Source of the DNA: Roseateles oligotrophus
GTDB lineage: Bacteria > Pseudomonadota > Gammaproteobacteria > Burkholderiales > Burkholderiaceae_C
DNA length: 64,000 bases
Reading direction: 5' to 3'
NCBI RefSeq assembly: GCF_014204525.1
Contig: NZ_JACHLP010000002.1
Span: forward strand, 310,001-374,000
This document shows, one piece after another, positions 1 to 64,000 of this stretch; within the stretch, counting starts at the first letter, position 1; every line of letters starts with the position of its first letter. The notes below the pieces were generated by a model. It did no database searches, was not told the origin of the DNA, and saw only the letters and a list, made by a program, of their open reading frames with translations. The translations under genes were made by a program, and so were the position numbers.

Positions 1-322
1 GCCGTTTGGAAGGGAAGGCCTTGGCGCCATTCGCCGCTGTCACGGTGCTGCCGCGCCGGCCTGGCTGGCAGCAGCCGCAGCCGGCGGGGTGGCGCAGGCG
101 GGTGTAGTCGGCCGAGCGCTGCGGTTCATGCGCCGCTCTTTCATTGCCGGCCATGGCGAGCAGGCGGGCGGGCGCCATCTCGCGCAGGCGCGAGCCCTCC
201 ACCCAGGCCCGCTCGCTGGGCTCGGCGCAGCCCGGGCAGGGCGCGGGCCGGTCGCGCTCGGCCATGGGCCGCAGAGCGTCGAACAGGCCGCAGTCCCGGC
301 AGCGGTAGTCGTAGATGGGCAT
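1..322 (-). CDS. fmdB: FmdB-family zinc-ribbon protein, C-terminus cut by window edge
   Basis: Small putative regulatory zinc-ribbon protein that accompanies formamidase genes. Reading from 322, the protein begins MPIYDYRCRDCG, the classic FmdB start, with two Cys-x2-Cys knuckles (C8/C11 and C29/C32) that would bind one zinc. The frame stays open for 107 codons to the window edge, so the C-terminus is missing; the visible tail is Gly/Cys/Arg-rich and low complexity. It starts 2 nt after the formamidase stop, so the two are surely co-transcribed. FmdB proteins were first named as possible regulators of formamidase expression; the molecular role is not settled. Family assignment is firm, function is inferred from the family. 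Confidence 0.85.
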   Translation of the reverse strand, partial: MPIYDYRCRDCGLFDALRPMAERDRPAPCPGCAEPSERAWVEGSRLREMAPARLLAMAGNERAAHEPQRSADYTRLRHPAGCGCCQPGRRGSTVTAANGAKAFPSKR

Positions 323-324
323 GA

Positions 325-1557
325 TCAGCGCAGATCGGGCGACAAAGGCATCTGCACCGAGCCATCCAGGTGCTTGACCGGGCCGGCCGCCGAGGGGTTG
401 ATGTCGAAGTCGAAGATCTGTGTCGGCAGCCACAGCGTGGCGCAGGCATTCGGAATATCGACCACGCCGCTGATATGGCCCTGCACCGGCGCCACGCCCA
501 GGATCGAATGGGCTTGCGCGGCCGAGTAACCGAACTTCTTCAGGTACTCGATGGCATTCAGGCAGGCCTGGCGATAGGCCACATGCACGTCCAGGTAATG
601 CTGCTTGCCCTGTTCGTCCACCGAGATGCCTTCGAAGATCAGGTAGTCGTTGTACTGGGGCGTGATGGGGCTGGGCTTGAAGATGGGGTTCTTGATCCCG
701 TACAGCGCCATGCCGCCCTTCAGGATGCTGACCCGCATATGCACCCAGCCGGCCATCTCGATGGCGCCGCAGAAGGTGATCTCGCCGTCGCCCTGGCTGA
801 AGTGCAGGTCACCCACACTGAGGCCGGCGCCTTCCACGTAGACGGGGAAGAAGATCTTGGAGCCGCGCGACAAGTCCTTGATGTCGCAGTTGCCGCCATG
901 CTCGCGCGGCGGCACCGTGCGTGCGCCCTCGGCTGCGGCCTTCTCACGGCCCGCACCTTTGAGCTTGCCCAGATGGGCGGTGGCGGCCGAGGGCGGGGCG
1001 GCCAGGGGTGGCACGCGCTCGGGGTCGGTGGCGATGAAGGCAAGCTCGCGTGCGTTCCACATATCCAGCATCTTCTGGTCGGGCAGGCAGCCGATCAGGC
1101 CGGGGTGGATCAGACCGGCGAAGTTGACGCCCGGCACGTGGCGCGAGCTGGTGAACAGGCCGTGGAAGTCCCAGATCGATTTCTGCGCCTGTGGGAAATG
1201 CTCGGTCAGGAAGCCGCCGCCGTTCTTCTTGCTGAAGAAGCCGTTGAAGCCCCACAGGCTGTCGGACTTGGCGCCCACGTCCAGAAGTTCCACCACCAGC
1301 AGGTCGCCCGGCATGGCGCCGCGCACGCCGACCGGGCCCGACAGATAGTGGACGGTGGTCAGGTCGATGTCGCGCACATCGTCGGCGCTGTCGTTGTTCT
1401 TGATGTAGCCGCCGGTCCAGTCATAGGTTTCCAGCACGAAGTCGTCGCCGGGCTGCACCCAGCAGGCCATGGGGATGTCCGGGTGCCAGCGGTTGTGAAC
1501 CATCTCATTGCTGGGGGCTGGCTTGGAAAGATCAACCTTGATCAGAGTTTCGGGCAT
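325..1557 (-). CDS. fmdA: Formamidase (acetamidase/formamidase family)
   Basis: Hydrolyses formamide (possibly other short amides) to formate and ammonia in the cytoplasm. The 410-residue protein matches the FmdA/AmdA family in length and in sequence, for example the N-terminal MPETLIKVDLSKP start, NRWHPDIP near residue 27 and the internal GDGEITFCGAIE stretch. The ATG at 1557 is preceded by a strong AGGAGG about 7 nt upstream, so a longer in-frame extension upstream was not used. It is followed 2 nt later by fmdB. The divergent neighbour is a transporter-sensor kinase fusion, and a formate dehydrogenase operon lies 5.6 kb away; the formate made here is a natural substrate for it. Substrate choice between formamide and acetamide cannot be fixed from sequence. 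Confidence 0.9.
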   Translation of the reverse strand: MPETLIKVDLSKPAPSNEMVHNRWHPDIPMACWVQPGDDFVLETYDWTGGYIKNNDSADDVRDIDLTTVHYLSGPVGVRGAMPGDLLVVELLDVGAKSDSLWGFNGFFSKKNGGGFLTEHFPQAQKSIWDFHGLFTSSRHVPGVNFAGLIHPGLIGCLPDQKMLDMWNARELAFIATDPERVPPLAAPPSAATAHLGKLKGAGREKAAAEGARTVPPREHGGNCDIKDLSRGSKIFFPVYVEGAGLSVGDLHFSQGDGEITFCGAIEMAGWVHMRVSILKGGMALYGIKNPIFKPSPITPQYNDYLIFEGISVDEQGKQHYLDVHVAYRQACLNAIEYLKKFGYSAAQAHSILGVAPVQGHISGVVDIPNACATLWLPTQIFDFDINPSAAGPVKHLDGSVQMPLSPDLR

Positions 1558-1653
1558 GGTGAACCTCCTGCGGATGAATGGGTGGGTGGGCGAAAGTGCC
1601 GATGAACACGGCAAACAGGCTTGCATGCTGCGCGTGCCGGCCGGCCCGCCCAA

Positions 1654-1669
1654 TACGTCATATGACGTA
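1654..1669. promoter_or_regulatory. Perfect 16-bp palindrome between fmdA and the transporter-kinase gene
   Basis: TACGTCATATGACGTA is identical to its own reverse complement and sits in the 170-bp divergent intergenic region. A symmetric site here is a good candidate operator for a dimeric activator, most simply the LuxR-type response regulator encoded at 5113-6012. The palindrome is seen directly; the regulator link is inference. Confidence 0.5.
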
Positions 1670-1727
1670 GGTTTTTCGGTGGAAACCCCTGTTGCAGCGC
1701 CTCGGCAGCGGGCAATAGTTGAACGGC

Positions 1728-4700
1728 ATGCACAGCCAGAAAATCTTCAAGGTCCGCCGCGAGTACAACAGCTGGGTGGCCAACGAGTCCATGGAGGACT
1801 TCGCCCTGCGCTACACGCCGCGCAGCTTCCGCAAATGGTCCACCTGGCGGGTCGGCAACACGGCTTATGGCGGCGCCTCCTTCCTGGCGCTGGAGGCCAT
1901 AGGCGCGACCCTCGCGCTCAAGTACGGCTTCTCGAACGCCGTGTGGGCGATCGCCAGCGTCGCCCTGATCTGCTTTCTGAGCGGCCTGCCCATCAGCTAC
2001 TACGCCGCCCGCTATGGCCTGGACATGGACTTGCTGACTCGGGGCGCGGGCTTTGGCTATATGGGTTCGACCATCACCTCGCTGATCTACGCCAGCTTTA
2101 CCTTCATCTTCTTCGCCCTGGAGACCGCCATCCTGGCCACGGCCCTGCACTTGCTGATCCCCTTGCCCATGATGGTGCTCTACCTGCTGTGCTCGCTATT
2201 GATCCTGCCCCTGGTGGCACGCGGCATCACCTTGCTCTCGCGTTTGCAGCTCTGGACCCAGCCGCTGTGGCTGGCGCTGCTGCTGCTGCCCTACCTCGTT
2301 ATCTACTGGAAGCAGCCGCAACTGGTCCGCGACTTCGCCCTGATGACGGGGCTGAACTCGGGCTCCAGCCGCTTTGATCCGCTGATGTTCGGGGCCGCCG
2401 TCACGGTGGCCTTCTCGCTGGTGGTGCAGATCGGCGAGCAGGTGGACTATCTGCGCTTTCTGCCGGAGCAGACCCCCGCCAATCGCTGGCGCTGGTGGTT
2501 GGCCCTGGTGGTGGCCGGGCCGGGCTGGATCTTGCCCGGCGCGCTCAAATTGCTGGGCGGCGCCTTCCTGGCCTTTCTGATGCTGGAGCAGGGGCATAGC
2601 GCGCAGCAGGCCGTGCAGCCCACGCAGATGTATCTGAGCGCCTATGCCGAGGTGTTCGACTCGCCGGCCTGGGTGCTGGCCGCCACCGTGCTGTTCGTGG
2701 TGGTTTCGCAGGTCAAGATTAATGTCACCAATGCCTATGCGGGTTCGCTGGCCTGGTCCAATTTCTTCGCCCGGCTCACCCACAGCCACCCGGGCCGGGT
2801 GGTCTGGCTGGTCTTCAATGTGCTGATTGCCCTGCTGCTGATCACGCTGGGCGTGTTCCAGATTCTTGACCAAGTGCTCAGCCTTTACAGCAATCTGGCC
2901 GTGGCCTGGGTGGGCGCCCTGGTGGCCGACCTTGTTGTCAACAAGCCCTTGGGCCTGAGCCCGCCTGGCATCGAATTCAAGCGGGCTCATCTCTACGACA
3001 TCAATCCGGTGGGCCTGGGCGCCATGTTGCTGGCCACGGCCATCGCCACCCTGGCCTATCTGGGCCTGCTGGGGCCGGGGGCCGAGGCGTTTTCCTCCTT
3101 CATCGCCCTGGGCCTGGCGTTTGTGCTCTCGCCACTGCTGGCTTGGGCCAGCGGCGGCCGCTACTATCTCGCCCGCGCCCCGGCGCAGCTGGCCGCGCCC
3201 GGCGCCAGCGTGGAGTGCAGCATCTGTGAGCAGTGTTTCGAGGTTGAGGATATGGCGTACTGCCCCGCCTACGGCACGCCCATCTGCTCGCTCTGCTGCA
3301 CGCTGGAGTCGCGCTGCCATGACCGCTGCAAACAGCACGCCCGGGCGGCCGAGCAGGCCTCGCACTTCCTCTCGGCCCTGCTGCCCCAGGTGCTGGCGCG
3401 AAGGGTCAACTTCCGCGTCAGCCACTATCTGCTGGTCTTTCTCTCCCTCTGCACCCTGGTGGGCAGCGTGATCGGGGCCATTTACTGGCAGGCCGGTTCG
3501 ACCCAGGCCGACGTCGCGGCCCGCGCCCTGCTGGCCCAGGCCTTCGTCAAGGCCGGCGCCATGTTGCTGCTCATCATCGCCGTGCTGAGCTGGTGGGTGG
3601 TGCTGAACAGCCAGGCCAAGCAATTGGCGCAGGAGGACTCCAACCGCCAGAACGAGTTGCTGCGCGCCGAGATCGATGCCCACCAGCGCACCGACGCCGC
3701 CCTGCAGCACGCCAAGGAGGTGGCCGAGGCGGCCAACCAGGCCAAGACCCGCTATGTGGCCGGCCTCTCGCATGAGCTGCGAACCCCCTTGAACAGCATC
3801 CTCGGCTACTCCAATCTGCTGCTGAAAAACCCCCAATTGCCGGCCGGCGCCAGAGACGGCCTGGGCACCATCCAGCGCAGCGGCCAGCATCTGTGTGAAT
3901 TGGTGGATGAGTTGCTGGACCTGGCCCGCATCGAGGCCGAGCGCTTGCAGCTGGAGGCTGTGGCCCAGCACCTGCCCCAGCTTCTGCAGGATGTGCTGCG
4001 CATGGTCAGGCCGCAGGCCGAGGCCAAGGGCCTGGCCTTCCATTACCGCGAGGCCGGTGATCTGCCCCAGTGGATAGAGGCGGACAGCAAGCGCCTGCGC
4101 CAAGTTCTTCTCAATCTGCTGGGCAATGCGGTGCGCTTCACCGTTAGCGGCGCAATACACCTGACCGTAACGCGCCCCGATGCCGAGGGCGAGCTGCTGC
4201 GCTTCGAGGTGAGGGACAGCGGCCCCGGCATCGCCGCCGCCGACCAGCAGCGAATTTTTGAACCCTTCGAGCAAGGCCATGAGCGCGCCAGCGGCGGCGA
4301 GCCCGGTGCCGGCCTGGGGCTGACCATCACCGACAAGCTGGTGCGCCTGATGGGCGGCCGCATCAGCTTGCACAGCCGGGTGGGTGAGGGCAGCTGCTTC
4401 GCCGTGGAGCTGCCCCTGCCCACGCGGCCCCCGCCCGCCCGGCGGCGCCAGCCGCGGCGCGAGATCATCGGCTACGCAGGCCCGCGCCAGCATCTGCTGA
4501 TCGTGGACGATCAGGCGGACCAGCGGGCCTTGCTGAGGCAGCTGCTGGAGCCGCTTGGATTTGAAGTCAGCGAAGCCGACAGCGGCGAGCAATGCCTGGA
4601 GCTGATGGCCCAGGCCCCCGCCGATCTGCTGCTGCTGGACATCGGCATGCGGCCGCTGGACGGTTGGCAGACGGCCGAGCGCCTGCGCGGTGGGCCCTGC

Positions 4701-5126
4701 CGGCAGAGCCCCATCATCATGGTCACGGCCAATCTTTTCGAGGACATGGCTCAGCGCCTGCAAGCCTGTGGCTGCCAGGCCCTGGTGGCCAAGCCTCTGC
4801 AGGAGCCCGAGCTTTTGCAGGCCATCCAAGCGGCCCTGGGCCTGCGCTGGGTCCGGCGTGCGCCGGCGGTCCCGGCCGACGATGGTCAAGCCCTGGAGCA
4901 GGACTGGGGGGAGGACTGGGAGCAGGTGCCGCAAGAGCTGCGCCAAGCCTTGCTGCGCCTGCTCGACAGTGGCCATGTGCGTGGCCTGGGCGAGGCCTTG
5001 CAGGCCCTGGCCCAGGAGTATCCGGCCACCCGCGCCCTGTGCCTGGAGATGCAAGCCCAGCTGAGCCGCTTCGAGCTGGATGCCTTGCAGGCGCGGCTGA
5101 GAAAGGTCTGCCATGCCGAACACTGA
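1728..5126 (+). CDS. NCS1-type transporter fused to hybrid sensor histidine kinase
   Basis: Membrane sensor of about 1132 residues. Residues 1-490 look like an NCS1 (purine/cytosine/allantoin-type) permease with about 12 membrane segments. Next comes a cysteine cluster (about 495-530: C-x2-C-x2-C, then CP, then CSLCC and two more Cys) that could bind a metal, then two more membrane segments. A HisKA domain follows with His682 (SHELRTP), N box LLNLLGNAVRF, G boxes DSGPGI and GAGLGL, and a receiver with Asp971. The C-terminal tail has no clear Hpt histidine. The ATG at 1728 was chosen over an in-frame TTG at 1719; neither has a strong ribosome site. It overlaps the next response regulator by 14 nt. 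It probably senses, and may transport, an amide or related nitrogen compound and controls fmdA; ligand unknown. Confidence 0.85.
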   Translation: MHSQKIFKVRREYNSWVANESMEDFALRYTPRSFRKWSTWRVGNTAYGGASFLALEAIGATLALKYGFSNAVWAIASVALICFLSGLPISYYAARYGLDMDLLTRGAGFGYMGSTITSLIYASFTFIFFALETAILATALHLLIPLPMMVLYLLCSLLILPLVARGITLLSRLQLWTQPLWLALLLLPYLVIYWKQPQLVRDFALMTGLNSGSSRFDPLMFGAAVTVAFSLVVQIGEQVDYLRFLPEQTPANRWRWWLALVVAGPGWILPGALKLLGGAFLAFLMLEQGHSAQQAVQPTQMYLSAYAEVFDSPAWVLAATVLFVVVSQVKINVTNAYAGSLAWSNFFARLTHSHPGRVVWLVFNVLIALLLITLGVFQILDQVLSLYSNLAVAWVGALVADLVVNKPLGLSPPGIEFKRAHLYDINPVGLGAMLLATAIATLAYLGLLGPGAEAFSSFIALGLAFVLSPLLAWASGGRYYLARAPAQLAAPGASVECSICEQCFEVEDMAYCPAYGTPICSLCCTLESRCHDRCKQHARAAEQASHFLSALLPQVLARRVNFRVSHYLLVFLSLCTLVGSVIGAIYWQAGSTQADVAARALLAQAFVKAGAMLLLIIAVLSWWVVLNSQAKQLAQEDSNRQNELLRAEIDAHQRTDAALQHAKEVAEAANQAKTRYVAGLSHELRTPLNSILGYSNLLLKNPQLPAGARDGLGTIQRSGQHLCELVDELLDLARIEAERLQLEAVAQHLPQLLQDVLRMVRPQAEAKGLAFHYREAGDLPQWIEADSKRLRQVLLNLLGNAVRFTVSGAIHLTVTRPDAEGELLRFEVRDSGPGIAAADQQRIFEPFEQGHERASGGEPGAGLGLTITDKLVRLMGGRISLHSRVGEGSCFAVELPLPTRPPPARRRQPRREIIGYAGPRQHLLIVDDQADQRALLRQLLEPLGFEVSEADSGEQCLELMAQAPADLLLLDIGMRPLDGWQTAERLRGGPCRQSPIIMVTANLFEDMAQRLQACGCQALVAKPLQEPELLQAIQAALGLRWVRRAPAVPADDGQALEQDWGEDWEQVPQELRQALLRLLDSGHVRGLGEALQALAQEYPATRALCLEMQAQLSRFELDALQARLRKVCHAEH

Positions 5127-6012
5127 GCCGCGGGACAACCGCCCCATCGTGCTGGTGGTGGACGACGCCCCCGCCAGCCTGGGCCTGCTGTGCGAGATCC
5201 TGGAGCAGGGCGGCTACAGCGTGCGCGTGGCGCAAGACGGCGCCACCGCCCTGCGCCGCCTGCAATTGCTGGAGCCAGCCGCCATCCTGCTGGACGCCAA
5301 GATGCCCGGCCTGTCGGGCTTCGAGACCTGCCGGCGCATCAAGGCCGACGCAGCGCTGGCCCATATCCCGGTGATCTTCATGACCGGCCTGAGCGATTCC
5401 GCCCATGTGCTGCAAGGCTTTGCCAGCGGCGGCGTCGATTACGTCACCAAGCCGCTGTGCTCGGAGGAGGTGCTGGCCCGGCTCAACATCCATGCGCGCA
5501 ATGCCAAGCTGGCCCAGCTCAGCCGCGAGGCCCTGGAGGCGGCCGGCCTGGGTGTGCTGCTGCTGGACGCGCAGCGGGCGCTGGTCGGCTGCTCGCCCGC
5601 CGCGCGCCACTGGCTGGGCGAACACGGCCTGCCGCCGGATGGCCGCAGTCTGCCGCCTGGCTGGTGGGCCGAGCCCGGCGCCTTGCTGCGCATTCCGCCG
5701 CCCGACCCGGGCGCCGCAGGCCTGCAGATCCGCAATCTGGGTCCGGTCGGCCAGGGCGAAACCTTGCTGCTGTTGCAAGCCTGCGGTGCTGAGGCTAACC
5801 TTGAAAACAAGCGTCATCAGACGGCCCTGACCTCGCGCGAAGCCGAGGTGCTGTCCTGGTTGTCCAAGGGCAAGACCAATCGCGACATTGCCGACATCCT
5901 CTCGATCAGCCCGCGCACCGTCAACAAGCATCTGGAGCATCTGTTCGAGAAGCTGGGCGTGGAAACCCGCTCGGCGGCCGCGGCCATTGGTGCGCTGCAG
6001 TCGCGCGCTTAG
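5113..6012 (+). CDS. Response regulator, receiver plus LuxR-type DNA-binding domain
   Basis: A 299-residue protein. The N-terminal receiver (about 8-125) carries the acidic pocket VVDDAP and phospho-acceptor Asp61 (LLDAKMPG), with Thr and Lys switch residues (FMTGLS, VTKPL). A middle stretch of about 95 residues with no recognised fold is followed by a C-terminal LuxR/GerE helix-turn-helix (about 236-290: LTSREAEVLSWLSKGKTNRD, then SPRTVNKHLEHLFEKLG). It starts inside the last codons of the transporter-kinase gene, which implies translational coupling and a cognate pair. The likely target is the divergent fmdAB promoter, with the palindrome at 1654 as candidate site. Its 3' end overlaps the convergent regulator gene by 4 nt. 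Confidence 0.88.
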   Translation: MPNTEPRDNRPIVLVVDDAPASLGLLCEILEQGGYSVRVAQDGATALRRLQLLEPAAILLDAKMPGLSGFETCRRIKADAALAHIPVIFMTGLSDSAHVLQGFASGGVDYVTKPLCSEEVLARLNIHARNAKLAQLSREALEAAGLGVLLLDAQRALVGCSPAARHWLGEHGLPPDGRSLPPGWWAEPGALLRIPPPDPGAAGLQIRNLGPVGQGETLLLLQACGAEANLENKRHQTALTSREAEVLSWLSKGKTNRDIADILSISPRTVNKHLEHLFEKLGVETRSAAAAIGALQSRA

Positions 6013-7085
6013 GCCGCCAGCTGCGGATACGCCTCATGCAACAGCGTCACCCGCCCCGCCTCGCTGGCGTCGTAGCCGGGCAGGCGGTCGAGGATCTGGC
6101 GCAGTCCGGGCTCGCGCAGGGCGGCCAGTACGCGCTGCAAGGCGGGCGTTTCCAGCAGGGCCGTGGGGCAGAGCAAAAAGTAGCGCTCCTTGGCCAGGGG
6201 GATGAAGTCGAGCTGGAACTGGCGCGCCGCGGGCTCCAGGCCGAAGCCGGCATCGGCCATGCCGCTGGCCACATAGGCGGCCACGGCGGCGTGGGTGAAT
6301 TCGCCTTGCTCGAAGCCGGCGATCTGCTCGGCCGCCAGTGATTGCAGTTGCAGCAGGCTCTCCAGCAGCAGCCGCGTGCCCGAGCCCACTTGGCGGTTGA
6401 TGAAGCGCAGGCCGGGCCGCAGCAGATCGGCCAGTTCGTAAATCTTCTTGGGGTTGCCCGGTGCCAGCATCAGGCCCTGGCGGCGGCTGGCGATGTCGAT
6501 CAGGCTGAAGTCGCCGCCCGTCAGCCAGGGCGAGTAATGCCGCAAGGCCGCGTCCTGCAAATCGCCCAGCGGGATGTGCAGGCCGGCGGCGTCGCAGCTG
6601 CCGTCGCGCAGGGCGGCGGCGGCGGCCGTGCTGTCGCAGTATCTGTGCTCGATGCGCAAGTCCTCGTGCTGCAGCTGTTCGACCAGGGACTCGATCGCAT
6701 AGCCGTGGCTGGCATGAATGCGCAAGAGCACGGCCTCGCCGGAGATGGCCTGGCGGATCTCGGCCGCCAGCTCGGAGGCCAGCGAGTCCAGCACCGGCCC
6801 CAGGCTGGCGCTGATGCGTTGGTCGGCCCACACCAGCTTCTCGCCCAGCAAGGTCAGGGTCGAGCCCTTGCCCCGCTCCATGTGCAAGAGGGCGGCCTTG
6901 AACTGGGCCTCGCCCTGGCGGATCAGATCCCAGGCATGGCGGTAGGACAGGCCCAGGCGCAGAGCCGCCGCCTGCAGGCTGCCATGCAAGCGCACCTGCG
7001 CCAGCAATTCCAGCAGACGCGGCGGCAGTGGGGGCTGGCCGGGCAGCTGGATGGTCCAGCTGGGTTTGATCGAGATCTTTTTCAT
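6009..7085 (-). CDS. ModE-like HTH regulator with substrate-binding-like domain, divergent from fds operon
   Basis: A 358-residue protein. Residues 15-110 resemble the ModE/LysR winged-helix region (RLLELLAQVRLHGSLQAAA followed by LGLSYRHAWDLI). The rest resembles a periplasmic-binding-protein fold of the kind found in molybdate- or small-anion-sensing regulators (HASHGYAIESLVEQLQ, RQVGSGTRLLLESLL, ASGMADAGFGLEPAA). The ATG at 7085 was taken; the open frame runs further upstream but into the divergent gene. Position next to a molybdenum/tungsten-dependent formate dehydrogenase suggests it controls that operon in response to formate or molybdate. Regulators next to fds operons in Cupriavidus are similarly placed; orthology was not tested. 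Confidence 0.75.
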   Translation of the reverse strand: MKKISIKPSWTIQLPGQPPLPPRLLELLAQVRLHGSLQAAALRLGLSYRHAWDLIRQGEAQFKAALLHMERGKGSTLTLLGEKLVWADQRISASLGPVLDSLASELAAEIRQAISGEAVLLRIHASHGYAIESLVEQLQHEDLRIEHRYCDSTAAAAALRDGSCDAAGLHIPLGDLQDAALRHYSPWLTGGDFSLIDIASRRQGLMLAPGNPKKIYELADLLRPGLRFINRQVGSGTRLLLESLLQLQSLAAEQIAGFEQGEFTHAAVAAYVASGMADAGFGLEPAARQFQLDFIPLAKERYFLLCPTALLETPALQRVLAALREPGLRQILDRLPGYDASEAGRVTLLHEAYPQLAA

Positions 7086-7115
7086 CCGGGTCAACCCTTT
7101 ATGAACAGAGGCGCC

Positions 7116-7140
7116 TATGAAAAGCGCTGCCGCGCTCATA
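7116..7140. promoter_or_regulatory. Imperfect inverted repeat in the regulator/fds intergenic region
   Basis: The 111-bp divergent spacer contains AGCGC-TGCC-GCGCT (7123-7136), flanked by TATGA on the left and CATA on the right, giving a larger imperfect dyad. It is a plausible binding site for the divergent ModE-like regulator. The dyad is seen; the binding is inferred. Confidence 0.35.
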
Positions 7141-7196
7141 TTGCGGCGCCGGGGCGCTGCTGCCAGGATGGCGGCCCAACAAGAGGAGACAGTGCG

Positions 7197-7709
7197 ATGT
7201 CCAGCATTCTGGCAGGCCAAGATCATGGTCAGGACTCTTTGAATGCGTCCACCCGCGAGCTGCTGCAGCGCCTGATCGAGCAGCACCGCAAGCGGCCCGG
7301 CGCCCTGCTGCCGCTGCTGCACGCGGTGCAGGAGGCGCTGGCTTATGTGCCGGTGGCGGCCCTGCCTTTGATTGCCGCCGGGCTGAATTTGTCGCGCGCC
7401 GAGGTCCATGGGGTCGCGAGTTACTACCACTTCTTCCGCAGCGAGCCGCCGGGCCGCCATCTTGTGCAGATCTGCCGTGCCGAGGCCTGCCAGGCCTGCG
7501 GCGGCGAGGCCTTGCTGCGCCAGGCCGAGCAGACCCTGGCCTGCCCGCTGGGCCAGACCCGGGGTGACGGCGCGCTGACGCTGGAGGCCGTGTACTGCCT
7601 GGGCCTGTGCGCCACCGGCCCGGCCCTGCAGATCGACGCGCAATTGCATGGCCGGGTCACGCCGCAAAAACTGCAGACCCTGGCCGAGGCGCTGGAGCTG
7701 AATCCATGA
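7197..7709 (+). CDS. fdsG: NAD-dependent formate dehydrogenase gamma subunit (NuoE-like)
   Basis: A 170-residue subunit carrying one [2Fe-2S] cluster in the diaphorase part of the soluble NAD-dependent formate dehydrogenase. Cluster ligands are C93, C98, C134 and C138 (ICRAEACQAC and YCLGLCATGP), as in NuoE/thioredoxin-fold ferredoxins. The ATG at 7197 has AGAGGAGA upstream, which favours it over upstream in-frame codons. First gene of a five-gene operon; its stop overlaps the fdsB start (ATGA at 7706). Confidence 0.93.
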   Translation: MSSILAGQDHGQDSLNASTRELLQRLIEQHRKRPGALLPLLHAVQEALAYVPVAALPLIAAGLNLSRAEVHGVASYYHFFRSEPPGRHLVQICRAEACQACGGEALLRQAEQTLACPLGQTRGDGALTLEAVYCLGLCATGPALQIDAQLHGRVTPQKLQTLAEALELNP

Positions 7710-9262
7710 GCGCACCCATTAAAGTTTTTGTGCCGGCCGACTCGGCCGCCCTGGCCCTGGGGGCGGACGCCGTTGCGGCCACTTTGCAGGCCGAGTGCGC
7801 GCGGCGCGGCCAGGCCTTGGCCCTGGTGCGCAACAGCTCGCGCGGCCTGTTCTGGCTGGAGCCCCTGGTCGAGGTGCAGACGGCGGCCGGCCGCGTGGCC
7901 TTCGGCCCGGTGCAGGCCGAGGACGTGGGCCGCTTGCTGGATGAGGGCTTGCTGCAGGGCCTGGGCGGCGAACTCTGCCTGGGCCCGACCGAGCGAATCC
8001 CTTTTCTGGCCCGGCAGGAGCGCCTGACCTTTGCCCGCATGGGCGTCACCGATCCGCTCTCGCTGGCCGATTACGAGACCCATGGCGGCTGGGCCGGGCT
8101 GCGGCGTGCGTTGCAGCTGCCGCCCGCCGAAGTGGTGCAGGAGGTGCTGGACGCCGGCCTGCGCGGGCGCGGCGGCGCGGCCTTTCCGGCCGGCATCAAA
8201 TGGCGCACGGTGGCCGAGGCCCCGGCGGGGCAGAAGTATGTGGCCTGCAATGCCGACGAGGGCGACTCGGGCACGTTTTCCGACCGCATGGTGATGGAGG
8301 GCGACCCCTTCATGCTGATCGAGGGCCTCTTGATTGCCGGCCTGGCCGTGGGCGCCACGCGGGGCTATGTCTACATCCGCTCGGAATACCCGCTGGCCAT
8401 CGCCCGCATGCAGGAGGCGGTGCGCCGCGCCGCTGCGGCGGGCTTTTTGGGCGCTGATGTCTGCGGCAGCGGTCGGGCCTTCGAGCTGGAGCTGCGCAAG
8501 GGCGCGGGCTCCTATGTCTGCGGCGAGGAAACCGCCATGCTGGAGAGCATCGAGGGCCGGCGCGGCCTGGTGCGCGCCAAGCCGCCCCTGCCCGCCCTGC
8601 AAGGCCTGTTCGGCCGGCCCACGGTGATCAACAACGTCATCACCCTGGCCAGCGTGCCGCTGATCCTGGCGCGCGGCGCCGCCTTTTACCGCGATTACGG
8701 CCTGGGCCGTTCGCGCGGCACCCTGCCTTTCCAATTGGCCGGCAATATCCGCCAGGGCGGCCTGGTGGAGAAAGCCTTCGGCCTGACGCTGCGCGAATTG
8801 CTCTACGACTTCGGCGGCGGCAGCCGCAGCGGCCGGCCCATCAAGGCGGTGCAGGTGGGTGGCCCCTTAGGCGCCTACGTGCCGGAGTCGCAATGGGATC
8901 TGCCGCTGGACTACGAGGCCTACGCCGCTGTGGGCGCGGCCCTGGGCCATGGTGGCATCGTCGTACACGACGACACGGCCGATATGGCCGCGCTGGCCCG
9001 CTACGCAATGGAATTCTGCGCGCTGGAGAGCTGCGGCAAATGCACGCCCTGCCGCATCGGCTCGACCCGGGGCGTCGAGGTGCTGGACCGCATCCGCCTC
9101 GCACCCGCGCCGCAGCAGCGCGGCGAGCAGGTGGAGTTGTTGCGCGATCTGTGTGACACCTTGCTGCACGGCAGCCTCTGCGCCATGGGCGGCATGACGC
9201 CTTACCCGGTGCTGTCGGCACTCGACCATTACCCGGCCGACTTCGGCCTGCCGGCCGCCTGA
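7706..9262 (+). CDS. fdsB: NAD-dependent formate dehydrogenase beta subunit (NuoF-like)
   Basis: A 518-residue diaphorase subunit that binds FMN, NAD and one [4Fe-4S] cluster and passes electrons from the Mo subunit to NAD. Visible signatures are the nucleotide-binding GLRGRGGAAFPAGIKW near residue 152, the flavin region GAGSYVCGEETAMLES, and the cluster motif ESCGKCTPCRIGSTRG toward the C-terminus. The N-terminal 110 residues form the thioredoxin-like extension found in fused NuoEF-type subunits, without a full cluster motif. Starts by ATGA overlap with fdsG and ends 9 nt before fdsA, with GAGGAGA in the gap. Confidence 0.93.
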   Translation: MSAPIKVFVPADSAALALGADAVAATLQAECARRGQALALVRNSSRGLFWLEPLVEVQTAAGRVAFGPVQAEDVGRLLDEGLLQGLGGELCLGPTERIPFLARQERLTFARMGVTDPLSLADYETHGGWAGLRRALQLPPAEVVQEVLDAGLRGRGGAAFPAGIKWRTVAEAPAGQKYVACNADEGDSGTFSDRMVMEGDPFMLIEGLLIAGLAVGATRGYVYIRSEYPLAIARMQEAVRRAAAAGFLGADVCGSGRAFELELRKGAGSYVCGEETAMLESIEGRRGLVRAKPPLPALQGLFGRPTVINNVITLASVPLILARGAAFYRDYGLGRSRGTLPFQLAGNIRQGGLVEKAFGLTLRELLYDFGGGSRSGRPIKAVQVGGPLGAYVPESQWDLPLDYEAYAAVGAALGHGGIVVHDDTADMAALARYAMEFCALESCGKCTPCRIGSTRGVEVLDRIRLAPAPQQRGEQVELLRDLCDTLLHGSLCAMGGMTPYPVLSALDHYPADFGLPAA

Positions 9263-9271
9263 GGAGACCCC

Positions 9272-12127
9272 ATGTTGCAAACCCAGACCGAGATCGACCA
9301 CGGCACGCCGGCTTCCAGCAGCGCGGAGGTTGTCAGCCTCAACATCGACGGCTTTGCCGTCCAGGTGCCCAAGGGCAGCTCGCTGATGCGCGCCGCCGCG
9401 CTGGCCGGCATTCAGCTGCCCAAGCTCTGCGCCACCGACAGCCTGCAGCCCTTCGGCTCCTGCCGCCTGTGCCTGGTGGAAATCGAGGGCCGGCGCGGCT
9501 ACCCGGCCTCCTGCACCACGCCGGTGGAAGCCGGCATGGTGGTGCGCACCCAGACGTCCAAGTTACAAAAGCTGCGCCAGGGCGTGATGGAGCTTTACCT
9601 CAGCGACCATCCGCTGGACTGCCTGACCTGCAGCGCCAATGGCGACTGCGAATTGCAGACCATGGCCGGCGCCAGCGGCCTGCGCCATGTGCGCTACGGC
9701 GTGGGCGCGGCGGCCGGCGCCCACCATCTGGACGAGGGCAAGGACGAGTCCAACCCCTACTTCACTTACGAGCCCAGCAAATGCATCGTCTGCAGCCGCT
9801 GCGTGCGGGCCTGCGAGGAGACCCAGGGCACCTTCGCGCTGACGATAGAGGGCCGCGGCTTCGCCAGCCGGGTGGCGGCCGGCCAGGGCCAGGACTTCAT
9901 GAGCAGCGACTGCGTCAGCTGCGGCGCCTGCGTGCAGGCCTGCCCCACGGCCACCTTGCAGGAGAACAGCGTCATCCAGCTGGGCCAGGCCGAGCACGCC
10001 ATCATCACCACCTGTGCCTACTGCGGCGTGGGCTGCGGCTTCAAGGCCGAGATGAAGGGCACGACCGTCGTGCGCATGACGCCCTGGAAGGACGGCAAGG
10101 CCAACGAGGGCCATGCCTGCGTCAAGGGCCGCTTCGCCTGGGGCTATGCCACGCACAAGGACCGCATCACCGAGCCCATGATCCGCAGCAGCATCCACGA
10201 GCCCTGGCGCAAGGTCGGCTGGGACGAGGCGATCGCCTACGCTGCCGCCGAGTTCAAGCGCATCCAGGCCGGCTACGGGCGCGACGCCGTGGGCGGCATC
10301 AGCTCCTCGCGCTGCACCAACGAGGAGGTCTATCTGGTGCAAAAACTGGTGCGCGCCGGCTTCGGCAACAACAATATCGACACCTGCGCACGCGTCTGCC
10401 ACTCGCCCACCGGCTTTGGGCTGAGCCAGACCTTCGGCACCTCGGCCGGCACCCAGACCTTCAAGTCGGTGGAGCAGGCCGATGTGATTCTGCTGATAGG
10501 CGCCAACCCCACGGACGCCCACCCGGTGTTCGCCTCGCGCCTGAAGCGCCGCTTGCGCCAGGGCGCCCGCCTGCTGGTGCTGGACCCGCGCCGCATCGAA
10601 TTGGTGGACGCCCCCCATGTGCGCGCCGAACAGCACCTGGCCCTGCTGCCCGGCACCAACGTGGCGGTGATCACGGCCATGGCCCATGTGGTGGTGAGCG
10701 AAGGCCTGCTGGCCGAAGCCTTCATCAAGGAGCGCTGCGAGGCCAAGAGCTTCGCCGACTGGCGGGCCTTTGTGGCGCGGGCCGAGAACTCGCCCGAGGC
10801 GCTGGAGGCCGTCAGCGGCGTGCCGGCAGCCCAGGTGCGGGCGGCGGCGCGATTGTTCGCCGCCGGGCCCAACTCGGCCATCTACTACGGTCTGGGCGTG
10901 ACCGAGCATGCCCAGGGCTCCACCATGGTGATGGGCATTGCCAACCTGGCCATGGCCTGCGGCATGGTGGGCCGCGAGGGCGTGGGCGTGAACCCGCTGC
11001 GCGGCCAGAACAATGTGCAGGGCAGCTGCGATATGGGCAGCTTCCCGCATGAATTGCCGGGCTACCGCCACATCTCGGACAGCACGGTGCGCGGCGACTT
11101 CGAGGCCGACTGGGGCGTGCAGCTCAACCCCGAACCCGGCCTGCGCATCCCGAATATGTTCGAGGCAGCCCTGGCCGGCAGTTTCAAGGGCCTGTACTGC
11201 CATGGCGAGGACATCGTGCAGTCCGACCCCAACACCCAGCATGTGGCCGCCGCCCTGGCCGCCATGGAATGCGTGGTGGTGCAGGACATCTTCCTCAACG
11301 AGACCGCCAAATACGCCCATGTGCTCTTGCCCGGCAGCTCCTTCCTCGAAAAAGACGGCACTTTCACCAATGCCGAGCGGCGCATCTCGCGGGTGCGCCA
11401 GGTGATGCCGCCGCTGGCCGGCCTGGCCGATTGGCAAGTCACGCAGAAGCTGGCCAATGCCCTGGGCTGCCCCATGCACTACGAGCACCCCGAGCAGATC
11501 ATGGACGAGGTGGCGCGGCTGACGCCCAGCTTCGCCGGTGTCAGCTACGCCAAGATCGAGCGCCTGGGCAGCGTGCAATGGCCTTGCAACGACGGCACCG
11601 AGGAGGCCGGCACCACCACCATGCACCGCGAGCGCTTTGTGCGCGGCAAGGGCCGTTTCTTCATCACCCAGTATTTGCCGTCGAAGGAGAAGGTCACGCG
11701 CCGCTACCCCCTGCTGCTGACCACCGGCCGCATCCTCTCGCAGTACAACGTCGGCGCCCAGACCCGCCGCACCGCCAACAACCAGTGGCATGCCGAGGAC
11801 AGATTGGAGATCCACCCCCACGACGCCCAGGACCGCGGCATCCGCCAGGACGACTGGGTGGGCATCAGCAGCCGCGCCGGCCAAACTGTGCTGCGCGCCG
11901 AGCTGAGCGAGCGCATGCAGCCCGGCGTGGTCTACACCACCTTTCACTTCCCCGAGTCCGGCGCCAATGTGATCACCACCGACAACTCCGACTGGGCCAC
12001 CAACTGCCCCGAGTACAAGCTCACGGCGGTGGAAGTTGTGCGGGTGGAGCAGAGCAGCTCCAGCTGGCAGCAGAAGTTCGCCGAGTTTCACGCGCAGCAG
12101 CTGCGCCTGCTGGAGCAGGCGCAATGA
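9272..12127 (+). CDS. fdsA: NAD-dependent formate dehydrogenase alpha (catalytic Mo/W) subunit
   Basis: A 951-residue catalytic subunit oxidising formate to CO2 at a bis-MGD molybdenum (or tungsten) site. In order: N-terminal NuoG-like [2Fe-2S] domain (C53, C64, C67, C81); a His-ligated [4Fe-4S] motif (H113, C117, C120, C126); an 8-cysteine ferredoxin domain (C171-C181 and C214-C224); then the molybdopterin oxidoreductase domain with its own cluster (C248, C251, C255, C283). Cys376 followed by His377 (TCARVCHSP) matches the metal-ligand Cys and catalytic His of formate dehydrogenases. The C-terminal dinucleotide-binding domain is complete. Length fits the FdsA family. The stop overlaps the fdhD start. 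Confidence 0.95.
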   Translation: MLQTQTEIDHGTPASSSAEVVSLNIDGFAVQVPKGSSLMRAAALAGIQLPKLCATDSLQPFGSCRLCLVEIEGRRGYPASCTTPVEAGMVVRTQTSKLQKLRQGVMELYLSDHPLDCLTCSANGDCELQTMAGASGLRHVRYGVGAAAGAHHLDEGKDESNPYFTYEPSKCIVCSRCVRACEETQGTFALTIEGRGFASRVAAGQGQDFMSSDCVSCGACVQACPTATLQENSVIQLGQAEHAIITTCAYCGVGCGFKAEMKGTTVVRMTPWKDGKANEGHACVKGRFAWGYATHKDRITEPMIRSSIHEPWRKVGWDEAIAYAAAEFKRIQAGYGRDAVGGISSSRCTNEEVYLVQKLVRAGFGNNNIDTCARVCHSPTGFGLSQTFGTSAGTQTFKSVEQADVILLIGANPTDAHPVFASRLKRRLRQGARLLVLDPRRIELVDAPHVRAEQHLALLPGTNVAVITAMAHVVVSEGLLAEAFIKERCEAKSFADWRAFVARAENSPEALEAVSGVPAAQVRAAARLFAAGPNSAIYYGLGVTEHAQGSTMVMGIANLAMACGMVGREGVGVNPLRGQNNVQGSCDMGSFPHELPGYRHISDSTVRGDFEADWGVQLNPEPGLRIPNMFEAALAGSFKGLYCHGEDIVQSDPNTQHVAAALAAMECVVVQDIFLNETAKYAHVLLPGSSFLEKDGTFTNAERRISRVRQVMPPLAGLADWQVTQKLANALGCPMHYEHPEQIMDEVARLTPSFAGVSYAKIERLGSVQWPCNDGTEEAGTTTMHRERFVRGKGRFFITQYLPSKEKVTRRYPLLLTTGRILSQYNVGAQTRRTANNQWHAEDRLEIHPHDAQDRGIRQDDWVGISSRAGQTVLRAELSERMQPGVVYTTFHFPESGANVITTDNSDWATNCPEYKLTAVEVVRVEQSSSSWQQKFAEFHAQQLRLLEQAQ

Positions 12128-12957
12128 GCGCCTTGGACGCCGAGGATCGCCTCTTGCCGCCCGGCGTGCATGCGGCCGAGGTCAGCGCCTGGCAGGGCGG
12201 CCACGTCGAGGCGCGGCCCGACTGGCTGGCCGAAGAAGTGCCCGTGGCCCTGGTCTGCAACGGCATCTCGCAAGCCGTGATGCTGGCCAGCCCGACCGAC
12301 CTGGAGGACTTCGCCCTGGGCTTTGCGCTCACCGAGGGCTGGCTGGCCAGCCCGGCGGAGCTGTACGGGGTCGAGCGGGTCGAGCAGGCCCAGGGCCTGG
12401 AGCTGCGCCTGCAGGTGGCCGCCGCCTGCGAGTGGCGCTTGCGCCAGCGCCGCCGTAGCCTGGCCGGCCGCAGCGGCTGCGGCCTGTGCGGCATCGAGAG
12501 CCTGGCCCAGCTGCAGCGCGAGCTGGCCGCGCCGCCCCTGCTGACGCCGCTCCTGCACTTGCCGGCTGCGGCCCTCGGCCGTGCCCAGCAAGCCCTGCTG
12601 GCCGGCCAGGCCTTGCAGCAGCTCACCGGTGCCACCCATGCCGCCGCCTGGTGCAGCCCGCAGGGCGAGGTCTTGCTGCTGCGCGAAGATGTTGGCCGCC
12701 ATAACGCGTTGGACAAGCTGATTGGCGCCCTGCTCAAGGCTGGCCACGACCGGCGGCAAGGCTTTGTCGCCATCACCAGCCGCGCCAGCTACGAAATGGT
12801 GCAGAAAGCCGCCATGGCCGGCGTCGGCGTCCTGGCCGCCGCCTCGGCACCCACCGCCCTGGCCCTGCGCTGCGCCCAGGCCTGTGGCCTGCTGCTGGCC
12901 GGCTTTGTGCGCGGCGAGCGCCTGGTGGCCTATACCTTTGCGGAACGCCTGCTATGA
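12124..12957 (+). CDS. fdhD: Formate dehydrogenase accessory sulfurtransferase FdhD (FdsC)
   Basis: A 277-residue chaperone that moves sulfur from a cysteine desulfurase to the Mo-bis-MGD cofactor and is needed for formate dehydrogenase activity. The key sulfur-relay pair is C119-x-x-C122 (SGCGLCGIE). The conserved EDVGRHNALDKLIG and SRASYEMVQKAAMAG blocks are intact. In Cupriavidus the same position in the operon is called fdsC. ATGA overlaps with fdsA before it and fdsD after it indicate strict translational coupling. Confidence 0.93.
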   Translation: MSALDAEDRLLPPGVHAAEVSAWQGGHVEARPDWLAEEVPVALVCNGISQAVMLASPTDLEDFALGFALTEGWLASPAELYGVERVEQAQGLELRLQVAAACEWRLRQRRRSLAGRSGCGLCGIESLAQLQRELAAPPLLTPLLHLPAAALGRAQQALLAGQALQQLTGATHAAAWCSPQGEVLLLREDVGRHNALDKLIGALLKAGHDRRQGFVAITSRASYEMVQKAAMAGVGVLAAASAPTALALRCAQACGLLLAGFVRGERLVAYTFAERLL

Positions 12958-13175
12958 AAATCCATTACCTGCTCGACATGGCCAATGCCATCGGCGAAAA
13001 CCTCCAGAGCCTGCCCGATGCCGACGAAGCCCGCCTGGAGATCAGCCAGCATCTGCGCCGCTTCTGGGACCCCGCCATGCGCCAGCAATTGCTGGCCCAT
13101 CTGGACCAGACCGGGGGCGAGGGTCTGCTGCCCGTGGTTCAGCAGGCCTTGCAACTGCTGCGCAGCGGGGCCTGA
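12954..13175 (+). CDS. fdsD: NAD-dependent formate dehydrogenase delta subunit
   Basis: A 73-residue small subunit of the FdsGBAD-type enzyme. The sequence begins MKIHYLLDMANAIGENL and has the family's RRFWDPAMRQQLLAHLD core. FdsD has no cofactor and is thought to help assembly. It is last in the operon, overlaps the fdhD stop by 4 nt, and is followed by a short T-run (13181-13188) with no clear stem. The convergent kup gene ends at 13217. Confidence 0.9.
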   Translation: MKIHYLLDMANAIGENLQSLPDADEARLEISQHLRRFWDPAMRQQLLAHLDQTGGEGLLPVVQQALQLLRSGA

Positions 13176-13216
13176 GAAGTCTTTTTTTGGGCTGCAAGCC
13201 GCGCCCCGGCATGGCC

Positions 13217-15142
13217 TCAGATCTGTACCCGCGTGCCCAGCTCGACCACGGCGTTGTCGGGCAGGCAGAAGAACTCGGCCACGCTGCCGGCGTTGCGGCT
13301 CAGGGTGGCAAACAGGTTCTCGCGCCAGCCGGCCATGCCCGAGCCGGCTGTGGGCACGACGGTCTCGCGGCTGAGGAAGTAACTGGTTTCAAACACGGGG
13401 ATGCGCAAGCCCTTGGGCTCGCACAAGGCCAGGGCGCGCGGCACATCGGGCTGGTCCATGAAGCCGAAGTGCAGGCTCACGCGCCAGAAGCCCGGAGCCA
13501 GGGCCTGCACCTCGACCCGCTCGGCATCGCTGATCCAGGGCACTTCGTGGAAGACCACGGTCATGATCACATTGCACTCGTGCAGCACCTGGTTGTGCTT
13601 GAGGTTGTGCAGCAGGGCCTGGGGCACGGTGTCGGGGTTGGCGACGGCGTAGACGGCGGTGCGCAGGGCGCGATTGCATTCGTCCGGCTGCAGGCTCTCG
13701 ACAAAGGGTGTCAGCTCCAGGCCCTCGCGCTGGATGCTGTTCATCAGCAGCTGGCGGCCGCGCGCCCAGGTGCTCATCAGCACGAACAGGCCCAGGCCCA
13801 TGGCGAGGGGGAACCAGCCGCCGTCCAGAAATTTGAGGGCACAGCCGGCCACCAGCAGGGCGTCCAGCAGCAGAAAGACCAGGGTGGCGGCGATGGCGAT
13901 GGGGGCGGGCAGGCGCCAGCCCTCACGCACGACGAAATAGTTCAGCACCGTGGTGATCATCATGGTCAGCGTGACGGCGATGCCGTAGGCACCCGCCAGG
14001 GCCGAGGAGCTGCCGAACAGCAGCACGGCCGCCACCACACCGGCCAGCAAGGCCCAGTTGACGGCGGGAATATAGATTTGGCCGAACTCGCGCGCCGAGG
14101 TGTAGCGCAGCTCCATGCGGGGCAGGAAGCCGAGCTGGATGGCCTGCTTGGTCATGGAGTAAGCGCCGGAGATGACGGCCTGCGAGGCGATCACCGCCGC
14201 TGCCGCGGCCAGCACCACCATGGGCACCAGCAGGGGCTCGGGGAAGAGGCGGAAGAAGGGGTTCTCGATCGCGTCGGGCGTGGCCATCAGCAAGGCACCC
14301 TGGCCCATGTAATTGAGGATTAGCGAGGGGAAGACCAGGCTCGTCCAGGCCAGGCGTATGGGCTTGGCGCCGAAATGGCCCATGTCGGCATACAAGGCCT
14401 CGGCACCGGTCAGGGCCAGCACGAAGGCACCCAGGGCGGCGAACACATGCCAGCCGCGGGCCAGCAGGAAGTTGACGGCCTCCAGCGGGTTGAGGGCGGC
14501 CAGGATCTGCGGCTGGCGCTGGATGTGCACCACACCGATCACGGCCAGCACCACAAACCACAGCGTCAGCACCGGGCCGAAGACCTTGCCCACCGCATGG
14601 GTGCCAAAGCGCTGGATCAGGAACAGGCCCAGCAGCACGCCCAGGGACAGGGGCAGCACATAGGCCTTGAAGGCGGGGTTGATAACCTCCAGGCCCTCGA
14701 TGGCGCCCATCACCGAGACGGCGGGGGTGATGACGCTGTCGCCGTAGAACAAGGTGGCGCCAAAAACGCCTAACAACAAGAGCCAGCGGCGCAGGGCGGG
14801 CTTGTGCTTGACCGCCTGGGTGGCCAGGGCCGTCAGGGCCAGGCCGCCGCCTTCGCCGCGGTTGTCGGCGCGCAGGATCAGGATCACGTATTTGAGCGTG
14901 ACCACCAGCATCAGCGCCCACAGGATGACCGAGACGGCGCCGACCAGATTGGCGCTGTTCAGTGCCACCCCGGTGGCGGGCAGAAAGACTTCCTTGACGG
15001 TGTAGAGCGGGCTGGTGCCGATATCGCCGTACACCACGCCGATGGCGCCCAGCGTCAGGGCACCCAGGCCTTGGCGGCCGAGCTCATGGCCCTGGCCGGC
15101 CTCGCCGGGTGCTGCCGGGGCGGATTCTGTGGGAGAGGACAT
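13217..15142 (-). CDS. kup: Low-affinity potassium/proton symporter Kup
   Basis: A 641-residue KUP/HAK/KT-type potassium importer. The N-terminal signature [20 protein letters not shown] near residue 33 is diagnostic, followed by about 12 membrane segments and a roughly 150-residue cytoplasmic tail ending in [13 protein letters not shown]. Length is typical. It starts with MSSPTESAP at 15142. It is monocistronic on the minus strand, 93 nt after the stop of a hydrolase gene, and lies close to a KdpD/KdpE-like pair without a KdpFABC pump. Confidence 0.95.
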
Positions 15143-15235
15143 GGTGGTGGCACTGTTGTTGCGTTAGCTCCATGCTGAGCCCTTGAGCATCAGGAACGCA
15201 TAAGTGCCGGCAGGGCAGTACTCTCCCAGCCGGGG

Positions 15236-16933
15236 TCAGGGTTCGCGCTGCCCTTCCAGGCGCTGCCCGTTTTGATCCAGCACCAGGCTGCGCACCTGGC
15301 CCGCCTCGTCGCGCTTGAACTCCAGCACGGCAGCAACGATCTTGATCTCCATCTTGTCGGGGCCCGTCAGTTCGGCCGCGACGGCGTTCTGGCCGGTGGC
15401 CTGCACCTTCAGCAGGCCAGCCGTGTCCTGGAATACGCGCAGCTTGAAGTGAGGCATCAGGACATAGCTGCCGAGGTAGTCCCGCCAGGCGGGTTTGATG
15501 GCCTGGGCCATAGCGCCCTCGGCCGTTTTGCGCTGCATGGGAGCGGCCCCGCCACCTTGGCGCCACAAGGCCTCGGTCACGCGACCGTCTTGCAGCACAG
15601 GCGTCAGCAAGGCATTGAAATCCTGGGGGTAGAAGTCGCCCCGGCTGTCGTAGTGCAGCTCAAAGGCGGATTGGCCTTGGGCCTGCATTCGCAAGCGGCC
15701 GTCTTGCAGCCACAGGCGGGTCGCCAGGCCGCCCAAGCTGTAGTCACCCACCAAGGCCTCCAGCAGTGCGGCCGGGGCCTGGCTGGCCAGTCGCGGCTGG
15801 GGCACCGCCTTCTCCGGGCCCAGCAAGGCGTGGCCCAGGGGCCCCAGGCCGCCTAGATTGCCCAAGCTGGTGTCGGCCAGCAGCACGACGGCGCGCTGGG
15901 CCTGGGGCTGCAGCGCCACCAGGGACGAGAAGCCGCCGGTGCCGCCCTCGTGGGCGACAAGTTCCTGGCCATTGATCGGGTAGCGCATCCAGTTCATGCC
16001 GAAGGGGGCTTTGAGCGGCTGCTGGCTCAGCTGCATGGCGGCCAGAAGGGCTGTGCCTTGCGCCTCATCCAGGCCGGGCTTGAGAGCGCTGGCCTGCCCT
16101 AGCTGGGCCTGGGCGTAGCGCAGCATGTCATTCAGGCTGGCTTTGACCATGCCGACACCGGACAGATTGGTTTGCGCGTGCCAGGCCGAGGTGGTCTTGC
16201 CGCCGGGCAGATGGCCTTGCACCCTCAGGCTGCCCAGCGGTGGCTTGTTGATGAAGGCGCCGTTCATTTGCAGGGGTTCGAACAGGCGCTGGCGTAGCGT
16301 GACCTCCAGGTCGCCGCCGGTGCTTCTGGCCAAGGCGGCCGAGACAATCATCATGCCGAAGTTGGAGTACTCGCTGCGGCTGCCAATGGGCGCGCTCAAG
16401 CGGGTCTTGGCGAGTGCGGCCAGCAAGTCGGACTCGCTCAGATCGGCATAGGGGTCATCCGCGGATTTGGGCGCGAAGCCCGGCGGCAGGGCTGGCAGGC
16501 TGGCGCTGTGGGTCAGCAGATCGCGCAGCAGGATCTGGCGCTCGCCCTGGCGCGGCACCTCGGTGCCGGGCGGCAGATGCTTGGCAATGGGATCGTCCAG
16601 CGTCCACTGGCCGCGGGCGATCAGATCGGCCACCAGGAAGGCCACCATGGTTTTGCTGACCGAGCCGATTTCGAAGGGGCGCTGGAAGTCGGGTTCGCCC
16701 TGGGGCCGCGGCTTGGCGCAGAAACTGCCGCGCAAGATCTGGGCCTGTTCGATCACGGCCGCCTGCACGCAGGCGCCGCTGCGGTCGCCCTCCAAGGCTT
16801 GCTGCAGTACGGCCTGCACGCGATTGGCTTCGGCCGCGCCAGTGCCACTGTGCAGCGCAAGCAGGCCGGCGGCCAGGCTGAGCAGGCGCAGGCGGCTGCT
16901 CAGGCAGAAGTTGCTGGGGGTCTTTGTTCGCAT
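15236..16933 (-). CDS. Secreted serine hydrolase, class C beta-lactamase fold
   Basis: A 565-residue exported protein with an N-terminal signal peptide (hydrophobic 17-34, ending near GTGAAEA). The catalytic set of the beta-lactamase/penicillin-binding-protein family is present: S91-V-S-K94 (nucleophile Ser91), Y189-S-N191 and H328-E-G-G-T-G-G. The C-terminal ~190 residues form an extra beta-rich domain, as in many AmpC-like esterases/peptidases of unknown substrate. It need not confer antibiotic resistance. It follows the KdpE-like gene by 27 nt on the same strand, so it may be read from the same transcript. Confidence 0.85.
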   Translation of the reverse strand: MRTKTPSNFCLSSRLRLLSLAAGLLALHSGTGAAEANRVQAVLQQALEGDRSGACVQAAVIEQAQILRGSFCAKPRPQGEPDFQRPFEIGSVSKTMVAFLVADLIARGQWTLDDPIAKHLPPGTEVPRQGERQILLRDLLTHSASLPALPPGFAPKSADDPYADLSESDLLAALAKTRLSAPIGSRSEYSNFGMMIVSAALARSTGGDLEVTLRQRLFEPLQMNGAFINKPPLGSLRVQGHLPGGKTTSAWHAQTNLSGVGMVKASLNDMLRYAQAQLGQASALKPGLDEAQGTALLAAMQLSQQPLKAPFGMNWMRYPINGQELVAHEGGTGGFSSLVALQPQAQRAVVLLADTSLGNLGGLGPLGHALLGPEKAVPQPRLASQAPAALLEALVGDYSLGGLATRLWLQDGRLRMQAQGQSAFELHYDSRGDFYPQDFNALLTPVLQDGRVTEALWRQGGGAAPMQRKTAEGAMAQAIKPAWRDYLGSYVLMPHFKLRVFQDTAGLLKVQATGQNAVAAELTGPDKMEIKIVAAVLEFKRDEAGQVRSLVLDQNGQRLEGQREP

Positions 16934-16960
16934 CTTTTTCTTTCTCTCCTGGGATCCTAA

Positions 16961-17650
16961 TTACGCCCCATCCAGCCGGTAGCCCACGCCGGGCTCGGTC
17001 AGCAGGCGCTGCGGGTCGGCCGGATCTTGCTCCAGCTTGGCGCGCAGCTGGCCCATGTACAGGCGCAGATAGTGGGTGTGCTCGGTGTACTCCGGCCCCC
17101 AGACGTCGCTGAGCAGCGTGCGGTGGGTCACCACCTTGCCGGCGCTGCGCACCAGGCGGGCCAGCAGCTTGAACTCGGTGGGGGTCAGATGAGCTGGCTG
17201 GCCATTCAGGCTGACCTGGTGGGCCTCCAGATCCACCACCAGGCCTTGCTGCTCGTAGCGGGTCAGGGCCGGGCGGGTGTGTACGCCGCGATGGCGCAAG
17301 GCCACCCGCATGCGGGCCAAGAGCTCGCGCACGCTGAAGGGCTTGACGAGGTAGTCGTCGGCGCCGTCGTCCAGCAGGCTGATCTTCTGGCCGTCCTGCT
17401 CGCGGGCCGAGATCACCAGCACCGGTGTGTTTTGCTCGCGTCGCAGCTCGCGCAGCAGCTCGCTGCCCTCGCCATCGGGCAGGCCCAGGTCCAGCAGCAG
17501 CAGATCGAACCCGCCGCCATGTTTGAGCAAGGCCTGGGCCTCGGCCAGGCTGGCGGCCGTCTGCACTGCATAACCCTCGATCCGCAGGGCCTGGCACAGG
17601 GTGGCGCGCAGCTCCCGGTCGTCCTCGATCAACAGCACTTGCAAACTCAT
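16961..17650 (-). CDS. OmpR/KdpE-type response regulator
   Basis: A 229-residue regulator with receiver domain (phospho-acceptor Asp54 in LLLLDLGLPDGEG, lysine in DDYLVKPFS) and C-terminal winged helix (LTPTEFKLLARLVRSAGKVV, then VGYRLDG). It is closest in feel to KdpE, for example the TEHTHYLRLYMGQLRAKLE stretch. It starts at 17650 inside the stop of the sensor kinase gene (4-nt overlap), so they form a pair. No kdpFABC operon is present in the window, so its target could be the nearby kup or the co-directional hydrolase. Confidence 0.88.
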   Translation of the reverse strand: MSLQVLLIEDDRELRATLCQALRIEGYAVQTAASLAEAQALLKHGGGFDLLLLDLGLPDGEGSELLRELRREQNTPVLVISAREQDGQKISLLDDGADDYLVKPFSVRELLARMRVALRHRGVHTRPALTRYEQQGLVVDLEAHQVSLNGQPAHLTPTEFKLLARLVRSAGKVVTHRTLLSDVWGPEYTEHTHYLRLYMGQLRAKLEQDPADPQRLLTEPGVGYRLDGA

Positions 17651-19272
17651 GGCGACACAGCCTCCTGGGCTTGAGGGGGGCTGGCTTGCAGGGGCAGCCA
17701 GCATTCAAAACTGGCGCCACCGTGGGCGCGGGCGCGGTAGCGCATCTCGCCGCCATGGGCTTGGGCAATGGCGCGGCAGGCCGCCAGGCCGACGCCGGCG
17801 CCGCGCCGCTCCGAGCCATCGGGCCGGCCGGACTGCGCCTCGGCGCCGCGCTGGAAGGCATCGAAGATGCGCTCCTGCCAGGCGCGTGCCACGCCGGGGC
17901 CGCGGTCGCGCACCGACAGCACGATGCGGGGCTGGCCCTGTTGCGGGCCGGGTTCGGGCCAGGGCAGGCGGCGCGCCAGGATTTCGATATTGCTGCCTGC
18001 GCCGTACTTCAGCGCGTTGTCGACCAAGTTGTCCAAGAGCTGGCTCAGCAAGACGGCATCACAGCGCAGCAGGGGCAAGTCGGGCTCCACCCGGGCGCGC
18101 AGACGCGCTGCGGCGGGCTCGGCCTCGCTCAGCGCGGCGCGGCGTTGGCGGCTGCGGCGCAAGACCGTGCCGACGAGCTCTTCGGCCGACTCCCAGTCCA
18201 GCTTGAGGCTCACGCCCGGCGCGTCCAGACGGGCCAGTTGCAGGCTGTTGTCCGTCATGCGGCGCAGGGCTTCGGTCTCCTCCAGGATGGTGGCGGCCAG
18301 GCGCTGGCGCTGGCGCGCGTCCAAACGGGCGTCTTGTTCCAGCAGGGAGGAGGCCGCACCCATGATGCAGGCCAGGGGCGTGCGGTAGTCGTGCGAGATG
18401 GCGGCCAGCAAGGCATTGCGGGTGGCCTGGCCGCTGGCCTCATCGCGGGCTTTTTGCGCCGTCTGCTCGGTGGCCTGGCGTTCCAGGGCCAGGCCCATCT
18501 GATCGCACAGCGACTGGGCATGGGCGCGCAGGCCTTGCTCGGCCTCCTTCTCCTGCCCGCCGGCGGGCAGGTGCAGCAAGGCCGCGCCATGGCTGGCATG
18601 GCGGCCGCGCAAGGGCAGATACCAGGCCTTCAAATCCTGATGCCGGCCGGTGCCGGGGCCGAAGGCGCGGCCCTCGCGCAGGCATAGCCACAGGCCGGTG
18701 GCCTGATCGGCGTCGGCCGCGGGCCCCAGCCACAGGCCGGCCTCAGGGTCGTTGCGGGGTGGCAGGCGGTTCTTGAGCACCAGCAGCTGCACCGGCTCGG
18801 GCCGCAAGGCATCCAGGGCCTGATGCAGCAAGGGGGCCAGGGATTGCGGCGCGTGCACATCGCGCAAGCTGTCGCTGAAGGCGCGCAGCTGCTCGGCGCG
18901 CGCGCCCATCAGCCGGGCCTGCGCCGTCTGGCGCCGCGAGCGCCCCATCAGCAAGGCGCTGATGCTGCACAGGCTCAGCATAGAGAACAGCAGCAGGGCA
19001 TGGGGGTGATGCTCCACCGCAAAGCTCAGGCGCGGCGGCACAAACAACCAGGCAAAGGCCAGCACGGCCAGGGCGCTGCTCAGCAAGGAGGCCCAGACGC
19101 TCAGCCACCAGCCCGCCACCGCCGCGGCCAGCACCAGCAGCAAGGCCAGATTGGCCAGCTCCACCACGCCGTCCAGGCGCAGCATCAGCCCAAAAGCCGC
19201 GACCCAGGTGAGGGCGGCCAGGGTCAGGTCTTGCCTGCTCGCGGCCCTTGGCGGTGAGGAACTCATGCTCAT
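17647..19272 (-). CDS. KdpD-like sensor histidine kinase lacking the N-terminal KdpD domains
   Basis: A 541-residue membrane kinase. Residues 15-110 hold four closely packed membrane segments of the DUF4118/KdpD type; a GAF-like region spans about 130-260; the HisKA H-box AAISHDYRTPLA has His294; N box LDNLVDNALKYG and G boxes DRGPGVA and GAGVGLAACRAIA follow. Full-length KdpD has about 400 additional N-terminal residues (Walker-type KdpD and USP domains), which are absent here. The ATG at 19272 is chosen; 19266 is also possible. Overlaps the response regulator by 4 nt. Confidence 0.85.
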   Translation of the reverse strand: MSMSSSPPRAASRQDLTLAALTWVAAFGLMLRLDGVVELANLALLLVLAAAVAGWWLSVWASLLSSALAVLAFAWLFVPPRLSFAVEHHPHALLLFSMLSLCSISALLMGRSRRQTAQARLMGARAEQLRAFSDSLRDVHAPQSLAPLLHQALDALRPEPVQLLVLKNRLPPRNDPEAGLWLGPAADADQATGLWLCLREGRAFGPGTGRHQDLKAWYLPLRGRHASHGAALLHLPAGGQEKEAEQGLRAHAQSLCDQMGLALERQATEQTAQKARDEASGQATRNALLAAISHDYRTPLACIMGAASSLLEQDARLDARQRQRLAATILEETEALRRMTDNSLQLARLDAPGVSLKLDWESAEELVGTVLRRSRQRRAALSEAEPAAARLRARVEPDLPLLRCDAVLLSQLLDNLVDNALKYGAGSNIEILARRLPWPEPGPQQGQPRIVLSVRDRGPGVARAWQERIFDAFQRGAEAQSGRPDGSERRGAGVGLAACRAIAQAHGGEMRYRARAHGGASFECWLPLQASPPQAQEAVSP

Positions 19273-19344
19273 GGTGAGCAAGTTAGCAGATGCGGCATCA
19301 GGAAAGCATCAGGATGTCGTATTGAGAGACCGACGCCGATCGGT

Positions 19345-19875
19345 CTACTTGCGATTCTTGGCCGACAAGCGACGCAGCGCTTGCCAAGCCTTGCTCCACA
19401 ACGATGCTTCAAAAGCCATCAGGCGCGCCACCCAGGGTGGCATGCCTTCGCGCTGCAGCTGAGTCTCGGCCTCGTGACGCGATTGACCTTTGAGAACCAC
19501 GGCCTTGTACAGGGCGACCAGCAGTTTCAGCTCCAGGGCAAACAAGCCCGCCAAACCCAGATAGCGCAGCCAGCTCAGAGCCGGCAAAAGCTGCTGCTGT
19601 TCGGGCGGTATGGCTTTGCCGCAAAGCCAGATGCCGAGGCAGGCAAGGCCTAGGGTCTTGAGAAGGGCAGGCTTGCCTTGATGGCGATAGCAAAACCAGA
19701 ACAGCGCCGGCAGGAGCAGGGTCAGATCGAAGAGCAGGGCCGTTTCCAGCAGCTGCGATCCCTGCCAGTCGCCCAGCCGCGCGGCGCTCAAATCACCAGC
19801 GGCGATCAAGGCCCCGAGGGGCAGGGCCCAATGCGTACGCAGCCATGCCAAGGGCGAAGTGTTGGGTCTGATCAT
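19345..19875 (-). CDS. Predicted membrane protein of unknown function
   Basis: A 176-residue protein with about four hydrophobic segments (roughly 15-30, 45-63, 72-88, 100-120) and a basic, amphipathic C-terminus rich in Arg/Lys/Trp. No family was recognised. AAGGAAA precedes the ATG at 19875. It sits 25 nt after the ABC permease on the same strand and is probably the last gene of that operon, so a role in the same transport or envelope stress process is possible. Confidence 0.65.
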   Translation of the reverse strand: MIRPNTSPLAWLRTHWALPLGALIAAGDLSAARLGDWQGSQLLETALLFDLTLLLPALFWFCYRHQGKPALLKTLGLACLGIWLCGKAIPPEQQQLLPALSWLRYLGLAGLFALELKLLVALYKAVVLKGQSRHEAETQLQREGMPPWVARLMAFEASLWSKAWQALRRLSAKNRK

Positions 19876-19900
19876 TTCGTTTCCTTGTACCTGTGTTTGA

Positions 19901-21373
19901 TCACGAACTCAGCCGTCCCACCGGCATGGCCTGCGGCCCGCCGCGCACCCAGCGCCGCCAGCGGGTGTAGACAAGCCCCAGGGTCAGCAGGGCCGAGGCC
20001 AGGGCGAAGGGCCACAAGTCCAGGGCCAAGCATGCTTGCAGCGCGGCGATCAGGCCGCTGAAGATACAGATCAGGACGAAGATCAGGGTGGCCGCGCTGC
20101 CGGTGGGCCGGGCTTGGCGCGCCCAGTCGCGCAGCAGCAGGCTGCTCAGGGGCAGGGCCGCCAGCAGGATGTGCAAGCCGTGCCAGTGCGGCATTGCCTC
20201 GGCGGTGGCGGATTGCAGCAGCCCGGCCACCAGCAACCAGGCGATCAGCCATTGCAGGCCGAACTGCAGCAGCAGGCGCCGGCCCAGGGCCGCGTTGAGG
20301 GCCGGGCCCCGCGGCATGGTGGGGAGCAGCATCAGCAAGGCCTGCTCGCGGCGGCTGCTGTAGAGGCTGCCTGCGAGGGCGAACAGGGGATTGATGGCCA
20401 TGCTGATGATGCCGATTTGCAGGCCGATATTGCTGGGCTTGAAGACCAGGCGCCAGTCGTAAGCGTAAATGGCCTGGGTGATCAGGATGAGCAGGGCCGT
20501 GAGGCTCAGGATGATGCTGATCGCGCCCAGCACATGGGCCCAGTGCGCCGTACCCAGCGTGACCAGATCGACCCGGGCCATCACGCTGCCAGGGCCGCCG
20601 TGGGCCCGCTTGAGCAGATGGGCCATCCACAGCGGCCGCGGCCAGCTGAACAAACGTATCAGCCAGGCGCCGCTGGGGCTGAGGGTCTTGGGCGTCACCA
20701 GGCCGCCGCGCATCTGCTCCTGCAGGGCCAGGCGCAGGTCTTCCTGCGCCTGGTAGCTCTTGAAATGGGTATTGCCGCTGGCCTGCAGCAAGCGGCTGAG
20801 CGCCCAGCACAGCGGCAGCAAGGTGAACAGAGCCAGGGCGGCGGGCTGCTCGGTATAGCCGTTCTGCAAGGCTTGTTTCAGCGCGGGCCAGACGGGGGAC
20901 CTGGGCCAGATCCAGTAGGGCAGGGGCAAGAACCAGCCCCACAACCACAGGCTGGGCCAGCGCAGGCAGGCGGCGATGGCCAGCATCACACAGGCCAGGC
21001 CCAGGCCCCAGGCCAGCGCATGGCCGGTGGACAGGCTCAGCAGCAGGCCGCCCAGGGCGCTGAAGCCCAGCAGGGCGGCCACGGCCACGGTGCGCAGGCG
21101 CCGCAGATGCTGGGGCACCAGATGGGCGCTGGCCGGGTGGTTCTGGCGGCGCAGATTGGCAAACAGCCAGGGCCAGGACAGCAGGAGCAGCAGCAGGGCC
21201 AGGGCCTGGCCGGTGAACAGCGCGGCCTGCCAATCAACGGCCAGGCCCAGCGTCAGCAAGGTGCCCAGGCACAGCAAGGCCAGCAGGGGCAGCAGCCAGC
21301 GCGAACCCAGATTGCGGTGCTGCTGCCAGGCGCAGAGCAGGATGGGGCGGTAGGGCGTCAGCGCGTGGGCCAT
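19901..21373 (-). CDS. Large polytopic membrane protein, likely ABC permease partner
   Basis: A 490-residue, very hydrophobic protein with roughly 12 membrane segments. It starts 2 nt after the stop of an ABC ATPase gene and is read in the same direction, so it is most simply the permease of a GntR(YtrA)-controlled ABC system. Leu/Trp/Gln-rich composition and lack of a recognisable ABC-2 signature leave the exact family open. Substrate unknown. Confidence 0.65.
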   Translation of the reverse strand: MAHALTPYRPILLCAWQQHRNLGSRWLLPLLALLCLGTLLTLGLAVDWQAALFTGQALALLLLLLSWPWLFANLRRQNHPASAHLVPQHLRRLRTVAVAALLGFSALGGLLLSLSTGHALAWGLGLACVMLAIAACLRWPSLWLWGWFLPLPYWIWPRSPVWPALKQALQNGYTEQPAALALFTLLPLCWALSRLLQASGNTHFKSYQAQEDLRLALQEQMRGGLVTPKTLSPSGAWLIRLFSWPRPLWMAHLLKRAHGGPGSVMARVDLVTLGTAHWAHVLGAISIILSLTALLILITQAIYAYDWRLVFKPSNIGLQIGIISMAINPLFALAGSLYSSRREQALLMLLPTMPRGPALNAALGRRLLLQFGLQWLIAWLLVAGLLQSATAEAMPHWHGLHILLAALPLSSLLLRDWARQARPTGSAATLIFVLICIFSGLIAALQACLALDLWPFALASALLTLGLVYTRWRRWVRGGPQAMPVGRLSS

Positions 21374-21375
21374 GG

Positions 21376-22305
21376 TCAGGTCAGCTCCATGAACAGGTCT
21401 TCCAGGTTCAGGGCCTGCAGCTCGACGGCGGGGATGGGCTGGTCGGCGGGCAGGCGGATCAGCCAGCGCGCCTGGCCGTCTTCCAGGGCATGACGGCGCA
21501 GCACCTGGGCGCCCAGGCGGCCGACCAGGCTTTGCAACTGGGCCGTGCTGCCCTGCACGCTGCGCACCTGCTCGATCAGCTCGTCCAGCGGTGCCTGGCA
21601 GCTGATCTGGCCCTCGCTCATAAAGGCCAGATTGAAGGCGACTCGCTCCAGGTCGGAGAGGATGTGGGTGGAGAAGACCACGGTCGTGCCGCGGTCCAGC
21701 ACCTGATCCACCAGCTCACGCAGAAAGTCGCGCCGGCCGGCCGGGTCCAGGCTGGCGACGGGCTCGTCCAGCACCAGCAGATCGGGCTCATGGGCAAGGG
21801 CGCGGATGATGGACAGGCGCTGCTGCTGGCCGCCGGAGAGGCGGGCGATGGGCTTGTCGCGGGCGATCTCCCAGCGCGACAGCAGGCCCTCGACCTTGGC
21901 CTCGTTCCAGCGCGGGTAAAAGCTCTTGAAGTAAGCCAGCAGCTGAGCGGGCGTGAAGCCCTCGAACAAATCGCTTTGCTGCGGCACATAGCCGATGCGG
22001 GCGCGGGCCGCGTCGTCGATCCGAGCGGCCGCCTGGCCGAACAATTCGATGCGGCCGGCCTGCGGCTCGCGCAGGCCCAGCAAGGCCTCCAGCAGCGTGG
22101 TCTTGCCCGCGCCGTTGCGGCCCAGCAGGCCGACGACCTGGCCGGGCAGCAGCTGCCAGCTCAGATCCCGCAGCACGGCCTGGCTGCCATAACTCAGATT
22201 CACGGCGGACAGCTGGGCGCTGGCGCTGGGTTGCTGGGCCGCGCGGCTGTGCAGGCTGAGGTCGGCGGGGCGCAGCGTGCTGCTGGGATGGGTGCTGGCG
22301 TTCAT
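21376..22305 (-). CDS. ABC transporter ATP-binding protein
   Basis: A 309-residue ATPase with Walker A at 62-70 (GRNGAGKTT), signature LSGGQQQRLS near 155, Walker B LLVLDEP and the switch histidine in FSTHILSDLE. The C-terminal ~90 residues form the accessory domain often seen in exporter-type ATPases. It overlaps the upstream GntR gene by 4 nt (ATGA) and runs directly into the membrane protein gene. This arrangement matches YtrA/YtrB-like operons, which often respond to cell-envelope stress. Confidence 0.9.
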   Translation of the reverse strand: MNASTHPSSTLRPADLSLHSRAAQQPSASAQLSAVNLSYGSQAVLRDLSWQLLPGQVVGLLGRNGAGKTTLLEALLGLREPQAGRIELFGQAAARIDDAARARIGYVPQQSDLFEGFTPAQLLAYFKSFYPRWNEAKVEGLLSRWEIARDKPIARLSGGQQQRLSIIRALAHEPDLLVLDEPVASLDPAGRRDFLRELVDQVLDRGTTVVFSTHILSDLERVAFNLAFMSEGQISCQAPLDELIEQVRSVQGSTAQLQSLVGRLGAQVLRRHALEDGQARWLIRLPADQPIPAVELQALNLEDLFMELT

Positions 22306-22718
22306 GCGGCGTCTCCCTCTTGGGGCTCAGGAAGTTCTTGGAGGATTTGTTCGAACAGCTGCAGGGCTTGGGCGGGGCTCAGCTCCAGCTGGCGTGCGGT
22401 CTCGGCCGCCTGCAGCAGGCTGGGGCGCAGCAAGGCCACGCGCGAGGCGGCGCTCTGGGCTTTTTTGTGCTGGGGCGCGATGCGCATGGCCAGGCCGCGG
22501 CGGCGCTCCAGCAGGCCCTCGGACTCCAGCAGGCTGTAGGCCTTGGAGATGGTCATCGGATGGACGGCCAGGCTTTGCGCCAGCTCGCGCACCGAGGGGA
22601 TTTCCTCGCCCGCACTCAGCTGCCCGCTGGCCACCCGCCGGCGCAGCTGCTCCATCAGCTGGCGGTAGATGGGTTCGGTGGAGCCGGTGTTGATGCTGAA
22701 GATCTGCTCGTGCTTCAC
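22302..22718 (-). CDS. YtrA-subfamily GntR transcriptional regulator
   Basis: A 138-residue regulator with an N-terminal GntR winged helix (PIYRQLMEQLRRRVASGQL, IPSVRELAQSLAVHPMTISK, AYSLLESEGLLERRRG) and a short C-terminal dimerisation helix region, as in the YtrA subfamily. The start is taken as GTG at 22718, preceded by AAGGAG at 7-8 nt; a longer frame would begin inside the operator palindrome at 22731-22752. It probably represses its own operon, which includes the overlapping ABC ATPase. Confidence 0.87.
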   Translation of the reverse strand: MKHEQIFSINTGSTEPIYRQLMEQLRRRVASGQLSAGEEIPSVRELAQSLAVHPMTISKAYSLLESEGLLERRRGLAMRIAPQHKKAQSAASRVALLRPSLLQAAETARQLELSPAQALQLFEQILQELPEPQEGDAA

Positions 22719-22730
22719 GGTACTCCTTGC

Positions 22731-22752
22731 GTGTACTAGTACTGTAGTACAC
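22731..22752. promoter_or_regulatory. Probable GntR/YtrA operator
   Basis: Two perfect 8-bp arms, GTGTACTA and TAGTACAC, are separated by 6 nt, centred about 24 nt upstream of the GntR GTG start. Size, symmetry and the GTxTACTA-like sequence fit YtrA-type operators. It also lies about 50 nt upstream of the divergent ligase gene, so it could affect both directions. Confidence 0.75.
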
Positions 22753-22799
22753 ATGGATTGGGCGGGTCAAGCAGCGCGTGCAGGGCCGGGACTCATGTG

Positions 22800-24629
22800 A
22801 TGATTCGGCCCATGTCAAGCGCCATCTCTTCTCCGCCTACGTCCGCAGCGCATCTCGACGCGCAAGCCCCGCGCGGCCCCGCGCCGCAAATCCTGCAAGC
22901 GCCGGCCTTGCTGGCCCTGCTGCTGGCCAGCGTGGTCCCGCCGCTGCTGGCCTTCAATATCAGCCCGTCGGCGACGCTGTTCAATCAGCTGGCCGCCCTG
23001 GGTGGCTGGGCGCTCGTGCTCTGCCTGCTGGCGCGTGAGTTGCCCAGGGTGCTGGGCAGGGCGGGGCAGGCGGCGGTGCTGGCACTGGGGTTGCTGATGC
23101 TGGCGCCGCTGGCCTCGCATCTGTGGACCGGCCTGCCGCTGTCGCTGGCCTTGTCCAGCAGCGCCATGCTGGCGGCGGCGATGCTGCTGCTGTTTGGCGC
23201 CCAGGGCCTGAATGACCGCGCCCGCCAGCTCTGGTTCGAGGTGTTTTGCTGGGGCTTGCTGATCGCCGGTCTGCTGAGTCTGGGGGTCAGCTTGGTGCAG
23301 GTGTTTGCGCCGCAGTGGGCCGATGGCAATGTGATCGCGCGCTCCGGTGTGCCCGGCCGTGCCGTGGGCAATATGCGTCAGCCCAACCATCTGGCCAGCT
23401 TGCTGATGTGGTCCTGCGTGGCGGCGGTCTATCTGGGCCTGCCGGGCCGGCTCAAGCCCTTTGGCCGCGCCTGGGTGCTGCCCGCGATCCTGTTTGGCCT
23501 GATCTTCGCCGTGGTGCTGAGCGGCTCGCGCACCGGCGTGATCGGCGTGCTGATCCTGGCCGCCTGGGGCGGGCTGGACCGCCGCCTGCCGCGCGCACCG
23601 CGCTTCTCGCTGCTGGCCACGCCGCTGATGCTGGCCCTGTGCTGGTGGCTGGTGGCGGCTTGGTCGGCCAGCAGCGGCCATGCCCTGGGGGTGGAGTCGC
23701 GTCTGGCCGAGGGTGCCGGTTCACCGTCCCGCATCGCCATCCTGAGCAATGCCTTGGCCTTGCTCAAGCTGCATCCCTGGCTGGGGGTGGGCTGGGGTGA
23801 GTTCAATCTGGCCTGGACCTTGAGCGAGTTCCCGAATCGCCCGGTGGCCTTCTTCGACCATTGCCACAATCTGCCCATGCAGCTGGCGGTGGAGCTGGGC
23901 CTGCCGCTGAGTCTGAGCGTGCTGGGTCTGCTGGGCTGGTCGTTGTGGCGCGCCCTACGCATGAGCTTGCAGGCCCGGGACGAGGGCCAGGCCTGGATGC
24001 GCCGCTGCGCCTTCATGCTGGTCTTGATGATTGGCCTGCACAGCTTGTTGGAATACCCGCTCTGGTATGCCTACTTCCTGCTGCCCACGGCCTTTGCCTT
24101 CGGCCTGGCCCTGGGCCAGCCGGACGAGCAGGTGCAGCGTGGCCAGGTGGTGCAGGTGCCGGGCTTGCCGCGTTTGCTGAGCGTCGCCGGGGCCGTTCTG
24201 ATGCTGGGCACGGCGTTCGCGGTCTGGGACTATCAGCGCGTGGTGGTGATCTATTCGCCCGGCGAGAACGCCGCGCCGCTGCCGGAACGCATCCATGCGG
24301 GTCAGCAGTCGCTGTTCTTCTCCACCCAGGCCGACTATGCCGCAGCCACCAGTCTGGGTTATGGCCCGCAAGCTCTGGCCGCGGCCCAGCGCAGCGCGCA
24401 TCAGCTGATCGACGCCCGCCTGATGATGGCCTGGGCCAAGTCCCTGCATGCGGTCGGCGACGATCAAAAAGCCAGTTATGTGGCCGAGCGTCTGCGCGAA
24501 TTCCGCAACAAGAGCAGCGAGCCCTTCTTTGCCGAATGCACCGCGCTCGAAGAGGCCGAGCTGGCTGCGCTCAAGCCCTATCAATGTGTGCCGCCGCAGC
24601 AGCAGATCGAGTGGCGGGAGATGCGCTGA
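22800..24629 (+). CDS. PglL-like O-oligosaccharyltransferase / O-antigen ligase family protein
   Basis: A 609-residue inner-membrane protein with about 11-12 membrane segments and a large soluble C-terminal region (about 470-609). The Wzy/ligase core is visible: GRAVGNMRQPNHLASLL near 190, the SGSRTG motif, a periplasmic loop with GVGWGEFNLAW and FFDHCHNLPMQLAVELGLP, and HSLLEYPLWYAYFLLP. The H-x-L-P and LLEYP patterns are typical of PglL-type enzymes that glycosylate type IV pilin and other secreted proteins. ATG 22800 is used; 22812 is an alternative. It could also be a lipopolysaccharide O-antigen ligase; no polysaccharide cluster is adjacent. Confidence 0.8.
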   Translation: MIRPMSSAISSPPTSAAHLDAQAPRGPAPQILQAPALLALLLASVVPPLLAFNISPSATLFNQLAALGGWALVLCLLARELPRVLGRAGQAAVLALGLLMLAPLASHLWTGLPLSLALSSSAMLAAAMLLLFGAQGLNDRARQLWFEVFCWGLLIAGLLSLGVSLVQVFAPQWADGNVIARSGVPGRAVGNMRQPNHLASLLMWSCVAAVYLGLPGRLKPFGRAWVLPAILFGLIFAVVLSGSRTGVIGVLILAAWGGLDRRLPRAPRFSLLATPLMLALCWWLVAAWSASSGHALGVESRLAEGAGSPSRIAILSNALALLKLHPWLGVGWGEFNLAWTLSEFPNRPVAFFDHCHNLPMQLAVELGLPLSLSVLGLLGWSLWRALRMSLQARDEGQAWMRRCAFMLVLMIGLHSLLEYPLWYAYFLLPTAFAFGLALGQPDEQVQRGQVVQVPGLPRLLSVAGAVLMLGTAFAVWDYQRVVVIYSPGENAAPLPERIHAGQQSLFFSTQADYAAATSLGYGPQALAAAQRSAHQLIDARLMMAWAKSLHAVGDDQKASYVAERLREFRNKSSEPFFAECTALEEAELAALKPYQCVPPQQQIEWREMR

Positions 24630-24634
24630 TCAGA

Positions 24635-25123
24635 TCAGGTCTCGAGAGTGGCCGTCCAGTCGCCACTCTTGCCGCCCTGCTTCTCCAGCACGCGGATCTG
24701 CTCCATCACCATGCCGCGGTCCACGGCCTTGCACATGTCATAAACCGTCAGCAGGGCGATCTGCACGGCGGTCAGCGCTTCCATCTCCACGCCGGTGCGG
24801 CCCAAGGTTTCGACCTGGGCGCGGCACTGCACGGCGCTGGCCACCTCGTCCAGTTCGAAGTCCACCGTCACCCGGGTCAGGGGCAGGGGGTGGCAGAGCG
24901 GGATCAGATCGGCGGTGCGTTTGGCGGCCTGGATGGCGGCGATGCGGGCGATGCCGATGACATCGCCCTTCTTGGCGTTGCCGCTGCTGATCAGGGCCAG
25001 GGTGGCCGGCTGCATGCGGATGCGGCCGGCGGCCACGGCCACGCGGTGGGTGACGTCCTTGGCGGCCACGTCCACCATATGGGCCTGGCCCTGGGCATCA
25101 AAATGGGTGAGGTTTGAGGTCAT
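24635..25123 (-). CDS. moaC: Cyclic pyranopterin monophosphate synthase MoaC
   Basis: A 162-residue molybdenum cofactor enzyme, converting the MoaA product to cyclic pyranopterin monophosphate. The family blocks [25 protein letters not shown] and [20 protein letters not shown] with KAVDRGM are intact. The ATG at 25123 was chosen over an upstream in-frame extension because it gives the standard N-terminus. It supplies the cofactor required by the Fds formate dehydrogenase but is not in its operon. It is convergent with the ligase gene, 5 nt apart. Confidence 0.95.
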
Positions 25124-25301
25124 GCCTGGGTTGAAGCTGGGCTTGTGCGCCCGGGCTTGCAGGCCGGGCGATAACAATTGAGCAACGATAGCGAAACGAT
25201 AGGGGCCTCATCATAGTGAGTGACTTACGGTCGGCGGCTTTCATCTATGTCAGACTCAAGCTGTTCTCGCCCTCCCCGCCCTTTGGAGATTCTTTTTGTT
25301 G

Positions 25302-26933
25302 ATGAAGCACAAGGAAAAGACCCGCGCCCTGCGTCGCCGGCCTGAGCAACTGCCTCTGCGAAGCAGATTGATGGCGGGCTTGCTGGCGGCCCTGGTCCTG
25401 GCGACCGGGCCGACCGTGGGCCGGGCCCAGGTCAATCTGCCGACTCTGGGCGATTCGGTCTCGGCCGATCTGGATGTGGGCGCGGAGCGGCGTTTCGGCG
25501 AGCAGATCATGCGCCAGATTCGCCCCGACCCGGACTATCTGGACGACTCGCTGCTGCTGGAATATGTGCAGAGCATCTGGTCGCCGTTGGTGCAGGCGGC
25601 CACCCGCCTGGGCAATATTGGTGACGAGACCCAGGATCATTTCGCCTGGGAAACCTTTCTGGTGCGCGATAAAAGCGTCAATGCCTTTGCCTTGCCGGGC
25701 GGCTTTGTGGGCGTGCATCTGGGCCTGATCGCGATGACGGTGTCGGCCGACGAGCTAGCCTCGGTGCTGGGCCATGAGCTCTCGCATGTGACTCAGCGCC
25801 ATATCGCGCGCCGCATCATCGGCGACTCGCGCAACAGCCTGCTGGCCACGGCCGGCATGATCGCCGGCCTCATCATCGCGGCGCGCAGCGGCAGCGTGGA
25901 TGGCGCCAATGCCGCCATCGTGGGCAGCCAGGCGGCGGCGGCGGCCGCGTCGCTGGCCTTCTCCCGCGATATGGAGCGCGAGGCAGACCGTGTGGGCTTC
26001 AATGTGATGAATCAGGCCGGTTTTGCGCCGGCCGGCATGCTCAGCATGTTCGAGCGCATGGAGCAGGCCTACCACCTGATGGATTCGGGCAACTACCCCT
26101 ATCTGCGCTCCCACCCCCTGACCAGCGAGCGCATCGGCGATGCCCGCACCCGCATGGGCACCGAGGCCTTTGTGCGGCCGCCGGGCCTGGCCGTGCACGC
26201 CTTGATGGCGGCGCGCGCCAAGGTCTTGATGGACCCTAGAGCCGAGACTTGGGCGCAGCTGCAAAACCTCGACGCGGGCGTGCGCGACACCAGCACAGCC
26301 GCTCCCGGCAGGGGTTTCGAGCAGCTCGGCGCGCGCTATGCCGGCGCCCTGGCCTCGATCAAGATGCGCGATTTTGGCCGCGCCGAGAATGCCTTGCGCA
26401 GCGCCGAGCTAACCCTGCAGCTGATCGGTTCCGAGCCGCAATCCGCCCGCATGCTCAGTTATCTGCGTGCCGAGCTGGCCCAGGCCAAGGGCCAGGCGGC
26501 GGACGGATTCGCCGCCCTCAAGCCGCTGGCCGCTGAGCGCTCGCGGGCCTTGCTGATGCAGCGCGCCCAGCTGGCCATGGTGGACAGCCGCGGCGCCGAC
26601 ACGGCCCGCCAGGCGGCCGACGATTTGCAGACCTTTGTCAGCCTCAACCCCAAGGATGCCGGCGCTTGGGCCCAACTGGCCCAACTCTGGGAGCGCCTGG
26701 ATCAGCCCCTGCGGGCGGTGCGCGCTCACGGCGAGGTGAGGGCGGCCATGGGCGATTTGAATGGCGCCATCGACCGCCTGCGCTCCGGCCTGCGCCAGTC
26801 GCGCAGCCGCGAGGCGGATCAGATCGAGGCCGCCGTCATCGACTCGCGCCTGCGCGCCCTGCTGTACGAGCGCCGCCAGTTGCTGGCCGAGCTGTACCCG
26901 CGCGGCGTGCCGCCGGGGGCGGAGCTGCCTTGA
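25302..26933 (+). CDS. BepA-like periplasmic M48 metalloprotease with TPR region
   Basis: A 543-residue exported zinc protease/chaperone. It has a basic N-terminus and signal peptide (hydrophobic about 25-42, cleavage near GRAQV), then the M48 domain with the HExxH motif at H158-E159-x-x-H162 (GHELSHVTQRH) and a downstream glutamate in MEREADRVG. The C-terminal half (about 330-540) is helical and TPR-like. This is the architecture of BepA/YfgC, which acts on outer-membrane protein assembly and LptD. ATG 25302 follows TTTGGAGATT; two in-frame TTG codons precede it. It ends head-on against the next minus-strand gene with no spacer. Confidence 0.88.
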   Translation: MKHKEKTRALRRRPEQLPLRSRLMAGLLAALVLATGPTVGRAQVNLPTLGDSVSADLDVGAERRFGEQIMRQIRPDPDYLDDSLLLEYVQSIWSPLVQAATRLGNIGDETQDHFAWETFLVRDKSVNAFALPGGFVGVHLGLIAMTVSADELASVLGHELSHVTQRHIARRIIGDSRNSLLATAGMIAGLIIAARSGSVDGANAAIVGSQAAAAAASLAFSRDMEREADRVGFNVMNQAGFAPAGMLSMFERMEQAYHLMDSGNYPYLRSHPLTSERIGDARTRMGTEAFVRPPGLAVHALMAARAKVLMDPRAETWAQLQNLDAGVRDTSTAAPGRGFEQLGARYAGALASIKMRDFGRAENALRSAELTLQLIGSEPQSARMLSYLRAELAQAKGQAADGFAALKPLAAERSRALLMQRAQLAMVDSRGADTARQAADDLQTFVSLNPKDAGAWAQLAQLWERLDQPLRAVRAHGEVRAAMGDLNGAIDRLRSGLRQSRSREADQIEAAVIDSRLRALLYERRQLLAELYPRGVPPGAELP

Positions 26934-27293
26934 TCAATCCTGGTTCGGGAACAAGCGCTCCATCACCGTGTCGATCAACATGCCGCACAGGCTGTAGATC
27001 AGGGAGCCTATCAGGGCGGCGGTGAAACTCTCGACGCCGAAGCCGCTGAGCAGATAGGCGGCCGACCAGAACATCAGCGCATTGATCACGAACAGGAATA
27101 GCCCCAGGCTGATCACCGTAACGGGCAGGGTCAGCAGCACCAGGATGGGCCGCAGCAAGGTGTTGAGCAAACCCAGCACGGCTGCCGCGATCAGGGCCGA
27201 GGTGTAGCTCTTGACCACCACGCCGGGGTAGAGGTGGGCCACCAGCAAGAGGGCGCCGGCCAGCAAAAGCCAACGGAGCAAAGTTTTCATCAT
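26934..27293 (-). CDS. Phage-holin-superfamily/YvlD-like small membrane protein
   Basis: A 119-residue protein with four hydrophobic segments (about 5-22, 30-60, 64-85, 95-110) and the family pattern LGLLNTLLRPILVLLTLP. Members (PF04020 type) are widespread small membrane proteins of unknown role, sometimes linked to envelope stress; despite the superfamily name they are not proven holins. The ATG at 27293 or the adjacent one at 27290 could be used. Confidence 0.82.
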   Translation of the reverse strand: MMKTLLRWLLLAGALLLVAHLYPGVVVKSYTSALIAAAVLGLLNTLLRPILVLLTLPVTVISLGLFLFVINALMFWSAAYLLSGFGVESFTAALIGSLIYSLCGMLIDTVMERLFPNQD

Positions 27294-27472
27294 CTCGGGC
27301 GGGTCCTTGTTTTCTTTTTGACGGGGAGGGGTTTGCGAGCCAGCGCCGCCGTGGACCGCGGCCTTTCAAGCGTACTGTATCCGGCGGCCCTCGCCCCAGG
27401 TCGGCGGCCAATCCGTGCAGGCCGTCACGGCCGATCAGCCCATGGCAAGGCCAGGTCTTGCCTGTTCTTTGC

Positions 27473-27478
27473 TAGAAT
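27473..27478 (+). promoter_or_regulatory. Likely -10 element for the riboswitch-terC transcript
   Basis: TAGAAT preceded by TTTGC lies just upstream of the riboswitch GGGGAGTAG loop, where a start about 7 nt downstream would fall at the aptamer 5' end. No convincing -35 is visible. Confidence 0.4.
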
Positions 27479-27484
27479 GCGGGC

Positions 27485-27662
27485 TTCCGAAAGGGGAGTA
27501 GCTACGCGGCTAAAGGTCTGGGTTCTTCTGAATCAGGCCGCGGTCGTGGCAACGGTCCGTCAACACGGCGTCTGTGAAGACACCCGGGCCCTGCAGCTGG
27601 TGAATGGTGGTCCGACAAAAGACACCGCATCCTGTCCCGCAAGACCTTTCTGCCTTGGCCTT
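27485..27662 (+). ncRNA. yybP-ykoY family manganese riboswitch upstream of terC
   Basis: The leader of the TerC gene contains the hallmark yybP-ykoY aptamer pieces: CCGAAAGGGGAGTAGC (27486-27502 region), then GTCAACA at 27569-27575, ACCCGGGCC at 27582-27590, and a closing GCAAGACC near 27650. These correspond to the two conserved internal loops that bind Mn2+ between paired legs. A hairpin, CTGGCT-GG-AGCCAG, lies at 27684-27697, and a T6 run at 27723-27728 precedes the gene. Known members upregulate Mn exporters of the TerC/Alx/MntP type. Exact edges are approximate. Confidence 0.88.
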
Positions 27663-27745
27663 GGCCCCGGTTTCCGTCAGACTCTGGCTGGAGCCAGCTG
27701 GGTCATGTCCGGTTCGTCATGGTTTTTTAAAGCGGGAGACTCTGG

Positions 27746-28708
27746 ATGAGTACGATTGCGCCTCTTTGGCTATGGTTCTTTTTTGCGGGCTCCGTTGTGG
27801 TGGCCCTGTTCGTGGACTTCGTCGTCCTGCGCAAGCAGGGCGCACACGAGGTTTCGGTCAAGGAGGCCATCAACTGGTCCCTGGTCTGGGTGGCGCTGAG
27901 CCTGGCCTTTAACGGCTTGTTCTGGTGGGCCATCAAAGACACGACGGGCGATGTGACTGTTGCCAATACCAAGGCGCTGGAATTCCTGACCGGCTATCTG
28001 ATCGAGAAGTCGCTGGCGGTGGACAATATCTTTGTCTTCCTGATGATCTTCACCTACTTCTCCGTGCCGGCAAGCTACCAGAAGCGGGTGCTGATGTACG
28101 GCATCATCGGCGCCATCGTGCTGCGTACCGGCATGATTCTGGTGGGTGGCTGGCTGATCGCCGAGTTCCACTGGGTGCTCTATATCTTCGGCGCCTTCCT
28201 GCTGCTGACCGGCATCAAGATGTGGTGGGCCGCTGGCCAGGAGCCCGATCTGGAATCCAATCCGGCGCTGAAGCTGCTGCGCAAGACCATGCCGGTGAGC
28301 AAGAACTTCGACGGTGAGAAGTTCTTCACCATCGAGAACGGCAAGAAGCTGGCCACGCCTTTGCTGCTGGTGATTGCCCTGGTGGGCATGACGGATGTGA
28401 TCTTCGCGGTGGACTCCATCCCGGCGATCTTTGCCATCACGAATGATCCCTTCATCGTGCTGACCTCGAATATCTTTGCCATCCTGGGTCTGCGCGCCAT
28501 GTACTTCCTGCTGGCGGCCATGGCCACCAAGTTCCACCTGCTGAGCTATGGTCTGGCGGTGATCCTGGCCTTCATCGGCACCAAGATGATCTTGATCGAT
28601 GTTTACAAGATCCCGGTCATGGTGTCCCTGGGCGTGGTGGTCGGCATCCTGGCCATCACCATGATCTGGAGCTTGAAGACCGCTCCCAAGATCGCCGAAG
28701 AGAAGTAA
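27746..28708 (+). CDS. TerC/Alx-family membrane protein, likely manganese exporter
   Basis: A 320-residue integral membrane protein of the TerC family (tellurite resistance C, Alx), with about 8-9 membrane segments. Conserved acidic transport residues are visible in LFVDFVVLR, EKSLAVDNIFVFLMIF and DVIFAVDSIPAIFAI. GCGGGAGA precedes the ATG. Placement directly under a yybP-ykoY riboswitch strongly suggests Mn2+ export, as shown for Alx in E. coli. Followed by a strong terminator. Confidence 0.93.
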   Translation: MSTIAPLWLWFFFAGSVVVALFVDFVVLRKQGAHEVSVKEAINWSLVWVALSLAFNGLFWWAIKDTTGDVTVANTKALEFLTGYLIEKSLAVDNIFVFLMIFTYFSVPASYQKRVLMYGIIGAIVLRTGMILVGGWLIAEFHWVLYIFGAFLLLTGIKMWWAAGQEPDLESNPALKLLRKTMPVSKNFDGEKFFTIENGKKLATPLLLVIALVGMTDVIFAVDSIPAIFAITNDPFIVLTSNIFAILGLRAMYFLLAAMATKFHLLSYGLAVILAFIGTKMILIDVYKIPVMVSLGVVVGILAITMIWSLKTAPKIAEEK

Positions 28709-28792
28709 TGCTCAGTTTCGCCGGGTCCACGGAGGCGGGTTTGGCCGACTGAAAGTCGGCGCCTCGCGGCCTCCCCCGGCAGGTTTTATCAA

Positions 28793-28826
28793 GGCCCAGG
28801 CGCTGTCGCGCTTGGGCCTTTTTATT
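28793..28826 (+). terminator. Rho-independent terminator after terC
   Basis: GGCCCAGGCG pairs with CGCTTGGGCC around a CTGTCG loop, followed by TTTTTATTT. A smaller hairpin GCCGACT-GAA-AGTCGGC lies at 28744-28760. Confidence 0.85.
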
Positions 28827-28893
28827 TGCTTGCCGCACTCGGCGCGGCCCGCATTGCCGAGTGCTGGCATTGATTGCCGCTTTGTTTCATTTA

Positions 28894-28912
28894 AATAAGA
28901 ATCGTTCTCATT
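28894..28912. promoter_or_regulatory. Fur box upstream of tonB
   Basis: AATAAGAATCGTTCTCATT closely matches the palindromic beta-proteobacterial Fur site (AATGAGAATCATTCTCATT-like). It lies 144-162 nt upstream of the favoured TonB ATG and implies iron repression of the tonB-exbB-exbD operon. Confidence 0.82.
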
Positions 28913-29055
28913 GGTGTTATGATCTTTGGATTGTGACCTGGCTGCTCGCCACAACGCTTGTGAACTCCTCGTCTGTTTCCATCACCCGTGCAGATCTTCT
29001 GCCCGCCCTCCCGGCGGCCGCGCAAGCGCCTGCCACCAAATCTCAGCGGTCTGCG

Positions 29056-29754
29056 ATGGCCGCGCCGGCGCCGCAAGGCCTGGTGGCCCAGCCCTTGCTG
29101 AGTCGCGAACTGAAGTGGGGCGCCGCTGTCCTGATGCTGCTGGCCCATGCCGCGGCGTTATGGGCCTTGCTGCAGTTTGCGCCGCCGGTAAAGCCGGCCA
29201 TGACGGTCGTGCCCTTGATGGTCAGCATGGTGGCCCCCGCGCAAGAGAAGGAGCAGCCCCCGCCGCCCCCGCCCAAGCCGATGAAGCTTGCGCCCCAGCC
29301 GCGCCCTAGCAAGGCCCCGCCCATACTGGTGGCCGAGGCTGCGCCTACGGCCGATAGCTTTGTGGCGATGCGGCCCGAGCCCAGCCATGAACCCAGCCCC
29401 GCCCCTGCCCAGGTGCTGGAAAGGGCGCCTGCGCTGGTGGCGCCCCCGGCGCCGCCCGCGCCTGCCGTCAAGCAGATTGCCCCCAGTGCCCTGCGCTATC
29501 TGAGCGAACCCCGCATGACCGTGCCCCTGCTGTCGCGCCGCCTGGGCGAGAGCGGCATCGTGCATCTGCGCATCCTGGTCGATGCCAAGGGCCGTTTGCA
29601 GGATGCGAGCGTGAAGAAGAGCTCAGGCTTCGAGCGCCTGGACAAGCAGGCCCTGGACGATATCCGCAGCGCCCGCTTCACCCCGCATATCGAAAACGGC
29701 CAGCCCGTGCCGGTGGAAACCACGGCCCTGCTGTCCTACGAACTGGATCGTTGA
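29056..29754 (+). CDS. tonB: TonB-family energy transducer
   Basis: Inner-membrane-anchored periplasmic protein that carries proton-motive-force energy to outer-membrane TonB-dependent receptors. From ATG 29056 the protein has 232 residues: a membrane anchor (about 24-42), a proline-rich spacer (PPPPPPKPMKL and AP-rich stretches, about 58-130), and a C-terminal TonB domain (about 150-232: LSRRLGESGIVHLRILVDAKG, then FERLDKQALDDIRSARFTP). The start is uncertain: the open frame extends to 28861 but that would place codons over the Fur box; GTG 28960 is possible. Followed by exbB and exbD. Confidence 0.88.
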   Translation: MAAPAPQGLVAQPLLSRELKWGAAVLMLLAHAAALWALLQFAPPVKPAMTVVPLMVSMVAPAQEKEQPPPPPPKPMKLAPQPRPSKAPPILVAEAAPTADSFVAMRPEPSHEPSPAPAQVLERAPALVAPPAPPAPAVKQIAPSALRYLSEPRMTVPLLSRRLGESGIVHLRILVDAKGRLQDASVKKSSGFERLDKQALDDIRSARFTPHIENGQPVPVETTALLSYELDR

Positions 29755-29813
29755 GCGGCTCGCGCCGGCTCGACCCAGCCCATCAAAAATCACTCTGACC
29801 ACAATTCGAGAAT

Positions 29814-30572
29814 ATGGAACCCACAAGCACCGTTGGCTTCGGCCACTTCATCGCGCAGTCCGACTTTGTCGGCAAGTTCTTGCTGGCCGTGCTGGTGCTG
29901 ATGTCGGTGGCCTCCTGGGCGCTGATCGCGGCCAAGGGCCTGACGCAATATCTGCGCGGTAAGCGCAGCACCCAGTTCCTGGACTTTTTCTGGAATGCGC
30001 GCTCGCTGGATGCGGTGCAGGCCGAGATCAGCACGCATGGCGCGCGCGATCCCTTCTCGCATCTCAGCGCCCACGCCCTGCATGCCCAGGCTCACCATGC
30101 CCGCCACGGCGCGGCGCGGCTGGCCGAGGCCGGCACGGCCAATGACTTCATCACCCGCACCATCAAGAAGGTGCTGGACGAGGAGACCACCCGTCTGGAG
30201 TCCGGCCTGACCACCCTCGCCACCATCGGCGCGACCGCACCTTTTGTCGGCTTGTTCGGCACCGTGTGGGGGGTTTATCACGCCCTGATCGCCATCGGCA
30301 TGAGCGGTGCCGGTACCCTGGACAAGGTGGCCGGTCCGGTGGGCGAGGCGCTGATCATGACCGGCGTGGGCCTGGCCGTGGCCATTCCCGCCGTCATGGC
30401 CTACAACGCCTTCAGCCGCAGCAACCGCGTGCTGAGCGGCCGGCTCGATGCCTTTGCCTACGAGCTGCACAGCTTCCTGACCCTGGGCGAAGCTCCGGGT
30501 GCTGCCGTGGCCCAGGCCGACGGTGCGGCCCGTTCGCCCAATGTGCGGGCCATGAAGCCGGCAACGGCCTGA
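29814..30572 (+). CDS. exbB: Biopolymer transport protein ExbB
   Basis: A 252-residue proton-channel subunit that powers TonB. Three membrane segments are visible (about 22-42; GLTTLATIGATAPFVGLFGT near 135-160; EALIMTGVGLAVAIPAVMAY near 180-205). The LATIGATAPFVGLFGTVWGV block is the MotA/TolQ/ExbB signature. It starts 59 nt after tonB and lies 19 nt before exbD, so one Fur-controlled operon is likely. Confidence 0.95.
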   Translation: MEPTSTVGFGHFIAQSDFVGKFLLAVLVLMSVASWALIAAKGLTQYLRGKRSTQFLDFFWNARSLDAVQAEISTHGARDPFSHLSAHALHAQAHHARHGAARLAEAGTANDFITRTIKKVLDEETTRLESGLTTLATIGATAPFVGLFGTVWGVYHALIAIGMSGAGTLDKVAGPVGEALIMTGVGLAVAIPAVMAYNAFSRSNRVLSGRLDAFAYELHSFLTLGEAPGAAVAQADGAARSPNVRAMKPATA

Positions 30573-30591
30573 AGCGGGCGGAGCACGCATC

Positions 30592-31017
<426 letters not shown>

Positions 31018-31407
31018 TCTTCGGCCAGGCCGAAACCGCTCTGTCCATCGCGTGCGCACGCGTCGAGCGCGTTCGGCGCGGCCCATGGCTCAAGGCTTTT
31101 GCGCGATGAATTCGGGATCGCCGCGGCCTTGTGTGGCCGCCAGGCCTTGGCCGATGTGGGCCCGCAATTGCCGTGGCCAAGCGATGTTTGAGCCAGCCAT
31201 CGTGTCCAAGTGATGCGGGTGCGCGACACCCAGGGTAAACAAGGGTCAATTCCGGGCTTGATCGCGCCCGCTTCCCCTGGGAAAGCCTTCTCAATGCAGG
31301 AGGTGCGCAGTACCATTGCCCTCGCTAGGTGCTAGAGAGAATTGAAGGCTTATGCGGTCTTCACCCGGACCCGGCACATCAACAACACTTTGATGGAGAG
31401 AATTGAA
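31018..31407. other. 390-bp intergenic region before the H1/SWIB gene
   Basis: No convincing gene was found on either strand; open frames here lack codon character and family resemblance. The right end contains a direct repeat, GAGAGAATTGAA, at 31335-31346 and 31396-31407, the second being the ribosome site region of the next gene. The first copy precedes a 13-codon open frame (31352-31393, MRSSPGPGTSTTL) that stops just before the second copy. Confidence 0.5.
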
Positions 31408-31836
31408 ATGGCAACTGCGAAGAAGGCCGCGCCCGCTAAAAAGGCGGCACCGGCGAAGGCCCCTGCGGCCAAGAAAGTGGCCGTGAAGGCCGCGGCACCG
31501 GCGAAGAAAGCAGCACCTGCAAAGAAGGCTGCCCCCGCTGCCAAGAAAGCTCCTGCGGCCAAGAAGGCGGCGGCTCCTGCCAAGAAGCGCACGCCTAACG
31601 CTGCCTTCATGAAGGCACTGACTCCCAGTGCTGCCCTGGCCGCCATCGTCGGCGCAGCTCCGCTGCCCCGCACCGATGTGACCAAAAAGGTCTGGGAGTA
31701 CATCAAGAAGCACAAGCTGCAGGACGAAGTGCAAAAGCGCATCATCGTTGCCGACGCTGCCCTGAAGGAAATCTTCGGCAAGGCCAAGGCCGATATGTTC
31801 GAGATGACCAAGCTGATCAACAGCCATCTGAAGTAA
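31408..31836 (+). CDS. Histone-H1-like Ala/Lys/Pro tail fused to SWIB/MDM2 domain
   Basis: A 142-residue protein. Residues 1-62 are tandem AAPAKK/APAKKA-type repeats like eukaryotic H1 and bacterial HctB/AlgP tails; residues 65-142 form a SWIB domain (FMKALTPSAALAAIVG, then VTKKVWEYIKKHKLQD and KRIIVADAALKEIFG). Such proteins probably bind DNA or nucleoid through the basic tail; the SWIB role in bacteria is unknown. ATG 31408 has GGAGAG upstream. Tail length is likely variable between strains because of the repeats. A terminator follows. Confidence 0.9.
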   Translation: MATAKKAAPAKKAAPAKAPAAKKVAVKAAAPAKKAAPAKKAAPAAKKAPAAKKAAAPAKKRTPNAAFMKALTPSAALAAIVGAAPLPRTDVTKKVWEYIKKHKLQDEVQKRIIVADAALKEIFGKAKADMFEMTKLINSHLK

Positions 31837-31886
31837 GGTGCTTGGCCCCGCCGGCCTTGTGCTTGGCGGTGGCGCTCAAGTCTGCG

Positions 31887-31912
31887 GGCCCGGAATCTCC
31901 GGGCCTTTTTTT
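31887..31912 (+). terminator. Rho-independent terminator after the SWIB gene
   Basis: GGCCCGGA-ATC-TCCGGGCC is a perfect 8-bp stem followed by seven T residues. Confidence 0.9.
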
Positions 31913-31931
31913 GGCCGAATTTGCTACCCGA

Positions 31932-32321
31932 TTATTTGAGCGGCAAGGCCTTGCGCAAGAGGCCGACGAAGCGCGTCACATCGATGGGTTTGGCCCAGTA
32001 GTCGCCGAAGCCTGCCTGCAAGGCCGCCTGCACCTGCTCGACCTGATCGTCGGCCGAGAGTGCGACGCAACGCAGGGCCGCGCAACGGGGCAGGGCACGC
32101 ACTTGCTGGAACAGCGCCAGGCCGTTGGTATCGGGCAGATTCATATCGATCAGCAGCAGGCTGGGCAAGGGCTGGCTCGCGAGCAGCTCCATGGCCTCGG
32201 CGCCGGACTCCACGCAGACCAGTTGCCAGCCGGTCAGGCGCCGGAAGACTTCTTCCATCAGGACGATATTGATCCTGTCGTCTTCAACATAGAGCACCTG
32301 CGGTGCCGGATCGAGCTGCAT
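31932..32321 (-). CDS. Single-domain response regulator (receiver only)
   Basis: A 129-residue CheY-like receiver with no output domain. It has the acidic pair VEDD, phospho-acceptor Asp59 (LLIDMNLPDTNG), Ser in VALSADD and Lys in YWAKPID. No kinase is adjacent; the nearest hybrid kinases in the window are at 1.7 kb and 37.4 kb. It may receive phosphate from a hybrid or orphan kinase elsewhere. It is convergent with the SWIB gene. Confidence 0.87.
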   Translation of the reverse strand: MQLDPAPQVLYVEDDRINIVLMEEVFRRLTGWQLVCVESGAEAMELLASQPLPSLLLIDMNLPDTNGLALFQQVRALPRCAALRCVALSADDQVEQVQAALQAGFGDYWAKPIDVTRFVGLLRKALPLK

Positions 32322-32690
32322 GGGACGCGTTGTGAATAGAGAAAGAGAAGGCGGCAGGAGGGTAGCAGGCTAGGCAAGGCCTGCTTATGGCCTCACAGGA
32401 AACTCGACTCAGATTCAAGGCATCGGGTGCCGAATGCGCGACGAGCAGCCGGGCCAAGCTTTGGGACACCCCGGGAGCAGGGGGGGAGAAATCGGTAAAT
32501 TCGTGATTTTCCTCACCGGCCCTGCCCGACTGTTGCGCGGATGCGCTATTGCTCTTGGGCTCCTCATTACACTATGCATAGAGCGAGTCTCAGAAAAAGA
32601 GGGTTTCTCCGAGTACTGAAGCTCTCGCATCGATAAATTTACTGAATCATTTTGGTGAATATTATCAAATTAAACCAATCAGGATCTTTT
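32322..32690. other. 369-bp divergent intergenic region, AT-rich on the right
   Basis: No gene was seen. The left half is ordinary GC content; the right 130 bp is distinctly AT-rich and holds the probable promoter of the PEP-CTERM gene at 32638-32665. Confidence 0.5.
32638..32665 (+). promoter_or_regulatory. Probable sigma-70 promoter of the PEP-CTERM gene
   Basis: TTTACT (-35, 4 of 6 matches) and TATTAT (-10, 5 of 6) are separated by 16 nt, giving a short leader of about 20 nt before the AGGA ribosome site and ATG 32691. Confidence 0.5.
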
Positions 32691-33503
32691 ATGTCTTTGC
32701 TTGCAACACTCGCACTCGCGGCATCAGGAGCGGCCTCCGGCGCCGTCCTGCCGCATTGCTCATGGGACAAGCCGGGCGTGAATCCTTTCATGGGCGATGT
32801 CGTGGCGGCCGTGGATCGCTACACCGACATCCCCGTCGCGACTCGGGAGCGCTTGAAAGAGCGCATGAAGAAGCGCGACTACGACGAGCTGGTCAGCATC
32901 CAGCGCGATGGCATCAAGGGCAAGGCCCAGTACGGTGCCGACATCCGCGATATGCATTTCGGCGCCAACAATGTTTGCAAGACCGTCAGCCGTGCCAAGT
33001 GGACGCAAAAAGCGGAAGAGCGCGGCCTGGTCTATTGCGAAGAGAACCAGTGCATTCTGGTGCCCACCGTTTGCCGTAATGTGAGCCGTATCAACCGCGT
33101 GCCGGCCCGTGCCGCGGCGCCAGGTGGTGCGCAGAACGTGGCCTCCTCGGCCCAGGACATGGTCGAACCCCAGGCACCGCTGGATATGGAGCCTACCGGC
33201 GCCGGTCCGCTGTCCACGCCCAACGCGCCCGGCAGCTTTGCCCAGGTGGCTGGCGGTGGTTCCGGCCTGGACGGCCTGCCCGGTGCCACGCCTGGCGGTG
33301 GCAGCTTCATCCCCGGTGGCGTCGGTCCCGGCACTGGCCCCGGCGTCGGCCCCATCGTGACGCCAAGCTTGCCGCCCGGTACGGTGACTCCGCCCGTCGT
33401 TCCTCCGGTGGTGCCCGGCATCCCCGAGCCCGAGACCTGGGCCCTGATGCTGGGGGGCTTGCTGGCCGTGGGCATGATGGCCCGCCGCCGCAAGTCGGCT
33501 TGA
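32691..33503 (+). CDS. MHFG-type PEP-CTERM exported protein
   Basis: A 270-residue secreted protein with a short N-terminal signal (residues 2-18). A conserved domain contains the MHFG motif at 88-91 and a few Cys, then a Gly/Pro-rich low-complexity linker (about 160-240). The C-terminal sorting signal starts PEPETWALMLGG at about 245, followed by a membrane helix and a basic ARRRKSA end. PEP-CTERM proteins are recognised and cleaved by an exosortase in bacteria making extracellular polysaccharide; the exosortase is not in this window. ATG 32691 is preceded by AGGATC. Confidence 0.9.
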   Translation: MSLLATLALAASGAASGAVLPHCSWDKPGVNPFMGDVVAAVDRYTDIPVATRERLKERMKKRDYDELVSIQRDGIKGKAQYGADIRDMHFGANNVCKTVSRAKWTQKAEERGLVYCEENQCILVPTVCRNVSRINRVPARAAAPGGAQNVASSAQDMVEPQAPLDMEPTGAGPLSTPNAPGSFAQVAGGGSGLDGLPGATPGGGSFIPGGVGPGTGPGVGPIVTPSLPPGTVTPPVVPPVVPGIPEPETWALMLGGLLAVGMMARRRKSA

Positions 33504-33528
33504 GCAAGCCTTTCCCCTGATTTCCTAA

Positions 33529-33556
33529 CAAACGGTGCGCCAAGGCGCACCGTTTG
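33529..33556. terminator. Perfect 13-bp bidirectional terminator between the PEP-CTERM gene and uvrA
   Basis: CAAACGGTGCGCC-AA-GGCGCACCGTTTG is a perfect stem with only a 2-nt literal centre. It abuts the uvrA stop codon, so it can end both convergent transcripts. Only short T-runs flank it. Confidence 0.8.
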
Positions 33557-36481
<2,925 letters not shown>

Positions 36482-36629
36482 GGCGGGGTGAGACTGCGGC
36501 AACAAGGGCAGAAGTGGAAAAACAACCGGCCATCATAGGCCGACTGGCTGATCGGGCCTGGCTCCCAACCCCAAGCCCTGCAATCGGGTCGGTTTCGGAT
36601 CTGGGGTAAACCCTTTGTCGCGCCGCAGA

Positions 36630-36699
36630 GCAGTTCAAACGTGCAAGCCCGCTGTTCGTCGCAGGAGGCGGGCCACCGCCGCATGTTTTCTCGAAACTG
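36630..36699 (+). promoter_or_regulatory. Conserved leader of the small LPRVV protein family, copy 1
   Basis: GCAGTTCAAACG (36630) and CGAAACTG (GAAACTG at 36693) are 63 nt apart, the same blocks and spacing as upstream of the paralogues at 50406 and 54295. GAAACTG ends 51 nt before the ATG. The in-frame reading across it has no usable start codon, so this conservation looks regulatory. Confidence 0.5.
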
Positions 36700-36750
36700 A
36701 GTTCATCGAAGCAGGATTTTCTGCCTCGGCAAGCCCACCAGGAGATCATC

Positions 36751-37044
36751 ATGAGCACGCCTTCTTTCCGCCAAAGCGCCTTGCGTTCCAGTCTTGCCCT
36801 GGCTCTGAGCCTGGCCACCGCCTGGGCAGGCGCCGCGCCGCAAGCCCAAGCCGCCAGCGAGACCACGGTGCATGTTCTGCCCCGCGTGGTGGTGACGGCC
36901 AAGTCGCAGCCTGCCAGTCCGGTGCAGCATTTGCCTCGGGTGGTGGTGAGCGGCCGTTCGACGGCGGCCCCCGCGCCCGAGCAGGCCGCCTTGCCGCAGG
37001 CTCAGACGGTGCTGATCGCCAAGGCCCAGCCCCGCCGTGGTTGA
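36751..37044 (+). CDS. Small exported protein with two LPRVVV repeats (family copy 1)
   Basis: A 97-residue protein with a signal peptide (hydrophobic 11-27, cleavage near QAQAA). The mature part carries VHVLPRVVVTAKS (41-52) and VQHLPRVVVSGRS (58-70), then an Ala/Gln/Pro-rich tail. The motif resembles the ETVVVTA/RVVVTGSR start of TonB-dependent receptor plugs. Unlike the other three paralogues (47775, 50406, 54295) it lacks a terminal cysteine. CAGGAG precedes the ATG. Function unknown; a periplasmic or surface role is inferred only from the signal peptide. Confidence 0.72.
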   Translation: MSTPSFRQSALRSSLALALSLATAWAGAAPQAQAASETTVHVLPRVVVTAKSQPASPVQHLPRVVVSGRSTAAPAPEQAALPQAQTVLIAKAQPRRG

Positions 37045-37388
37045 ACCGCTCCGCGCAAGACCTGACCCCGTCTCTGCAGGCCGGAGTGCGTGCGAATTTG
37101 ATGTAATCATTCCCAAGCCTTGGCAGCCCGGTAATTTTGGCGTTAGTGAGCTATTCTGCTGAGCAGGGTTTGCGAACATCGAACCGAATCGCAGCGCCGT
37201 GAAAAAAGTCTGTTGGCCTCGCGCCACTGCGATTCGGCTTGAATTTGAACCCAAACCTCAGCAGTCCTTGGGATTAAAGTCCTCCCTGTTTCAGTCGATG
37301 ATTTGATCAATGCTTGGGTGCATTGGCGAAACGCTTGTCGATGAATGGAAGCGCGTGACGATTCGGGTCGCGCCAAGGAGAACATTGA
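37045..37388. other. 344-bp intergenic region
   Basis: It contains a 15-bp repeat GCAAGACCTGACCCC (37055-37069) just after the small gene. The rest is of lower GC content, with ATTTGATCAAT (37301-37311) near the middle-right. It should hold the promoter of the downstream hybrid kinase, but no clear -35/-10 pair was identified. Confidence 0.5.
37055..37069 (+). repeat. 15-bp GCAAGACCTGACCCC repeat, copy 1
   Basis: An identical 15-mer occurs at 48088-48102, again within about 55 nt downstream of a small LPRVV gene stop. This sequence (reverse complement GGGGTCAGGTCTTGC) resembles short intergenic repeats often found near REP-associated transposases; no such transposase is in the window. Confidence 0.55.
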
Positions 37389-39392
37389 ATGGGTGTCGCG
37401 AGTAGGGCTCAGGCAGTACCGAGCCTTGCATTGGAGCAACGCTTGCTGCAGATTGCGGCGCGTTTTTCCGAATTGGGGGCATGGCTGCAGGAGAGCGGGC
37501 CTGCAGGGCTTTTCCATGCCAGCCCCAAAGTGCATGAAATCCTGGGCGCCGAACCCGGTGAGTTGAAGGTCCTGCGGGACTGCTGGACCTTTTTGCATGC
37601 AGATGATCGCGCCCAGGCCGAGCAGGCCCAGGCCTTGTGCGAATCGCAGGCGCGCGCCTATTCGCTGGAGCTGCGCCTGGCCCGTGCCGATGCGACCGAG
37701 CGTTGGGTGCGGCTGCAGGTCTCGCCCCTATTGGACGCCGCGGGTCAGCCCAGGGGCAGCGAAGGCGCTTTCCGCGATATCAGCGCGGTCAAGATCACCG
37801 AGGCGGTGCTGCAGGAAAGCGAGATGCGCTTTCGCTCGCTGATCGAGGGCGTGGACAAGGTCTCGGTACAGGGTTATGACAGCCAGCGCCGGGTGATCTT
37901 CTGGAACAAGGCCAGCGAAAACCTCTACGGCTACAGCACCGCCGAGGCCATAGGCCGGCAGCTGGAGGATCTGATCATCCCGCCGGCCATGCGCGAGCTG
38001 GTCATCCAGGGCACGCGGCAATGGCTGGAGTCGGGCGTGGTCAGCGTGCCTTCCGAGGAGCTGGTGCTGCGCCATAAAAATGGCTCGGATGTGCCGGTGT
38101 TCTCCAGCCACGCCATGCAGCGCAGCCGCAGCGGCGAGGCCTTTCTCTACTGCGTCGATGTGGACCTGAGCGAGCGGGTGCAGGCTGAGGCCACCCGCGC
38201 CAAGCTGGAGTCGCAGCTGCGTGAGGCGCAAAAGCTGGAGGCCATGGGCACCATGGCCGGCGGTATCGCGCATGATTTCAACAATGTGCTGGGTGCCATC
38301 CTGGCCAATATCAGCCTGGCCAGCGAACTGCTGGGCGAGGAGCATCCGGCCATGCGCCATATGCGCTTGATCAGCCGGGGCGGCGAGCGGGCGCGCAGCA
38401 TGGTGCGCAAGATGCTGGCCTTCAGCCGCCGCCAGCCGCACTCGTTGGAGCTGCTCGAACTGGGTGGGCAGGTCGCTGAAGGCCTGGCCCTGTTGCGCGC
38501 CAGCCTGCCCAAGGGTGTGGGCTTGCAGCTGGATGTGCTGGACGGCGATCTGCGGGTGCAGGCCGATGCCAGCGAGTTGCAGCAGGTGCTGCTCAACCTC
38601 TGCAGCAATGCCTGGCAGGCCTTGCCGGCCAAGGGCGGCCACATCCATGTGGGCCTGCGCCGTGCGCAGCTGCCGGCCGACAGGCCCGAGCTGGAAATGC
38701 CGGCCGGCGCCTACGCCGAGCTGTTCGTGCGTGACGACGGTTGCGGCATCGATGCCCTGACCCAGGCACGTATTTTCGAGCCCTTCTTCACCACCAAGCC
38801 GATAGACCAGGGCACCGGCCTGGGCCTGGCCGTGGTACATGGCATTGTGCGCAGCCATCACGGCGCCATCGCCATCGACAGCGTGGTCGGCAAGGGCAGT
38901 TGCTTCTATGTCTATCTGCCCATCGCCGAAGGCCAGGCCCTGGCCGCCTTGCCGCCCGAGCCGGCAGCAGCGCAGGCCAAGAGCCCGGAGGCGCCGCGCG
39001 CCAAGCCGGCCCCCCAAGGCCAGCGCCTGATCTATGTCGACGACGATGAGGTGATGCGCCTGACCGTCGAGGGGCTGTTGCTGCGCGCCGGCTATCGGGT
39101 CGGCCTGTGCAGCGGCGCCGAGGAGGCCCTGGCCTTGTTGGTGGCCACGGGCCAGGATGTGGCCGCCTTGATCAGCGACTATCACATGCCCGACCGCGAT
39201 GGACTCAGCTTGGCTAATGCGGTATTGCAGCAGTATCCGGGCCTGCCGGTGCTGCTGTCCTCGGGCTATATCAGCGAGCAGTTGCATGAACAGGCCCTGT
39301 CCCTGGGCGTGTCCTGCCTGATCAAGAAAGAGAATCTGCTGGAAGAGCTGCTGCCCAGCATCCATGCCCTGCTGGGCGAAACACCCGGCTAA
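37389..39392 (+). CDS. PAS-domain hybrid sensor histidine kinase with C-terminal receiver
   Basis: A 667-residue soluble kinase: a first PAS-like region (about 15-125), a second PAS domain (about 140-270), HisKA with His295 (GGIAHDFNNVLGA), N box LLNLCSNAWQALP, G boxes RDDGCGID and GTGLGLAVVHGIV, then a receiver with Asp597 (LISDYHMPDRDG). There is no membrane segment, so it senses an internal signal. AAGGAG lies upstream of ATG 37389. It precedes two cyclase-type genes on the same strand, which suggests a combined phosphorelay/cyclic-nucleotide module. Confidence 0.88.
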   Translation: MGVASRAQAVPSLALEQRLLQIAARFSELGAWLQESGPAGLFHASPKVHEILGAEPGELKVLRDCWTFLHADDRAQAEQAQALCESQARAYSLELRLARADATERWVRLQVSPLLDAAGQPRGSEGAFRDISAVKITEAVLQESEMRFRSLIEGVDKVSVQGYDSQRRVIFWNKASENLYGYSTAEAIGRQLEDLIIPPAMRELVIQGTRQWLESGVVSVPSEELVLRHKNGSDVPVFSSHAMQRSRSGEAFLYCVDVDLSERVQAEATRAKLESQLREAQKLEAMGTMAGGIAHDFNNVLGAILANISLASELLGEEHPAMRHMRLISRGGERARSMVRKMLAFSRRQPHSLELLELGGQVAEGLALLRASLPKGVGLQLDVLDGDLRVQADASELQQVLLNLCSNAWQALPAKGGHIHVGLRRAQLPADRPELEMPAGAYAELFVRDDGCGIDALTQARIFEPFFTTKPIDQGTGLGLAVVHGIVRSHHGAIAIDSVVGKGSCFYVYLPIAEGQALAALPPEPAAAQAKSPEAPRAKPAPQGQRLIYVDDDEVMRLTVEGLLLRAGYRVGLCSGAEEALALLVATGQDVAALISDYHMPDRDGLSLANAVLQQYPGLPVLLSSGYISEQLHEQALSLGVSCLIKKENLLEELLPSIHALLGETPG

Positions 39393-39500
39393 AGCGGTCC
39401 AAGTCTGGCCTTGAACCCGCAGGCCGCTGCTTGACAATGAATGCGAGCGGCGCCGGCCGCAGGACGGCCCGGCGTTCAGGACTTGCAAAAAGGGCCGGGC

Positions 39501-40793
39501 ATGGGTGTGACGCGTTTGAATGAGGTGAGTCGCCAGCGCAAGTCCTGGCTGGATGGGTTCATGGCCTATGCCTTGCCGGAGGGCTTGAGCGAGGCCGAGC
39601 TGCGCGAGCACATCGTCACCCTGGATCAGCTGCTCTACGGCTTGTGGAATCTGGGCGAAAACCTGGTCTATGCCTGGACCCCGATGCCGCAAGGCCTGCG
39701 CCTCCTGCTCGCCCCCCACCCCCTGCTGAGCGAGTATGCCCAAGGCCGCTCCCAGGCCGGTGGCGAGGCGCTGGCGCCGGCCGAGGTGCAGCGGCGCAGC
39801 CGTTTGCTGGACGAGCTGCTGGCCGAGCCCGGCCACCTGCCCGAGGCCCGGTTCGACAGCCTGGCGGCCGAATTCGGCCTGGAGCCCGTGCAACTGGTCC
39901 TGCCTTTCTCGCCCAGTGCCGGCCTGGGCCTGGGCCTGGTGGCGGCCATCTTGGCGCGTTATGGCATCCGTTTGGTGGAAGACCGGGCGGTGATCCTGCT
40001 GGACACGGTCGGCTTCTCATTGCTGACGCCGCTGCAGCAGGTGGTGCAGCTGGGCAGCCTGTCCTGCTCGGTCAACGCGGCCTATGCCAAGCTGCTGGAC
40101 CGCGAGATCAATATCAACTTCGCCCGTACCACCACGGGCGACGGCTTCTACATCTGGAACCGCATGCGCGGCATCGAGGCCAATGTGGAGCTCTACCAGC
40201 TGCTGCAATTCATCCTGGCCGACAACGCCCTGGCCCGCGAGCGGGCGCAGCGGCCGGAGTCGGTGCCGCAGCTGCGCGCCGCCTTCCATGTCGGTTCGCA
40301 CTACGAGTTCTATCAGTCGGAAGGGCTCAACCCCACCTCCTTCAGCTATTTGGTCGGCCAGGTCACCATCGAGCTGGCCCGCATGCTGGAGCGCGCCCTG
40401 CCGGGGCAGATCCTGGTGGGCAAGTTCAGCACCTTGATGCGAGACGAGCAGAACGGCCAGCAGCGCCGCATCGACAGCCTGGGCTTTGTCGAGCGTGCTC
40501 GCAACCCGCTCAAACAGCTGGGCGGCCTCAATCTGGGTGGGGCGGAGATCGACGAGATTGCCTGCTATCTGACCGGCCAGCGCGACGAGCGGGGCGAGTT
40601 CGGCGTCAGCGAATTCGAGATCAGCGACAAGCACGGCCTGGCGCACCGGGTTTACAACGCCAAGATCAATATCCATCGCCGCCAGGGCGAGCCCATTTAT
40701 CTGGGCTTGCAGGAGGAGGAAATGCACAAGTTTTCGACCCCAATCGCAGGGACTCGGAACGTGAATAGTGCCGAGATCATCGTCAAGCGGTAG
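39501..40793 (+). CDS. Uncharacterised protein with class III cyclase-like domain
   Basis: A 430-residue protein. The middle (about 160-350) resembles a class III adenylate/guanylate cyclase homology domain: the first metal aspartate is D168 (ILLDTVGFS) and the second D214 (TTGDGF), 46 residues apart, as against 44 in the clear cyclase encoded next. Conserved substrate-specifying residues further on are harder to place, so it may be catalytic, a heterodimer partner, or a degenerate sensor. The N-terminal ~150 residues and C-terminal ~80 have no recognised family. It has no signal peptide or membrane segments. It lies between a hybrid kinase and a large cyclase, 58 nt before the latter. Confidence 0.65.
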   Translation: MGVTRLNEVSRQRKSWLDGFMAYALPEGLSEAELREHIVTLDQLLYGLWNLGENLVYAWTPMPQGLRLLLAPHPLLSEYAQGRSQAGGEALAPAEVQRRSRLLDELLAEPGHLPEARFDSLAAEFGLEPVQLVLPFSPSAGLGLGLVAAILARYGIRLVEDRAVILLDTVGFSLLTPLQQVVQLGSLSCSVNAAYAKLLDREININFARTTTGDGFYIWNRMRGIEANVELYQLLQFILADNALARERAQRPESVPQLRAAFHVGSHYEFYQSEGLNPTSFSYLVGQVTIELARMLERALPGQILVGKFSTLMRDEQNGQQRRIDSLGFVERARNPLKQLGGLNLGGAEIDEIACYLTGQRDERGEFGVSEFEISDKHGLAHRVYNAKINIHRRQGEPIYLGLQEEEMHKFSTPIAGTRNVNSAEIIVKR

Positions 40794-40851
40794 GATGGCG
40801 GGGCGCAGCGTTGGTAGGGAACCACGCGCGCATGCGAACGAGAGCTGATGC

Positions 40852-43800
40852 ATGACCATTCAGTCCGATATCGCGCCGGCGCTGGGGTTCTTGGGGCAGC
40901 GGCGCAATTTGACCTTGTTATTTGCGGATTTGTCCGAGTCGACACGTCTCGCGGACGCCATGGAGGCGGAAGACTACGCCTTGATGCTGAGTGAGCTGCG
41001 CGGCCTCTACCAGGGCTTGGTGCGGCAGCACGGCGGCCTGGTGGTACGCATCCAGGGCGACGGCATGCTGGCCATTTTTGGCTACCCCCAGAGCGGCGAG
41101 GACGATGGCCGCCGCGCCGCCTATGCCGCGCTGGACCTGCACGAGGCCGTGCGGGCCATGCGGCCCGCCTCCGGGGCGCCGTCCTGGCCGCATCGCCGCA
41201 GCCTGACCCTGCATTCCGGCATCCATGCCGGCCTGGTGCTGATGGAGGCCGGCGACGAGGTGCGCGGCCGCTTCGAGCTGCTGGGCAATGTGCCCAATAT
41301 CGCCGCCCGCCTGTGCGAGGCCGCCGCGGCCGACGAGATCCTGGTCAGCGAGGTCAGCCTGGGCCTGCAAGGCCAGTTCTTCCAGTTGGATGAGCGCCGC
41401 AATCTGCTGGTGCGCGGCCGGGCCACGCCCTTGTCGGTCTGCAAGGTGCTGGGCCGCAACGACATCAAACGCCGCTTCGAGGCCAGCCAGAAGCGCGGCC
41501 TGACGCCGTTTGTGGGGCGAGACTTCGAGATGAGCTTGCTGGAGCAGGCCCTCAACGCCGCCTGTGCCGGGCGGCCGCGCTGGATCAGCGTGCGCGCCGG
41601 CCCCGGCGTGGGCAAGACGCGGCTGACCGAGGAGTTTTTGCAGCGCGCGGCCGACGAGCATTGCCAGATCCACCGCGGCTATTGCGAACCGCACCTCAGC
41701 GCCGAGCCTCTGCAGCCCTATCTGCAGATGTTGCGCAGCCTGCAAGGCCTGGGCTTTGCGGCGGCCGATGCCGTGTTGCAGCTGCCGCCCAAGGCGCGGG
41801 CCGAGGCGGTGCTGAGCCTGGTGATGGAGCTGGCGAGCGAGCTGCCCCAGCTGCTCTTCATCGACGATCTGCAATGGGCCGACGACGCCAGCGTGGCCTT
41901 GCTGCACCGGCTGCGTGCGGTCGCGGCCGAGTTCAAGCTGCCCGTGCTGGTGTTGACGGCCACCCGGCCGCACAGCCAGAACTCGCTGGAAAGCCTGCCC
42001 GAGCTGATCGGCCAGGCCGCCAAGCTGCGCAACGATGCCGAGGTGCAGGTGCATGAGTTGCAGCCCTTCACCGAGCAGGAGTCCCTGCACGCCACCAGCC
42101 AGCTGCTGCCCCATGTCGATCCCTTTTGGGCGGCAGAGATCCAGCGCCACGCCGGCGGCAACCCCTTGTTCATCGAGGAGCTGTGCCACGCGCTCTCGCA
42201 CGAGGGCAGCGCCGAGGAGGCGGCGCGCAATTTCGGCGCCTTCGCCAGCCATGCCGCCTCGCCCGAAGGCAGCAGCCTGGGCAAGCAGGTGGGCTCGGGC
42301 AGCGCCTGGCTGTCCTCCCTGGTCGAGTCGCGGATGGCGCGGCTGCCGGCCGATGAGGCCGAGCTGCTGCGCAGCGCGGCCGTCATCGGCAATGTGATCC
42401 CGGTCTGGCTGCTGCAGCGTGTCACCGGCTGTGACGAATCGCACCCCGCCGTGCGCCGCCTGGCCGAGCAGGACTTCGTCTTCCCCGCCCAACGCCCCGG
42501 CCATCTGCGCTTCAAGCACGGCATGGCCCGCGACGTGGTCTACGAGGCCATAGGCTTGCAAGCCCGCCAGGCCATGCACCGCAAGATCCTGGCCGAGCTG
42601 CACGCCGTGCAGCAGGACGGCGAGCGTGAGGAGCCGGCCAATGAGCTGCTGGCCTATCACAGCCGCGCCGCCCAGCAGTGGGAGGCCGCCGCCCACCATG
42701 CCGAGCAGGCCGGCGACCAGGCCCTGGCCAGCTCGGCCCTGGACCGGGCCAAGAAGCAGTACCGCGCGGTGCTGGAGGCGCTGGAGCATCTGCCCCAGAC
42801 CGACGAGATCGCGCTGCGCTGGATCTCCATCGCCGCTCGCCTGGGCCTGGCCTGCGTGTTCGACGCCTCGCGCGCCGATCTGCGGGTGATGCAGCACGCG
42901 GCCAAGCTGGCCCAGCTGAGCGGCCATCAGGACCTGATCGCGCGCGCCGAATACTGGCTGGGCTATGTCGGCTACGCTCTGGGCCAGGCCCGCAGCAGCA
43001 GCCAGCATTGCGAACGCGGCCTGGCCGCCGCCGAGCAAGGCCAGGACGTCGCCCTGATTGCCCAGCTGCACGGCACCCTGGGCCAGGTGCGTGCCGCCGC
43101 CGCCGACTACGACGCCGCCCTGCAATTGCTGGACGGCAGCATCGCCTTTCAGCGCCCGCGCCAGCGGCCCGGCCGGCCGCCCGTGGGCCTGGCCTATTCG
43201 CTGGCCTGCCGCGCCTATGTGCTGGGCGACCGGGGCGAGTTTGCCGCGGCCCAGGCGGCGTTTGATGAGGCCTTGTCCGGCATCCAGGGCAGCAACCATG
43301 CGGTGGAGGCCTCCATCCAGGGTTGGCGCGCCGCCGTGCTGCTGTGGCAGGGGCGCTGGGCCGAGGCCCAGGCATGCGGCGCCGACTCCCGCCGCATCGG
43401 CACCCTGGTGCGCAGTCTGTTCACCTGCGCCATGGGGCATGCGGCCCAGGCCTATGGCCAGTGGATGGCCAGTCGCTCACCGCTGGCGCGCCAGGACCTG
43501 CTCAATGCCACGCACTGGCTGGCCCCGCGCGGCGGCGGCCTGTTCAGCTCGCTCAACCATGGCTGGCTGGCCGAAATCCTGGTCAGCCAGGGCGAGGCCA
43601 GGCTGGCCCGTCACCACATCGCCCAGGCCCTGTGCCGGGCCCGCCAGCATGATTTGATCGGCGTGGCCATGGCCTACCGTGCCGCCGCGCGCATGACGGC
43701 CTGTACGGCCATGGCCAGGCAGGGTTTGAGTGAGGCGCAGCGCAGCGTCGAGATTGCGCGTTATCTGGCCCATGCCGATGCGGTGGCCCGGCGCCGCGGC

Positions 43801-43962
43801 TCGGCCCATGAGCTGGCGGTGAACCAGCTCTGCCATGCCGAGATCGCGCATTCGCAGGGCCGCCCTGCTGCGCGCGAGCTGGATCAGGCCGAAGCGGCCT
43901 TCGGCCGCCTGGGCATGGCCTGGCATCTGGGCGAGGTCAGGCGCTTGCGTTCAGACCTGTAG
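40852..43962 (+). CDS. Class III adenylate cyclase fused to AAA ATPase and TPR-like domain
   Basis: A 1036-residue signalling protein. Residues 20-205 form a class III cyclase domain with metal aspartates D26 (LLFADLSES) and D70 (RIQGDGMLAIFGYP). A P-loop ATPase follows (FVGRDFEMSLLEQAL near 220, Walker A GPGVGKTRL near 250, Walker B LLFIDDLQWADD near 336), then a long helical TPR-like repeat region (about 600-1036). This architecture is widespread in proteobacteria and resembles LuxR-type MalT/STAND sensors with cyclase output; the ligand is unknown. Overlaps the convergent DyP-P450 gene by 12 nt. Confidence 0.87.
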   Translation: MTIQSDIAPALGFLGQRRNLTLLFADLSESTRLADAMEAEDYALMLSELRGLYQGLVRQHGGLVVRIQGDGMLAIFGYPQSGEDDGRRAAYAALDLHEAVRAMRPASGAPSWPHRRSLTLHSGIHAGLVLMEAGDEVRGRFELLGNVPNIAARLCEAAAADEILVSEVSLGLQGQFFQLDERRNLLVRGRATPLSVCKVLGRNDIKRRFEASQKRGLTPFVGRDFEMSLLEQALNAACAGRPRWISVRAGPGVGKTRLTEEFLQRAADEHCQIHRGYCEPHLSAEPLQPYLQMLRSLQGLGFAAADAVLQLPPKARAEAVLSLVMELASELPQLLFIDDLQWADDASVALLHRLRAVAAEFKLPVLVLTATRPHSQNSLESLPELIGQAAKLRNDAEVQVHELQPFTEQESLHATSQLLPHVDPFWAAEIQRHAGGNPLFIEELCHALSHEGSAEEAARNFGAFASHAASPEGSSLGKQVGSGSAWLSSLVESRMARLPADEAELLRSAAVIGNVIPVWLLQRVTGCDESHPAVRRLAEQDFVFPAQRPGHLRFKHGMARDVVYEAIGLQARQAMHRKILAELHAVQQDGEREEPANELLAYHSRAAQQWEAAAHHAEQAGDQALASSALDRAKKQYRAVLEALEHLPQTDEIALRWISIAARLGLACVFDASRADLRVMQHAAKLAQLSGHQDLIARAEYWLGYVGYALGQARSSSQHCERGLAAAEQGQDVALIAQLHGTLGQVRAAAADYDAALQLLDGSIAFQRPRQRPGRPPVGLAYSLACRAYVLGDRGEFAAAQAAFDEALSGIQGSNHAVEASIQGWRAAVLLWQGRWAEAQACGADSRRIGTLVRSLFTCAMGHAAQAYGQWMASRSPLARQDLLNATHWLAPRGGGLFSSLNHGWLAEILVSQGEARLARHHIAQALCRARQHDLIGVAMAYRAAARMTACTAMARQGLSEAQRSVEIARYLAHADAVARRRGSAHELAVNQLCHAEIAHSQGRPAARELDQAEAAFGRLGMAWHLGEVRRLRSDL

Positions 43963-46900
43963 GCCCAGCACGGTGGGCGAGCCGGTGAAGCGCAGCGTGC
44001 CGGCCTCCAGAACGGCAGCCGCCACACCCAGCATCACGCCCATAGCCATGGCGTAGCCGGAACAGGCGTGCAGCGGCGCGGGCAGCACCGCGTCGCGGCG
44101 ATCCCCGCCAAACATCAGGGTGTGGTTGCGCGGGTCTTGCTGGGTGGCCGAGGCAATGCCGACGATCACCGTGTCGCCTTGCTGCACCTCCACCCCGGCC
44201 AGGCGATGGGCTTTGCGCGCCGTGCGCCAGACCATGCCGGGCACCGGCCGGCCCACCATGGTGGCGATCAACGTGGGCCGCAGGCTTGCGACGGCCTGGG
44301 CATAGATCTGGGCCGGCGCCGTGCCGGCGGCAAAGCGCGGCCAGTCCTGCTGCACATCCCAGAGCTTTTTGCTGACGATCCAGGCGCCCAGGCAGCCGAC
44401 GGTATTGCCATGCACGGTGGGCGGGAAGCCCAGCATGATGCCGGCGATGGTGCGCGGCACGATGTCGGGGTCTTGCGCGCTCATGCCTTGCAGCGCCTCC
44501 TTGATGGCCTGGCTCAGCTTGGGCAGGGGCGCATCGGCCGCCTGGGCGGCCAGCCATTGCTTGACGGCGGCCTGCAGGCCCTGGCCTTTTTTGCTGGCCA
44601 CCTTGCCGACCAGCTCGCTGGGGTGGGGGCCGAAGACGAAGCGCGAGACGGCGAAGAAGTCGCGCGGGCAGCGCGGCGCGTCCTGGCCATCTGCGGGCTT
44701 GGCATGCCATTCCGTGCCCCACATGGCCTGGCCGTCGGGCAGGCCGAACCAGGTTTTGCACAGGGCCGCCAGCACATGCTCCGACAGCTGCTCCACATCC
44801 AGCAAGCCCTCCTTCAGATGCAGCTGCTGGGCGCCGCCGCGCACCTTGGCGACGACGGCGGCCGCCACCGCGTGGGCGGCCGTGAAGGCGCTGGCCTCGT
44901 CGATGCTCTCGATCGCCGCATTGATCAGCGGCGCCTGCTCGGCATGGCCGCTGTCCTCGTCCATGCCCAGATAGCCGCGGCCTATGGACTGGGCCATGCG
45001 CGAGCCATAGCCCGTCACCGAGTAGCGCGACTCGCGGTCGCGGAAGACCTCGCAGACCTCGCGCGCCTCGCCCACCAGCACGCCGTAAGCGGTGCGCAGC
45101 ACGCCGCCGGGCTGGCTGCGGACATAGGCCCAGGCGGCGTCGCGGCTGCTGCTGTCTTCCAGCCATTGCTGCCAGGCCTGGGCGTCGTCCGGCGCGGGCG
45201 CGCGGCTGGGCACGGCGATGGGCGTCGGGAAGGCGGGCAGCTCCACCAGGGCCGGCAGCAGGCGCAGGGCCGGCAGCGAGGGCACGAAGAAATAGGCCCC
45301 CCATTGCAGCTCGACAAAGGGCTGGTCGCCCAGGTTCAGGTGCAAGACCCGCCCCTGGTGCTCAAAACGGTAGATGCGCGGCGTGGTGGCGGGCAGGGCC
45401 TTGGCGGCCGGCGTCTGCGGCACGGCCACGCCCAGGAAGGGGTCGGCTTGGGGCCCATAGCCGCCGCTGGCATTGCCGCCGGAGATCCAGCGCTGGATGA
45501 TCTCGAACTGTTCGGCCAGATTGGCGTTGTAAGCCATGAAGATCAAGCCGCGGTCCTCGGCATCGGGCGTGCTGCTGTCGCTGCTGCCGTGGACCGGGCC
45601 GTAAGACATGCCGCGCCGCAGGATGCGGGGCACCGGCAGGCCGGGGATGTCGGTGCGCGGGTTGGCGCGGCGGATGTGGGCGTGGAAGGGGCAGGCCGAG
45701 CCCTTGGCGTCCTCGCTGTAGTTGAAGCCGTTGCTGGCGCCCAGGCTGGGTGCGGCCAGGGGCGTGCCGTCGGTCCAGCGGCCCATCATCTTGCCCAGCA
45801 GCTCCTCGCGGTTCAGGCCCAGCTGGGGGGCTTGGGTGTCCAGGCAGTGGTGCAGGCGATCCACATACTGGCGCAGCTTGCGCACAACGAGGAAGCTACC
45901 CTTGTCCAGCAAGGCGTCGGCGGCCTCGGGTACGGCGCAGCTGTCGCGGTCGCTGCGGAAGCCCAGCAGCAGCTCGCCGCGATGCACGGCGTCCGACCAG
46001 GGCTGGGCCGGCGTCTGCGGGCCGGGCTCGCCGACCTGGGGCTGGCTGATGCCGTCCACAAAGCCGAAGCTCTCGCGCGTCTGCTGCGGGTTCTTGGGGT
46101 TGATGCCGCGGCGCATCGCTTGCACTGACAGCACTTGCAGGCCCGTGTCCTGCTCCAGACTATGGATGGCCGCCTCCAGGCTGCTGCCGGCGGGCAGGGC
46201 GCCGTGGCGCAGCTGGATCAGCAGATGCACGGCACCTAAGTCCACCGGCCGGCCATCGGCCTTGGCCTCCGGCCAGTTGCGGGTCGGCAGCTTCCAGTAG
46301 CGCGGGTGGTTGTGGCGCACGTCGCCGAGCACGCCGGCGCGCGCCTCCATGCCCTCGATAAAGGGCTGGGGGAAGCGCTCCAGCCGCGTGTTGCTAACAC
46401 CAAGCGCACGCAGACCGCTGAGGCTGAGCGCCAGATTGCGATAGAAGCCGTCCGCCGGCTTTTTGCCGGCCATCGTGTCGGCCTCGCTATTGAGCGTGAG
46501 GCTGCTCAAATAGGCCAGGGCCTTGGCCGCTTGCGTCACCCGCAGCAGCACCATGGCGCCGCCCTGCAGATCGGGGTAGGCCGTGAGCATGCCGCCCTGG
46601 ATGTCGGCGTCGCTATAGTCCAGCGCGCGGGCCGGCAGCTCGACCTTGGGCGGCGCCTTCTCAAACCAGTCCAGCATGCGGTAATAGGCCTCGCGCAAGG
46701 GGCTGGCGGGCGGGAAGAGGCTGGCGGTGTCCAGCTCCACCAGCTCGAAGAGGATGTCGCGCGCCGCGCGGATCAGGCACAAGCCGTCGGGCGCACCGGC
46801 CAGGAAGTAGCGCTCCAGGGTGTAGAGCGTGGCCAGGGCCGGCAGGCCGCGCAGGGCCATGGCCATGCGTGCAGGCATCTGGCTGGTGTCGGGCAGGGGA

Positions 46901-47496
46901 TTGCTGGCGCCGGGCAGGCCGGTGTGCAGCTGGGTGGCGGGCAGATCATTGCTCGGGTGCAGCTCGCGCTGCTGCCATTCCAGGGCGGCCAGGTATTCGT
47001 GGTCGCTGGTGCTGCGGCCCGATTCGAAGTAGAGGAAGTCGGCCGAGATCTCATGCGCCCGCACCCATTGCTTGTAGCGCTCGAAGCTGGTTTCCTTGGC
47101 CAGTTGGTAGCCCTCGGCATGGCAGAGGATCAGGTCCAGCATGCTGCCCAGCTGGTCCCAGATCACCCGCATATAGGGCTCCCAGCCGCCGTCGAAGCAG
47201 ACATTGAGCAGCAGCTTGTGGGGTTCGCCCAGCGGGGCGTCCGGCTTGGGCTCGATGATGGCCCAGCGGAAGGAGTGGACGATGCGGAAGCGGCTCACCA
47301 CATCGGTGAACAGGCCCGGCACCTCGCTGGACTCGCGCGCCCCCAGGCGCAGGGCATTGAGCGACTTGAGCACACGGCGCAGGCGGTCGACGTAGCTGAT
47401 GGTTTCAAAAGCCGTCACAAAGCCGGCTTTGATGGGCGTGATCAGCACCAGATCGGTGATGCCTTGCAACTGGGTTTCGGGCTTGTTGAATGACAT
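43951..47496 (-). CDS. DyP-type peroxidase fused to a cytochrome P450 domain
   Basis: A 1181-residue protein carrying two haem-enzyme modules. The peroxidase part has the GxxDG motif GFVDG at about 478-482 and the proximal haem histidine near 607 (AHIRRANPR). A ~400-residue N-terminal extension resembles the ferredoxin-like half of large DyP enzymes but is not fully assigned. Residues about 780-1181 look like a P450: an I-helix-like region (AGIMLGFPPTVHG) and the haem-thiolate loop with Cys1145 in PLHACSGYAMAMGVML. No signal peptide is seen, so it is probably cytoplasmic. The single continuous frame has no break. The biological substrate is unknown; a peroxide-driven two-step oxidation is a guess. 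Confidence 0.82.
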   Translation of the reverse strand: MSFNKPETQLQGITDLVLITPIKAGFVTAFETISYVDRLRRVLKSLNALRLGARESSEVPGLFTDVVSRFRIVHSFRWAIIEPKPDAPLGEPHKLLLNVCFDGGWEPYMRVIWDQLGSMLDLILCHAEGYQLAKETSFERYKQWVRAHEISADFLYFESGRSTSDHEYLAALEWQQRELHPSNDLPATQLHTGLPGASNPLPDTSQMPARMAMALRGLPALATLYTLERYFLAGAPDGLCLIRAARDILFELVELDTASLFPPASPLREAYYRMLDWFEKAPPKVELPARALDYSDADIQGGMLTAYPDLQGGAMVLLRVTQAAKALAYLSSLTLNSEADTMAGKKPADGFYRNLALSLSGLRALGVSNTRLERFPQPFIEGMEARAGVLGDVRHNHPRYWKLPTRNWPEAKADGRPVDLGAVHLLIQLRHGALPAGSSLEAAIHSLEQDTGLQVLSVQAMRRGINPKNPQQTRESFGFVDGISQPQVGEPGPQTPAQPWSDAVHRGELLLGFRSDRDSCAVPEAADALLDKGSFLVVRKLRQYVDRLHHCLDTQAPQLGLNREELLGKMMGRWTDGTPLAAPSLGASNGFNYSEDAKGSACPFHAHIRRANPRTDIPGLPVPRILRRGMSYGPVHGSSDSSTPDAEDRGLIFMAYNANLAEQFEIIQRWISGGNASGGYGPQADPFLGVAVPQTPAAKALPATTPRIYRFEHQGRVLHLNLGDQPFVELQWGAYFFVPSLPALRLLPALVELPAFPTPIAVPSRAPAPDDAQAWQQWLEDSSSRDAAWAYVRSQPGGVLRTAYGVLVGEAREVCEVFRDRESRYSVTGYGSRMAQSIGRGYLGMDEDSGHAEQAPLINAAIESIDEASAFTAAHAVAAAVVAKVRGGAQQLHLKEGLLDVEQLSEHVLAALCKTWFGLPDGQAMWGTEWHAKPADGQDAPRCPRDFFAVSRFVFGPHPSELVGKVASKKGQGLQAAVKQWLAAQAADAPLPKLSQAIKEALQGMSAQDPDIVPRTIAGIMLGFPPTVHGNTVGCLGAWIVSKKLWDVQQDWPRFAAGTAPAQIYAQAVASLRPTLIATMVGRPVPGMVWRTARKAHRLAGVEVQQGDTVIVGIASATQQDPRNHTLMFGGDRRDAVLPAPLHACSGYAMAMGVMLGVAAAVLEAGTLRFTGSPTVLGLQV

Positions 47497-47640
47497 GAGT
47501 GGGTTCCCTGAGCGCTTGTTGTTCCCGGCCGGAACCATAGGCCTATGCCTGCCCGCTGTCAGCAAAATAAAAAGGGATTGAGACCATTCCTGCCGCCGTC
47601 ACCGATTCGTCATCAAAGCCCATGGGCACGGCGATTCATC

Positions 47641-47720
47641 GCCTCAAGCCACCGCTGGCGCGCCGCTTCCGCCACTTCGTCGCCTGGCCCTGGCAAACCC
47701 GCCCGGTCTTGCCGACACTG
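47641..47720 (+). promoter_or_regulatory. Conserved leader of the small LPRVV protein family, copy 2 (diverged)
   Basis: GCCTCAAGCC (47641), CACTTcgTCGCCTGgcCCTGG (47673-47693) and GACACTG (47714) line up with the leaders at 50287 and 54178, with about 10 extra nt near the left block. GACACTG begins 61 nt before the ATG. Confidence 0.4.
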
Positions 47721-47774
47721 TGGACACAGCAGCAAAACACCGCCTTCAATCCAGCCCGCCAATCGGAGCCCATC

Positions 47775-48035
47775 ATGCAAAAGCTACTCTCCTTGCGCAC
47801 CTTGTTCACCGCTCTTGTCGCCGTGGCCGCCGCCGCCATGCTGGGCATGAATCTGGCCGATGAGCTGAGCCCACCGCAGCCGCGCCCGGTGGTCAAGCTG
47901 GAACGCGTGGTGGTGCAGGGCCAGCGTACGGCGGCGGTGCAGCTGCCGCGGGTGGTGGTGCAGGCCTCGCGCAGCGCCGGCAAGCAGCAGTCCGCCCTGG
48001 CCACCCAGCTGAGGGCCGATAACCCGGCCTGCTGA
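47775..48035 (+). CDS. Small anchored protein with two RVVV repeats and terminal Cys (family copy 2)
   Basis: An 86-residue protein. An N-terminal hydrophobic segment (9-26) with a basic start could be an uncleaved anchor or a signal peptide. Two repeats follow, VKLERVVVQGQR (40-51) and VQLPRVVVQASR (55-66), then a hydrophilic tail ending ...NPAC, with cysteine as the very last residue. ATG 47775 is preceded by CGGAG. Closely related in plan to the products at 36751, 50406 and 54295. Function unknown. Confidence 0.7.
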   Translation: MQKLLSLRTLFTALVAVAAAAMLGMNLADELSPPQPRPVVKLERVVVQGQRTAAVQLPRVVVQASRSAGKQQSALATQLRADNPAC

Positions 48036-48087
48036 GGCCTGTGTTTTGCGCTGCTGTGTGCCCGATTCTTGAAGTTTGATGACAGCG

Positions 48088-48102
48088 GCAAGACCTGACC
48101 CC
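48088..48102 (+). repeat. 15-bp GCAAGACCTGACCCC repeat, copy 2
   Basis: Identical to 37055-37069 and again lies shortly downstream of a small LPRVV gene (stop at 48035). Confidence 0.55.
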
Positions 48103-48209
48103 AGGGTGAATCTTGCCCATGGGCCGCGCTGCGGGAAACTCTGTGCCGCCGACGTCTGCGCCCCCTTGTAATATGGCCGCACCCCATCGCCGCCGAGCAA
48201 GGAAGCGCC

Positions 48210-50267
48210 TTGATCTCTCGATTCCGCCGCCTGTTTTTCCTCAACCAGGAGGGCGGTTGCTCGGCCTCCTCGCCGCCGACTCTTCATGCCGCTCCCGGCC
48301 GATCGCGCAGCGCTTATTCCTTTTGCCTGCTGGCCCTGCCCGCCCTGATGACCGCCTGCGGCGGCGGTGGTGGTGGCAGCAGCCCCGATGTTCCTTCGCC
48401 CAGCCCGATCCCGCTCGAACCGCCGGCCCTGAGCAGCCGCTGCGAGCCCGGTTCGGTGGCCCGGCTGGCGCTGGAAGCCAAGCCGCAGCAGGGGCGCAAT
48501 ACCGAGCTGAGCCTGCTGGCCTGCGCGGCGGCCAGCCTGAGCGGCCTGAAATGGACGCAAACCGCCGGGCCGGCCTTGAACAGCCTGAGCAGCCGGGCCC
48601 AGGCCATCAGCGTGGAGCCCACCGCGGCCGGCCCCTACCGCTTTGATCTGAGTTATGTCGACGGCCAGGGTCGCAGCTTTATCGCCCCGGTGCAGTTCAG
48701 CGCGGCGCCGGCCAGCGAACCCCTGCAACTGGTCTTGCGCGGCGAGCCCTCGGCCCTGAGCGGCAGCAAGCTGTCCCTGCGTGCCTGGTTGCCCCAGCTG
48801 ACGCCGAGCGAGCTGGCCCAGGCCACGGTGAGCTGGAGCCAGACGGCCGGCCCCACGGTCGAGCTCGGCAATGCCGGCAGTAGCAGCAGCCTGCGCCTGG
48901 TGTTGACGGCCCCCGTCGTCAGCAGCGACAGCATCGTGGCCCTGAGCGCCAGCCTGAGCCTGCCGGACGGACGCCGCGCCAGCGGCCAGTTCAATCTGCT
49001 GGTGCAAGCCCAGGGCACGCTGCCCAGCGACCCGCTGTTCGGCAGCAGCGAGCCCGTCAGCCGCGTCTACCCCTATCAGGCCCAAGGCCCTTACGCCGCG
49101 GCGCTGAAGGACTGCATCTACAGCCCCACGCTCAGCCGCAGCAATCTCTGCACCCTCAACCGCCTGCCCCTGCTGGGCCAGCAGACGGCCGGGGCCGCGC
49201 CCTCGGTGGAGCAGGTGATGCAGCGGGTGCTGGTCTCGCACGACTGGATGGCCGAGGTGTTCGAGCGCTTTCTGCGCGAGCAGGACGTCAATGGCGACTT
49301 CCGCCGCATGCTCTCCGCCGTCACCGCCGTGGTGATAGGCGGCCAAGTGCGGCCGGCTTTTTACTGGAACGCCACCGGCGCCATCTATCTGGACGCCAGC
49401 TACCTCTGGCTGACGCCCGCGCAGCGCGACACCCTCAGCGAAGCGCCGGACCCGCGCAGCGCCAATGGCCAGAGTCTGCAATACGCCACGCCATGGCGTT
49501 ATGTGAAGGACAACCGGCATGCCCTCACCAGCTATGCCGTGCTGGAACGCCAGAGCCGCGGCCTGGGCGAGCTGCCCTACGAGCTGGGCCGCCTGCTGTA
49601 TCACGAGCTGACCCATGCGGGCGACTTCCTGCCGCCCGCCGTGCAGGCCAGCCTGGACGGCAGCAAGCGGGTGTATGAGGCCAGCCCGGCGCTCACCCCT
49701 TCGCAAGAGCTGTTCAATCGCCTGCCCTTCTACTCCAGCACCATGCAAGGCCTGGCGCGGGTGCTGTCGTTTGGCGAGGCGCCCACGCTTTTGCAGACCA
49801 GCTACACGCCCGGCGACATCACATATTTCTTCAGCAAGGACCGCGTCAACGACGATTACAGCTACTCGGTGCCCAGCGGCGCCAATTTTTCCCGCGAGGA
49901 TGCGGCCATGCTGGTGGAGGAGGCCATGATGCAGCTGCGCTACGGCGTGCTGCGTGACTTCGCCATTACCAATCAATTGGCGACGGGGGCCAGCAGCGCC
50001 GATCTGATCGTCAACTGGGGCCAGCGCGGCCGCATCGGCGAGCCGGCCATACGGCCGCGCCTGCAACTGGTGCTGAACCAGATCATGCCCTGGTTGCCGC
50101 CCGATATCAGTGCCAATCTGGCGCCGCCCCTGGCCTTGCGTGCCGGCCAGAGCTGGGGCGCCAACCTCGACCTGGCCGCCCTGGCCAGCGGCCGCAGCCG
50201 GGCCTTGAGCAGCCAGCAGCAGCTGAACGAGCAAGAGCAGACCACGCGGGTTCTGCGGGCGCGCTGA
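48210..50267 (+). CDS. Lipoprotein with HExxH metalloprotease-like motif
   Basis: A 685-residue exported lipoprotein. A long N-terminal region leads to the lipobox LMTAC with Cys50, followed by a Gly-run linker. Residues about 75-285 contain two Ig/PKD-like repeats, each with W(T/S)QTAGP (KWTQTAGPAL, SWSQTAGPTV). The C-terminal half contains H465-E-L-T-H469 (LLYHELTHAGDF), a zinc metalloprotease-type motif, and GANFSREDAAMLVEEAMM downstream with possible third-ligand glutamates. No peptidase family was identified. The TTG start at 48210 has AAGGA 8 nt upstream. It lies between two small LPRVV genes. Confidence 0.7.
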   Translation: MISRFRRLFFLNQEGGCSASSPPTLHAAPGRSRSAYSFCLLALPALMTACGGGGGGSSPDVPSPSPIPLEPPALSSRCEPGSVARLALEAKPQQGRNTELSLLACAAASLSGLKWTQTAGPALNSLSSRAQAISVEPTAAGPYRFDLSYVDGQGRSFIAPVQFSAAPASEPLQLVLRGEPSALSGSKLSLRAWLPQLTPSELAQATVSWSQTAGPTVELGNAGSSSSLRLVLTAPVVSSDSIVALSASLSLPDGRRASGQFNLLVQAQGTLPSDPLFGSSEPVSRVYPYQAQGPYAAALKDCIYSPTLSRSNLCTLNRLPLLGQQTAGAAPSVEQVMQRVLVSHDWMAEVFERFLREQDVNGDFRRMLSAVTAVVIGGQVRPAFYWNATGAIYLDASYLWLTPAQRDTLSEAPDPRSANGQSLQYATPWRYVKDNRHALTSYAVLERQSRGLGELPYELGRLLYHELTHAGDFLPPAVQASLDGSKRVYEASPALTPSQELFNRLPFYSSTMQGLARVLSFGEAPTLLQTSYTPGDITYFFSKDRVNDDYSYSVPSGANFSREDAAMLVEEAMMQLRYGVLRDFAITNQLATGASSADLIVNWGQRGRIGEPAIRPRLQLVLNQIMPWLPPDISANLAPPLALRAGQSWGANLDLAALASGRSRALSSQQQLNEQEQTTRVLRAR

Positions 50268-50286
50268 AGACATTCATCCGGCCGGG

Positions 50287-50405
50287 CTGCAGCTCAAACG
50301 ACGCTTCTGTCACTTGATCGCCTGCGCCTGGAATCGTGGGTGGCCAAGGCCGAAACTGCATCCATGGTTAGCGCTTTTGCTAGCCCCGCAGCAGGAGTCA
50401 AGACC
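50287..50405 (+). promoter_or_regulatory. Conserved leader of the small LPRVV protein family, copy 3
   Basis: 119 bp directly before the ATG that align with 54178-54294 almost end to end: CTGCAGCTCA, TTGATCGCCTGC, CTGGAAT, GGCCGAAACTGC, GGAGTCAAGACC. GCAGCTCAAACG (50289) and GAAACTG (50352) are 63 nt apart. A 2-nt length difference near the gene shifts the reading frame between copies, which argues against a translated extension. Confidence 0.6.
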
Positions 50406-50672
50406 ATGAATACCCGCCCCAAGAATCGCCTCGTCATCGTCTGCGCCGTGCTCGGCCTTGGCCTCGGCGGCACCAGCGCCTGGCTCGCCCGCGGCCCCGC
50501 CGCAGCACCGGTCCAGGTCGTGAAGCTGGAGCGGGTGGTGATCGAGGGCAAGCGTGCCAGCGCGGCCCAGCCGATCGAGCATCTGCCTCGCGTGGTGATC
50601 GAGGGGCGTCGCAGCGATGCCACAGTGCAAATGGCCGCCGCCCGGCGCTGCGAGGCCAGCCAGGATTGCTGA
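50406..50672 (+). CDS. Small anchored protein with two RVVI repeats and terminal Cys (family copy 3)
   Basis: An 88-residue protein: basic N-terminus, hydrophobic segment (9-28), Ala/Pro spacer, then VKLERVVIEGKR (39-50) and EHLPRVVIEGRR (58-69). The tail has two cysteines, C82 and the terminal C88 (RCEASQDC). GGAGTCAAGACC precedes the ATG. The gene and its leader look like a duplicate of 54178-54579, with the DUF1800/DUF1501 pair between. Function unknown. Confidence 0.72.
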   Translation: MNTRPKNRLVIVCAVLGLGLGGTSAWLARGPAAAPVQVVKLERVVIEGKRASAAQPIEHLPRVVIEGRRSDATVQMAAARRCEASQDC

Positions 50673-50820
50673 GTGCCCAAGGCGGCGCGCGCTTTGTGCG
50701 GCGCCCCGTGTATCTGTGTAAATTTCTGGTTACCTTGCCTTACAAACTTCCCTCCCCAGCCCGCTGAACTCGGCCGTGGCTTGGCTAGAGTGCCCGACTC
50801 TAGGAGAGCGAGGGAGTGAT

Positions 50821-52605
50821 ATGAAAAAGAATCGCATGGCGTGGGCGGCCAAGGCCGCTGCGCTCGCTGTCGTCGTGGGTCTGAGTGCCTGCGGTGGCGG
50901 CGGTGGAGGCGGGGGGGCGAGCAGCCCGGCCTCGGCGCCGACGCCCGAACCGGTGGTGATCAAGCCCAGCAACGAGCAGGCGCGGCGCTTCCTGCTGCAA
51001 GCCAGCTTCGGCCCCACCGATGCCTCCATCGAAGCCGTCATGCGGCTGGGTTATGAGGCCTGGATCGACGATCAGCTGGCCAAGCCGGCCAGCTCGCACC
51101 GCCTCAACTGGGACAACGCGGACGCCGCCATCAGGGCCGCCAAGGCGGCCGGCACCGGCACCGGCAAGGCCACGAATGCCGGCGCCGGCGAGGTGCTGGA
51201 CTCCTTCTACAAGGTGGCCGTCACCGGCGATGACCAGCTGCGCCAGCGCCTGGCCTATGCCTTGTCACAGATCTTCGTCGTCTCGCTGGCCCAGGGGGCG
51301 TTGGGCGAGCAGCCACGCAGCGTGGCGGCCTATCTGGATATGTTGGCCAAAGAGGGCACGGGCAGCTACCGCGATCTGCTGCAGCAGGTGGCCTTGCATC
51401 CGGCCATGGGCATCTATCTCTCGCATCTGCGCAACCAGAAGGAAGACCCGCTGACCGGCCGTGTGGCCGATGAGAACTTTGCCCGCGAGGTGATGCAGCT
51501 CTTCTCCATCGGTCTGCAGGAGCTCAACACCGACGGCGGCCCCAAGCTCGATGGCACGACGCCCCGGCCCAGCTACGGCCCCGAGGATGTCAGCGGCCTG
51601 GCCAAGGTTTTCACCGGCTGGAGCTGGGACGGCCCCGACACCGACAACAACCGCTTCGCTGGCTGGTGCCCGACTTTCTGCGAGCCCGATCGGCTCATCC
51701 AGCCCATGCAGGGCTATGGCCAGTACCACTCGATCAGCGAGAAGCGTTTTCTGGGCACGGTGGTGGCGGCGCAAAGCAAGGCCAAACCCGAGGCCAGCCT
51801 CAAGGCGGCGCTGGACACCCTGGCCGCCCACCCCAATGTGGGGCCCTTTATCGGCCGCCAGCTGATCCAGCGCCTGGTCACCAGCCACCCCAGCCCGGCT
51901 TATGTGGCACGGGTGGCCCAGGCCTTCGGCCCCAGCGGCAATATGAAGGCCATGCTCAAGGCCGTGCTGCTGGACCGCGAGGCCCGCGAACCGGCCGCCG
52001 CTGATGCCAATGCTTATGGAAAGCTGCGCGAGCCCGTGCTGCGCCTGACCCAGACCCTGCGGGCGCTGGAGTCCAGCAGCGATTCCGGCGCCTGGTTGAT
52101 ACGCAGCACCGACGACCCCGCCGCGCAGCTGGGCCAGTCGCCGCTGCGCTCGCCCTCGGTGTTCAATTTCTACCGCCCCGGCTATGTGTTCGCGGGCGGC
52201 GAGACGGGGGCTGCCAAGCTGACCATGCCCGAGCTGGCCCTGGTGAACGAAAGCTCGGTGGCCGGCTATTCCATCTATATGCGCAATGGCTTGTCCAGCG
52301 GCTTTGGCCCCTCCGGCCTCGACGGCAAGAACGGGCGCCCCGATGTGCAGCTGGCGCTGACGGCCGAGTCCGCCCTGGCCGACAAGCCGGCCGAGCTGGT
52401 GAACCTGGTCAGCGCCAAGCTGCTGGGCGCGCGCAGCAATGCGGAGCTGAAGGCCGAGATCGTGGCGGCGGTGGAGAGCGTCAAGCTTGATGCGCTGAAG
52501 GCCGACGCCAGCAACCAGAAAACCGTGGACGAGCAGCGCCGCAACCGCGCTCGCATGGCGGTTTATTTGAGCGTGCTATCCCCCGAATACATGGTGCAAA
52601 AATGA
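50821..52605 (+). CDS. DUF1800-family exported lipoprotein
   Basis: A 594-residue protein of the DUF1800 family (QARRFLLQASFGPT near 50, RQRLAYALSQIFVVS, ADENFAREVMQLFSIGL, PSVFNFYRPGYV). The N-terminus has a signal with lipobox GLSAC (Cys24) followed by a Gly-run. DUF1800 proteins are secreted or surface proteins of unknown function, nearly always paired with DUF1501. The next gene is exactly that and overlaps by 4 nt. Confidence 0.9.
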   Translation: MKKNRMAWAAKAAALAVVVGLSACGGGGGGGGASSPASAPTPEPVVIKPSNEQARRFLLQASFGPTDASIEAVMRLGYEAWIDDQLAKPASSHRLNWDNADAAIRAAKAAGTGTGKATNAGAGEVLDSFYKVAVTGDDQLRQRLAYALSQIFVVSLAQGALGEQPRSVAAYLDMLAKEGTGSYRDLLQQVALHPAMGIYLSHLRNQKEDPLTGRVADENFAREVMQLFSIGLQELNTDGGPKLDGTTPRPSYGPEDVSGLAKVFTGWSWDGPDTDNNRFAGWCPTFCEPDRLIQPMQGYGQYHSISEKRFLGTVVAAQSKAKPEASLKAALDTLAAHPNVGPFIGRQLIQRLVTSHPSPAYVARVAQAFGPSGNMKAMLKAVLLDREAREPAAADANAYGKLREPVLRLTQTLRALESSSDSGAWLIRSTDDPAAQLGQSPLRSPSVFNFYRPGYVFAGGETGAAKLTMPELALVNESSVAGYSIYMRNGLSSGFGPSGLDGKNGRPDVQLALTAESALADKPAELVNLVSAKLLGARSNAELKAEIVAAVESVKLDALKADASNQKTVDEQRRNRARMAVYLSVLSPEYMVQK

Positions 52606-54143
52606 GCAGCAGCCCTTTCATCCCATCTGCGGCCTCGCGCCGTGCATTCCTGCGCCAGGCCGGCGCGCTGGCCGGCATGGGTGCGGCCGCGCCCATGGCC
52701 CTCAATCTGGCGGCCCTGGGCCAGGCCAGTGCCCAGGCGACGGGCGACTACAAGGCCTTGGTCTGCCTGTTCCTGACCGGCGGCAATGACAGCTTCAATA
52801 TGTTGTTGCCCACCGATACCGATTCATGGACCGCCTACCAGAACACGCGCCGCCAGGCCCCCGACTCCATCGCCCTGCTGGCCGCCGGCACGGCACCCGA
52901 GCTGGGCGCCGCGGCCGCCTCGCCGGCGCGGCTGGGCGGGGTGCTGCCCATCAGCCCCCTCAACAACCAGGGTCGCAGCTTTGCCCTGCATCCCTGTCTG
53001 GGCGCGCTGCGCGATCTCTTCGGCGCCGGCCGCCTGGCCGCGGTGGCCAATGTCGGCCCGCTGCTGACGCCGACCAGCAAGGCCGATCTCAAGCAGGCCA
53101 GCTTCCCGCGCCCGAGCGCGCTGTACTCCCACAACGACCAGCAATCCACCTGGCAATCGCTGCGCCCCGAGGGCGCCGCGCTGGGCTGGGGCGGCCGCAT
53201 GGCCGACCTGCTGCTGGCCGGCAATAGCCAGGCCATCTTCAGCGCCGTCACGGTGGGCGGCAATGCGGTGTTCCTGAACGGCCAGCGGGTGCTGCCCTAC
53301 CAGGTCAATACCCGTGGCGCCGTCAAGGTGGGTGGTTATGCGGCCAATCTGTTCGGCTCCACAACGGCGATGGAGCGGGTGCGCAATGTGATGCGCAACA
53401 AGCGCAGCGAGGACCTCATCGCGCGCGACCATGCCGCCATGGTGGCGCGCGCCCTCAACGCCGAAACCGCGCTGGCCACCGCCCTGCCCGACAGCTTTGG
53501 CGCGCCTTTTGGCACGCCCGGCCTGGCCGCCGGCGCGCTCGACCCCCTGCTGCAGTACGACAACCCGCAGACCGGCGGCAAGGCCGCCAACAATCTGGCG
53601 CATCAGCTGCAGGTGGTGGCCCGGCTGATCCAGGCCCGCGGCAGCCTGGGCGCCAGCCGCCAGGTGTTCTACGTCAGCATGGGCGGCTTTGACACCCACG
53701 ACGCGCAAAACCGCAACCATGCCGAGCTGATGGCCAGGCTGGCCCATGGGCTGAGCTACTTTGACAGCGTGCTGGGCTCCTTGGGCCTGCGCGACAAGGT
53801 CACCCTGTTCACCGCCAGCGATTTCGGCCGTACCTTCACCAGCAATGGTGACGGCACCGACCATGGCTGGGGCGGCCACCACCTGGTCATGGGCGGCGCG
53901 GTGCGCGGGCGCGATATCTACGGCAAGTTCCCGGTGCTGGGCGTCAAGAATGCCAGCAACAACCATTTCGACAGCAGCCCCAACCAGCTGGCCAACGGCG
54001 CCTTGCTGCCCGAGGTCTCGGTCGAACAGCTGGGCGCCACCCTGGGGCGCTGGATGGGGGTGTCCGATGGCGGCCTGGCCGACATCTTCCCCAGCCTGAA
54101 GAATTTCGATGCCGGCGTGCGCGACCTGAAGTTCATGGTTTGA
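52602..54143 (+). CDS. DUF1501-family Tat-exported protein
   Basis: A 513-residue protein. A twin-arginine signal is visible at the start (SRRAFLRQAGALAGMGAAA). The DUF1501 core, related to the sulfatase/alkaline-phosphatase superfamily, includes FLTGGNDSFNMLLPTD, YSHNDQQSTWQS, YVSMGGFDTHDAQNRNH and TASDFGRTFTSNGDGTDHGWG. Asp/His residues in the last three could bind metal. Function unknown. Translationally coupled to the DUF1800 gene (ATGA), so the two probably act together outside the cytoplasm. Confidence 0.9.
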   Translation: MSSSPFIPSAASRRAFLRQAGALAGMGAAAPMALNLAALGQASAQATGDYKALVCLFLTGGNDSFNMLLPTDTDSWTAYQNTRRQAPDSIALLAAGTAPELGAAAASPARLGGVLPISPLNNQGRSFALHPCLGALRDLFGAGRLAAVANVGPLLTPTSKADLKQASFPRPSALYSHNDQQSTWQSLRPEGAALGWGGRMADLLLAGNSQAIFSAVTVGGNAVFLNGQRVLPYQVNTRGAVKVGGYAANLFGSTTAMERVRNVMRNKRSEDLIARDHAAMVARALNAETALATALPDSFGAPFGTPGLAAGALDPLLQYDNPQTGGKAANNLAHQLQVVARLIQARGSLGASRQVFYVSMGGFDTHDAQNRNHAELMARLAHGLSYFDSVLGSLGLRDKVTLFTASDFGRTFTSNGDGTDHGWGGHHLVMGGAVRGRDIYGKFPVLGVKNASNNHFDSSPNQLANGALLPEVSVEQLGATLGRWMGVSDGGLADIFPSLKNFDAGVRDLKFMV

Positions 54144-54177
54144 CGGAGCGCGGCGGCCGCTGCTTCATCGCGCCAGA

Positions 54178-54294
54178 CTGCAGCTCATTCGCCCCAGCCG
54201 CCGATTGATCGCCTGCCGCTGGAATGCCGTGCTTGCGCGGCCGAAACTGCTTGCATGGACGGCGCTTGTGCCGGCCTCGCAGGGAGTCAAGACC
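54178..54294 (+). promoter_or_regulatory. Conserved leader of the small LPRVV protein family, copy 4
   Basis: 117 bp aligning with 50287-50405, including CTGCAGCTCA, TTGATCGCCTGC, CTGGAAT, GGCCGAAACTGC and GGGAGTCAAGACC. GCAGCTCATTCG (54180) to GAAACTG (54243) is 63 nt, as in copies 1 and 3. Confidence 0.6.
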
Positions 54295-54579
54295 ATGTTC
54301 AGCAGCAGCAAGAAGTTCGCCCTTATCGCCTTCGTCGCCCTCGGTCTGACGGCCGGCGCCAGCGCCGCCTATCTGCTCCACGCCAAGAGCAGCACGCCCG
54401 CTGTCGCCGTGGTCAAGCTGGAGCGCGTGGTCATCACGGGCAAGCGCCAGCAGCTCGCGGACGCGGCCCAGGCCCGCCCTATCGAGCGCCTGCCCCGTGT
54501 CGTGATCGAAGCGCGCCGCGCCCCCGAAGCCCTGCAAGTGGCGGACGCCCAGGCTTGTGCCGCCGCGCTGGCCTGCTGA
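54295..54579 (+). CDS. Small anchored protein with two RVVI repeats and terminal Cys (family copy 4)
   Basis: A 94-residue protein: basic start, hydrophobic segment (8-29), then VKLERVVITGKR (40-51) and ERLPRVVIEARR (64-75), and a tail with C88 and terminal C94 (ACAAALAC). GGGAGTCAAGACC precedes the ATG. RVVITGKR is very like the plug entry of TonB-dependent receptors. Follows the DUF1501 gene by 151 nt. Function unknown. Confidence 0.72.
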   Translation: MFSSSKKFALIAFVALGLTAGASAAYLLHAKSSTPAVAVVKLERVVITGKRQQLADAAQARPIERLPRVVIEARRAPEALQVADAQACAAALAC

Positions 54580-54706
54580 GTCCGCCGCGCTGTTGGCGCG
54601 GGCCGGCGTCGATTCACGCCCGCTGCTGCGCCATTCGTCCCATGCCGCTGGCGATGCGGCCGCCGCTCCCTAAGATCGCGCCATTCCTTCTGATGGGGCG
54701 CGATTG

Positions 54707-55648
54707 ATGAACACCACGGTGCTGCAAGTCCAGGGACTCAAAAAGAATTACGGCCCGCGCCAGGCCGTGCGCGAGATCTCCTTCTCGGTCCACGCCGGCG
54801 AGCTGCTGGGCTTGCTGGGCCCCAATGGCGCGGGCAAGTCCAGTACGCTGGGCATGGTGGCCGGCCTGAGCGCGCCGGATGCCGGCAGCGTCAGCGTCGG
54901 CGGCATCGGCCTGGCGCAGGACGAGGCCGGCTACAAGGCCCGCATCGGCCTGGTGCCGCAAGACATCGCGCTGTTCGAGGATCTGCCTGCGCAGACCAAT
55001 GTCGAACTCTTCGGCGCCCTCTACGGCTGCCCCAAGCCGCGCCTGCGCCAGCGCGCCGCCGAGGTGCTGGAGATGGTGGGCCTGGCCGACCGGGCCCGCG
55101 ACAAGCCCGCCAGCTTCAGTGGCGGCATGAAGCGCCGCCTCAATATCGCCTGCGCCCTGGTGCATGACCCCGAGCTGCTCTTGCTGGACGAGCCCACGGC
55201 CGGCGTCGATCCGCAAAGCCGTAACGCCATCTTCGAGCAGCTCGAAGCGCTCAAGCGCGCCGGCAAGGCCCTGGTCTACACCACGCATTACATGGAGGAG
55301 GTGGAGCGCCTGGCCGACCGCGTGCTCATCATGGACCATGGCCAGCTGCTGGCCAGCGGCACGCTGCCCGAGCTCTATCGCCAACTGCCCGCCGCTCAAA
55401 CCTTGCAGCTGGAAGTGGAGGATGCCGCTCGCCTTGATTTGGCCGCTTTGCGCGCCCTGGTGGGCATCAAGAAAGCCGAATTGCGCGGCAGCCAGTTGCA
55501 CATCGGCCTCGACGAGCTGGGCACCGGCAGCCAACTGGTTTTGCAAGCTCTGGCCGCGGCCGGCGTGGCCGTGCGCCACCTCAGCTCGGGCCGCGCCAAT
55601 CTGGAAGACGTCTTCCTGAGCCTGACCGGCCGCCAGCTGCGTGACTGA
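54707..55648 (+). CDS. ABC-2 type transporter ATP-binding protein
   Basis: A 313-residue ATPase with Walker A GPNGAGKSS at 38-46, Q-loop VPQDIALFEDLP, signature FSGGMKRRLNIA, Walker B LLLLDEPTAGVDP and switch His in YTTHYMEEVERLAD. The C-terminal domain is of the drug/lipid exporter (DrrA/CcmA-like) kind. ATG 54707 is chosen; TTG 54704 is adjacent. The permease follows 16 nt later, so this is a two-gene exporter. Substrate unknown. Confidence 0.93.
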   Translation: MNTTVLQVQGLKKNYGPRQAVREISFSVHAGELLGLLGPNGAGKSSTLGMVAGLSAPDAGSVSVGGIGLAQDEAGYKARIGLVPQDIALFEDLPAQTNVELFGALYGCPKPRLRQRAAEVLEMVGLADRARDKPASFSGGMKRRLNIACALVHDPELLLLDEPTAGVDPQSRNAIFEQLEALKRAGKALVYTTHYMEEVERLADRVLIMDHGQLLASGTLPELYRQLPAAQTLQLEVEDAARLDLAALRALVGIKKAELRGSQLHIGLDELGTGSQLVLQALAAAGVAVRHLSSGRANLEDVFLSLTGRQLRD

Positions 55649-55664
55649 CACCCAAGGACCAACC

Positions 55665-56936
55665 ATGACCGCCTTCATCGCCCTGGTCCGCAAGGACTTG
55701 TTGCTCTATTTTTCCAACCGCCGCGCCGTGCTGATGAGCATCGCCGCGCCCATCCTGATCGCCGCCTTCTTCGGCAGCCTGTTCGGCAATAACAATAGCA
55801 AGCCGGCCAGCGTGCCGGTGGCCATCAGCGATCTGGACCGCAGCCCGCTAACGGCCAAGATCATCGCCGCCATGAAGGCGGACAGCAGCTTGCTCGTCAG
55901 CGAACTGGCGCCCGCGGAGGCCCTGGCCCAGGTCAAGGCGGGCAAGCAGCGTGCCGCCGTCACCTTCCCGGCCGGCTTTGCCGAGCAGGCCTCGCGGGCC
56001 CTGTTCGGCGGCGGCAAGAAGCCCGAGCTGCGTCTGGACTACGACCCCTCCCAGGCCATGGCCCTGCCTCTGGTGCGCGGCCTCTTGTCTCAGCATGTGA
56101 TGGCGCTGGTGACGCAGGATGTTTTCAGCGGCAACAGCCCCTTGCTGAACGATATGCGGGCCCAGCTGCTGCAAGACGATAGCCCGCCCACGGAGCGCCG
56201 ACGCGATCTGATCGCCATGTTTGACAGCATCGCCAAAGTGCAGGCCCCGGCCAAAGCCGCTTCCACCCCGGCCGCCGGCGGCCTGAGTCTGCCCTTCGCC
56301 ACCCGTGAGCTGGAGGCCAGCGCCCGCGTGGAGACGCGCTACAACAGCTACTCGCATTCCTTCGCCGGCATGGGCGTGCAGTTCATCCTGATGATGGGGG
56401 TGGACATCGGCGTCGGCCTCTTGCTGATGCGCCGCCAAGGCCTGTGGTTACGCCTGCGGGCCGCGCCGGTGTCCAAGGCCCAGCTGCTGGGCAGCCGCAT
56501 CGCCAGCTGCGCGCTGATCTCCCTGCTCGTGTTTGCAGCCATCTACGCCGTCGCTTTCGCGCTGTTCAAGGTCAGGGTGGAGGGCAGTTGGTTGGGCTTT
56601 GCGGCCGTGTTGATCGCCTTCTCCATCCTGACCGCAAGCTTCGGCCTGCTGATCGCGGCCGTCGGCAAAACGCCCGAGGCCACCCGCGGCCTGGCGATTC
56701 TGGTGACGCTCTTGATGGTGATGCTGGGCGGCGCCTGGGTGCCGTCCTTCATCTTCCCCGAATGGTTGCAGACCATTTCCCTGTTCGTGCCCACGCGCTG
56801 GGCGGTGGACGGGCTGGACGCGATGACCTGGCGCGGCCTTGGGTTTGACGCGGCGCTGGCGCCGGTGGCGGTGATGCTGGGCTTCTCGCTGCTGTTTGCC
56901 GCCCTGGGGCTGGCACGCTTCAAGTGGGAGGAGTGA
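55665..56936 (+). CDS. ABC-2 type transporter permease
   Basis: A 423-residue permease with the ABC2_membrane_3 layout: one N-terminal membrane segment (about 20-40), a large ~200-residue extracytoplasmic domain, then five or six membrane segments (about 225-420) with the motif AVGKTPEATRGLAILVTLLM and GGAWVPSFIFPEWLQ. AAGGA precedes ATG 55665; a GTG at 55641 overlapping the ATPase stop is a weaker alternative. Confidence 0.9.
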   Translation: MTAFIALVRKDLLLYFSNRRAVLMSIAAPILIAAFFGSLFGNNNSKPASVPVAISDLDRSPLTAKIIAAMKADSSLLVSELAPAEALAQVKAGKQRAAVTFPAGFAEQASRALFGGGKKPELRLDYDPSQAMALPLVRGLLSQHVMALVTQDVFSGNSPLLNDMRAQLLQDDSPPTERRRDLIAMFDSIAKVQAPAKAASTPAAGGLSLPFATRELEASARVETRYNSYSHSFAGMGVQFILMMGVDIGVGLLLMRRQGLWLRLRAAPVSKAQLLGSRIASCALISLLVFAAIYAVAFALFKVRVEGSWLGFAAVLIAFSILTASFGLLIAAVGKTPEATRGLAILVTLLMVMLGGAWVPSFIFPEWLQTISLFVPTRWAVDGLDAMTWRGLGFDAALAPVAVMLGFSLLFAALGLARFKWEE

Positions 56937-56943
56937 GCCTGCG

Positions 56944-56969
56944 CACAAAGGCCCGGAAGGGGCTTTGTG
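56944..56969. terminator. Hairpin between the ABC permease and recQ
   Basis: CACAAAGGCCC pairs with GGGGCTTTGTG around a short GGAA centre. There is no T-run, so it may act as a bidirectional stem for two convergent genes rather than a strong intrinsic terminator. Confidence 0.5.
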
Positions 56970-57011
56970 GCGTGGCGAACGACTTGGCGCGATACAAGCG
57001 CCAAGGCTGAG

Positions 57012-58898
57012 TCAGCCGTCCTCGCCCAGCACCCGCAGAATCTCCGCCCCGTAAGCCTCCAGCTTCTTGGCGCCCACGCCGCTGATGCCGGCCAGCTCCT
57101 CCAGCGTGGCCGGGCGGCGGCGGGCCATCTCGGCCAGGGTGACGTTCTGGAAGATCACATAGGCCGGCAGGCTGTGCTCTTTGGCCACCTCGGCGCGCCA
57201 GGCCTTGAGCTGGTCGAACAAGGCCTGGGCCGATGCGTCCAGATCCTCGGGGGCACCCGCGCTGCGCGCCCCACCGGGCTTGGCGACGCGGCTGAGCTTG
57301 CCGCGCTTGGGCGCCACGGTGGGCACGCGCAAGAGCAGTTGCACCTCGCCCTTGAGCACGGCGCGGGCCGAGTCGGCCAGGGCCAGGGTCATGTACTCGC
57401 CCTCGGTCAGCACATGGCCGAGCGAGATCAGCTGGCGCAGCACGGCGCGCCATTGCGTCTCCGGCAGATCGGCGCCCACGCCCCAGGTGCTCAGGCTCTG
57501 GTGACCGTACTGCGTCACCTTGTCCGTCACCTTGCCGCGCAAGACGTCGATCAGATGACCGGCGCCAAAGCGCTGGCCGCCGTTCTGGTGGAAGCGGTAG
57601 ATGCAGCTCAGCAGCTTGCGGGCGGACTCGGTCGCGTCCCAGGTGGCCGGTGGATGTAAACAGTTATCGCAATTGCCGCAGCTCGTGCTGGCTTCGCCAA
57701 AATACGCTAACAGCCTGACCCGACGGCAATCGGTGGCCTCGGCCAGGGCCAGCAAGGCGTCGAGCTTGCCGCGCTGGCCTTTCTTGAACTCCTCGCCGGC
57801 GGGGCTTTCGTCGATCATGCGGCGCTGGTTCACCACATCGGCCAGGCCGTAGGCCATCCAGGCCTCGGCGGCTTCGCCGTCGCGGCCGGCACGGCCGGTC
57901 TCCTGGTAATAGCTCTCGATATTCTTGGGCAGGTCCAGGTGGGCGACGAAGCGCACATCCGGCTTGTCTATGCCCATGCCGAAGGCGATGGTGGCCACCA
58001 TCACGATGCTGTCCTCGCGCAGAAAGCGGTCCTGGTGTTTTTGCCGCAGGCTGGCGTCCAGGCCGGCGTGATAGGGCAGGGCCTTGATGCCCTCGCTGAC
58101 CAGCCAGTCGGCCGTCTCCTCGACCTTTTTGCGGCTCTGGCAGTAGACGACGCCGGCATCCATCTCGTGCTCCTCGCGGATGAAGCGCAAGAGCTGTTCG
58201 CGTGGCTTGTCCTTCTCGACGATGGTGTAGCGGATATTGGGCCGGTCGAAACTGCTGATGAAGACGCGGGCCTCTTCCAGGCGCAGACGCTCGATGATGT
58301 CGGCCCGGGTCAGCTCGTCGGCGGTGGCCGTTAGCGCGATGCGCGGCACCTCGGGGTAGCGCTCGTGCAGCAGGGAGAGCGCCAGGTACTCGCTGCGGAA
58401 ATCATGCCCCCACTGGCTGACGCAATGCGCCTCGTCGATGGCGAACAGGCTCAGCAGGCCGCGCTCGTACAAGGAATCCAGCTGAGCCAGAAAGCGCGGG
58501 TTGGTGATGCGCTCGGGCGCGGCGTACAACATCACCAGACGGCCGCGCATCATCTCGCGCTCCACCTGCGAGGCCTGCTCGTTGCTGAGGGTCGAATTCA
58601 AAAAGGCTGCGTGTACGCCGGCCTCTTCCAGCGCGCCGACCTGGTCGTGCATCAGCGCGATCAGCGGGCTGACCACCACCGTCACGCCCTGGCCGGCGCG
58701 ATGCCGGGCGATGGCGGGGATCTGGTAGCACAGGCTTTTGCCGCCGCCCGTGGGCATCAGCACCAGGGCGTCGCCGCTGCCCGTCACATGCTGGATGATG
58801 GCTTCTTGGGCGCCGCGGAAGGCGGCATAGCCGAACACCTCTTGCAGGATGTTCAGCAGGACTGGATGATGGGGAATCTGGCTCATGTCGCTGGCCAT
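57012..58898 (-). CDS. recQ: ATP-dependent DNA helicase RecQ
   Basis: A 628-residue 3'-5' helicase acting in recombination and fork repair. It has Walker A TGGGKS (50-55), DEAH box at 155-158 ([15 protein letters not shown]), motif [12 protein letters not shown], zinc-binding RQC cysteines ([20 protein letters not shown] and DNC), and a C-terminal HRDC domain ([31 protein letters not shown]). ATG 58898 is used; 58886 is possible. Its start region overlaps or abuts the divergent cupin gene. Confidence 0.95.
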
Positions 58899-58914
58899 TG
58901 TCGGGGAGAACCCT

Positions 58915-59427
58915 TTGAGTGAATCTGAAAGCCTTGAGACCGGCCGAGCCGAGGCCTTGCGCCACAAGCTGATCCGCAACCACCAGAGCGTGGAGCGCGA
59001 GCGCTTTGTGCGCGCGCCGCGCTACGACAGCATGATAGGCGGCGTCTCCGACGGCACGCTGGCGCGCAAGCTGGGCTGCGGGGTGGACACGGTGGCGCCG
59101 GGCCAGCAGAGCTGCCCCTACCACTTCCACCACACGCAGGAGGAGATGTTCATCGTGCTCGCGGGCAGCGGCACGCTGCGGGTGGCGGGGGAGTTGCTGC
59201 CGATTCAAGAGGGCGATGTGATCTTCATCCCCTGCGGGCCCGACTACCCGCACCAGATCCTCAACACCTCGATTGCCCCGCTGAGCTATCTGTCCATCAG
59301 CACGCAGGAGCGGCCCGAGGTCTGCGAGTACCCCGACTCCGGCAAGATCGGTGTCTTCGCCAACAAGGGTCGCAGCTTTGTGCAGCGCCTGGAGAACGGC
59401 CTCGACTACTGGGAAGGCGAGCCGTGA
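58915..59427 (+). CDS. Cupin-domain protein
   Basis: About 170 residues. One cupin barrel has metal-type residues in [19 protein letters not shown] and [13 protein letters not shown]. The start is uncertain: TTG 58915 has GGGGAGA 7-8 nt upstream and avoids recQ; ATG 58885 would add 10 residues and overlap the recQ N-terminus on the opposite strand. Substrate unknown; cupins of this type include sugar isomerases and small-molecule dioxygenases. The stop codon lies at the edge of the 140-bp inverted-repeat element. Confidence 0.78.
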
Positions 59428-59565
59428 GGCTGAGAACTTTTTACTGCGCAGCCGTCATGCGTCGTTGGGCGGTGCTCGGAATCCTCACGTACAGGAAGTA
59501 CGTTCCGGTTCCTGTGCTCCGTCCGCCTAGCCTGACAGCCGCTCGCTACAAAAGTTCTCAGCCTC
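59426..59565. repeat. 140-bp palindromic element with perfect 16-bp terminal inverted repeats
   Basis: GAGGCTGAGAACTTTT (59426-59441) and AAAAGTTCTCAGCCTC (59550-59565) are exact reverse complements. Inside are GGAATCC with CGTAC-AGGAA-GTACG and GGTTCC, forming an inner dyad. The overall design is that of a non-coding MITE/REPIN-like intergenic element seen in many proteobacteria. Its left end includes two bases of the cupin stop codon. It could also end transcription from both sides. Confidence 0.75.
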
Positions 59566-59585
59566 TGAGTTGATGGCACTGGCCG

Positions 59586-60341
59586 CTAGCGCTTCTCCCC
59601 CAGCGACTTGATCGTCGCCAGCCCGCTGGTCTGCCGCGTTACTTGCGGCTGGCCCCAGTATTCCACCGAACCCACGCCCGAGATGTGCACGGCCAGGTCC
59701 TCGACGACCCAGAGCTGGGCATTGCCGATGCCGCTGATATTGACCTGGGCGCGGCCGGTGCGCAGGTGGTCGGCCAGCAGCTTGCCCTTGCCCGAGATGC
59801 CCAGATTGAGCTGGCCGACCTGGCCGCGCAGCTGGCCATCGCCGGCTCCCGAGACATTGAAGTCCAGCCGCTCGGCCATCAAATCGTCCAGGCGCACCTG
59901 GCCGGCGCCCGAGATGCGCACCGTCAGCCCTTGCAGGCGCAGCGGGCCGGGGGCATGGACATCGCTGGCGCCGGCCAGGGTCAACTGCTTGAGCTCGCGC
60001 ATGCTGATCTCCAGCTGCAGGCGCGCGTTGTTCCAGAACTTCCAGCCGCCGCTGGGCTCGATGCGCAGCTGCTGGTTGACCAGGCGGAGTTGCACCGTTT
60101 TCTGCAGCTCGGGGTCGCCGACGATGAAGACCTGGTCCTTATCGCCCTGGCTGAGCTTGACCTGGGTCAGGCCCTCCACCTGCAGGCGGTCGAAGGGGCC
60201 GGGGCTGTAGAGCTGGCCTTCGACATCGCCACGGCCTTGCGCCAGGCTATTGCCCAGGCAGGCGCTCAGGGCCAGGCCCAGCAAGCCCAGGCGCGCGGTG
60301 GCGATGTGGCCGGTGCTGCCCTGCAATTTGGACGGACTCAT
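59586..60341 (-). CDS. GIN-domain (DUF2807) exported protein
   Basis: A 251-residue exported protein: signal peptide (hydrophobic about 16-33, ending LAQG), then a right-handed beta-helix-type GIN/DUF2807 domain of repeating turns (ISGAGQVRLDDL, VSGAGDGQLRGQ, ISGKGKLLADHL, ISGIGNAQLWVV, ISGVGSVEYWGQ). The family is mostly annotated in Bacteroidetes as head GIN domain; function unknown. It overlaps the LytTR regulator stop by 4 nt, so it is the last gene of a three-gene operon and may be a target or periplasmic sensor of that system. Confidence 0.88.
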   Translation of the reverse strand: MSPSKLQGSTGHIATARLGLLGLALSACLGNSLAQGRGDVEGQLYSPGPFDRLQVEGLTQVKLSQGDKDQVFIVGDPELQKTVQLRLVNQQLRIEPSGGWKFWNNARLQLEISMRELKQLTLAGASDVHAPGPLRLQGLTVRISGAGQVRLDDLMAERLDFNVSGAGDGQLRGQVGQLNLGISGKGKLLADHLRTGRAQVNISGIGNAQLWVVEDLAVHISGVGSVEYWGQPQVTRQTSGLATIKSLGEKR

Positions 60342-61132
60342 ATCGATTGCTCCCGCAGTTTTTTTGAGACCTCGCGGCTGGCCGTGAAGCGGCTGCCGTC
60401 CCGCATCTGCACCAGCAGCTGGGAGTTCTCGTCCGGCGTCATGGCCTCGACAAAGTCCAGATTGACGATGCAGGCCCGCTGCAGCTTGATGAAGCGCAGC
60501 GGGTCCAGCCTTTGCTCGAAGGCGGTGATGGGCAGGCGCACCAGGTATTGGCGGCCGCGGCTGGCGACGGCGGTGTACTTGGTGTCGGAGCGCAGGTACT
60601 CGATGGCGTCGACCTGCAGGGGGAAGATCTTGCCCTGGTCGCGCACCAGCAGGCGGCTCAGCGGCTCCAGCGGCAGGCCGGCATGGCTGCCGCCGCCTTC
60701 CTCGGCCTGCTCCACCTCCTGCAAGGCCTCGTGGATGGCCTTGGGCGAGCCGCGGGTCTGCAGCGCGTGCTGCACGGCCTCATTGAAGCGCTCTTGCGAG
60801 AAGGGCTTGAGCAGATAGTCCACCGCATGCAGCTCGAAGGCGGTCAGTGCATATTCGTCGTAAGCGGTGGTGAAGATGACGGTGGGCAGGGGCCGGCCCT
60901 CCAGCTCCAGATCTTGCTGCAGGGCGCGCAGCACCTGCAAGCCCGTCATGCCCGGCATCTGGATGTCCATGAAGACCAATCCGGGCCGCAGGCGGCGGAT
61001 CTCGGCCAGGGCCGTGGGGCCATCGGCGCAAAGGGCTTGCAGCTGCAGCTGGGGCAGCTGGCTCACCCAGTCGGCCAGGCTCTCGCTGGCCAGGGGCTCG
61101 TCTTCGGCGATCAAGGTGCTGATGCGGTGCAT
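60338..61132 (-). CDS. LytTR-family response regulator
   Basis: A 264-residue regulator with N-terminal receiver (EDEP, phospho-acceptor Asp56 in LVFMDIQMPGMTG, Lys in YLLKPFS) and a C-terminal LytTR DNA-binding domain (about 160-264: AIEYLRSDTKYTAV, FIKLQRACIVNLDFV). Starts 23 nt after the sensor kinase stop and overlaps the GIN gene at its end. Confidence 0.92.
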   Translation of the reverse strand: MHRISTLIAEDEPLASESLADWVSQLPQLQLQALCADGPTALAEIRRLRPGLVFMDIQMPGMTGLQVLRALQQDLELEGRPLPTVIFTTAYDEYALTAFELHAVDYLLKPFSQERFNEAVQHALQTRGSPKAIHEALQEVEQAEEGGGSHAGLPLEPLSRLLVRDQGKIFPLQVDAIEYLRSDTKYTAVASRGRQYLVRLPITAFEQRLDPLRFIKLQRACIVNLDFVEAMTPDENSQLLVQMRDGSRFTASREVSKKLREQSI

Positions 61133-61155
61133 GGGCTGTTTGTTCTTTCTTACTG

Positions 61156-62256
61156 TCAGGTCTGAGGGATCCAGAGGTCAACTCGGAAACCCTGGCCCGG
61201 TGCGGTGTGGATCTGCATGCGGGCCCGGCCCTCAAAGTCCAGGGCAAAGCGGCGGCGCAGGGCGCTCAGGCCCACGCCGCCCGAGCTGCCCGGCTGGGCC
61301 TGGCGCTCGGCCTGGCCGGGCTCGCAGCCCTGGCCGTCGTCGCGCACGCAGAGCTGCAAGGCCTGGGTCATGGCATCGCGCTGGGCGCTGATGACGATCT
61401 CGCCGCCCTGGGGCAGGGGGGCGATCCCGTGGCGCACGCAGTTCTCCACCAGCGGCTGCAGGCTCAGCGGCGGGATCTCGTCCAGCAGGGTTTGCGGGTC
61501 CAGCTGCCAGCTCACCCGCAGGCGCGGCCCCAGGCGCAAGGCCTCCAGCGCCAGGTAGTCGCGCACAAACGCCAGCTCCTCCTGCAGGGCCACGCGCTCG
61601 GTGGCCTCGCGCTTTTCTGCCAGCACATAGCGCAGCATGCCGGCAAAGCGCAGCAGGCCTTGCTCGGCCGCTTTCGCGTCCTTGCGGGTCAGGGCGATCA
61701 GGGAGTTGAGGGTGTTGAACAGAAAATGCGGATTCAGCTTGCCGCTGATGGCCGAGAGCTCGGCGCGGGCCAGGGCGCTTTCCGCCTGCACCTGGGCCAG
61801 CTCCAGCTGCTTGGCGCGACGCGCGTTCAGCACCGCGCTGAAGGCCGTCAGCAAGGCCAGATAGACCAACGCCCCCCAGAGCGCGCGCCAGAGAATCGAC
61901 TGCGCCAGCATGGCCTGGGCATGCGCGTTGCCGAACAGGCAGAGTGCCATGCCGTAGTCCAGCATCTGCCAGGCCGTGCCAAACAAGAGCGCGCCGGCGA
62001 GGTGCAGGGCGCACAGCTCCCACAGCGGCCGCGGCCGGCGGTTCAGCCAGCCCAGCCAGGGCCAAACGCCCAGGCCCAGCAGCATGGGCGGCCACAGGCT
62101 CAGGCTGGCCTGGTACATGGCCTCCCAGAACTGCCACAGGCCGGGCTGGAACTCGGTGACCCCCAGCACAAAAAGCAGCCAGGTGAGCAGGCAGCCACCG
62201 GCATAGGCCAGCCAGAGCTGTCGATTGCGCTGAGTTGCTGCGGTAGAGGTGGACAT
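61156..62256 (-). CDS. LytS/YpdA-like sensor histidine kinase
   Basis: A 366-residue membrane kinase of the His_kinase family. Four membrane segments (about 15-34, 48-70, 82-110, 120-142) are followed by the H-box KLNPHFLFNTLN with His177, and an ATPase domain with IPPLSLQPLVENCVRHGI and RDDGQGCE. A Ser-Gly-rich stretch interrupts the G2 box (GSSGGVGLSALRRRF). ATG 62256 is used; 62265 is possible. Partner of the LytTR regulator downstream. Confidence 0.88.
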   Translation of the reverse strand: MSTSTAATQRNRQLWLAYAGGCLLTWLLFVLGVTEFQPGLWQFWEAMYQASLSLWPPMLLGLGVWPWLGWLNRRPRPLWELCALHLAGALLFGTAWQMLDYGMALCLFGNAHAQAMLAQSILWRALWGALVYLALLTAFSAVLNARRAKQLELAQVQAESALARAELSAISGKLNPHFLFNTLNSLIALTRKDAKAAEQGLLRFAGMLRYVLAEKREATERVALQEELAFVRDYLALEALRLGPRLRVSWQLDPQTLLDEIPPLSLQPLVENCVRHGIAPLPQGGEIVISAQRDAMTQALQLCVRDDGQGCEPGQAERQAQPGSSGGVGLSALRRRFALDFEGRARMQIHTAPGQGFRVDLWIPQT

Positions 62257-62435
62257 GGGCTGCATCTTAGGCAGGGTGGATGGGGCCTCGGGCGGTGGCG
62301 GGATCAAGTGCGGTATTTGGGGCATCATTTGCGGCCGACCCAGGCTCCTAGGGTTGCCGCCAGTCCGCCGGGAGCGCCGGGCGGCATAATCCTGCCTTTG
62401 GTTTTCTTTCTCTCTCTCGCTACGCGGAGCGCACT

Positions 62436-63008
62436 ATGGCCTCGGTCAACAAAGTCATTCTCATCGGTAATCTGGGGCGCGACCCCGAGCTGCGCTACAA
62501 CCCCAGCGGCGTGGCCTTTTGCACCATCAGCCTGGCCACCACCCGCAACTGGAAGAACCGCGAGTCTGGCGAGCGCCAGGAAGAGACCGAATGGCACCGC
62601 GTCGTCTTCAACGACAAGCTGGCCGAGATCGTCGGCCAATACTGCAAAAAGGGCCGCCCCATCTACGTCGAAGGCCGCCTGCGCACCCGCAAATGGCAGG
62701 ACAAGGAAGGCCGCGACACCTACACCACCGAAATCATCGCCGACCAGATGCAACTGCTGGGCAGCCGTGACGGTGGCGACGAAGGCGGCGGCGGTGGCGG
62801 CGGCAGCTACGGCGGTGGCCGCAGCGCTGGTGGCGCCTCTGCTGGTGGCGGCGGCTACGGCGGTGGCGACGACTACGGCGACCAGCAACCCGCGGCCCGT
62901 GCACCGGCCCGCCCCCCCGCACCGCGCGCCCCGGCGCCCCGTGCCCCCGCCCCGGCTCCGCGTGCGGCCACGGGGTTTGATGATATGGATGACGATATTC
63001 CGTTCTGA
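62436..63008 (+). CDS. ssb: Single-stranded DNA-binding protein
   Basis: A 190-residue SSB: OB-fold (1-110: [33 protein letters not shown]), a Gly- then Pro/Ala-rich linker (115-180) that is unusually repetitive, and the conserved acidic tip DDMDDDIPF that recruits partner proteins. Strong rho-independent terminator after the gene. The Gly/Pro-rich linker is long but within the range seen in betaproteobacteria. Confidence 0.96.
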
Positions 63009-63531
63009 CGCGGACTTTTTCCTGCCGTCAACAAAAGCCCTCGGTGCTTGGCACTTGGGGCTTTTTTCTTGTTGAGCTTGGGCTTGGCGGCTGTGGGTGG
63101 GGTTGAATGGCAGGCGGGGCTTGATGGATGTCTGCTTCGGGCTGGTTGCTGTTTTCATTTCGACCGGATAGTCGTCCGCTACCGGCCAGGAGCCGCCCTT
63201 GGCCATTGTCCGCTTGCTGGTAGTCGCGAGCTGGTCTCGCTTCAGCCCAAGCATGTCGCTGGCACGGAAAGCGGTGTTGCACTCCAGCGTGAACAGCGCT
63301 CACGCGCGCCGATTCTGCTGAAACCATGCCTTCACATCCTGGACCTTGCTGTACTCCTTAATCGGAGTAGTGACGGTCCACTTGCCTTTGTGGGCTGGCG
63401 TGTGCCCAAGTCGAAATGGCATGGATGCAGAGAGTAAACATCCATGCCGTCTTCAATCTCAATACTTAACTGGCTAAAAGCCTGTTTAGCCTTGACATCC
63501 TCCAGACAGAAGATGACAAGGCATTCATGAA
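63009..63531. other. 523-bp intergenic region after ssb
   Basis: Begins with the ssb terminator. The middle (63070-63430) has ordinary GC content and open frames on both strands, but none shows a family pattern or start signal worth calling. From about 63430 the base composition falls toward AT, continuing into the partial gene at the right edge. Confidence 0.5.
63033..63067 (+). terminator. Rho-independent terminator after ssb
   Basis: AAAAGCCC pairs with GGGGCTTTT (with G-T slack) around a CG-rich loop, ending in TTTTTT. Confidence 0.82.
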
Positions 63532-64000
63532 TTAATAGCCCCTCGTAAGCCGCTTTTTTTCCAGGTTGCTGATAAAGCGGCCCTTCGCATTTACTTTTTC
63601 ACGATTGCTCTTCGTGGACGCCATAAGACTTACAACCTCGCCCAACATCGACTTTATACGGTCAACCTCATTTGCCCTAAGCCGACCCAACATGTAGATT
63701 TCAAAGAGCTTAGTGAATATCAGCTCGCAAACATAGCGATCCTTCTGGAATTGCTTTAGCAAGCTATCAACTCGGTCAATCCAATTAGGCAACCGCAAAT
63801 CAACCATGAGAAACACATCCATTACTCTCTGAATGGCGAACTTGGTTGTCTTACGATGTTCTTCTACGACTAATTGCAGCTTCGACGTGCCGATAGATTC
63901 GAGCGCCACCGAGAAAATTACATTAGGAAGAAGTAGCTTCCTCAAATATCTCGCCATCGCCGGATTGTCCGCAGGCAACATGCCTTCTAACAACTCCAAG
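63532..64000 (-). CDS. Partial protein of unknown function, AT-richer than the rest of the window
   Basis: At least 155 codons reading from the window edge to a stop at 63532; the true start lies beyond the edge. Mostly helical, Leu/Val/Lys-rich, with no recognised domain, signal or metal motif (e.g. RYLRKLLLPNVIFSVALES, RVDSLLKQFQKDRYVCELIF). Codon use favours A/T-ending codons, unlike its neighbours, which suggests horizontal transfer. It could be part of a defence or mobile island starting at this edge, but that is only a guess. Confidence 0.6.
   Translation of the reverse strand, partial: LELLEGMLPADNPAMARYLRKLLLPNVIFSVALESIGTSKLQLVVEEHRKTTKFAIQRVMDVFLMVDLRLPNWIDRVDSLLKQFQKDRYVCELIFTKLFEIYMLGRLRANEVDRIKSMLGEVVSLMASTKSNREKVNAKGRFISNLEKKRLTRGY

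What the first reader, a model, noticed from the sequence alone, without database searches (positions are those of the whole stretch)
36751..54579. Four-member family of small exported proteins with twin TonB-plug-like RVVV motifs
Genes at 36751, 47775, 50406 and 54295 encode 86-97-residue proteins with an N-terminal signal or anchor and two copies of a (L/K)-L-(P/E)-R-V-V-(V/I)-x-x-x-(R/S) motif, the second always preceded by LPR. Three of the four end in a terminal cysteine, and two have a second Cys 6 residues earlier. RVVITGKR and RVVVTAK resemble the TonB-box/plug entry of TonB-dependent receptors, but no barrel follows. The copies lie within 18 kb, interleaved with exported proteins of unknown role. 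The window also encodes a Fur-regulated TonB-ExbB-ExbD system. They could be soluble or anchored TonB-box mimics, signalling peptides or precursors; all of this is inference beyond the repeat pattern.
Basis: partly seen in the sequence, partly recalled or inferred. Interest (0 to 1): 0.85.

Follow-up and report, generated by a model that had tools for sequence, protein, structure and literature searches.

The report
LytTR-controlled small TonB-box-like exported proteins

Summary
The four small genes are real, conserved and look exported; they belong to an undescribed Burkholderiales family (relatives in Paucibacter, Roseateles, Pelomonas, Methylibium). The main new result is regulatory. 65 of 73 family upstream regions carry a TTCRTCGC-like site 38 bp before a -10-like hexamer (score 11 or more; 3 of 522 other genes reach this), with further half-sites 20-21 and 41 bp upstream. 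This matches published LytTR direct-repeat architecture. The strict pattern has 7 hits in the 5.3-Mb genome: 5 precede the five family genes, 2 lie inside long frames. A LytS-LytTR-GIN operon lies 5-8 kb beyond the last copy; its LytTR orthologue lies within 16 kb of a family gene in 17 of 23 genomes with both (and coordinates). But four genomes of the genus keep family and operator without it, and a second LytTR group has its own small motif-bearing neighbours, so the cognate regulator is unsettled. The motif resembles TonB-receptor N-termini: of 19 long proteins examined among weaker matches, 18 are TonB receptors. Best mechanism: LytTR-induced periplasmic TonB-box-like tails that compete for TonB. 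The regulatory layer is well supported; TonB binding is inference.

The parts
36751..37044 (+). family copy 1: 97 aa, hydrophobic N-terminus, LPRVVVTAKS + LPRVVVSGRS
   Evidence: no Pfam or NCBIfam family above cut-off
47775..48035 (+). family copy 2: 86 aa, KLERVVVQGQR + LPRVVVQASR, C-terminal Cys
   Evidence: orthologue in G006 with pS 0.273, pN 0.091
50406..50672 (+). family copy 3: 88 aa, KLERVVIEGKR + LPRVVIEGRR, C-x5-C end
54295..54579 (+). family copy 4: 94 aa, KLERVVITGKR + LPRVVIEARR, C-x5-C end
   Evidence: orthologue in G006 with pS 0.354, pN 0.154
36614..36698 (+). LytTR-type operator/promoter of copy 1: half-sites at 36614, 36634 (weak) and 36655 (TTCGTCGC), -10-like GAAACT at 36693-36698
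   Evidence: upstream half-sites read
47635..47719 (+). LytTR-type operator/promoter of copy 2: half-sites at 47635 (TTCATCGC) and 47676 (TTCGTCGC), -10-like GACACT at 47714-47719
   Evidence: upstream half-site read
50273..50357 (+). LytTR-type operator/promoter of copy 3: half-sites at 50273, 50293 (weak) and 50314 (TTGATCGC), -10-like GAAACT at 50352-50357
   Evidence: upstream half-sites read
54164..54248 (+). LytTR-type operator/promoter of copy 4: half-sites at 54164, 54184 (weak) and 54205 (TTGATCGC), -10-like GAAACT at 54243-54248
   Evidence: upstream half-sites read
60338..61132 (-). LytTR response regulator (LytTR-A): receiver + LytTR DNA-binding domain, first candidate regulator
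   Evidence: Pfam Response_reg 1.7e-20 and LytTR 1.9e-18; linkage and co-occurrence
61156..62328 (-). LytS-type sensor histidine kinase, candidate partner of the LytTR regulator
   Evidence: Pfam His_kinase 8.6e-22 and HATPase_c 1.4e-8
59586..60341 (-). GIN-domain (DUF2807) protein next to the HK/LytTR pair
   Evidence: Pfam DUF2807 5.5e-40; kinase, LytTR and GIN together in 12 of 14 further loci, one (G156) without a GIN hit and one (G002 region) without any of the three

Best explanation
The genes encode a family of short exported or inner-membrane-tethered proteins whose business end is a probably unstructured periplasmic tail with one to three (perhaps four) copies of a TonB-box-like motif, L-[EP]-R-V-V-[VI]-x-G-[KR]. 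They form a regulon: each is transcribed from a weak -35 (CTGG-like, by eye) / -10 (GAHACT) promoter preceded by two or three tandem LytTR half-sites at 20-21 bp spacing, and is induced by a LytTR response regulator, either the LytS/LytTR/GIN system in this window or a related LytTR. Once exported, the tails add as beta strands to the TonB C-terminal domain and occupy or buffer TonB, so lowering or retuning TonB-dependent receptor traffic when the sensor fires. Status of the steps: reality of the family, well supported; export, by eye; shared operator and promoter, shown computationally; LytTR control, strongly inferred (about 0.9) with the exact regulator unsettled; TonB binding, inferred from motif resemblance (about 0.4); inhibitory or buffering outcome, inferred (about 0.3).
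For: Operator: 65 of 73 family upstream regions score 11 or more and 55 of 73 score 12 or more, against 3 and 0 of 522 other genes and 0.14% and 0.03% of 3650 Markov-resampled sequences. Extra half-sites sit at -41 (36 of 65) and -20/-21 (30 of 65) from the main site and at no other offset in more than 2. In the window the only sites scoring 12 or more are the four genes; two others score 11. In the whole own genome the strict pattern hits 7 places: 5 are the five family genes and 2 lie inside long open frames. LytTR link: published LytTR repeats are about 9 bp, mostly 12 bp apart and just upstream of -35, and the AlgR core is CCGTTCGTC (passages of PMC6193735 and PMC4064291). The LytTR-A orthologue is in 23 of 31 genomes with the family and 5 of 169 without, and lies within 16 kb of a family gene in 17 of the 19 genomes entered, about 0.5 expected; four further genomes with both were not entered and are unlinked by the coordinates, so 17 of 23. 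TonB-box likeness: 18 of 19 long proteins examined carry Plug + TonB barrel; with the motif-only model the ten best non-family matches are receptors. Receptor genes lie beside family genes in some relatives (L077, L087). Precedent: the TonB-box pentapeptide ETVIV blocks TonB function (passages of PMC11308372 and PMC5413942).
Against: No binding or expression data exist. Motif position 7, T in the receptor consensus, is variable here (T 31, V 15, E 11 of 65). Four genomes of the genus (G002, G004, G014, G016) keep the family and operator but lack LytTR-A, so LytTR-A is not essential; LytTR-B is present in them but associates less tightly overall (24 of 31 against 16 of 169). Five sampled genomes have LytTR-A without a family gene at my cut-off (G082, G135, G155, G210, G212), and the 20 kb fetched around their LytTR-A held no operator-linked small ORF. 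Three family-positive genomes (G061, G100, G106) have neither LytTR at my cut-offs. Five of the 31 family-positive genomes have no strict operator hit. The HK/LytTR/GIN genes have no operator of their own (none reaches 11). Co-occurrence and linkage are not corrected for phylogeny or inherited synteny, and the 73 upstream regions include close orthologues. The operator score and half-site variants were defined from some of the sequences tested; the controls reduce this but do not remove it. The AlphaFold model of copy 4 is poor (mean pLDDT 59.5), so disorder of the tail is not proven.
Confidence: 0.4

Rival explanations
1. Secreted peptide signals or bacteriocin-like precursors: a Gram-negative parallel of the Gram-positive LytTR peptide regulons, in which the exported peptides are processed and sensed by the LytS kinase or act on neighbours.
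For: LytTR control of small exported peptides is the Gram-positive arrangement (PMC6193735, passages; PMC2766830, search listing with start of abstract only). Several members lie near the kinase/regulator operon. Motif number varies between members, as in repeat-bearing precursors.
Against: No double-glycine leader was recognised (by eye); a peptide exporter was not searched for. The HK/LytTR operon carries no operator of its own. Many members look membrane-anchored (by eye). Conservation is concentrated in the motifs.
Confidence: 0.2
2. Envelope-stress effectors or feedback ligands for the LytS kinase or the GIN-domain protein: the motif is a beta-strand ligand for an exported protein other than TonB.
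For: The GIN-domain protein accompanies the kinase and regulator in 12 of the 13 loci that hold the pair, and the block lies near family genes in 8 of the 20 family loci fetched. A second LytTR group also has small membrane proteins with one copy of the motif beside it.
Against: The motif's nearest sequence relatives outside the family, among those examined, are TonB receptors. There is no direct evidence for a GIN contact.
Confidence: 0.25
3. The tails are remnants or leaders derived from TonB-receptor N-termini with no TonB-related role: small ORFs kept for another reason, such as membrane insertion.
For: An N-terminal signal followed by an LERVVVTG-type stretch is what the receptor N-terminus looks like. 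Some operator-linked copies have lost motifs (L201, L209).
Against: Motif residues are strongly kept (L 64, R 60, second V 60, G 60 of 65 in motif 1). There is purifying selection and shared regulation in many genera.
Confidence: 0.1
4. The operator is recognised by LytTR-B (own genome C4:355250-356059) or by AlgR-like LytTRs in general, and the window's LytS/LytTR/GIN operon is only a syntenic neighbour.
For: Orthologues of LytTR-B are present in G002, G004, G014 and G016, which keep the operators but lack LytTR-A. A small motif protein lies beside LytTR-B in 10 of 30 loci scanned, with one more variant (L270), and in G112 and G207.
Against: LytTR-A associates more tightly with the family (23 of 31 against 5 of 169). 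Of 12 small genes beside LytTR-B examined only 1 (L282) carries the operator at score 11 or more, and none was found beside LytTR-B in the own genome.
Confidence: 0.4

Closest known systems
Gram-positive LytTR-controlled small-peptide regulons (ComE, PlnC/D, HdrR/BrsR bacteriocin promoters; names partly recalled)
   Same: Several short exported peptide genes behind tandem repeats about 21 bp apart just upstream of a -35/-10 promoter; a LytTR regulator is the expected activator.
   Different: Different organisms, Sec-type signal or anchor instead of a double-glycine leader (by eye), a third half-site in many copies, TonB-box-like repeated motif, GIN protein beside the regulator pair.
AlgR/AlgZ of Pseudomonas (LytTR family)
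   Same: Half-site core TTCGTC matches the AlgR core CCGTTCGTC; histidine kinase + LytTR regulator pair.
   Different: [quoted passage not shown] the target genes here are a different, undescribed family.
TonB-dependent receptor N-terminus (TonB box)
   Same: Exported N-terminus followed by an LERVVVTG-like stretch; found by profile and by motif-only model.
   Different: No Plug and no barrel; the motif is usually repeated; total length 86-97 aa here.
TonB-box pentapeptide inhibitor ETVIV (synthetic)
   Same: Same idea: a short TonB-box peptide competes for TonB (PMC11308372 and PMC5413942 passages).
   Different: Synthetic and added from outside; here a regulated, exported, multi-copy natural family is proposed.

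Membership tests
TonB-dependent receptors | Plug and beta-barrel domains | tested here: not met
   no Pfam match above cut-off in the four proteins
TonB-dependent receptors | N-terminal TonB box after an export signal | tested here: inconclusive
   motif resembles receptor N-termini by profile; binding to TonB not tested
LytTR regulon | two direct repeats of about 9 bp with about 12 bp between, just upstream of the promoter | tested here: met
   half-sites 20-21 and 41 bp apart, main site 38 bp before the -10
LytTR regulon | a LytTR regulator in the genome, linked to the targets | tested here: met
   9 LytTR domains in the genome, one in the window; linkage in 17 of 23 genomes (with coordinates); but 4 genomes of the genus have targets without this LytTR
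LytTR regulon | the regulator binds and activates these promoters | not testable with these tools
   needs EMSA and reporter assays
Gram-positive-type peptide pheromone or bacteriocin | double-glycine leader and dedicated ABC peptidase exporter | tested here: inconclusive
   no such leader seen by eye in the 73 proteins printed; exporter not searched
TonB-dependent colicins/pyocins | receptor-binding and killing domains besides the TonB box | tested here: not met
   86-97 aa, no Pfam or NCBIfam domain above cut-off
catalogued protein families | match above curated cut-off in Pfam or NCBIfam | tested here: not met
   PHROGs best E 0.083; PADLOC not searched

The most novel reading that the evidence does not exclude
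A natural, regulated anti-TonB system: bacteria use a LytTR two-component switch to export several membrane-tethered multivalent TonB-box decoys that gate TonB-dependent transport globally, a layer of control over TonB that my searches did not find described.
Probability: 0.28. Interest if true: 0.9.

Novelty: new variant of a known kind. Interest (0 to 1): 0.7.

Why it matters
It turns four unannotated ORFs into a defined regulon with testable regulators and a testable target. If the TonB part is right, it would be a dedicated cellular way of throttling TonB, through which siderophores, vitamin B12, bacteriocins and phages enter. Even if it is wrong, the operator gives a precise handle for finding a LytTR regulon of small exported proteins across Burkholderiales that Pfam and NCBIfam do not list.

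Tried and rejected
Pfam and NCBIfam searches of the four proteins gave nothing above cut-off and PHROGs nothing better than E 0.083. The solved-structure search gave three weak matches, all to OPA1 (best E 0.077), judged chance. AlphaFold of copy 4 with its three paralogues gave mean pLDDT 59.5 and pTM 0.21, with an N-terminal helix and a weak C-terminal helix only; it was not searched against fold libraries because the model is too weak.

Considered and rejected: that the family is a chance repeat (conservation, pN below pS, shared operators); that the promoter is an ECF-sigma promoter (first thought on seeing the upstream regions; the 20-21-bp tandem half-sites and the -10-like hexamer fit LytTR better); that the DUF1800/DUF1501 neighbours define the function (the pair accompanies family genes in 2 of the 40 fetched loci clustered, L096 and L097, both of this genus); that the window LytTR alone explains the regulon (contradicted within the genus).

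Literature (library of open-licence PMC papers only, so absence in print is not shown): (TonB box + small protein + Burkholderiales + signal peptide + repeat) 0 papers; (DUF1800 + DUF1501) 2, listing only; (TonB box + small secreted protein) 1, listing only; (LytTR + direct repeats + 12 bp + promoter) 3, passages of two read; (LytTR + GIN domain) 0; (TonB box + pentapeptide) 15, passages of three read; (LytTR + TonB-dependent receptor) 8, passages of one, on HigX of Caulobacter, read; (TonB box + decoy) 9, listing only; (Tuckman + TonB box + peptide) 6, passages of two read; (LytTR + Roseateles) 0. No paper was read whole.

Not done: correction for phylogeny; complex modelling with TonB (only single proteins can be folded here); signal-peptide prediction by a dedicated program (judged by eye); tests of ExbB/ExbD and Fur; a by-group tally of the strict pattern over all 200 genomes (only the 31 family-positive ones were summed).
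Full report
OBSERVATION. The four ORFs are exactly as described. None matches a Pfam or NCBIfam family above its cut-off. Searching the own genome with copy 4 finds the other copies, with weak scores for copies 1 and 2, and a fifth at C1:754891 (all five confirmed by profile). In the genus 15 of 18 genomes carry family genes by my reading of the sequences; the tool's tally is 16 of 18 at E<=0.1 and I leave out G017. In 200 genomes of the wider family 50 match a 12-sequence profile at E<=0.01. Some of these are receptor N-termini only; 31 have a best match at E<=2e-6 and are taken as family-positive, a cut-off of mine that leaves out weaker likely members (for instance G022 and G156). Named relatives are Paucibacter, Roseateles, Pelomonas, a Methylibium MAG and unclassified Burkholderiales and Comamonadaceae (17 loci). 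One of them, Paucibacter sp. KBW04, has a contig of the same length as G006 contig 30, so the window comes from a Paucibacter/Roseateles-type genome (inference).

CODING AND CONSERVATION. Nine pairs compared by Nei-Gojobori counting give pooled pS 0.264 and pN 0.070; the weakest pair, L052/L090, has pS 0.123 and pN 0.092. In 65 operator-bearing members motif 1 is L (64), E/P/A (64), R (60), V (53), V (60), I/V (64), variable, G (60), K (54), R/S (58). In 52 second motifs L is 52, P 51, R 45, V 51, V 48, G 44. By eye the proteins fall into groups: KLERVV forms, many with a C-terminal Cys; short LPRVVITGKS forms with a likely cleavable signal; and ASEVVKLARLVITGKR...RRAQFQPI forms. Motif number by a regular expression is two in 54 of 73, one in 16, three in 2 and four in 1; some counted as one have a second, variant motif, and the one with four contains an unknown residue from an assembly gap. 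Twenty-three of 65 end in Cys.

OPERATOR. Aligning upstream DNA of paralogues from many genera shows a fixed layout: a TTCRTCGC-like site starting 38 bp before a -10-like GAHACT, a weak CTGG-like -35 about 18 bp upstream of the -10 (by eye), and ATG 35-77 bp after the start of the -10 in 64 of 65 members (133 in one). 77 distinct upstream sequences were collected; 73 had a -10 candidate and were kept. They come from 56 loci and include close orthologues. 65 of 73 score at least 11 and 55 at least 12, against 3 and 0 of 522 other genes in the same loci and about 0.14% and 0.03% of 3650 Markov-resampled sequences. The score was designed on part of these sequences, so the family figure is partly circular. 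The upstream half-sites, not part of the score (though their allowed variants were chosen after looking), occur at -41 in 36 and at -20/-21 in 30 of 65, with no other offset in more than 2. In the window the only sites scoring 12 or more are the four genes; two others, at 41299(+) and 45540(-), score 11. In the 5.34-Mb genome a strict pattern has 7 hits, five of which precede the five family genes; the other two lie inside long open frames. The reversed-pattern control has 1 hit.

Across 200 genomes 96 have a strict-pattern hit, many of them plainly background. In the 31 family-positive genomes there are 82 hits against 29 for the reversed control, and five of these genomes have none; the other 169 were not summed. 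I fetched 20 places chosen because they looked typical or were known. Six were known family places. Of the other 14, four lead to divergent motif-bearing small proteins (L198, L199 with three HRVVVTATRLP-like repeats, L203, L208), three to short exported ORFs with weak or lost motifs (L202, L204, L209), two to exported DUF2141 proteins (L200, L207; Pfam) and five to nothing convincing.

WHICH REGULATOR. Published LytTR operators are two repeats of about 9 bp, mostly 12 bp apart and 4-11 bp upstream of -35 in S. mutans systems, and the AlgR core is CCGTTCGTC (passages). The window carries a LytS-type kinase, a receiver-LytTR regulator (LytTR-A) and a GIN-domain protein at 59586-62328. Its LytTR is one of 9 LytTR domains in the genome. 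Of the 20 loci, fetched because they hold family genes, 8 show the same kinase-LytTR-GIN block beside them (L077, L078, L079, L080, L084, L086, L090, L094; in L080 the regulator itself was not called as a gene but is found). The LytTR-A orthologue group (at least 315 bits, or 73% identity for the partial G175 match; the next match has 262 bits) is in 28 of 200 genomes. It is present in 23 of the 31 family-positive genomes and 5 of the other 169. Around LytTR-A in those five no operator-linked small ORF was found within the 20 kb examined. LytTR-A lies within 16 kb of a family gene in 17 of the 19 genomes entered, about 0.5 expected; four further genomes with both (G037, G062, G069, G164) were not entered and are unlinked by the coordinates, so 17 of 23. 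This linkage partly reflects inherited recQ-ssb synteny.

Against LytTR-A as sole regulator: within the genus it is in 11 of 18 genomes, all 11 with family genes; the three genomes without family genes (G012, G015, G017) lack it, but G002, G004, G014 and G016 keep family genes and operators without it. These four have an orthologue of another own LytTR, LytTR-B at C4:355250. I count LytTR-B in 24 of 31 family-positive and 16 of 169 other genomes: from the 44 genomes I dropped five with about 50-61% identity or partial matches (G043, G069, G099, G100, G171) and added G002, because one search scored only 12 candidates per genome. G061, G100 and G106 have the family and neither LytTR by these cut-offs. 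Beside LytTR-B, 10 of 30 loci scanned hold a small membrane protein on the opposite strand ending in or carrying one copy of the motif, for example VWQLEPVVVTGQ, L270 holds a variant, and G112 and G207 have similar ones; none was found in the own genome. Only 1 of the 12 examined has the operator. So small motif proteins are tied to LytTR genes twice over, but the cognate regulator remains open. Upstream regions of the kinase, LytTR and GIN genes do not reach the operator score of 11.

WHAT THE MOTIF IS. The family profile and the copy-4 search also hit long frames. Twenty such places were fetched; one proved to be a family member. Of the other 19, 18 carry Plug and TonB barrel domains and one is a chemoreceptor from the weak single-sequence search (E 0.94). 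Not all long-frame rows were fetched. With a model of the 14-residue motif alone, against 558 other called proteins plus the 18 receptors, the ten best non-family matches are receptors and the next two are receptor-like genes from the background set, one confirmed by Pfam; the 18 receptors had been preselected. In some relatives a receptor gene lies next to family genes, e.g. between two of them in L077. TonB boxes act by strand addition and depend more on local secondary structure than on side chains (passages of PMC11658791). A TonB-box pentapeptide, ETVIV, inhibits TonB (passages of PMC11308372 and PMC5413942). This supports, but does not show, TonB-box mimicry.

MECHANISM. Most likely the kinase or a related LytTR system senses an envelope condition, the LytTR activates these promoters together, and the exported tails offer extra TonB boxes in the periplasm, lowering the share of TonB available to receptors. 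Shown: the family, the operator architecture and, for the strict pattern, its near-exclusive use in the own genome. Inferred: LytTR binding, membrane topology, TonB contact, inhibitory sign. Rivals are peptide signalling, and ligands for the GIN protein or the kinase.

VERDICT. The finding is real and more interesting than first described, mainly because of the regulon. I rate it a new variant of a known kind (a LytTR regulon of small exported proteins) with a bolder unproven reading (natural TonB decoys).

Noticed in passing
L200:389-838 (G061) and L207:187-603 (G099): Exported DUF2141 proteins lie directly behind the same LytTR-type operator and promoter in two other genera, suggesting a second target class of the regulon.
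   Followed up: partly
L268, L269, L271-L274, L276-L278, L282: Beside a second LytTR group (LytTR-B) sits a small membrane protein of about 60-78 aa with a single TonB-box-like motif near its end, on the opposite strand.
   Followed up: partly
L077:7866-10787: A TonB-dependent receptor gene flanked on both sides by family genes; L078 has a similar arrangement with one more called ORF in between.
   Followed up: partly
window 50776-54143: A DUF1800-DUF1501 gene pair lies between family copies 3 and 4; two other genomes of the genus have the pair near family genes (L096, L097).
   Followed up: no
window 48210-50267: A 685-aa ORF with an HExxH-like stretch (YHELTHAG, by eye) and no Pfam match; it lies between copies 2 and 3.
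   Followed up: no
window 43951-47538 (-): An ORF of about 1195 aa with only a Dyp-type peroxidase C-terminal domain match; the rest has no Pfam match at E 0.001.
   Followed up: no
window 29524-29742: A TonB C-terminal domain, one of eight TonB_C matches in the genome.
   Followed up: no
L201 and L209: Operator-linked small exported ORFs in which one or both motifs have been lost, possibly decaying or diverged copies.
   Followed up: no
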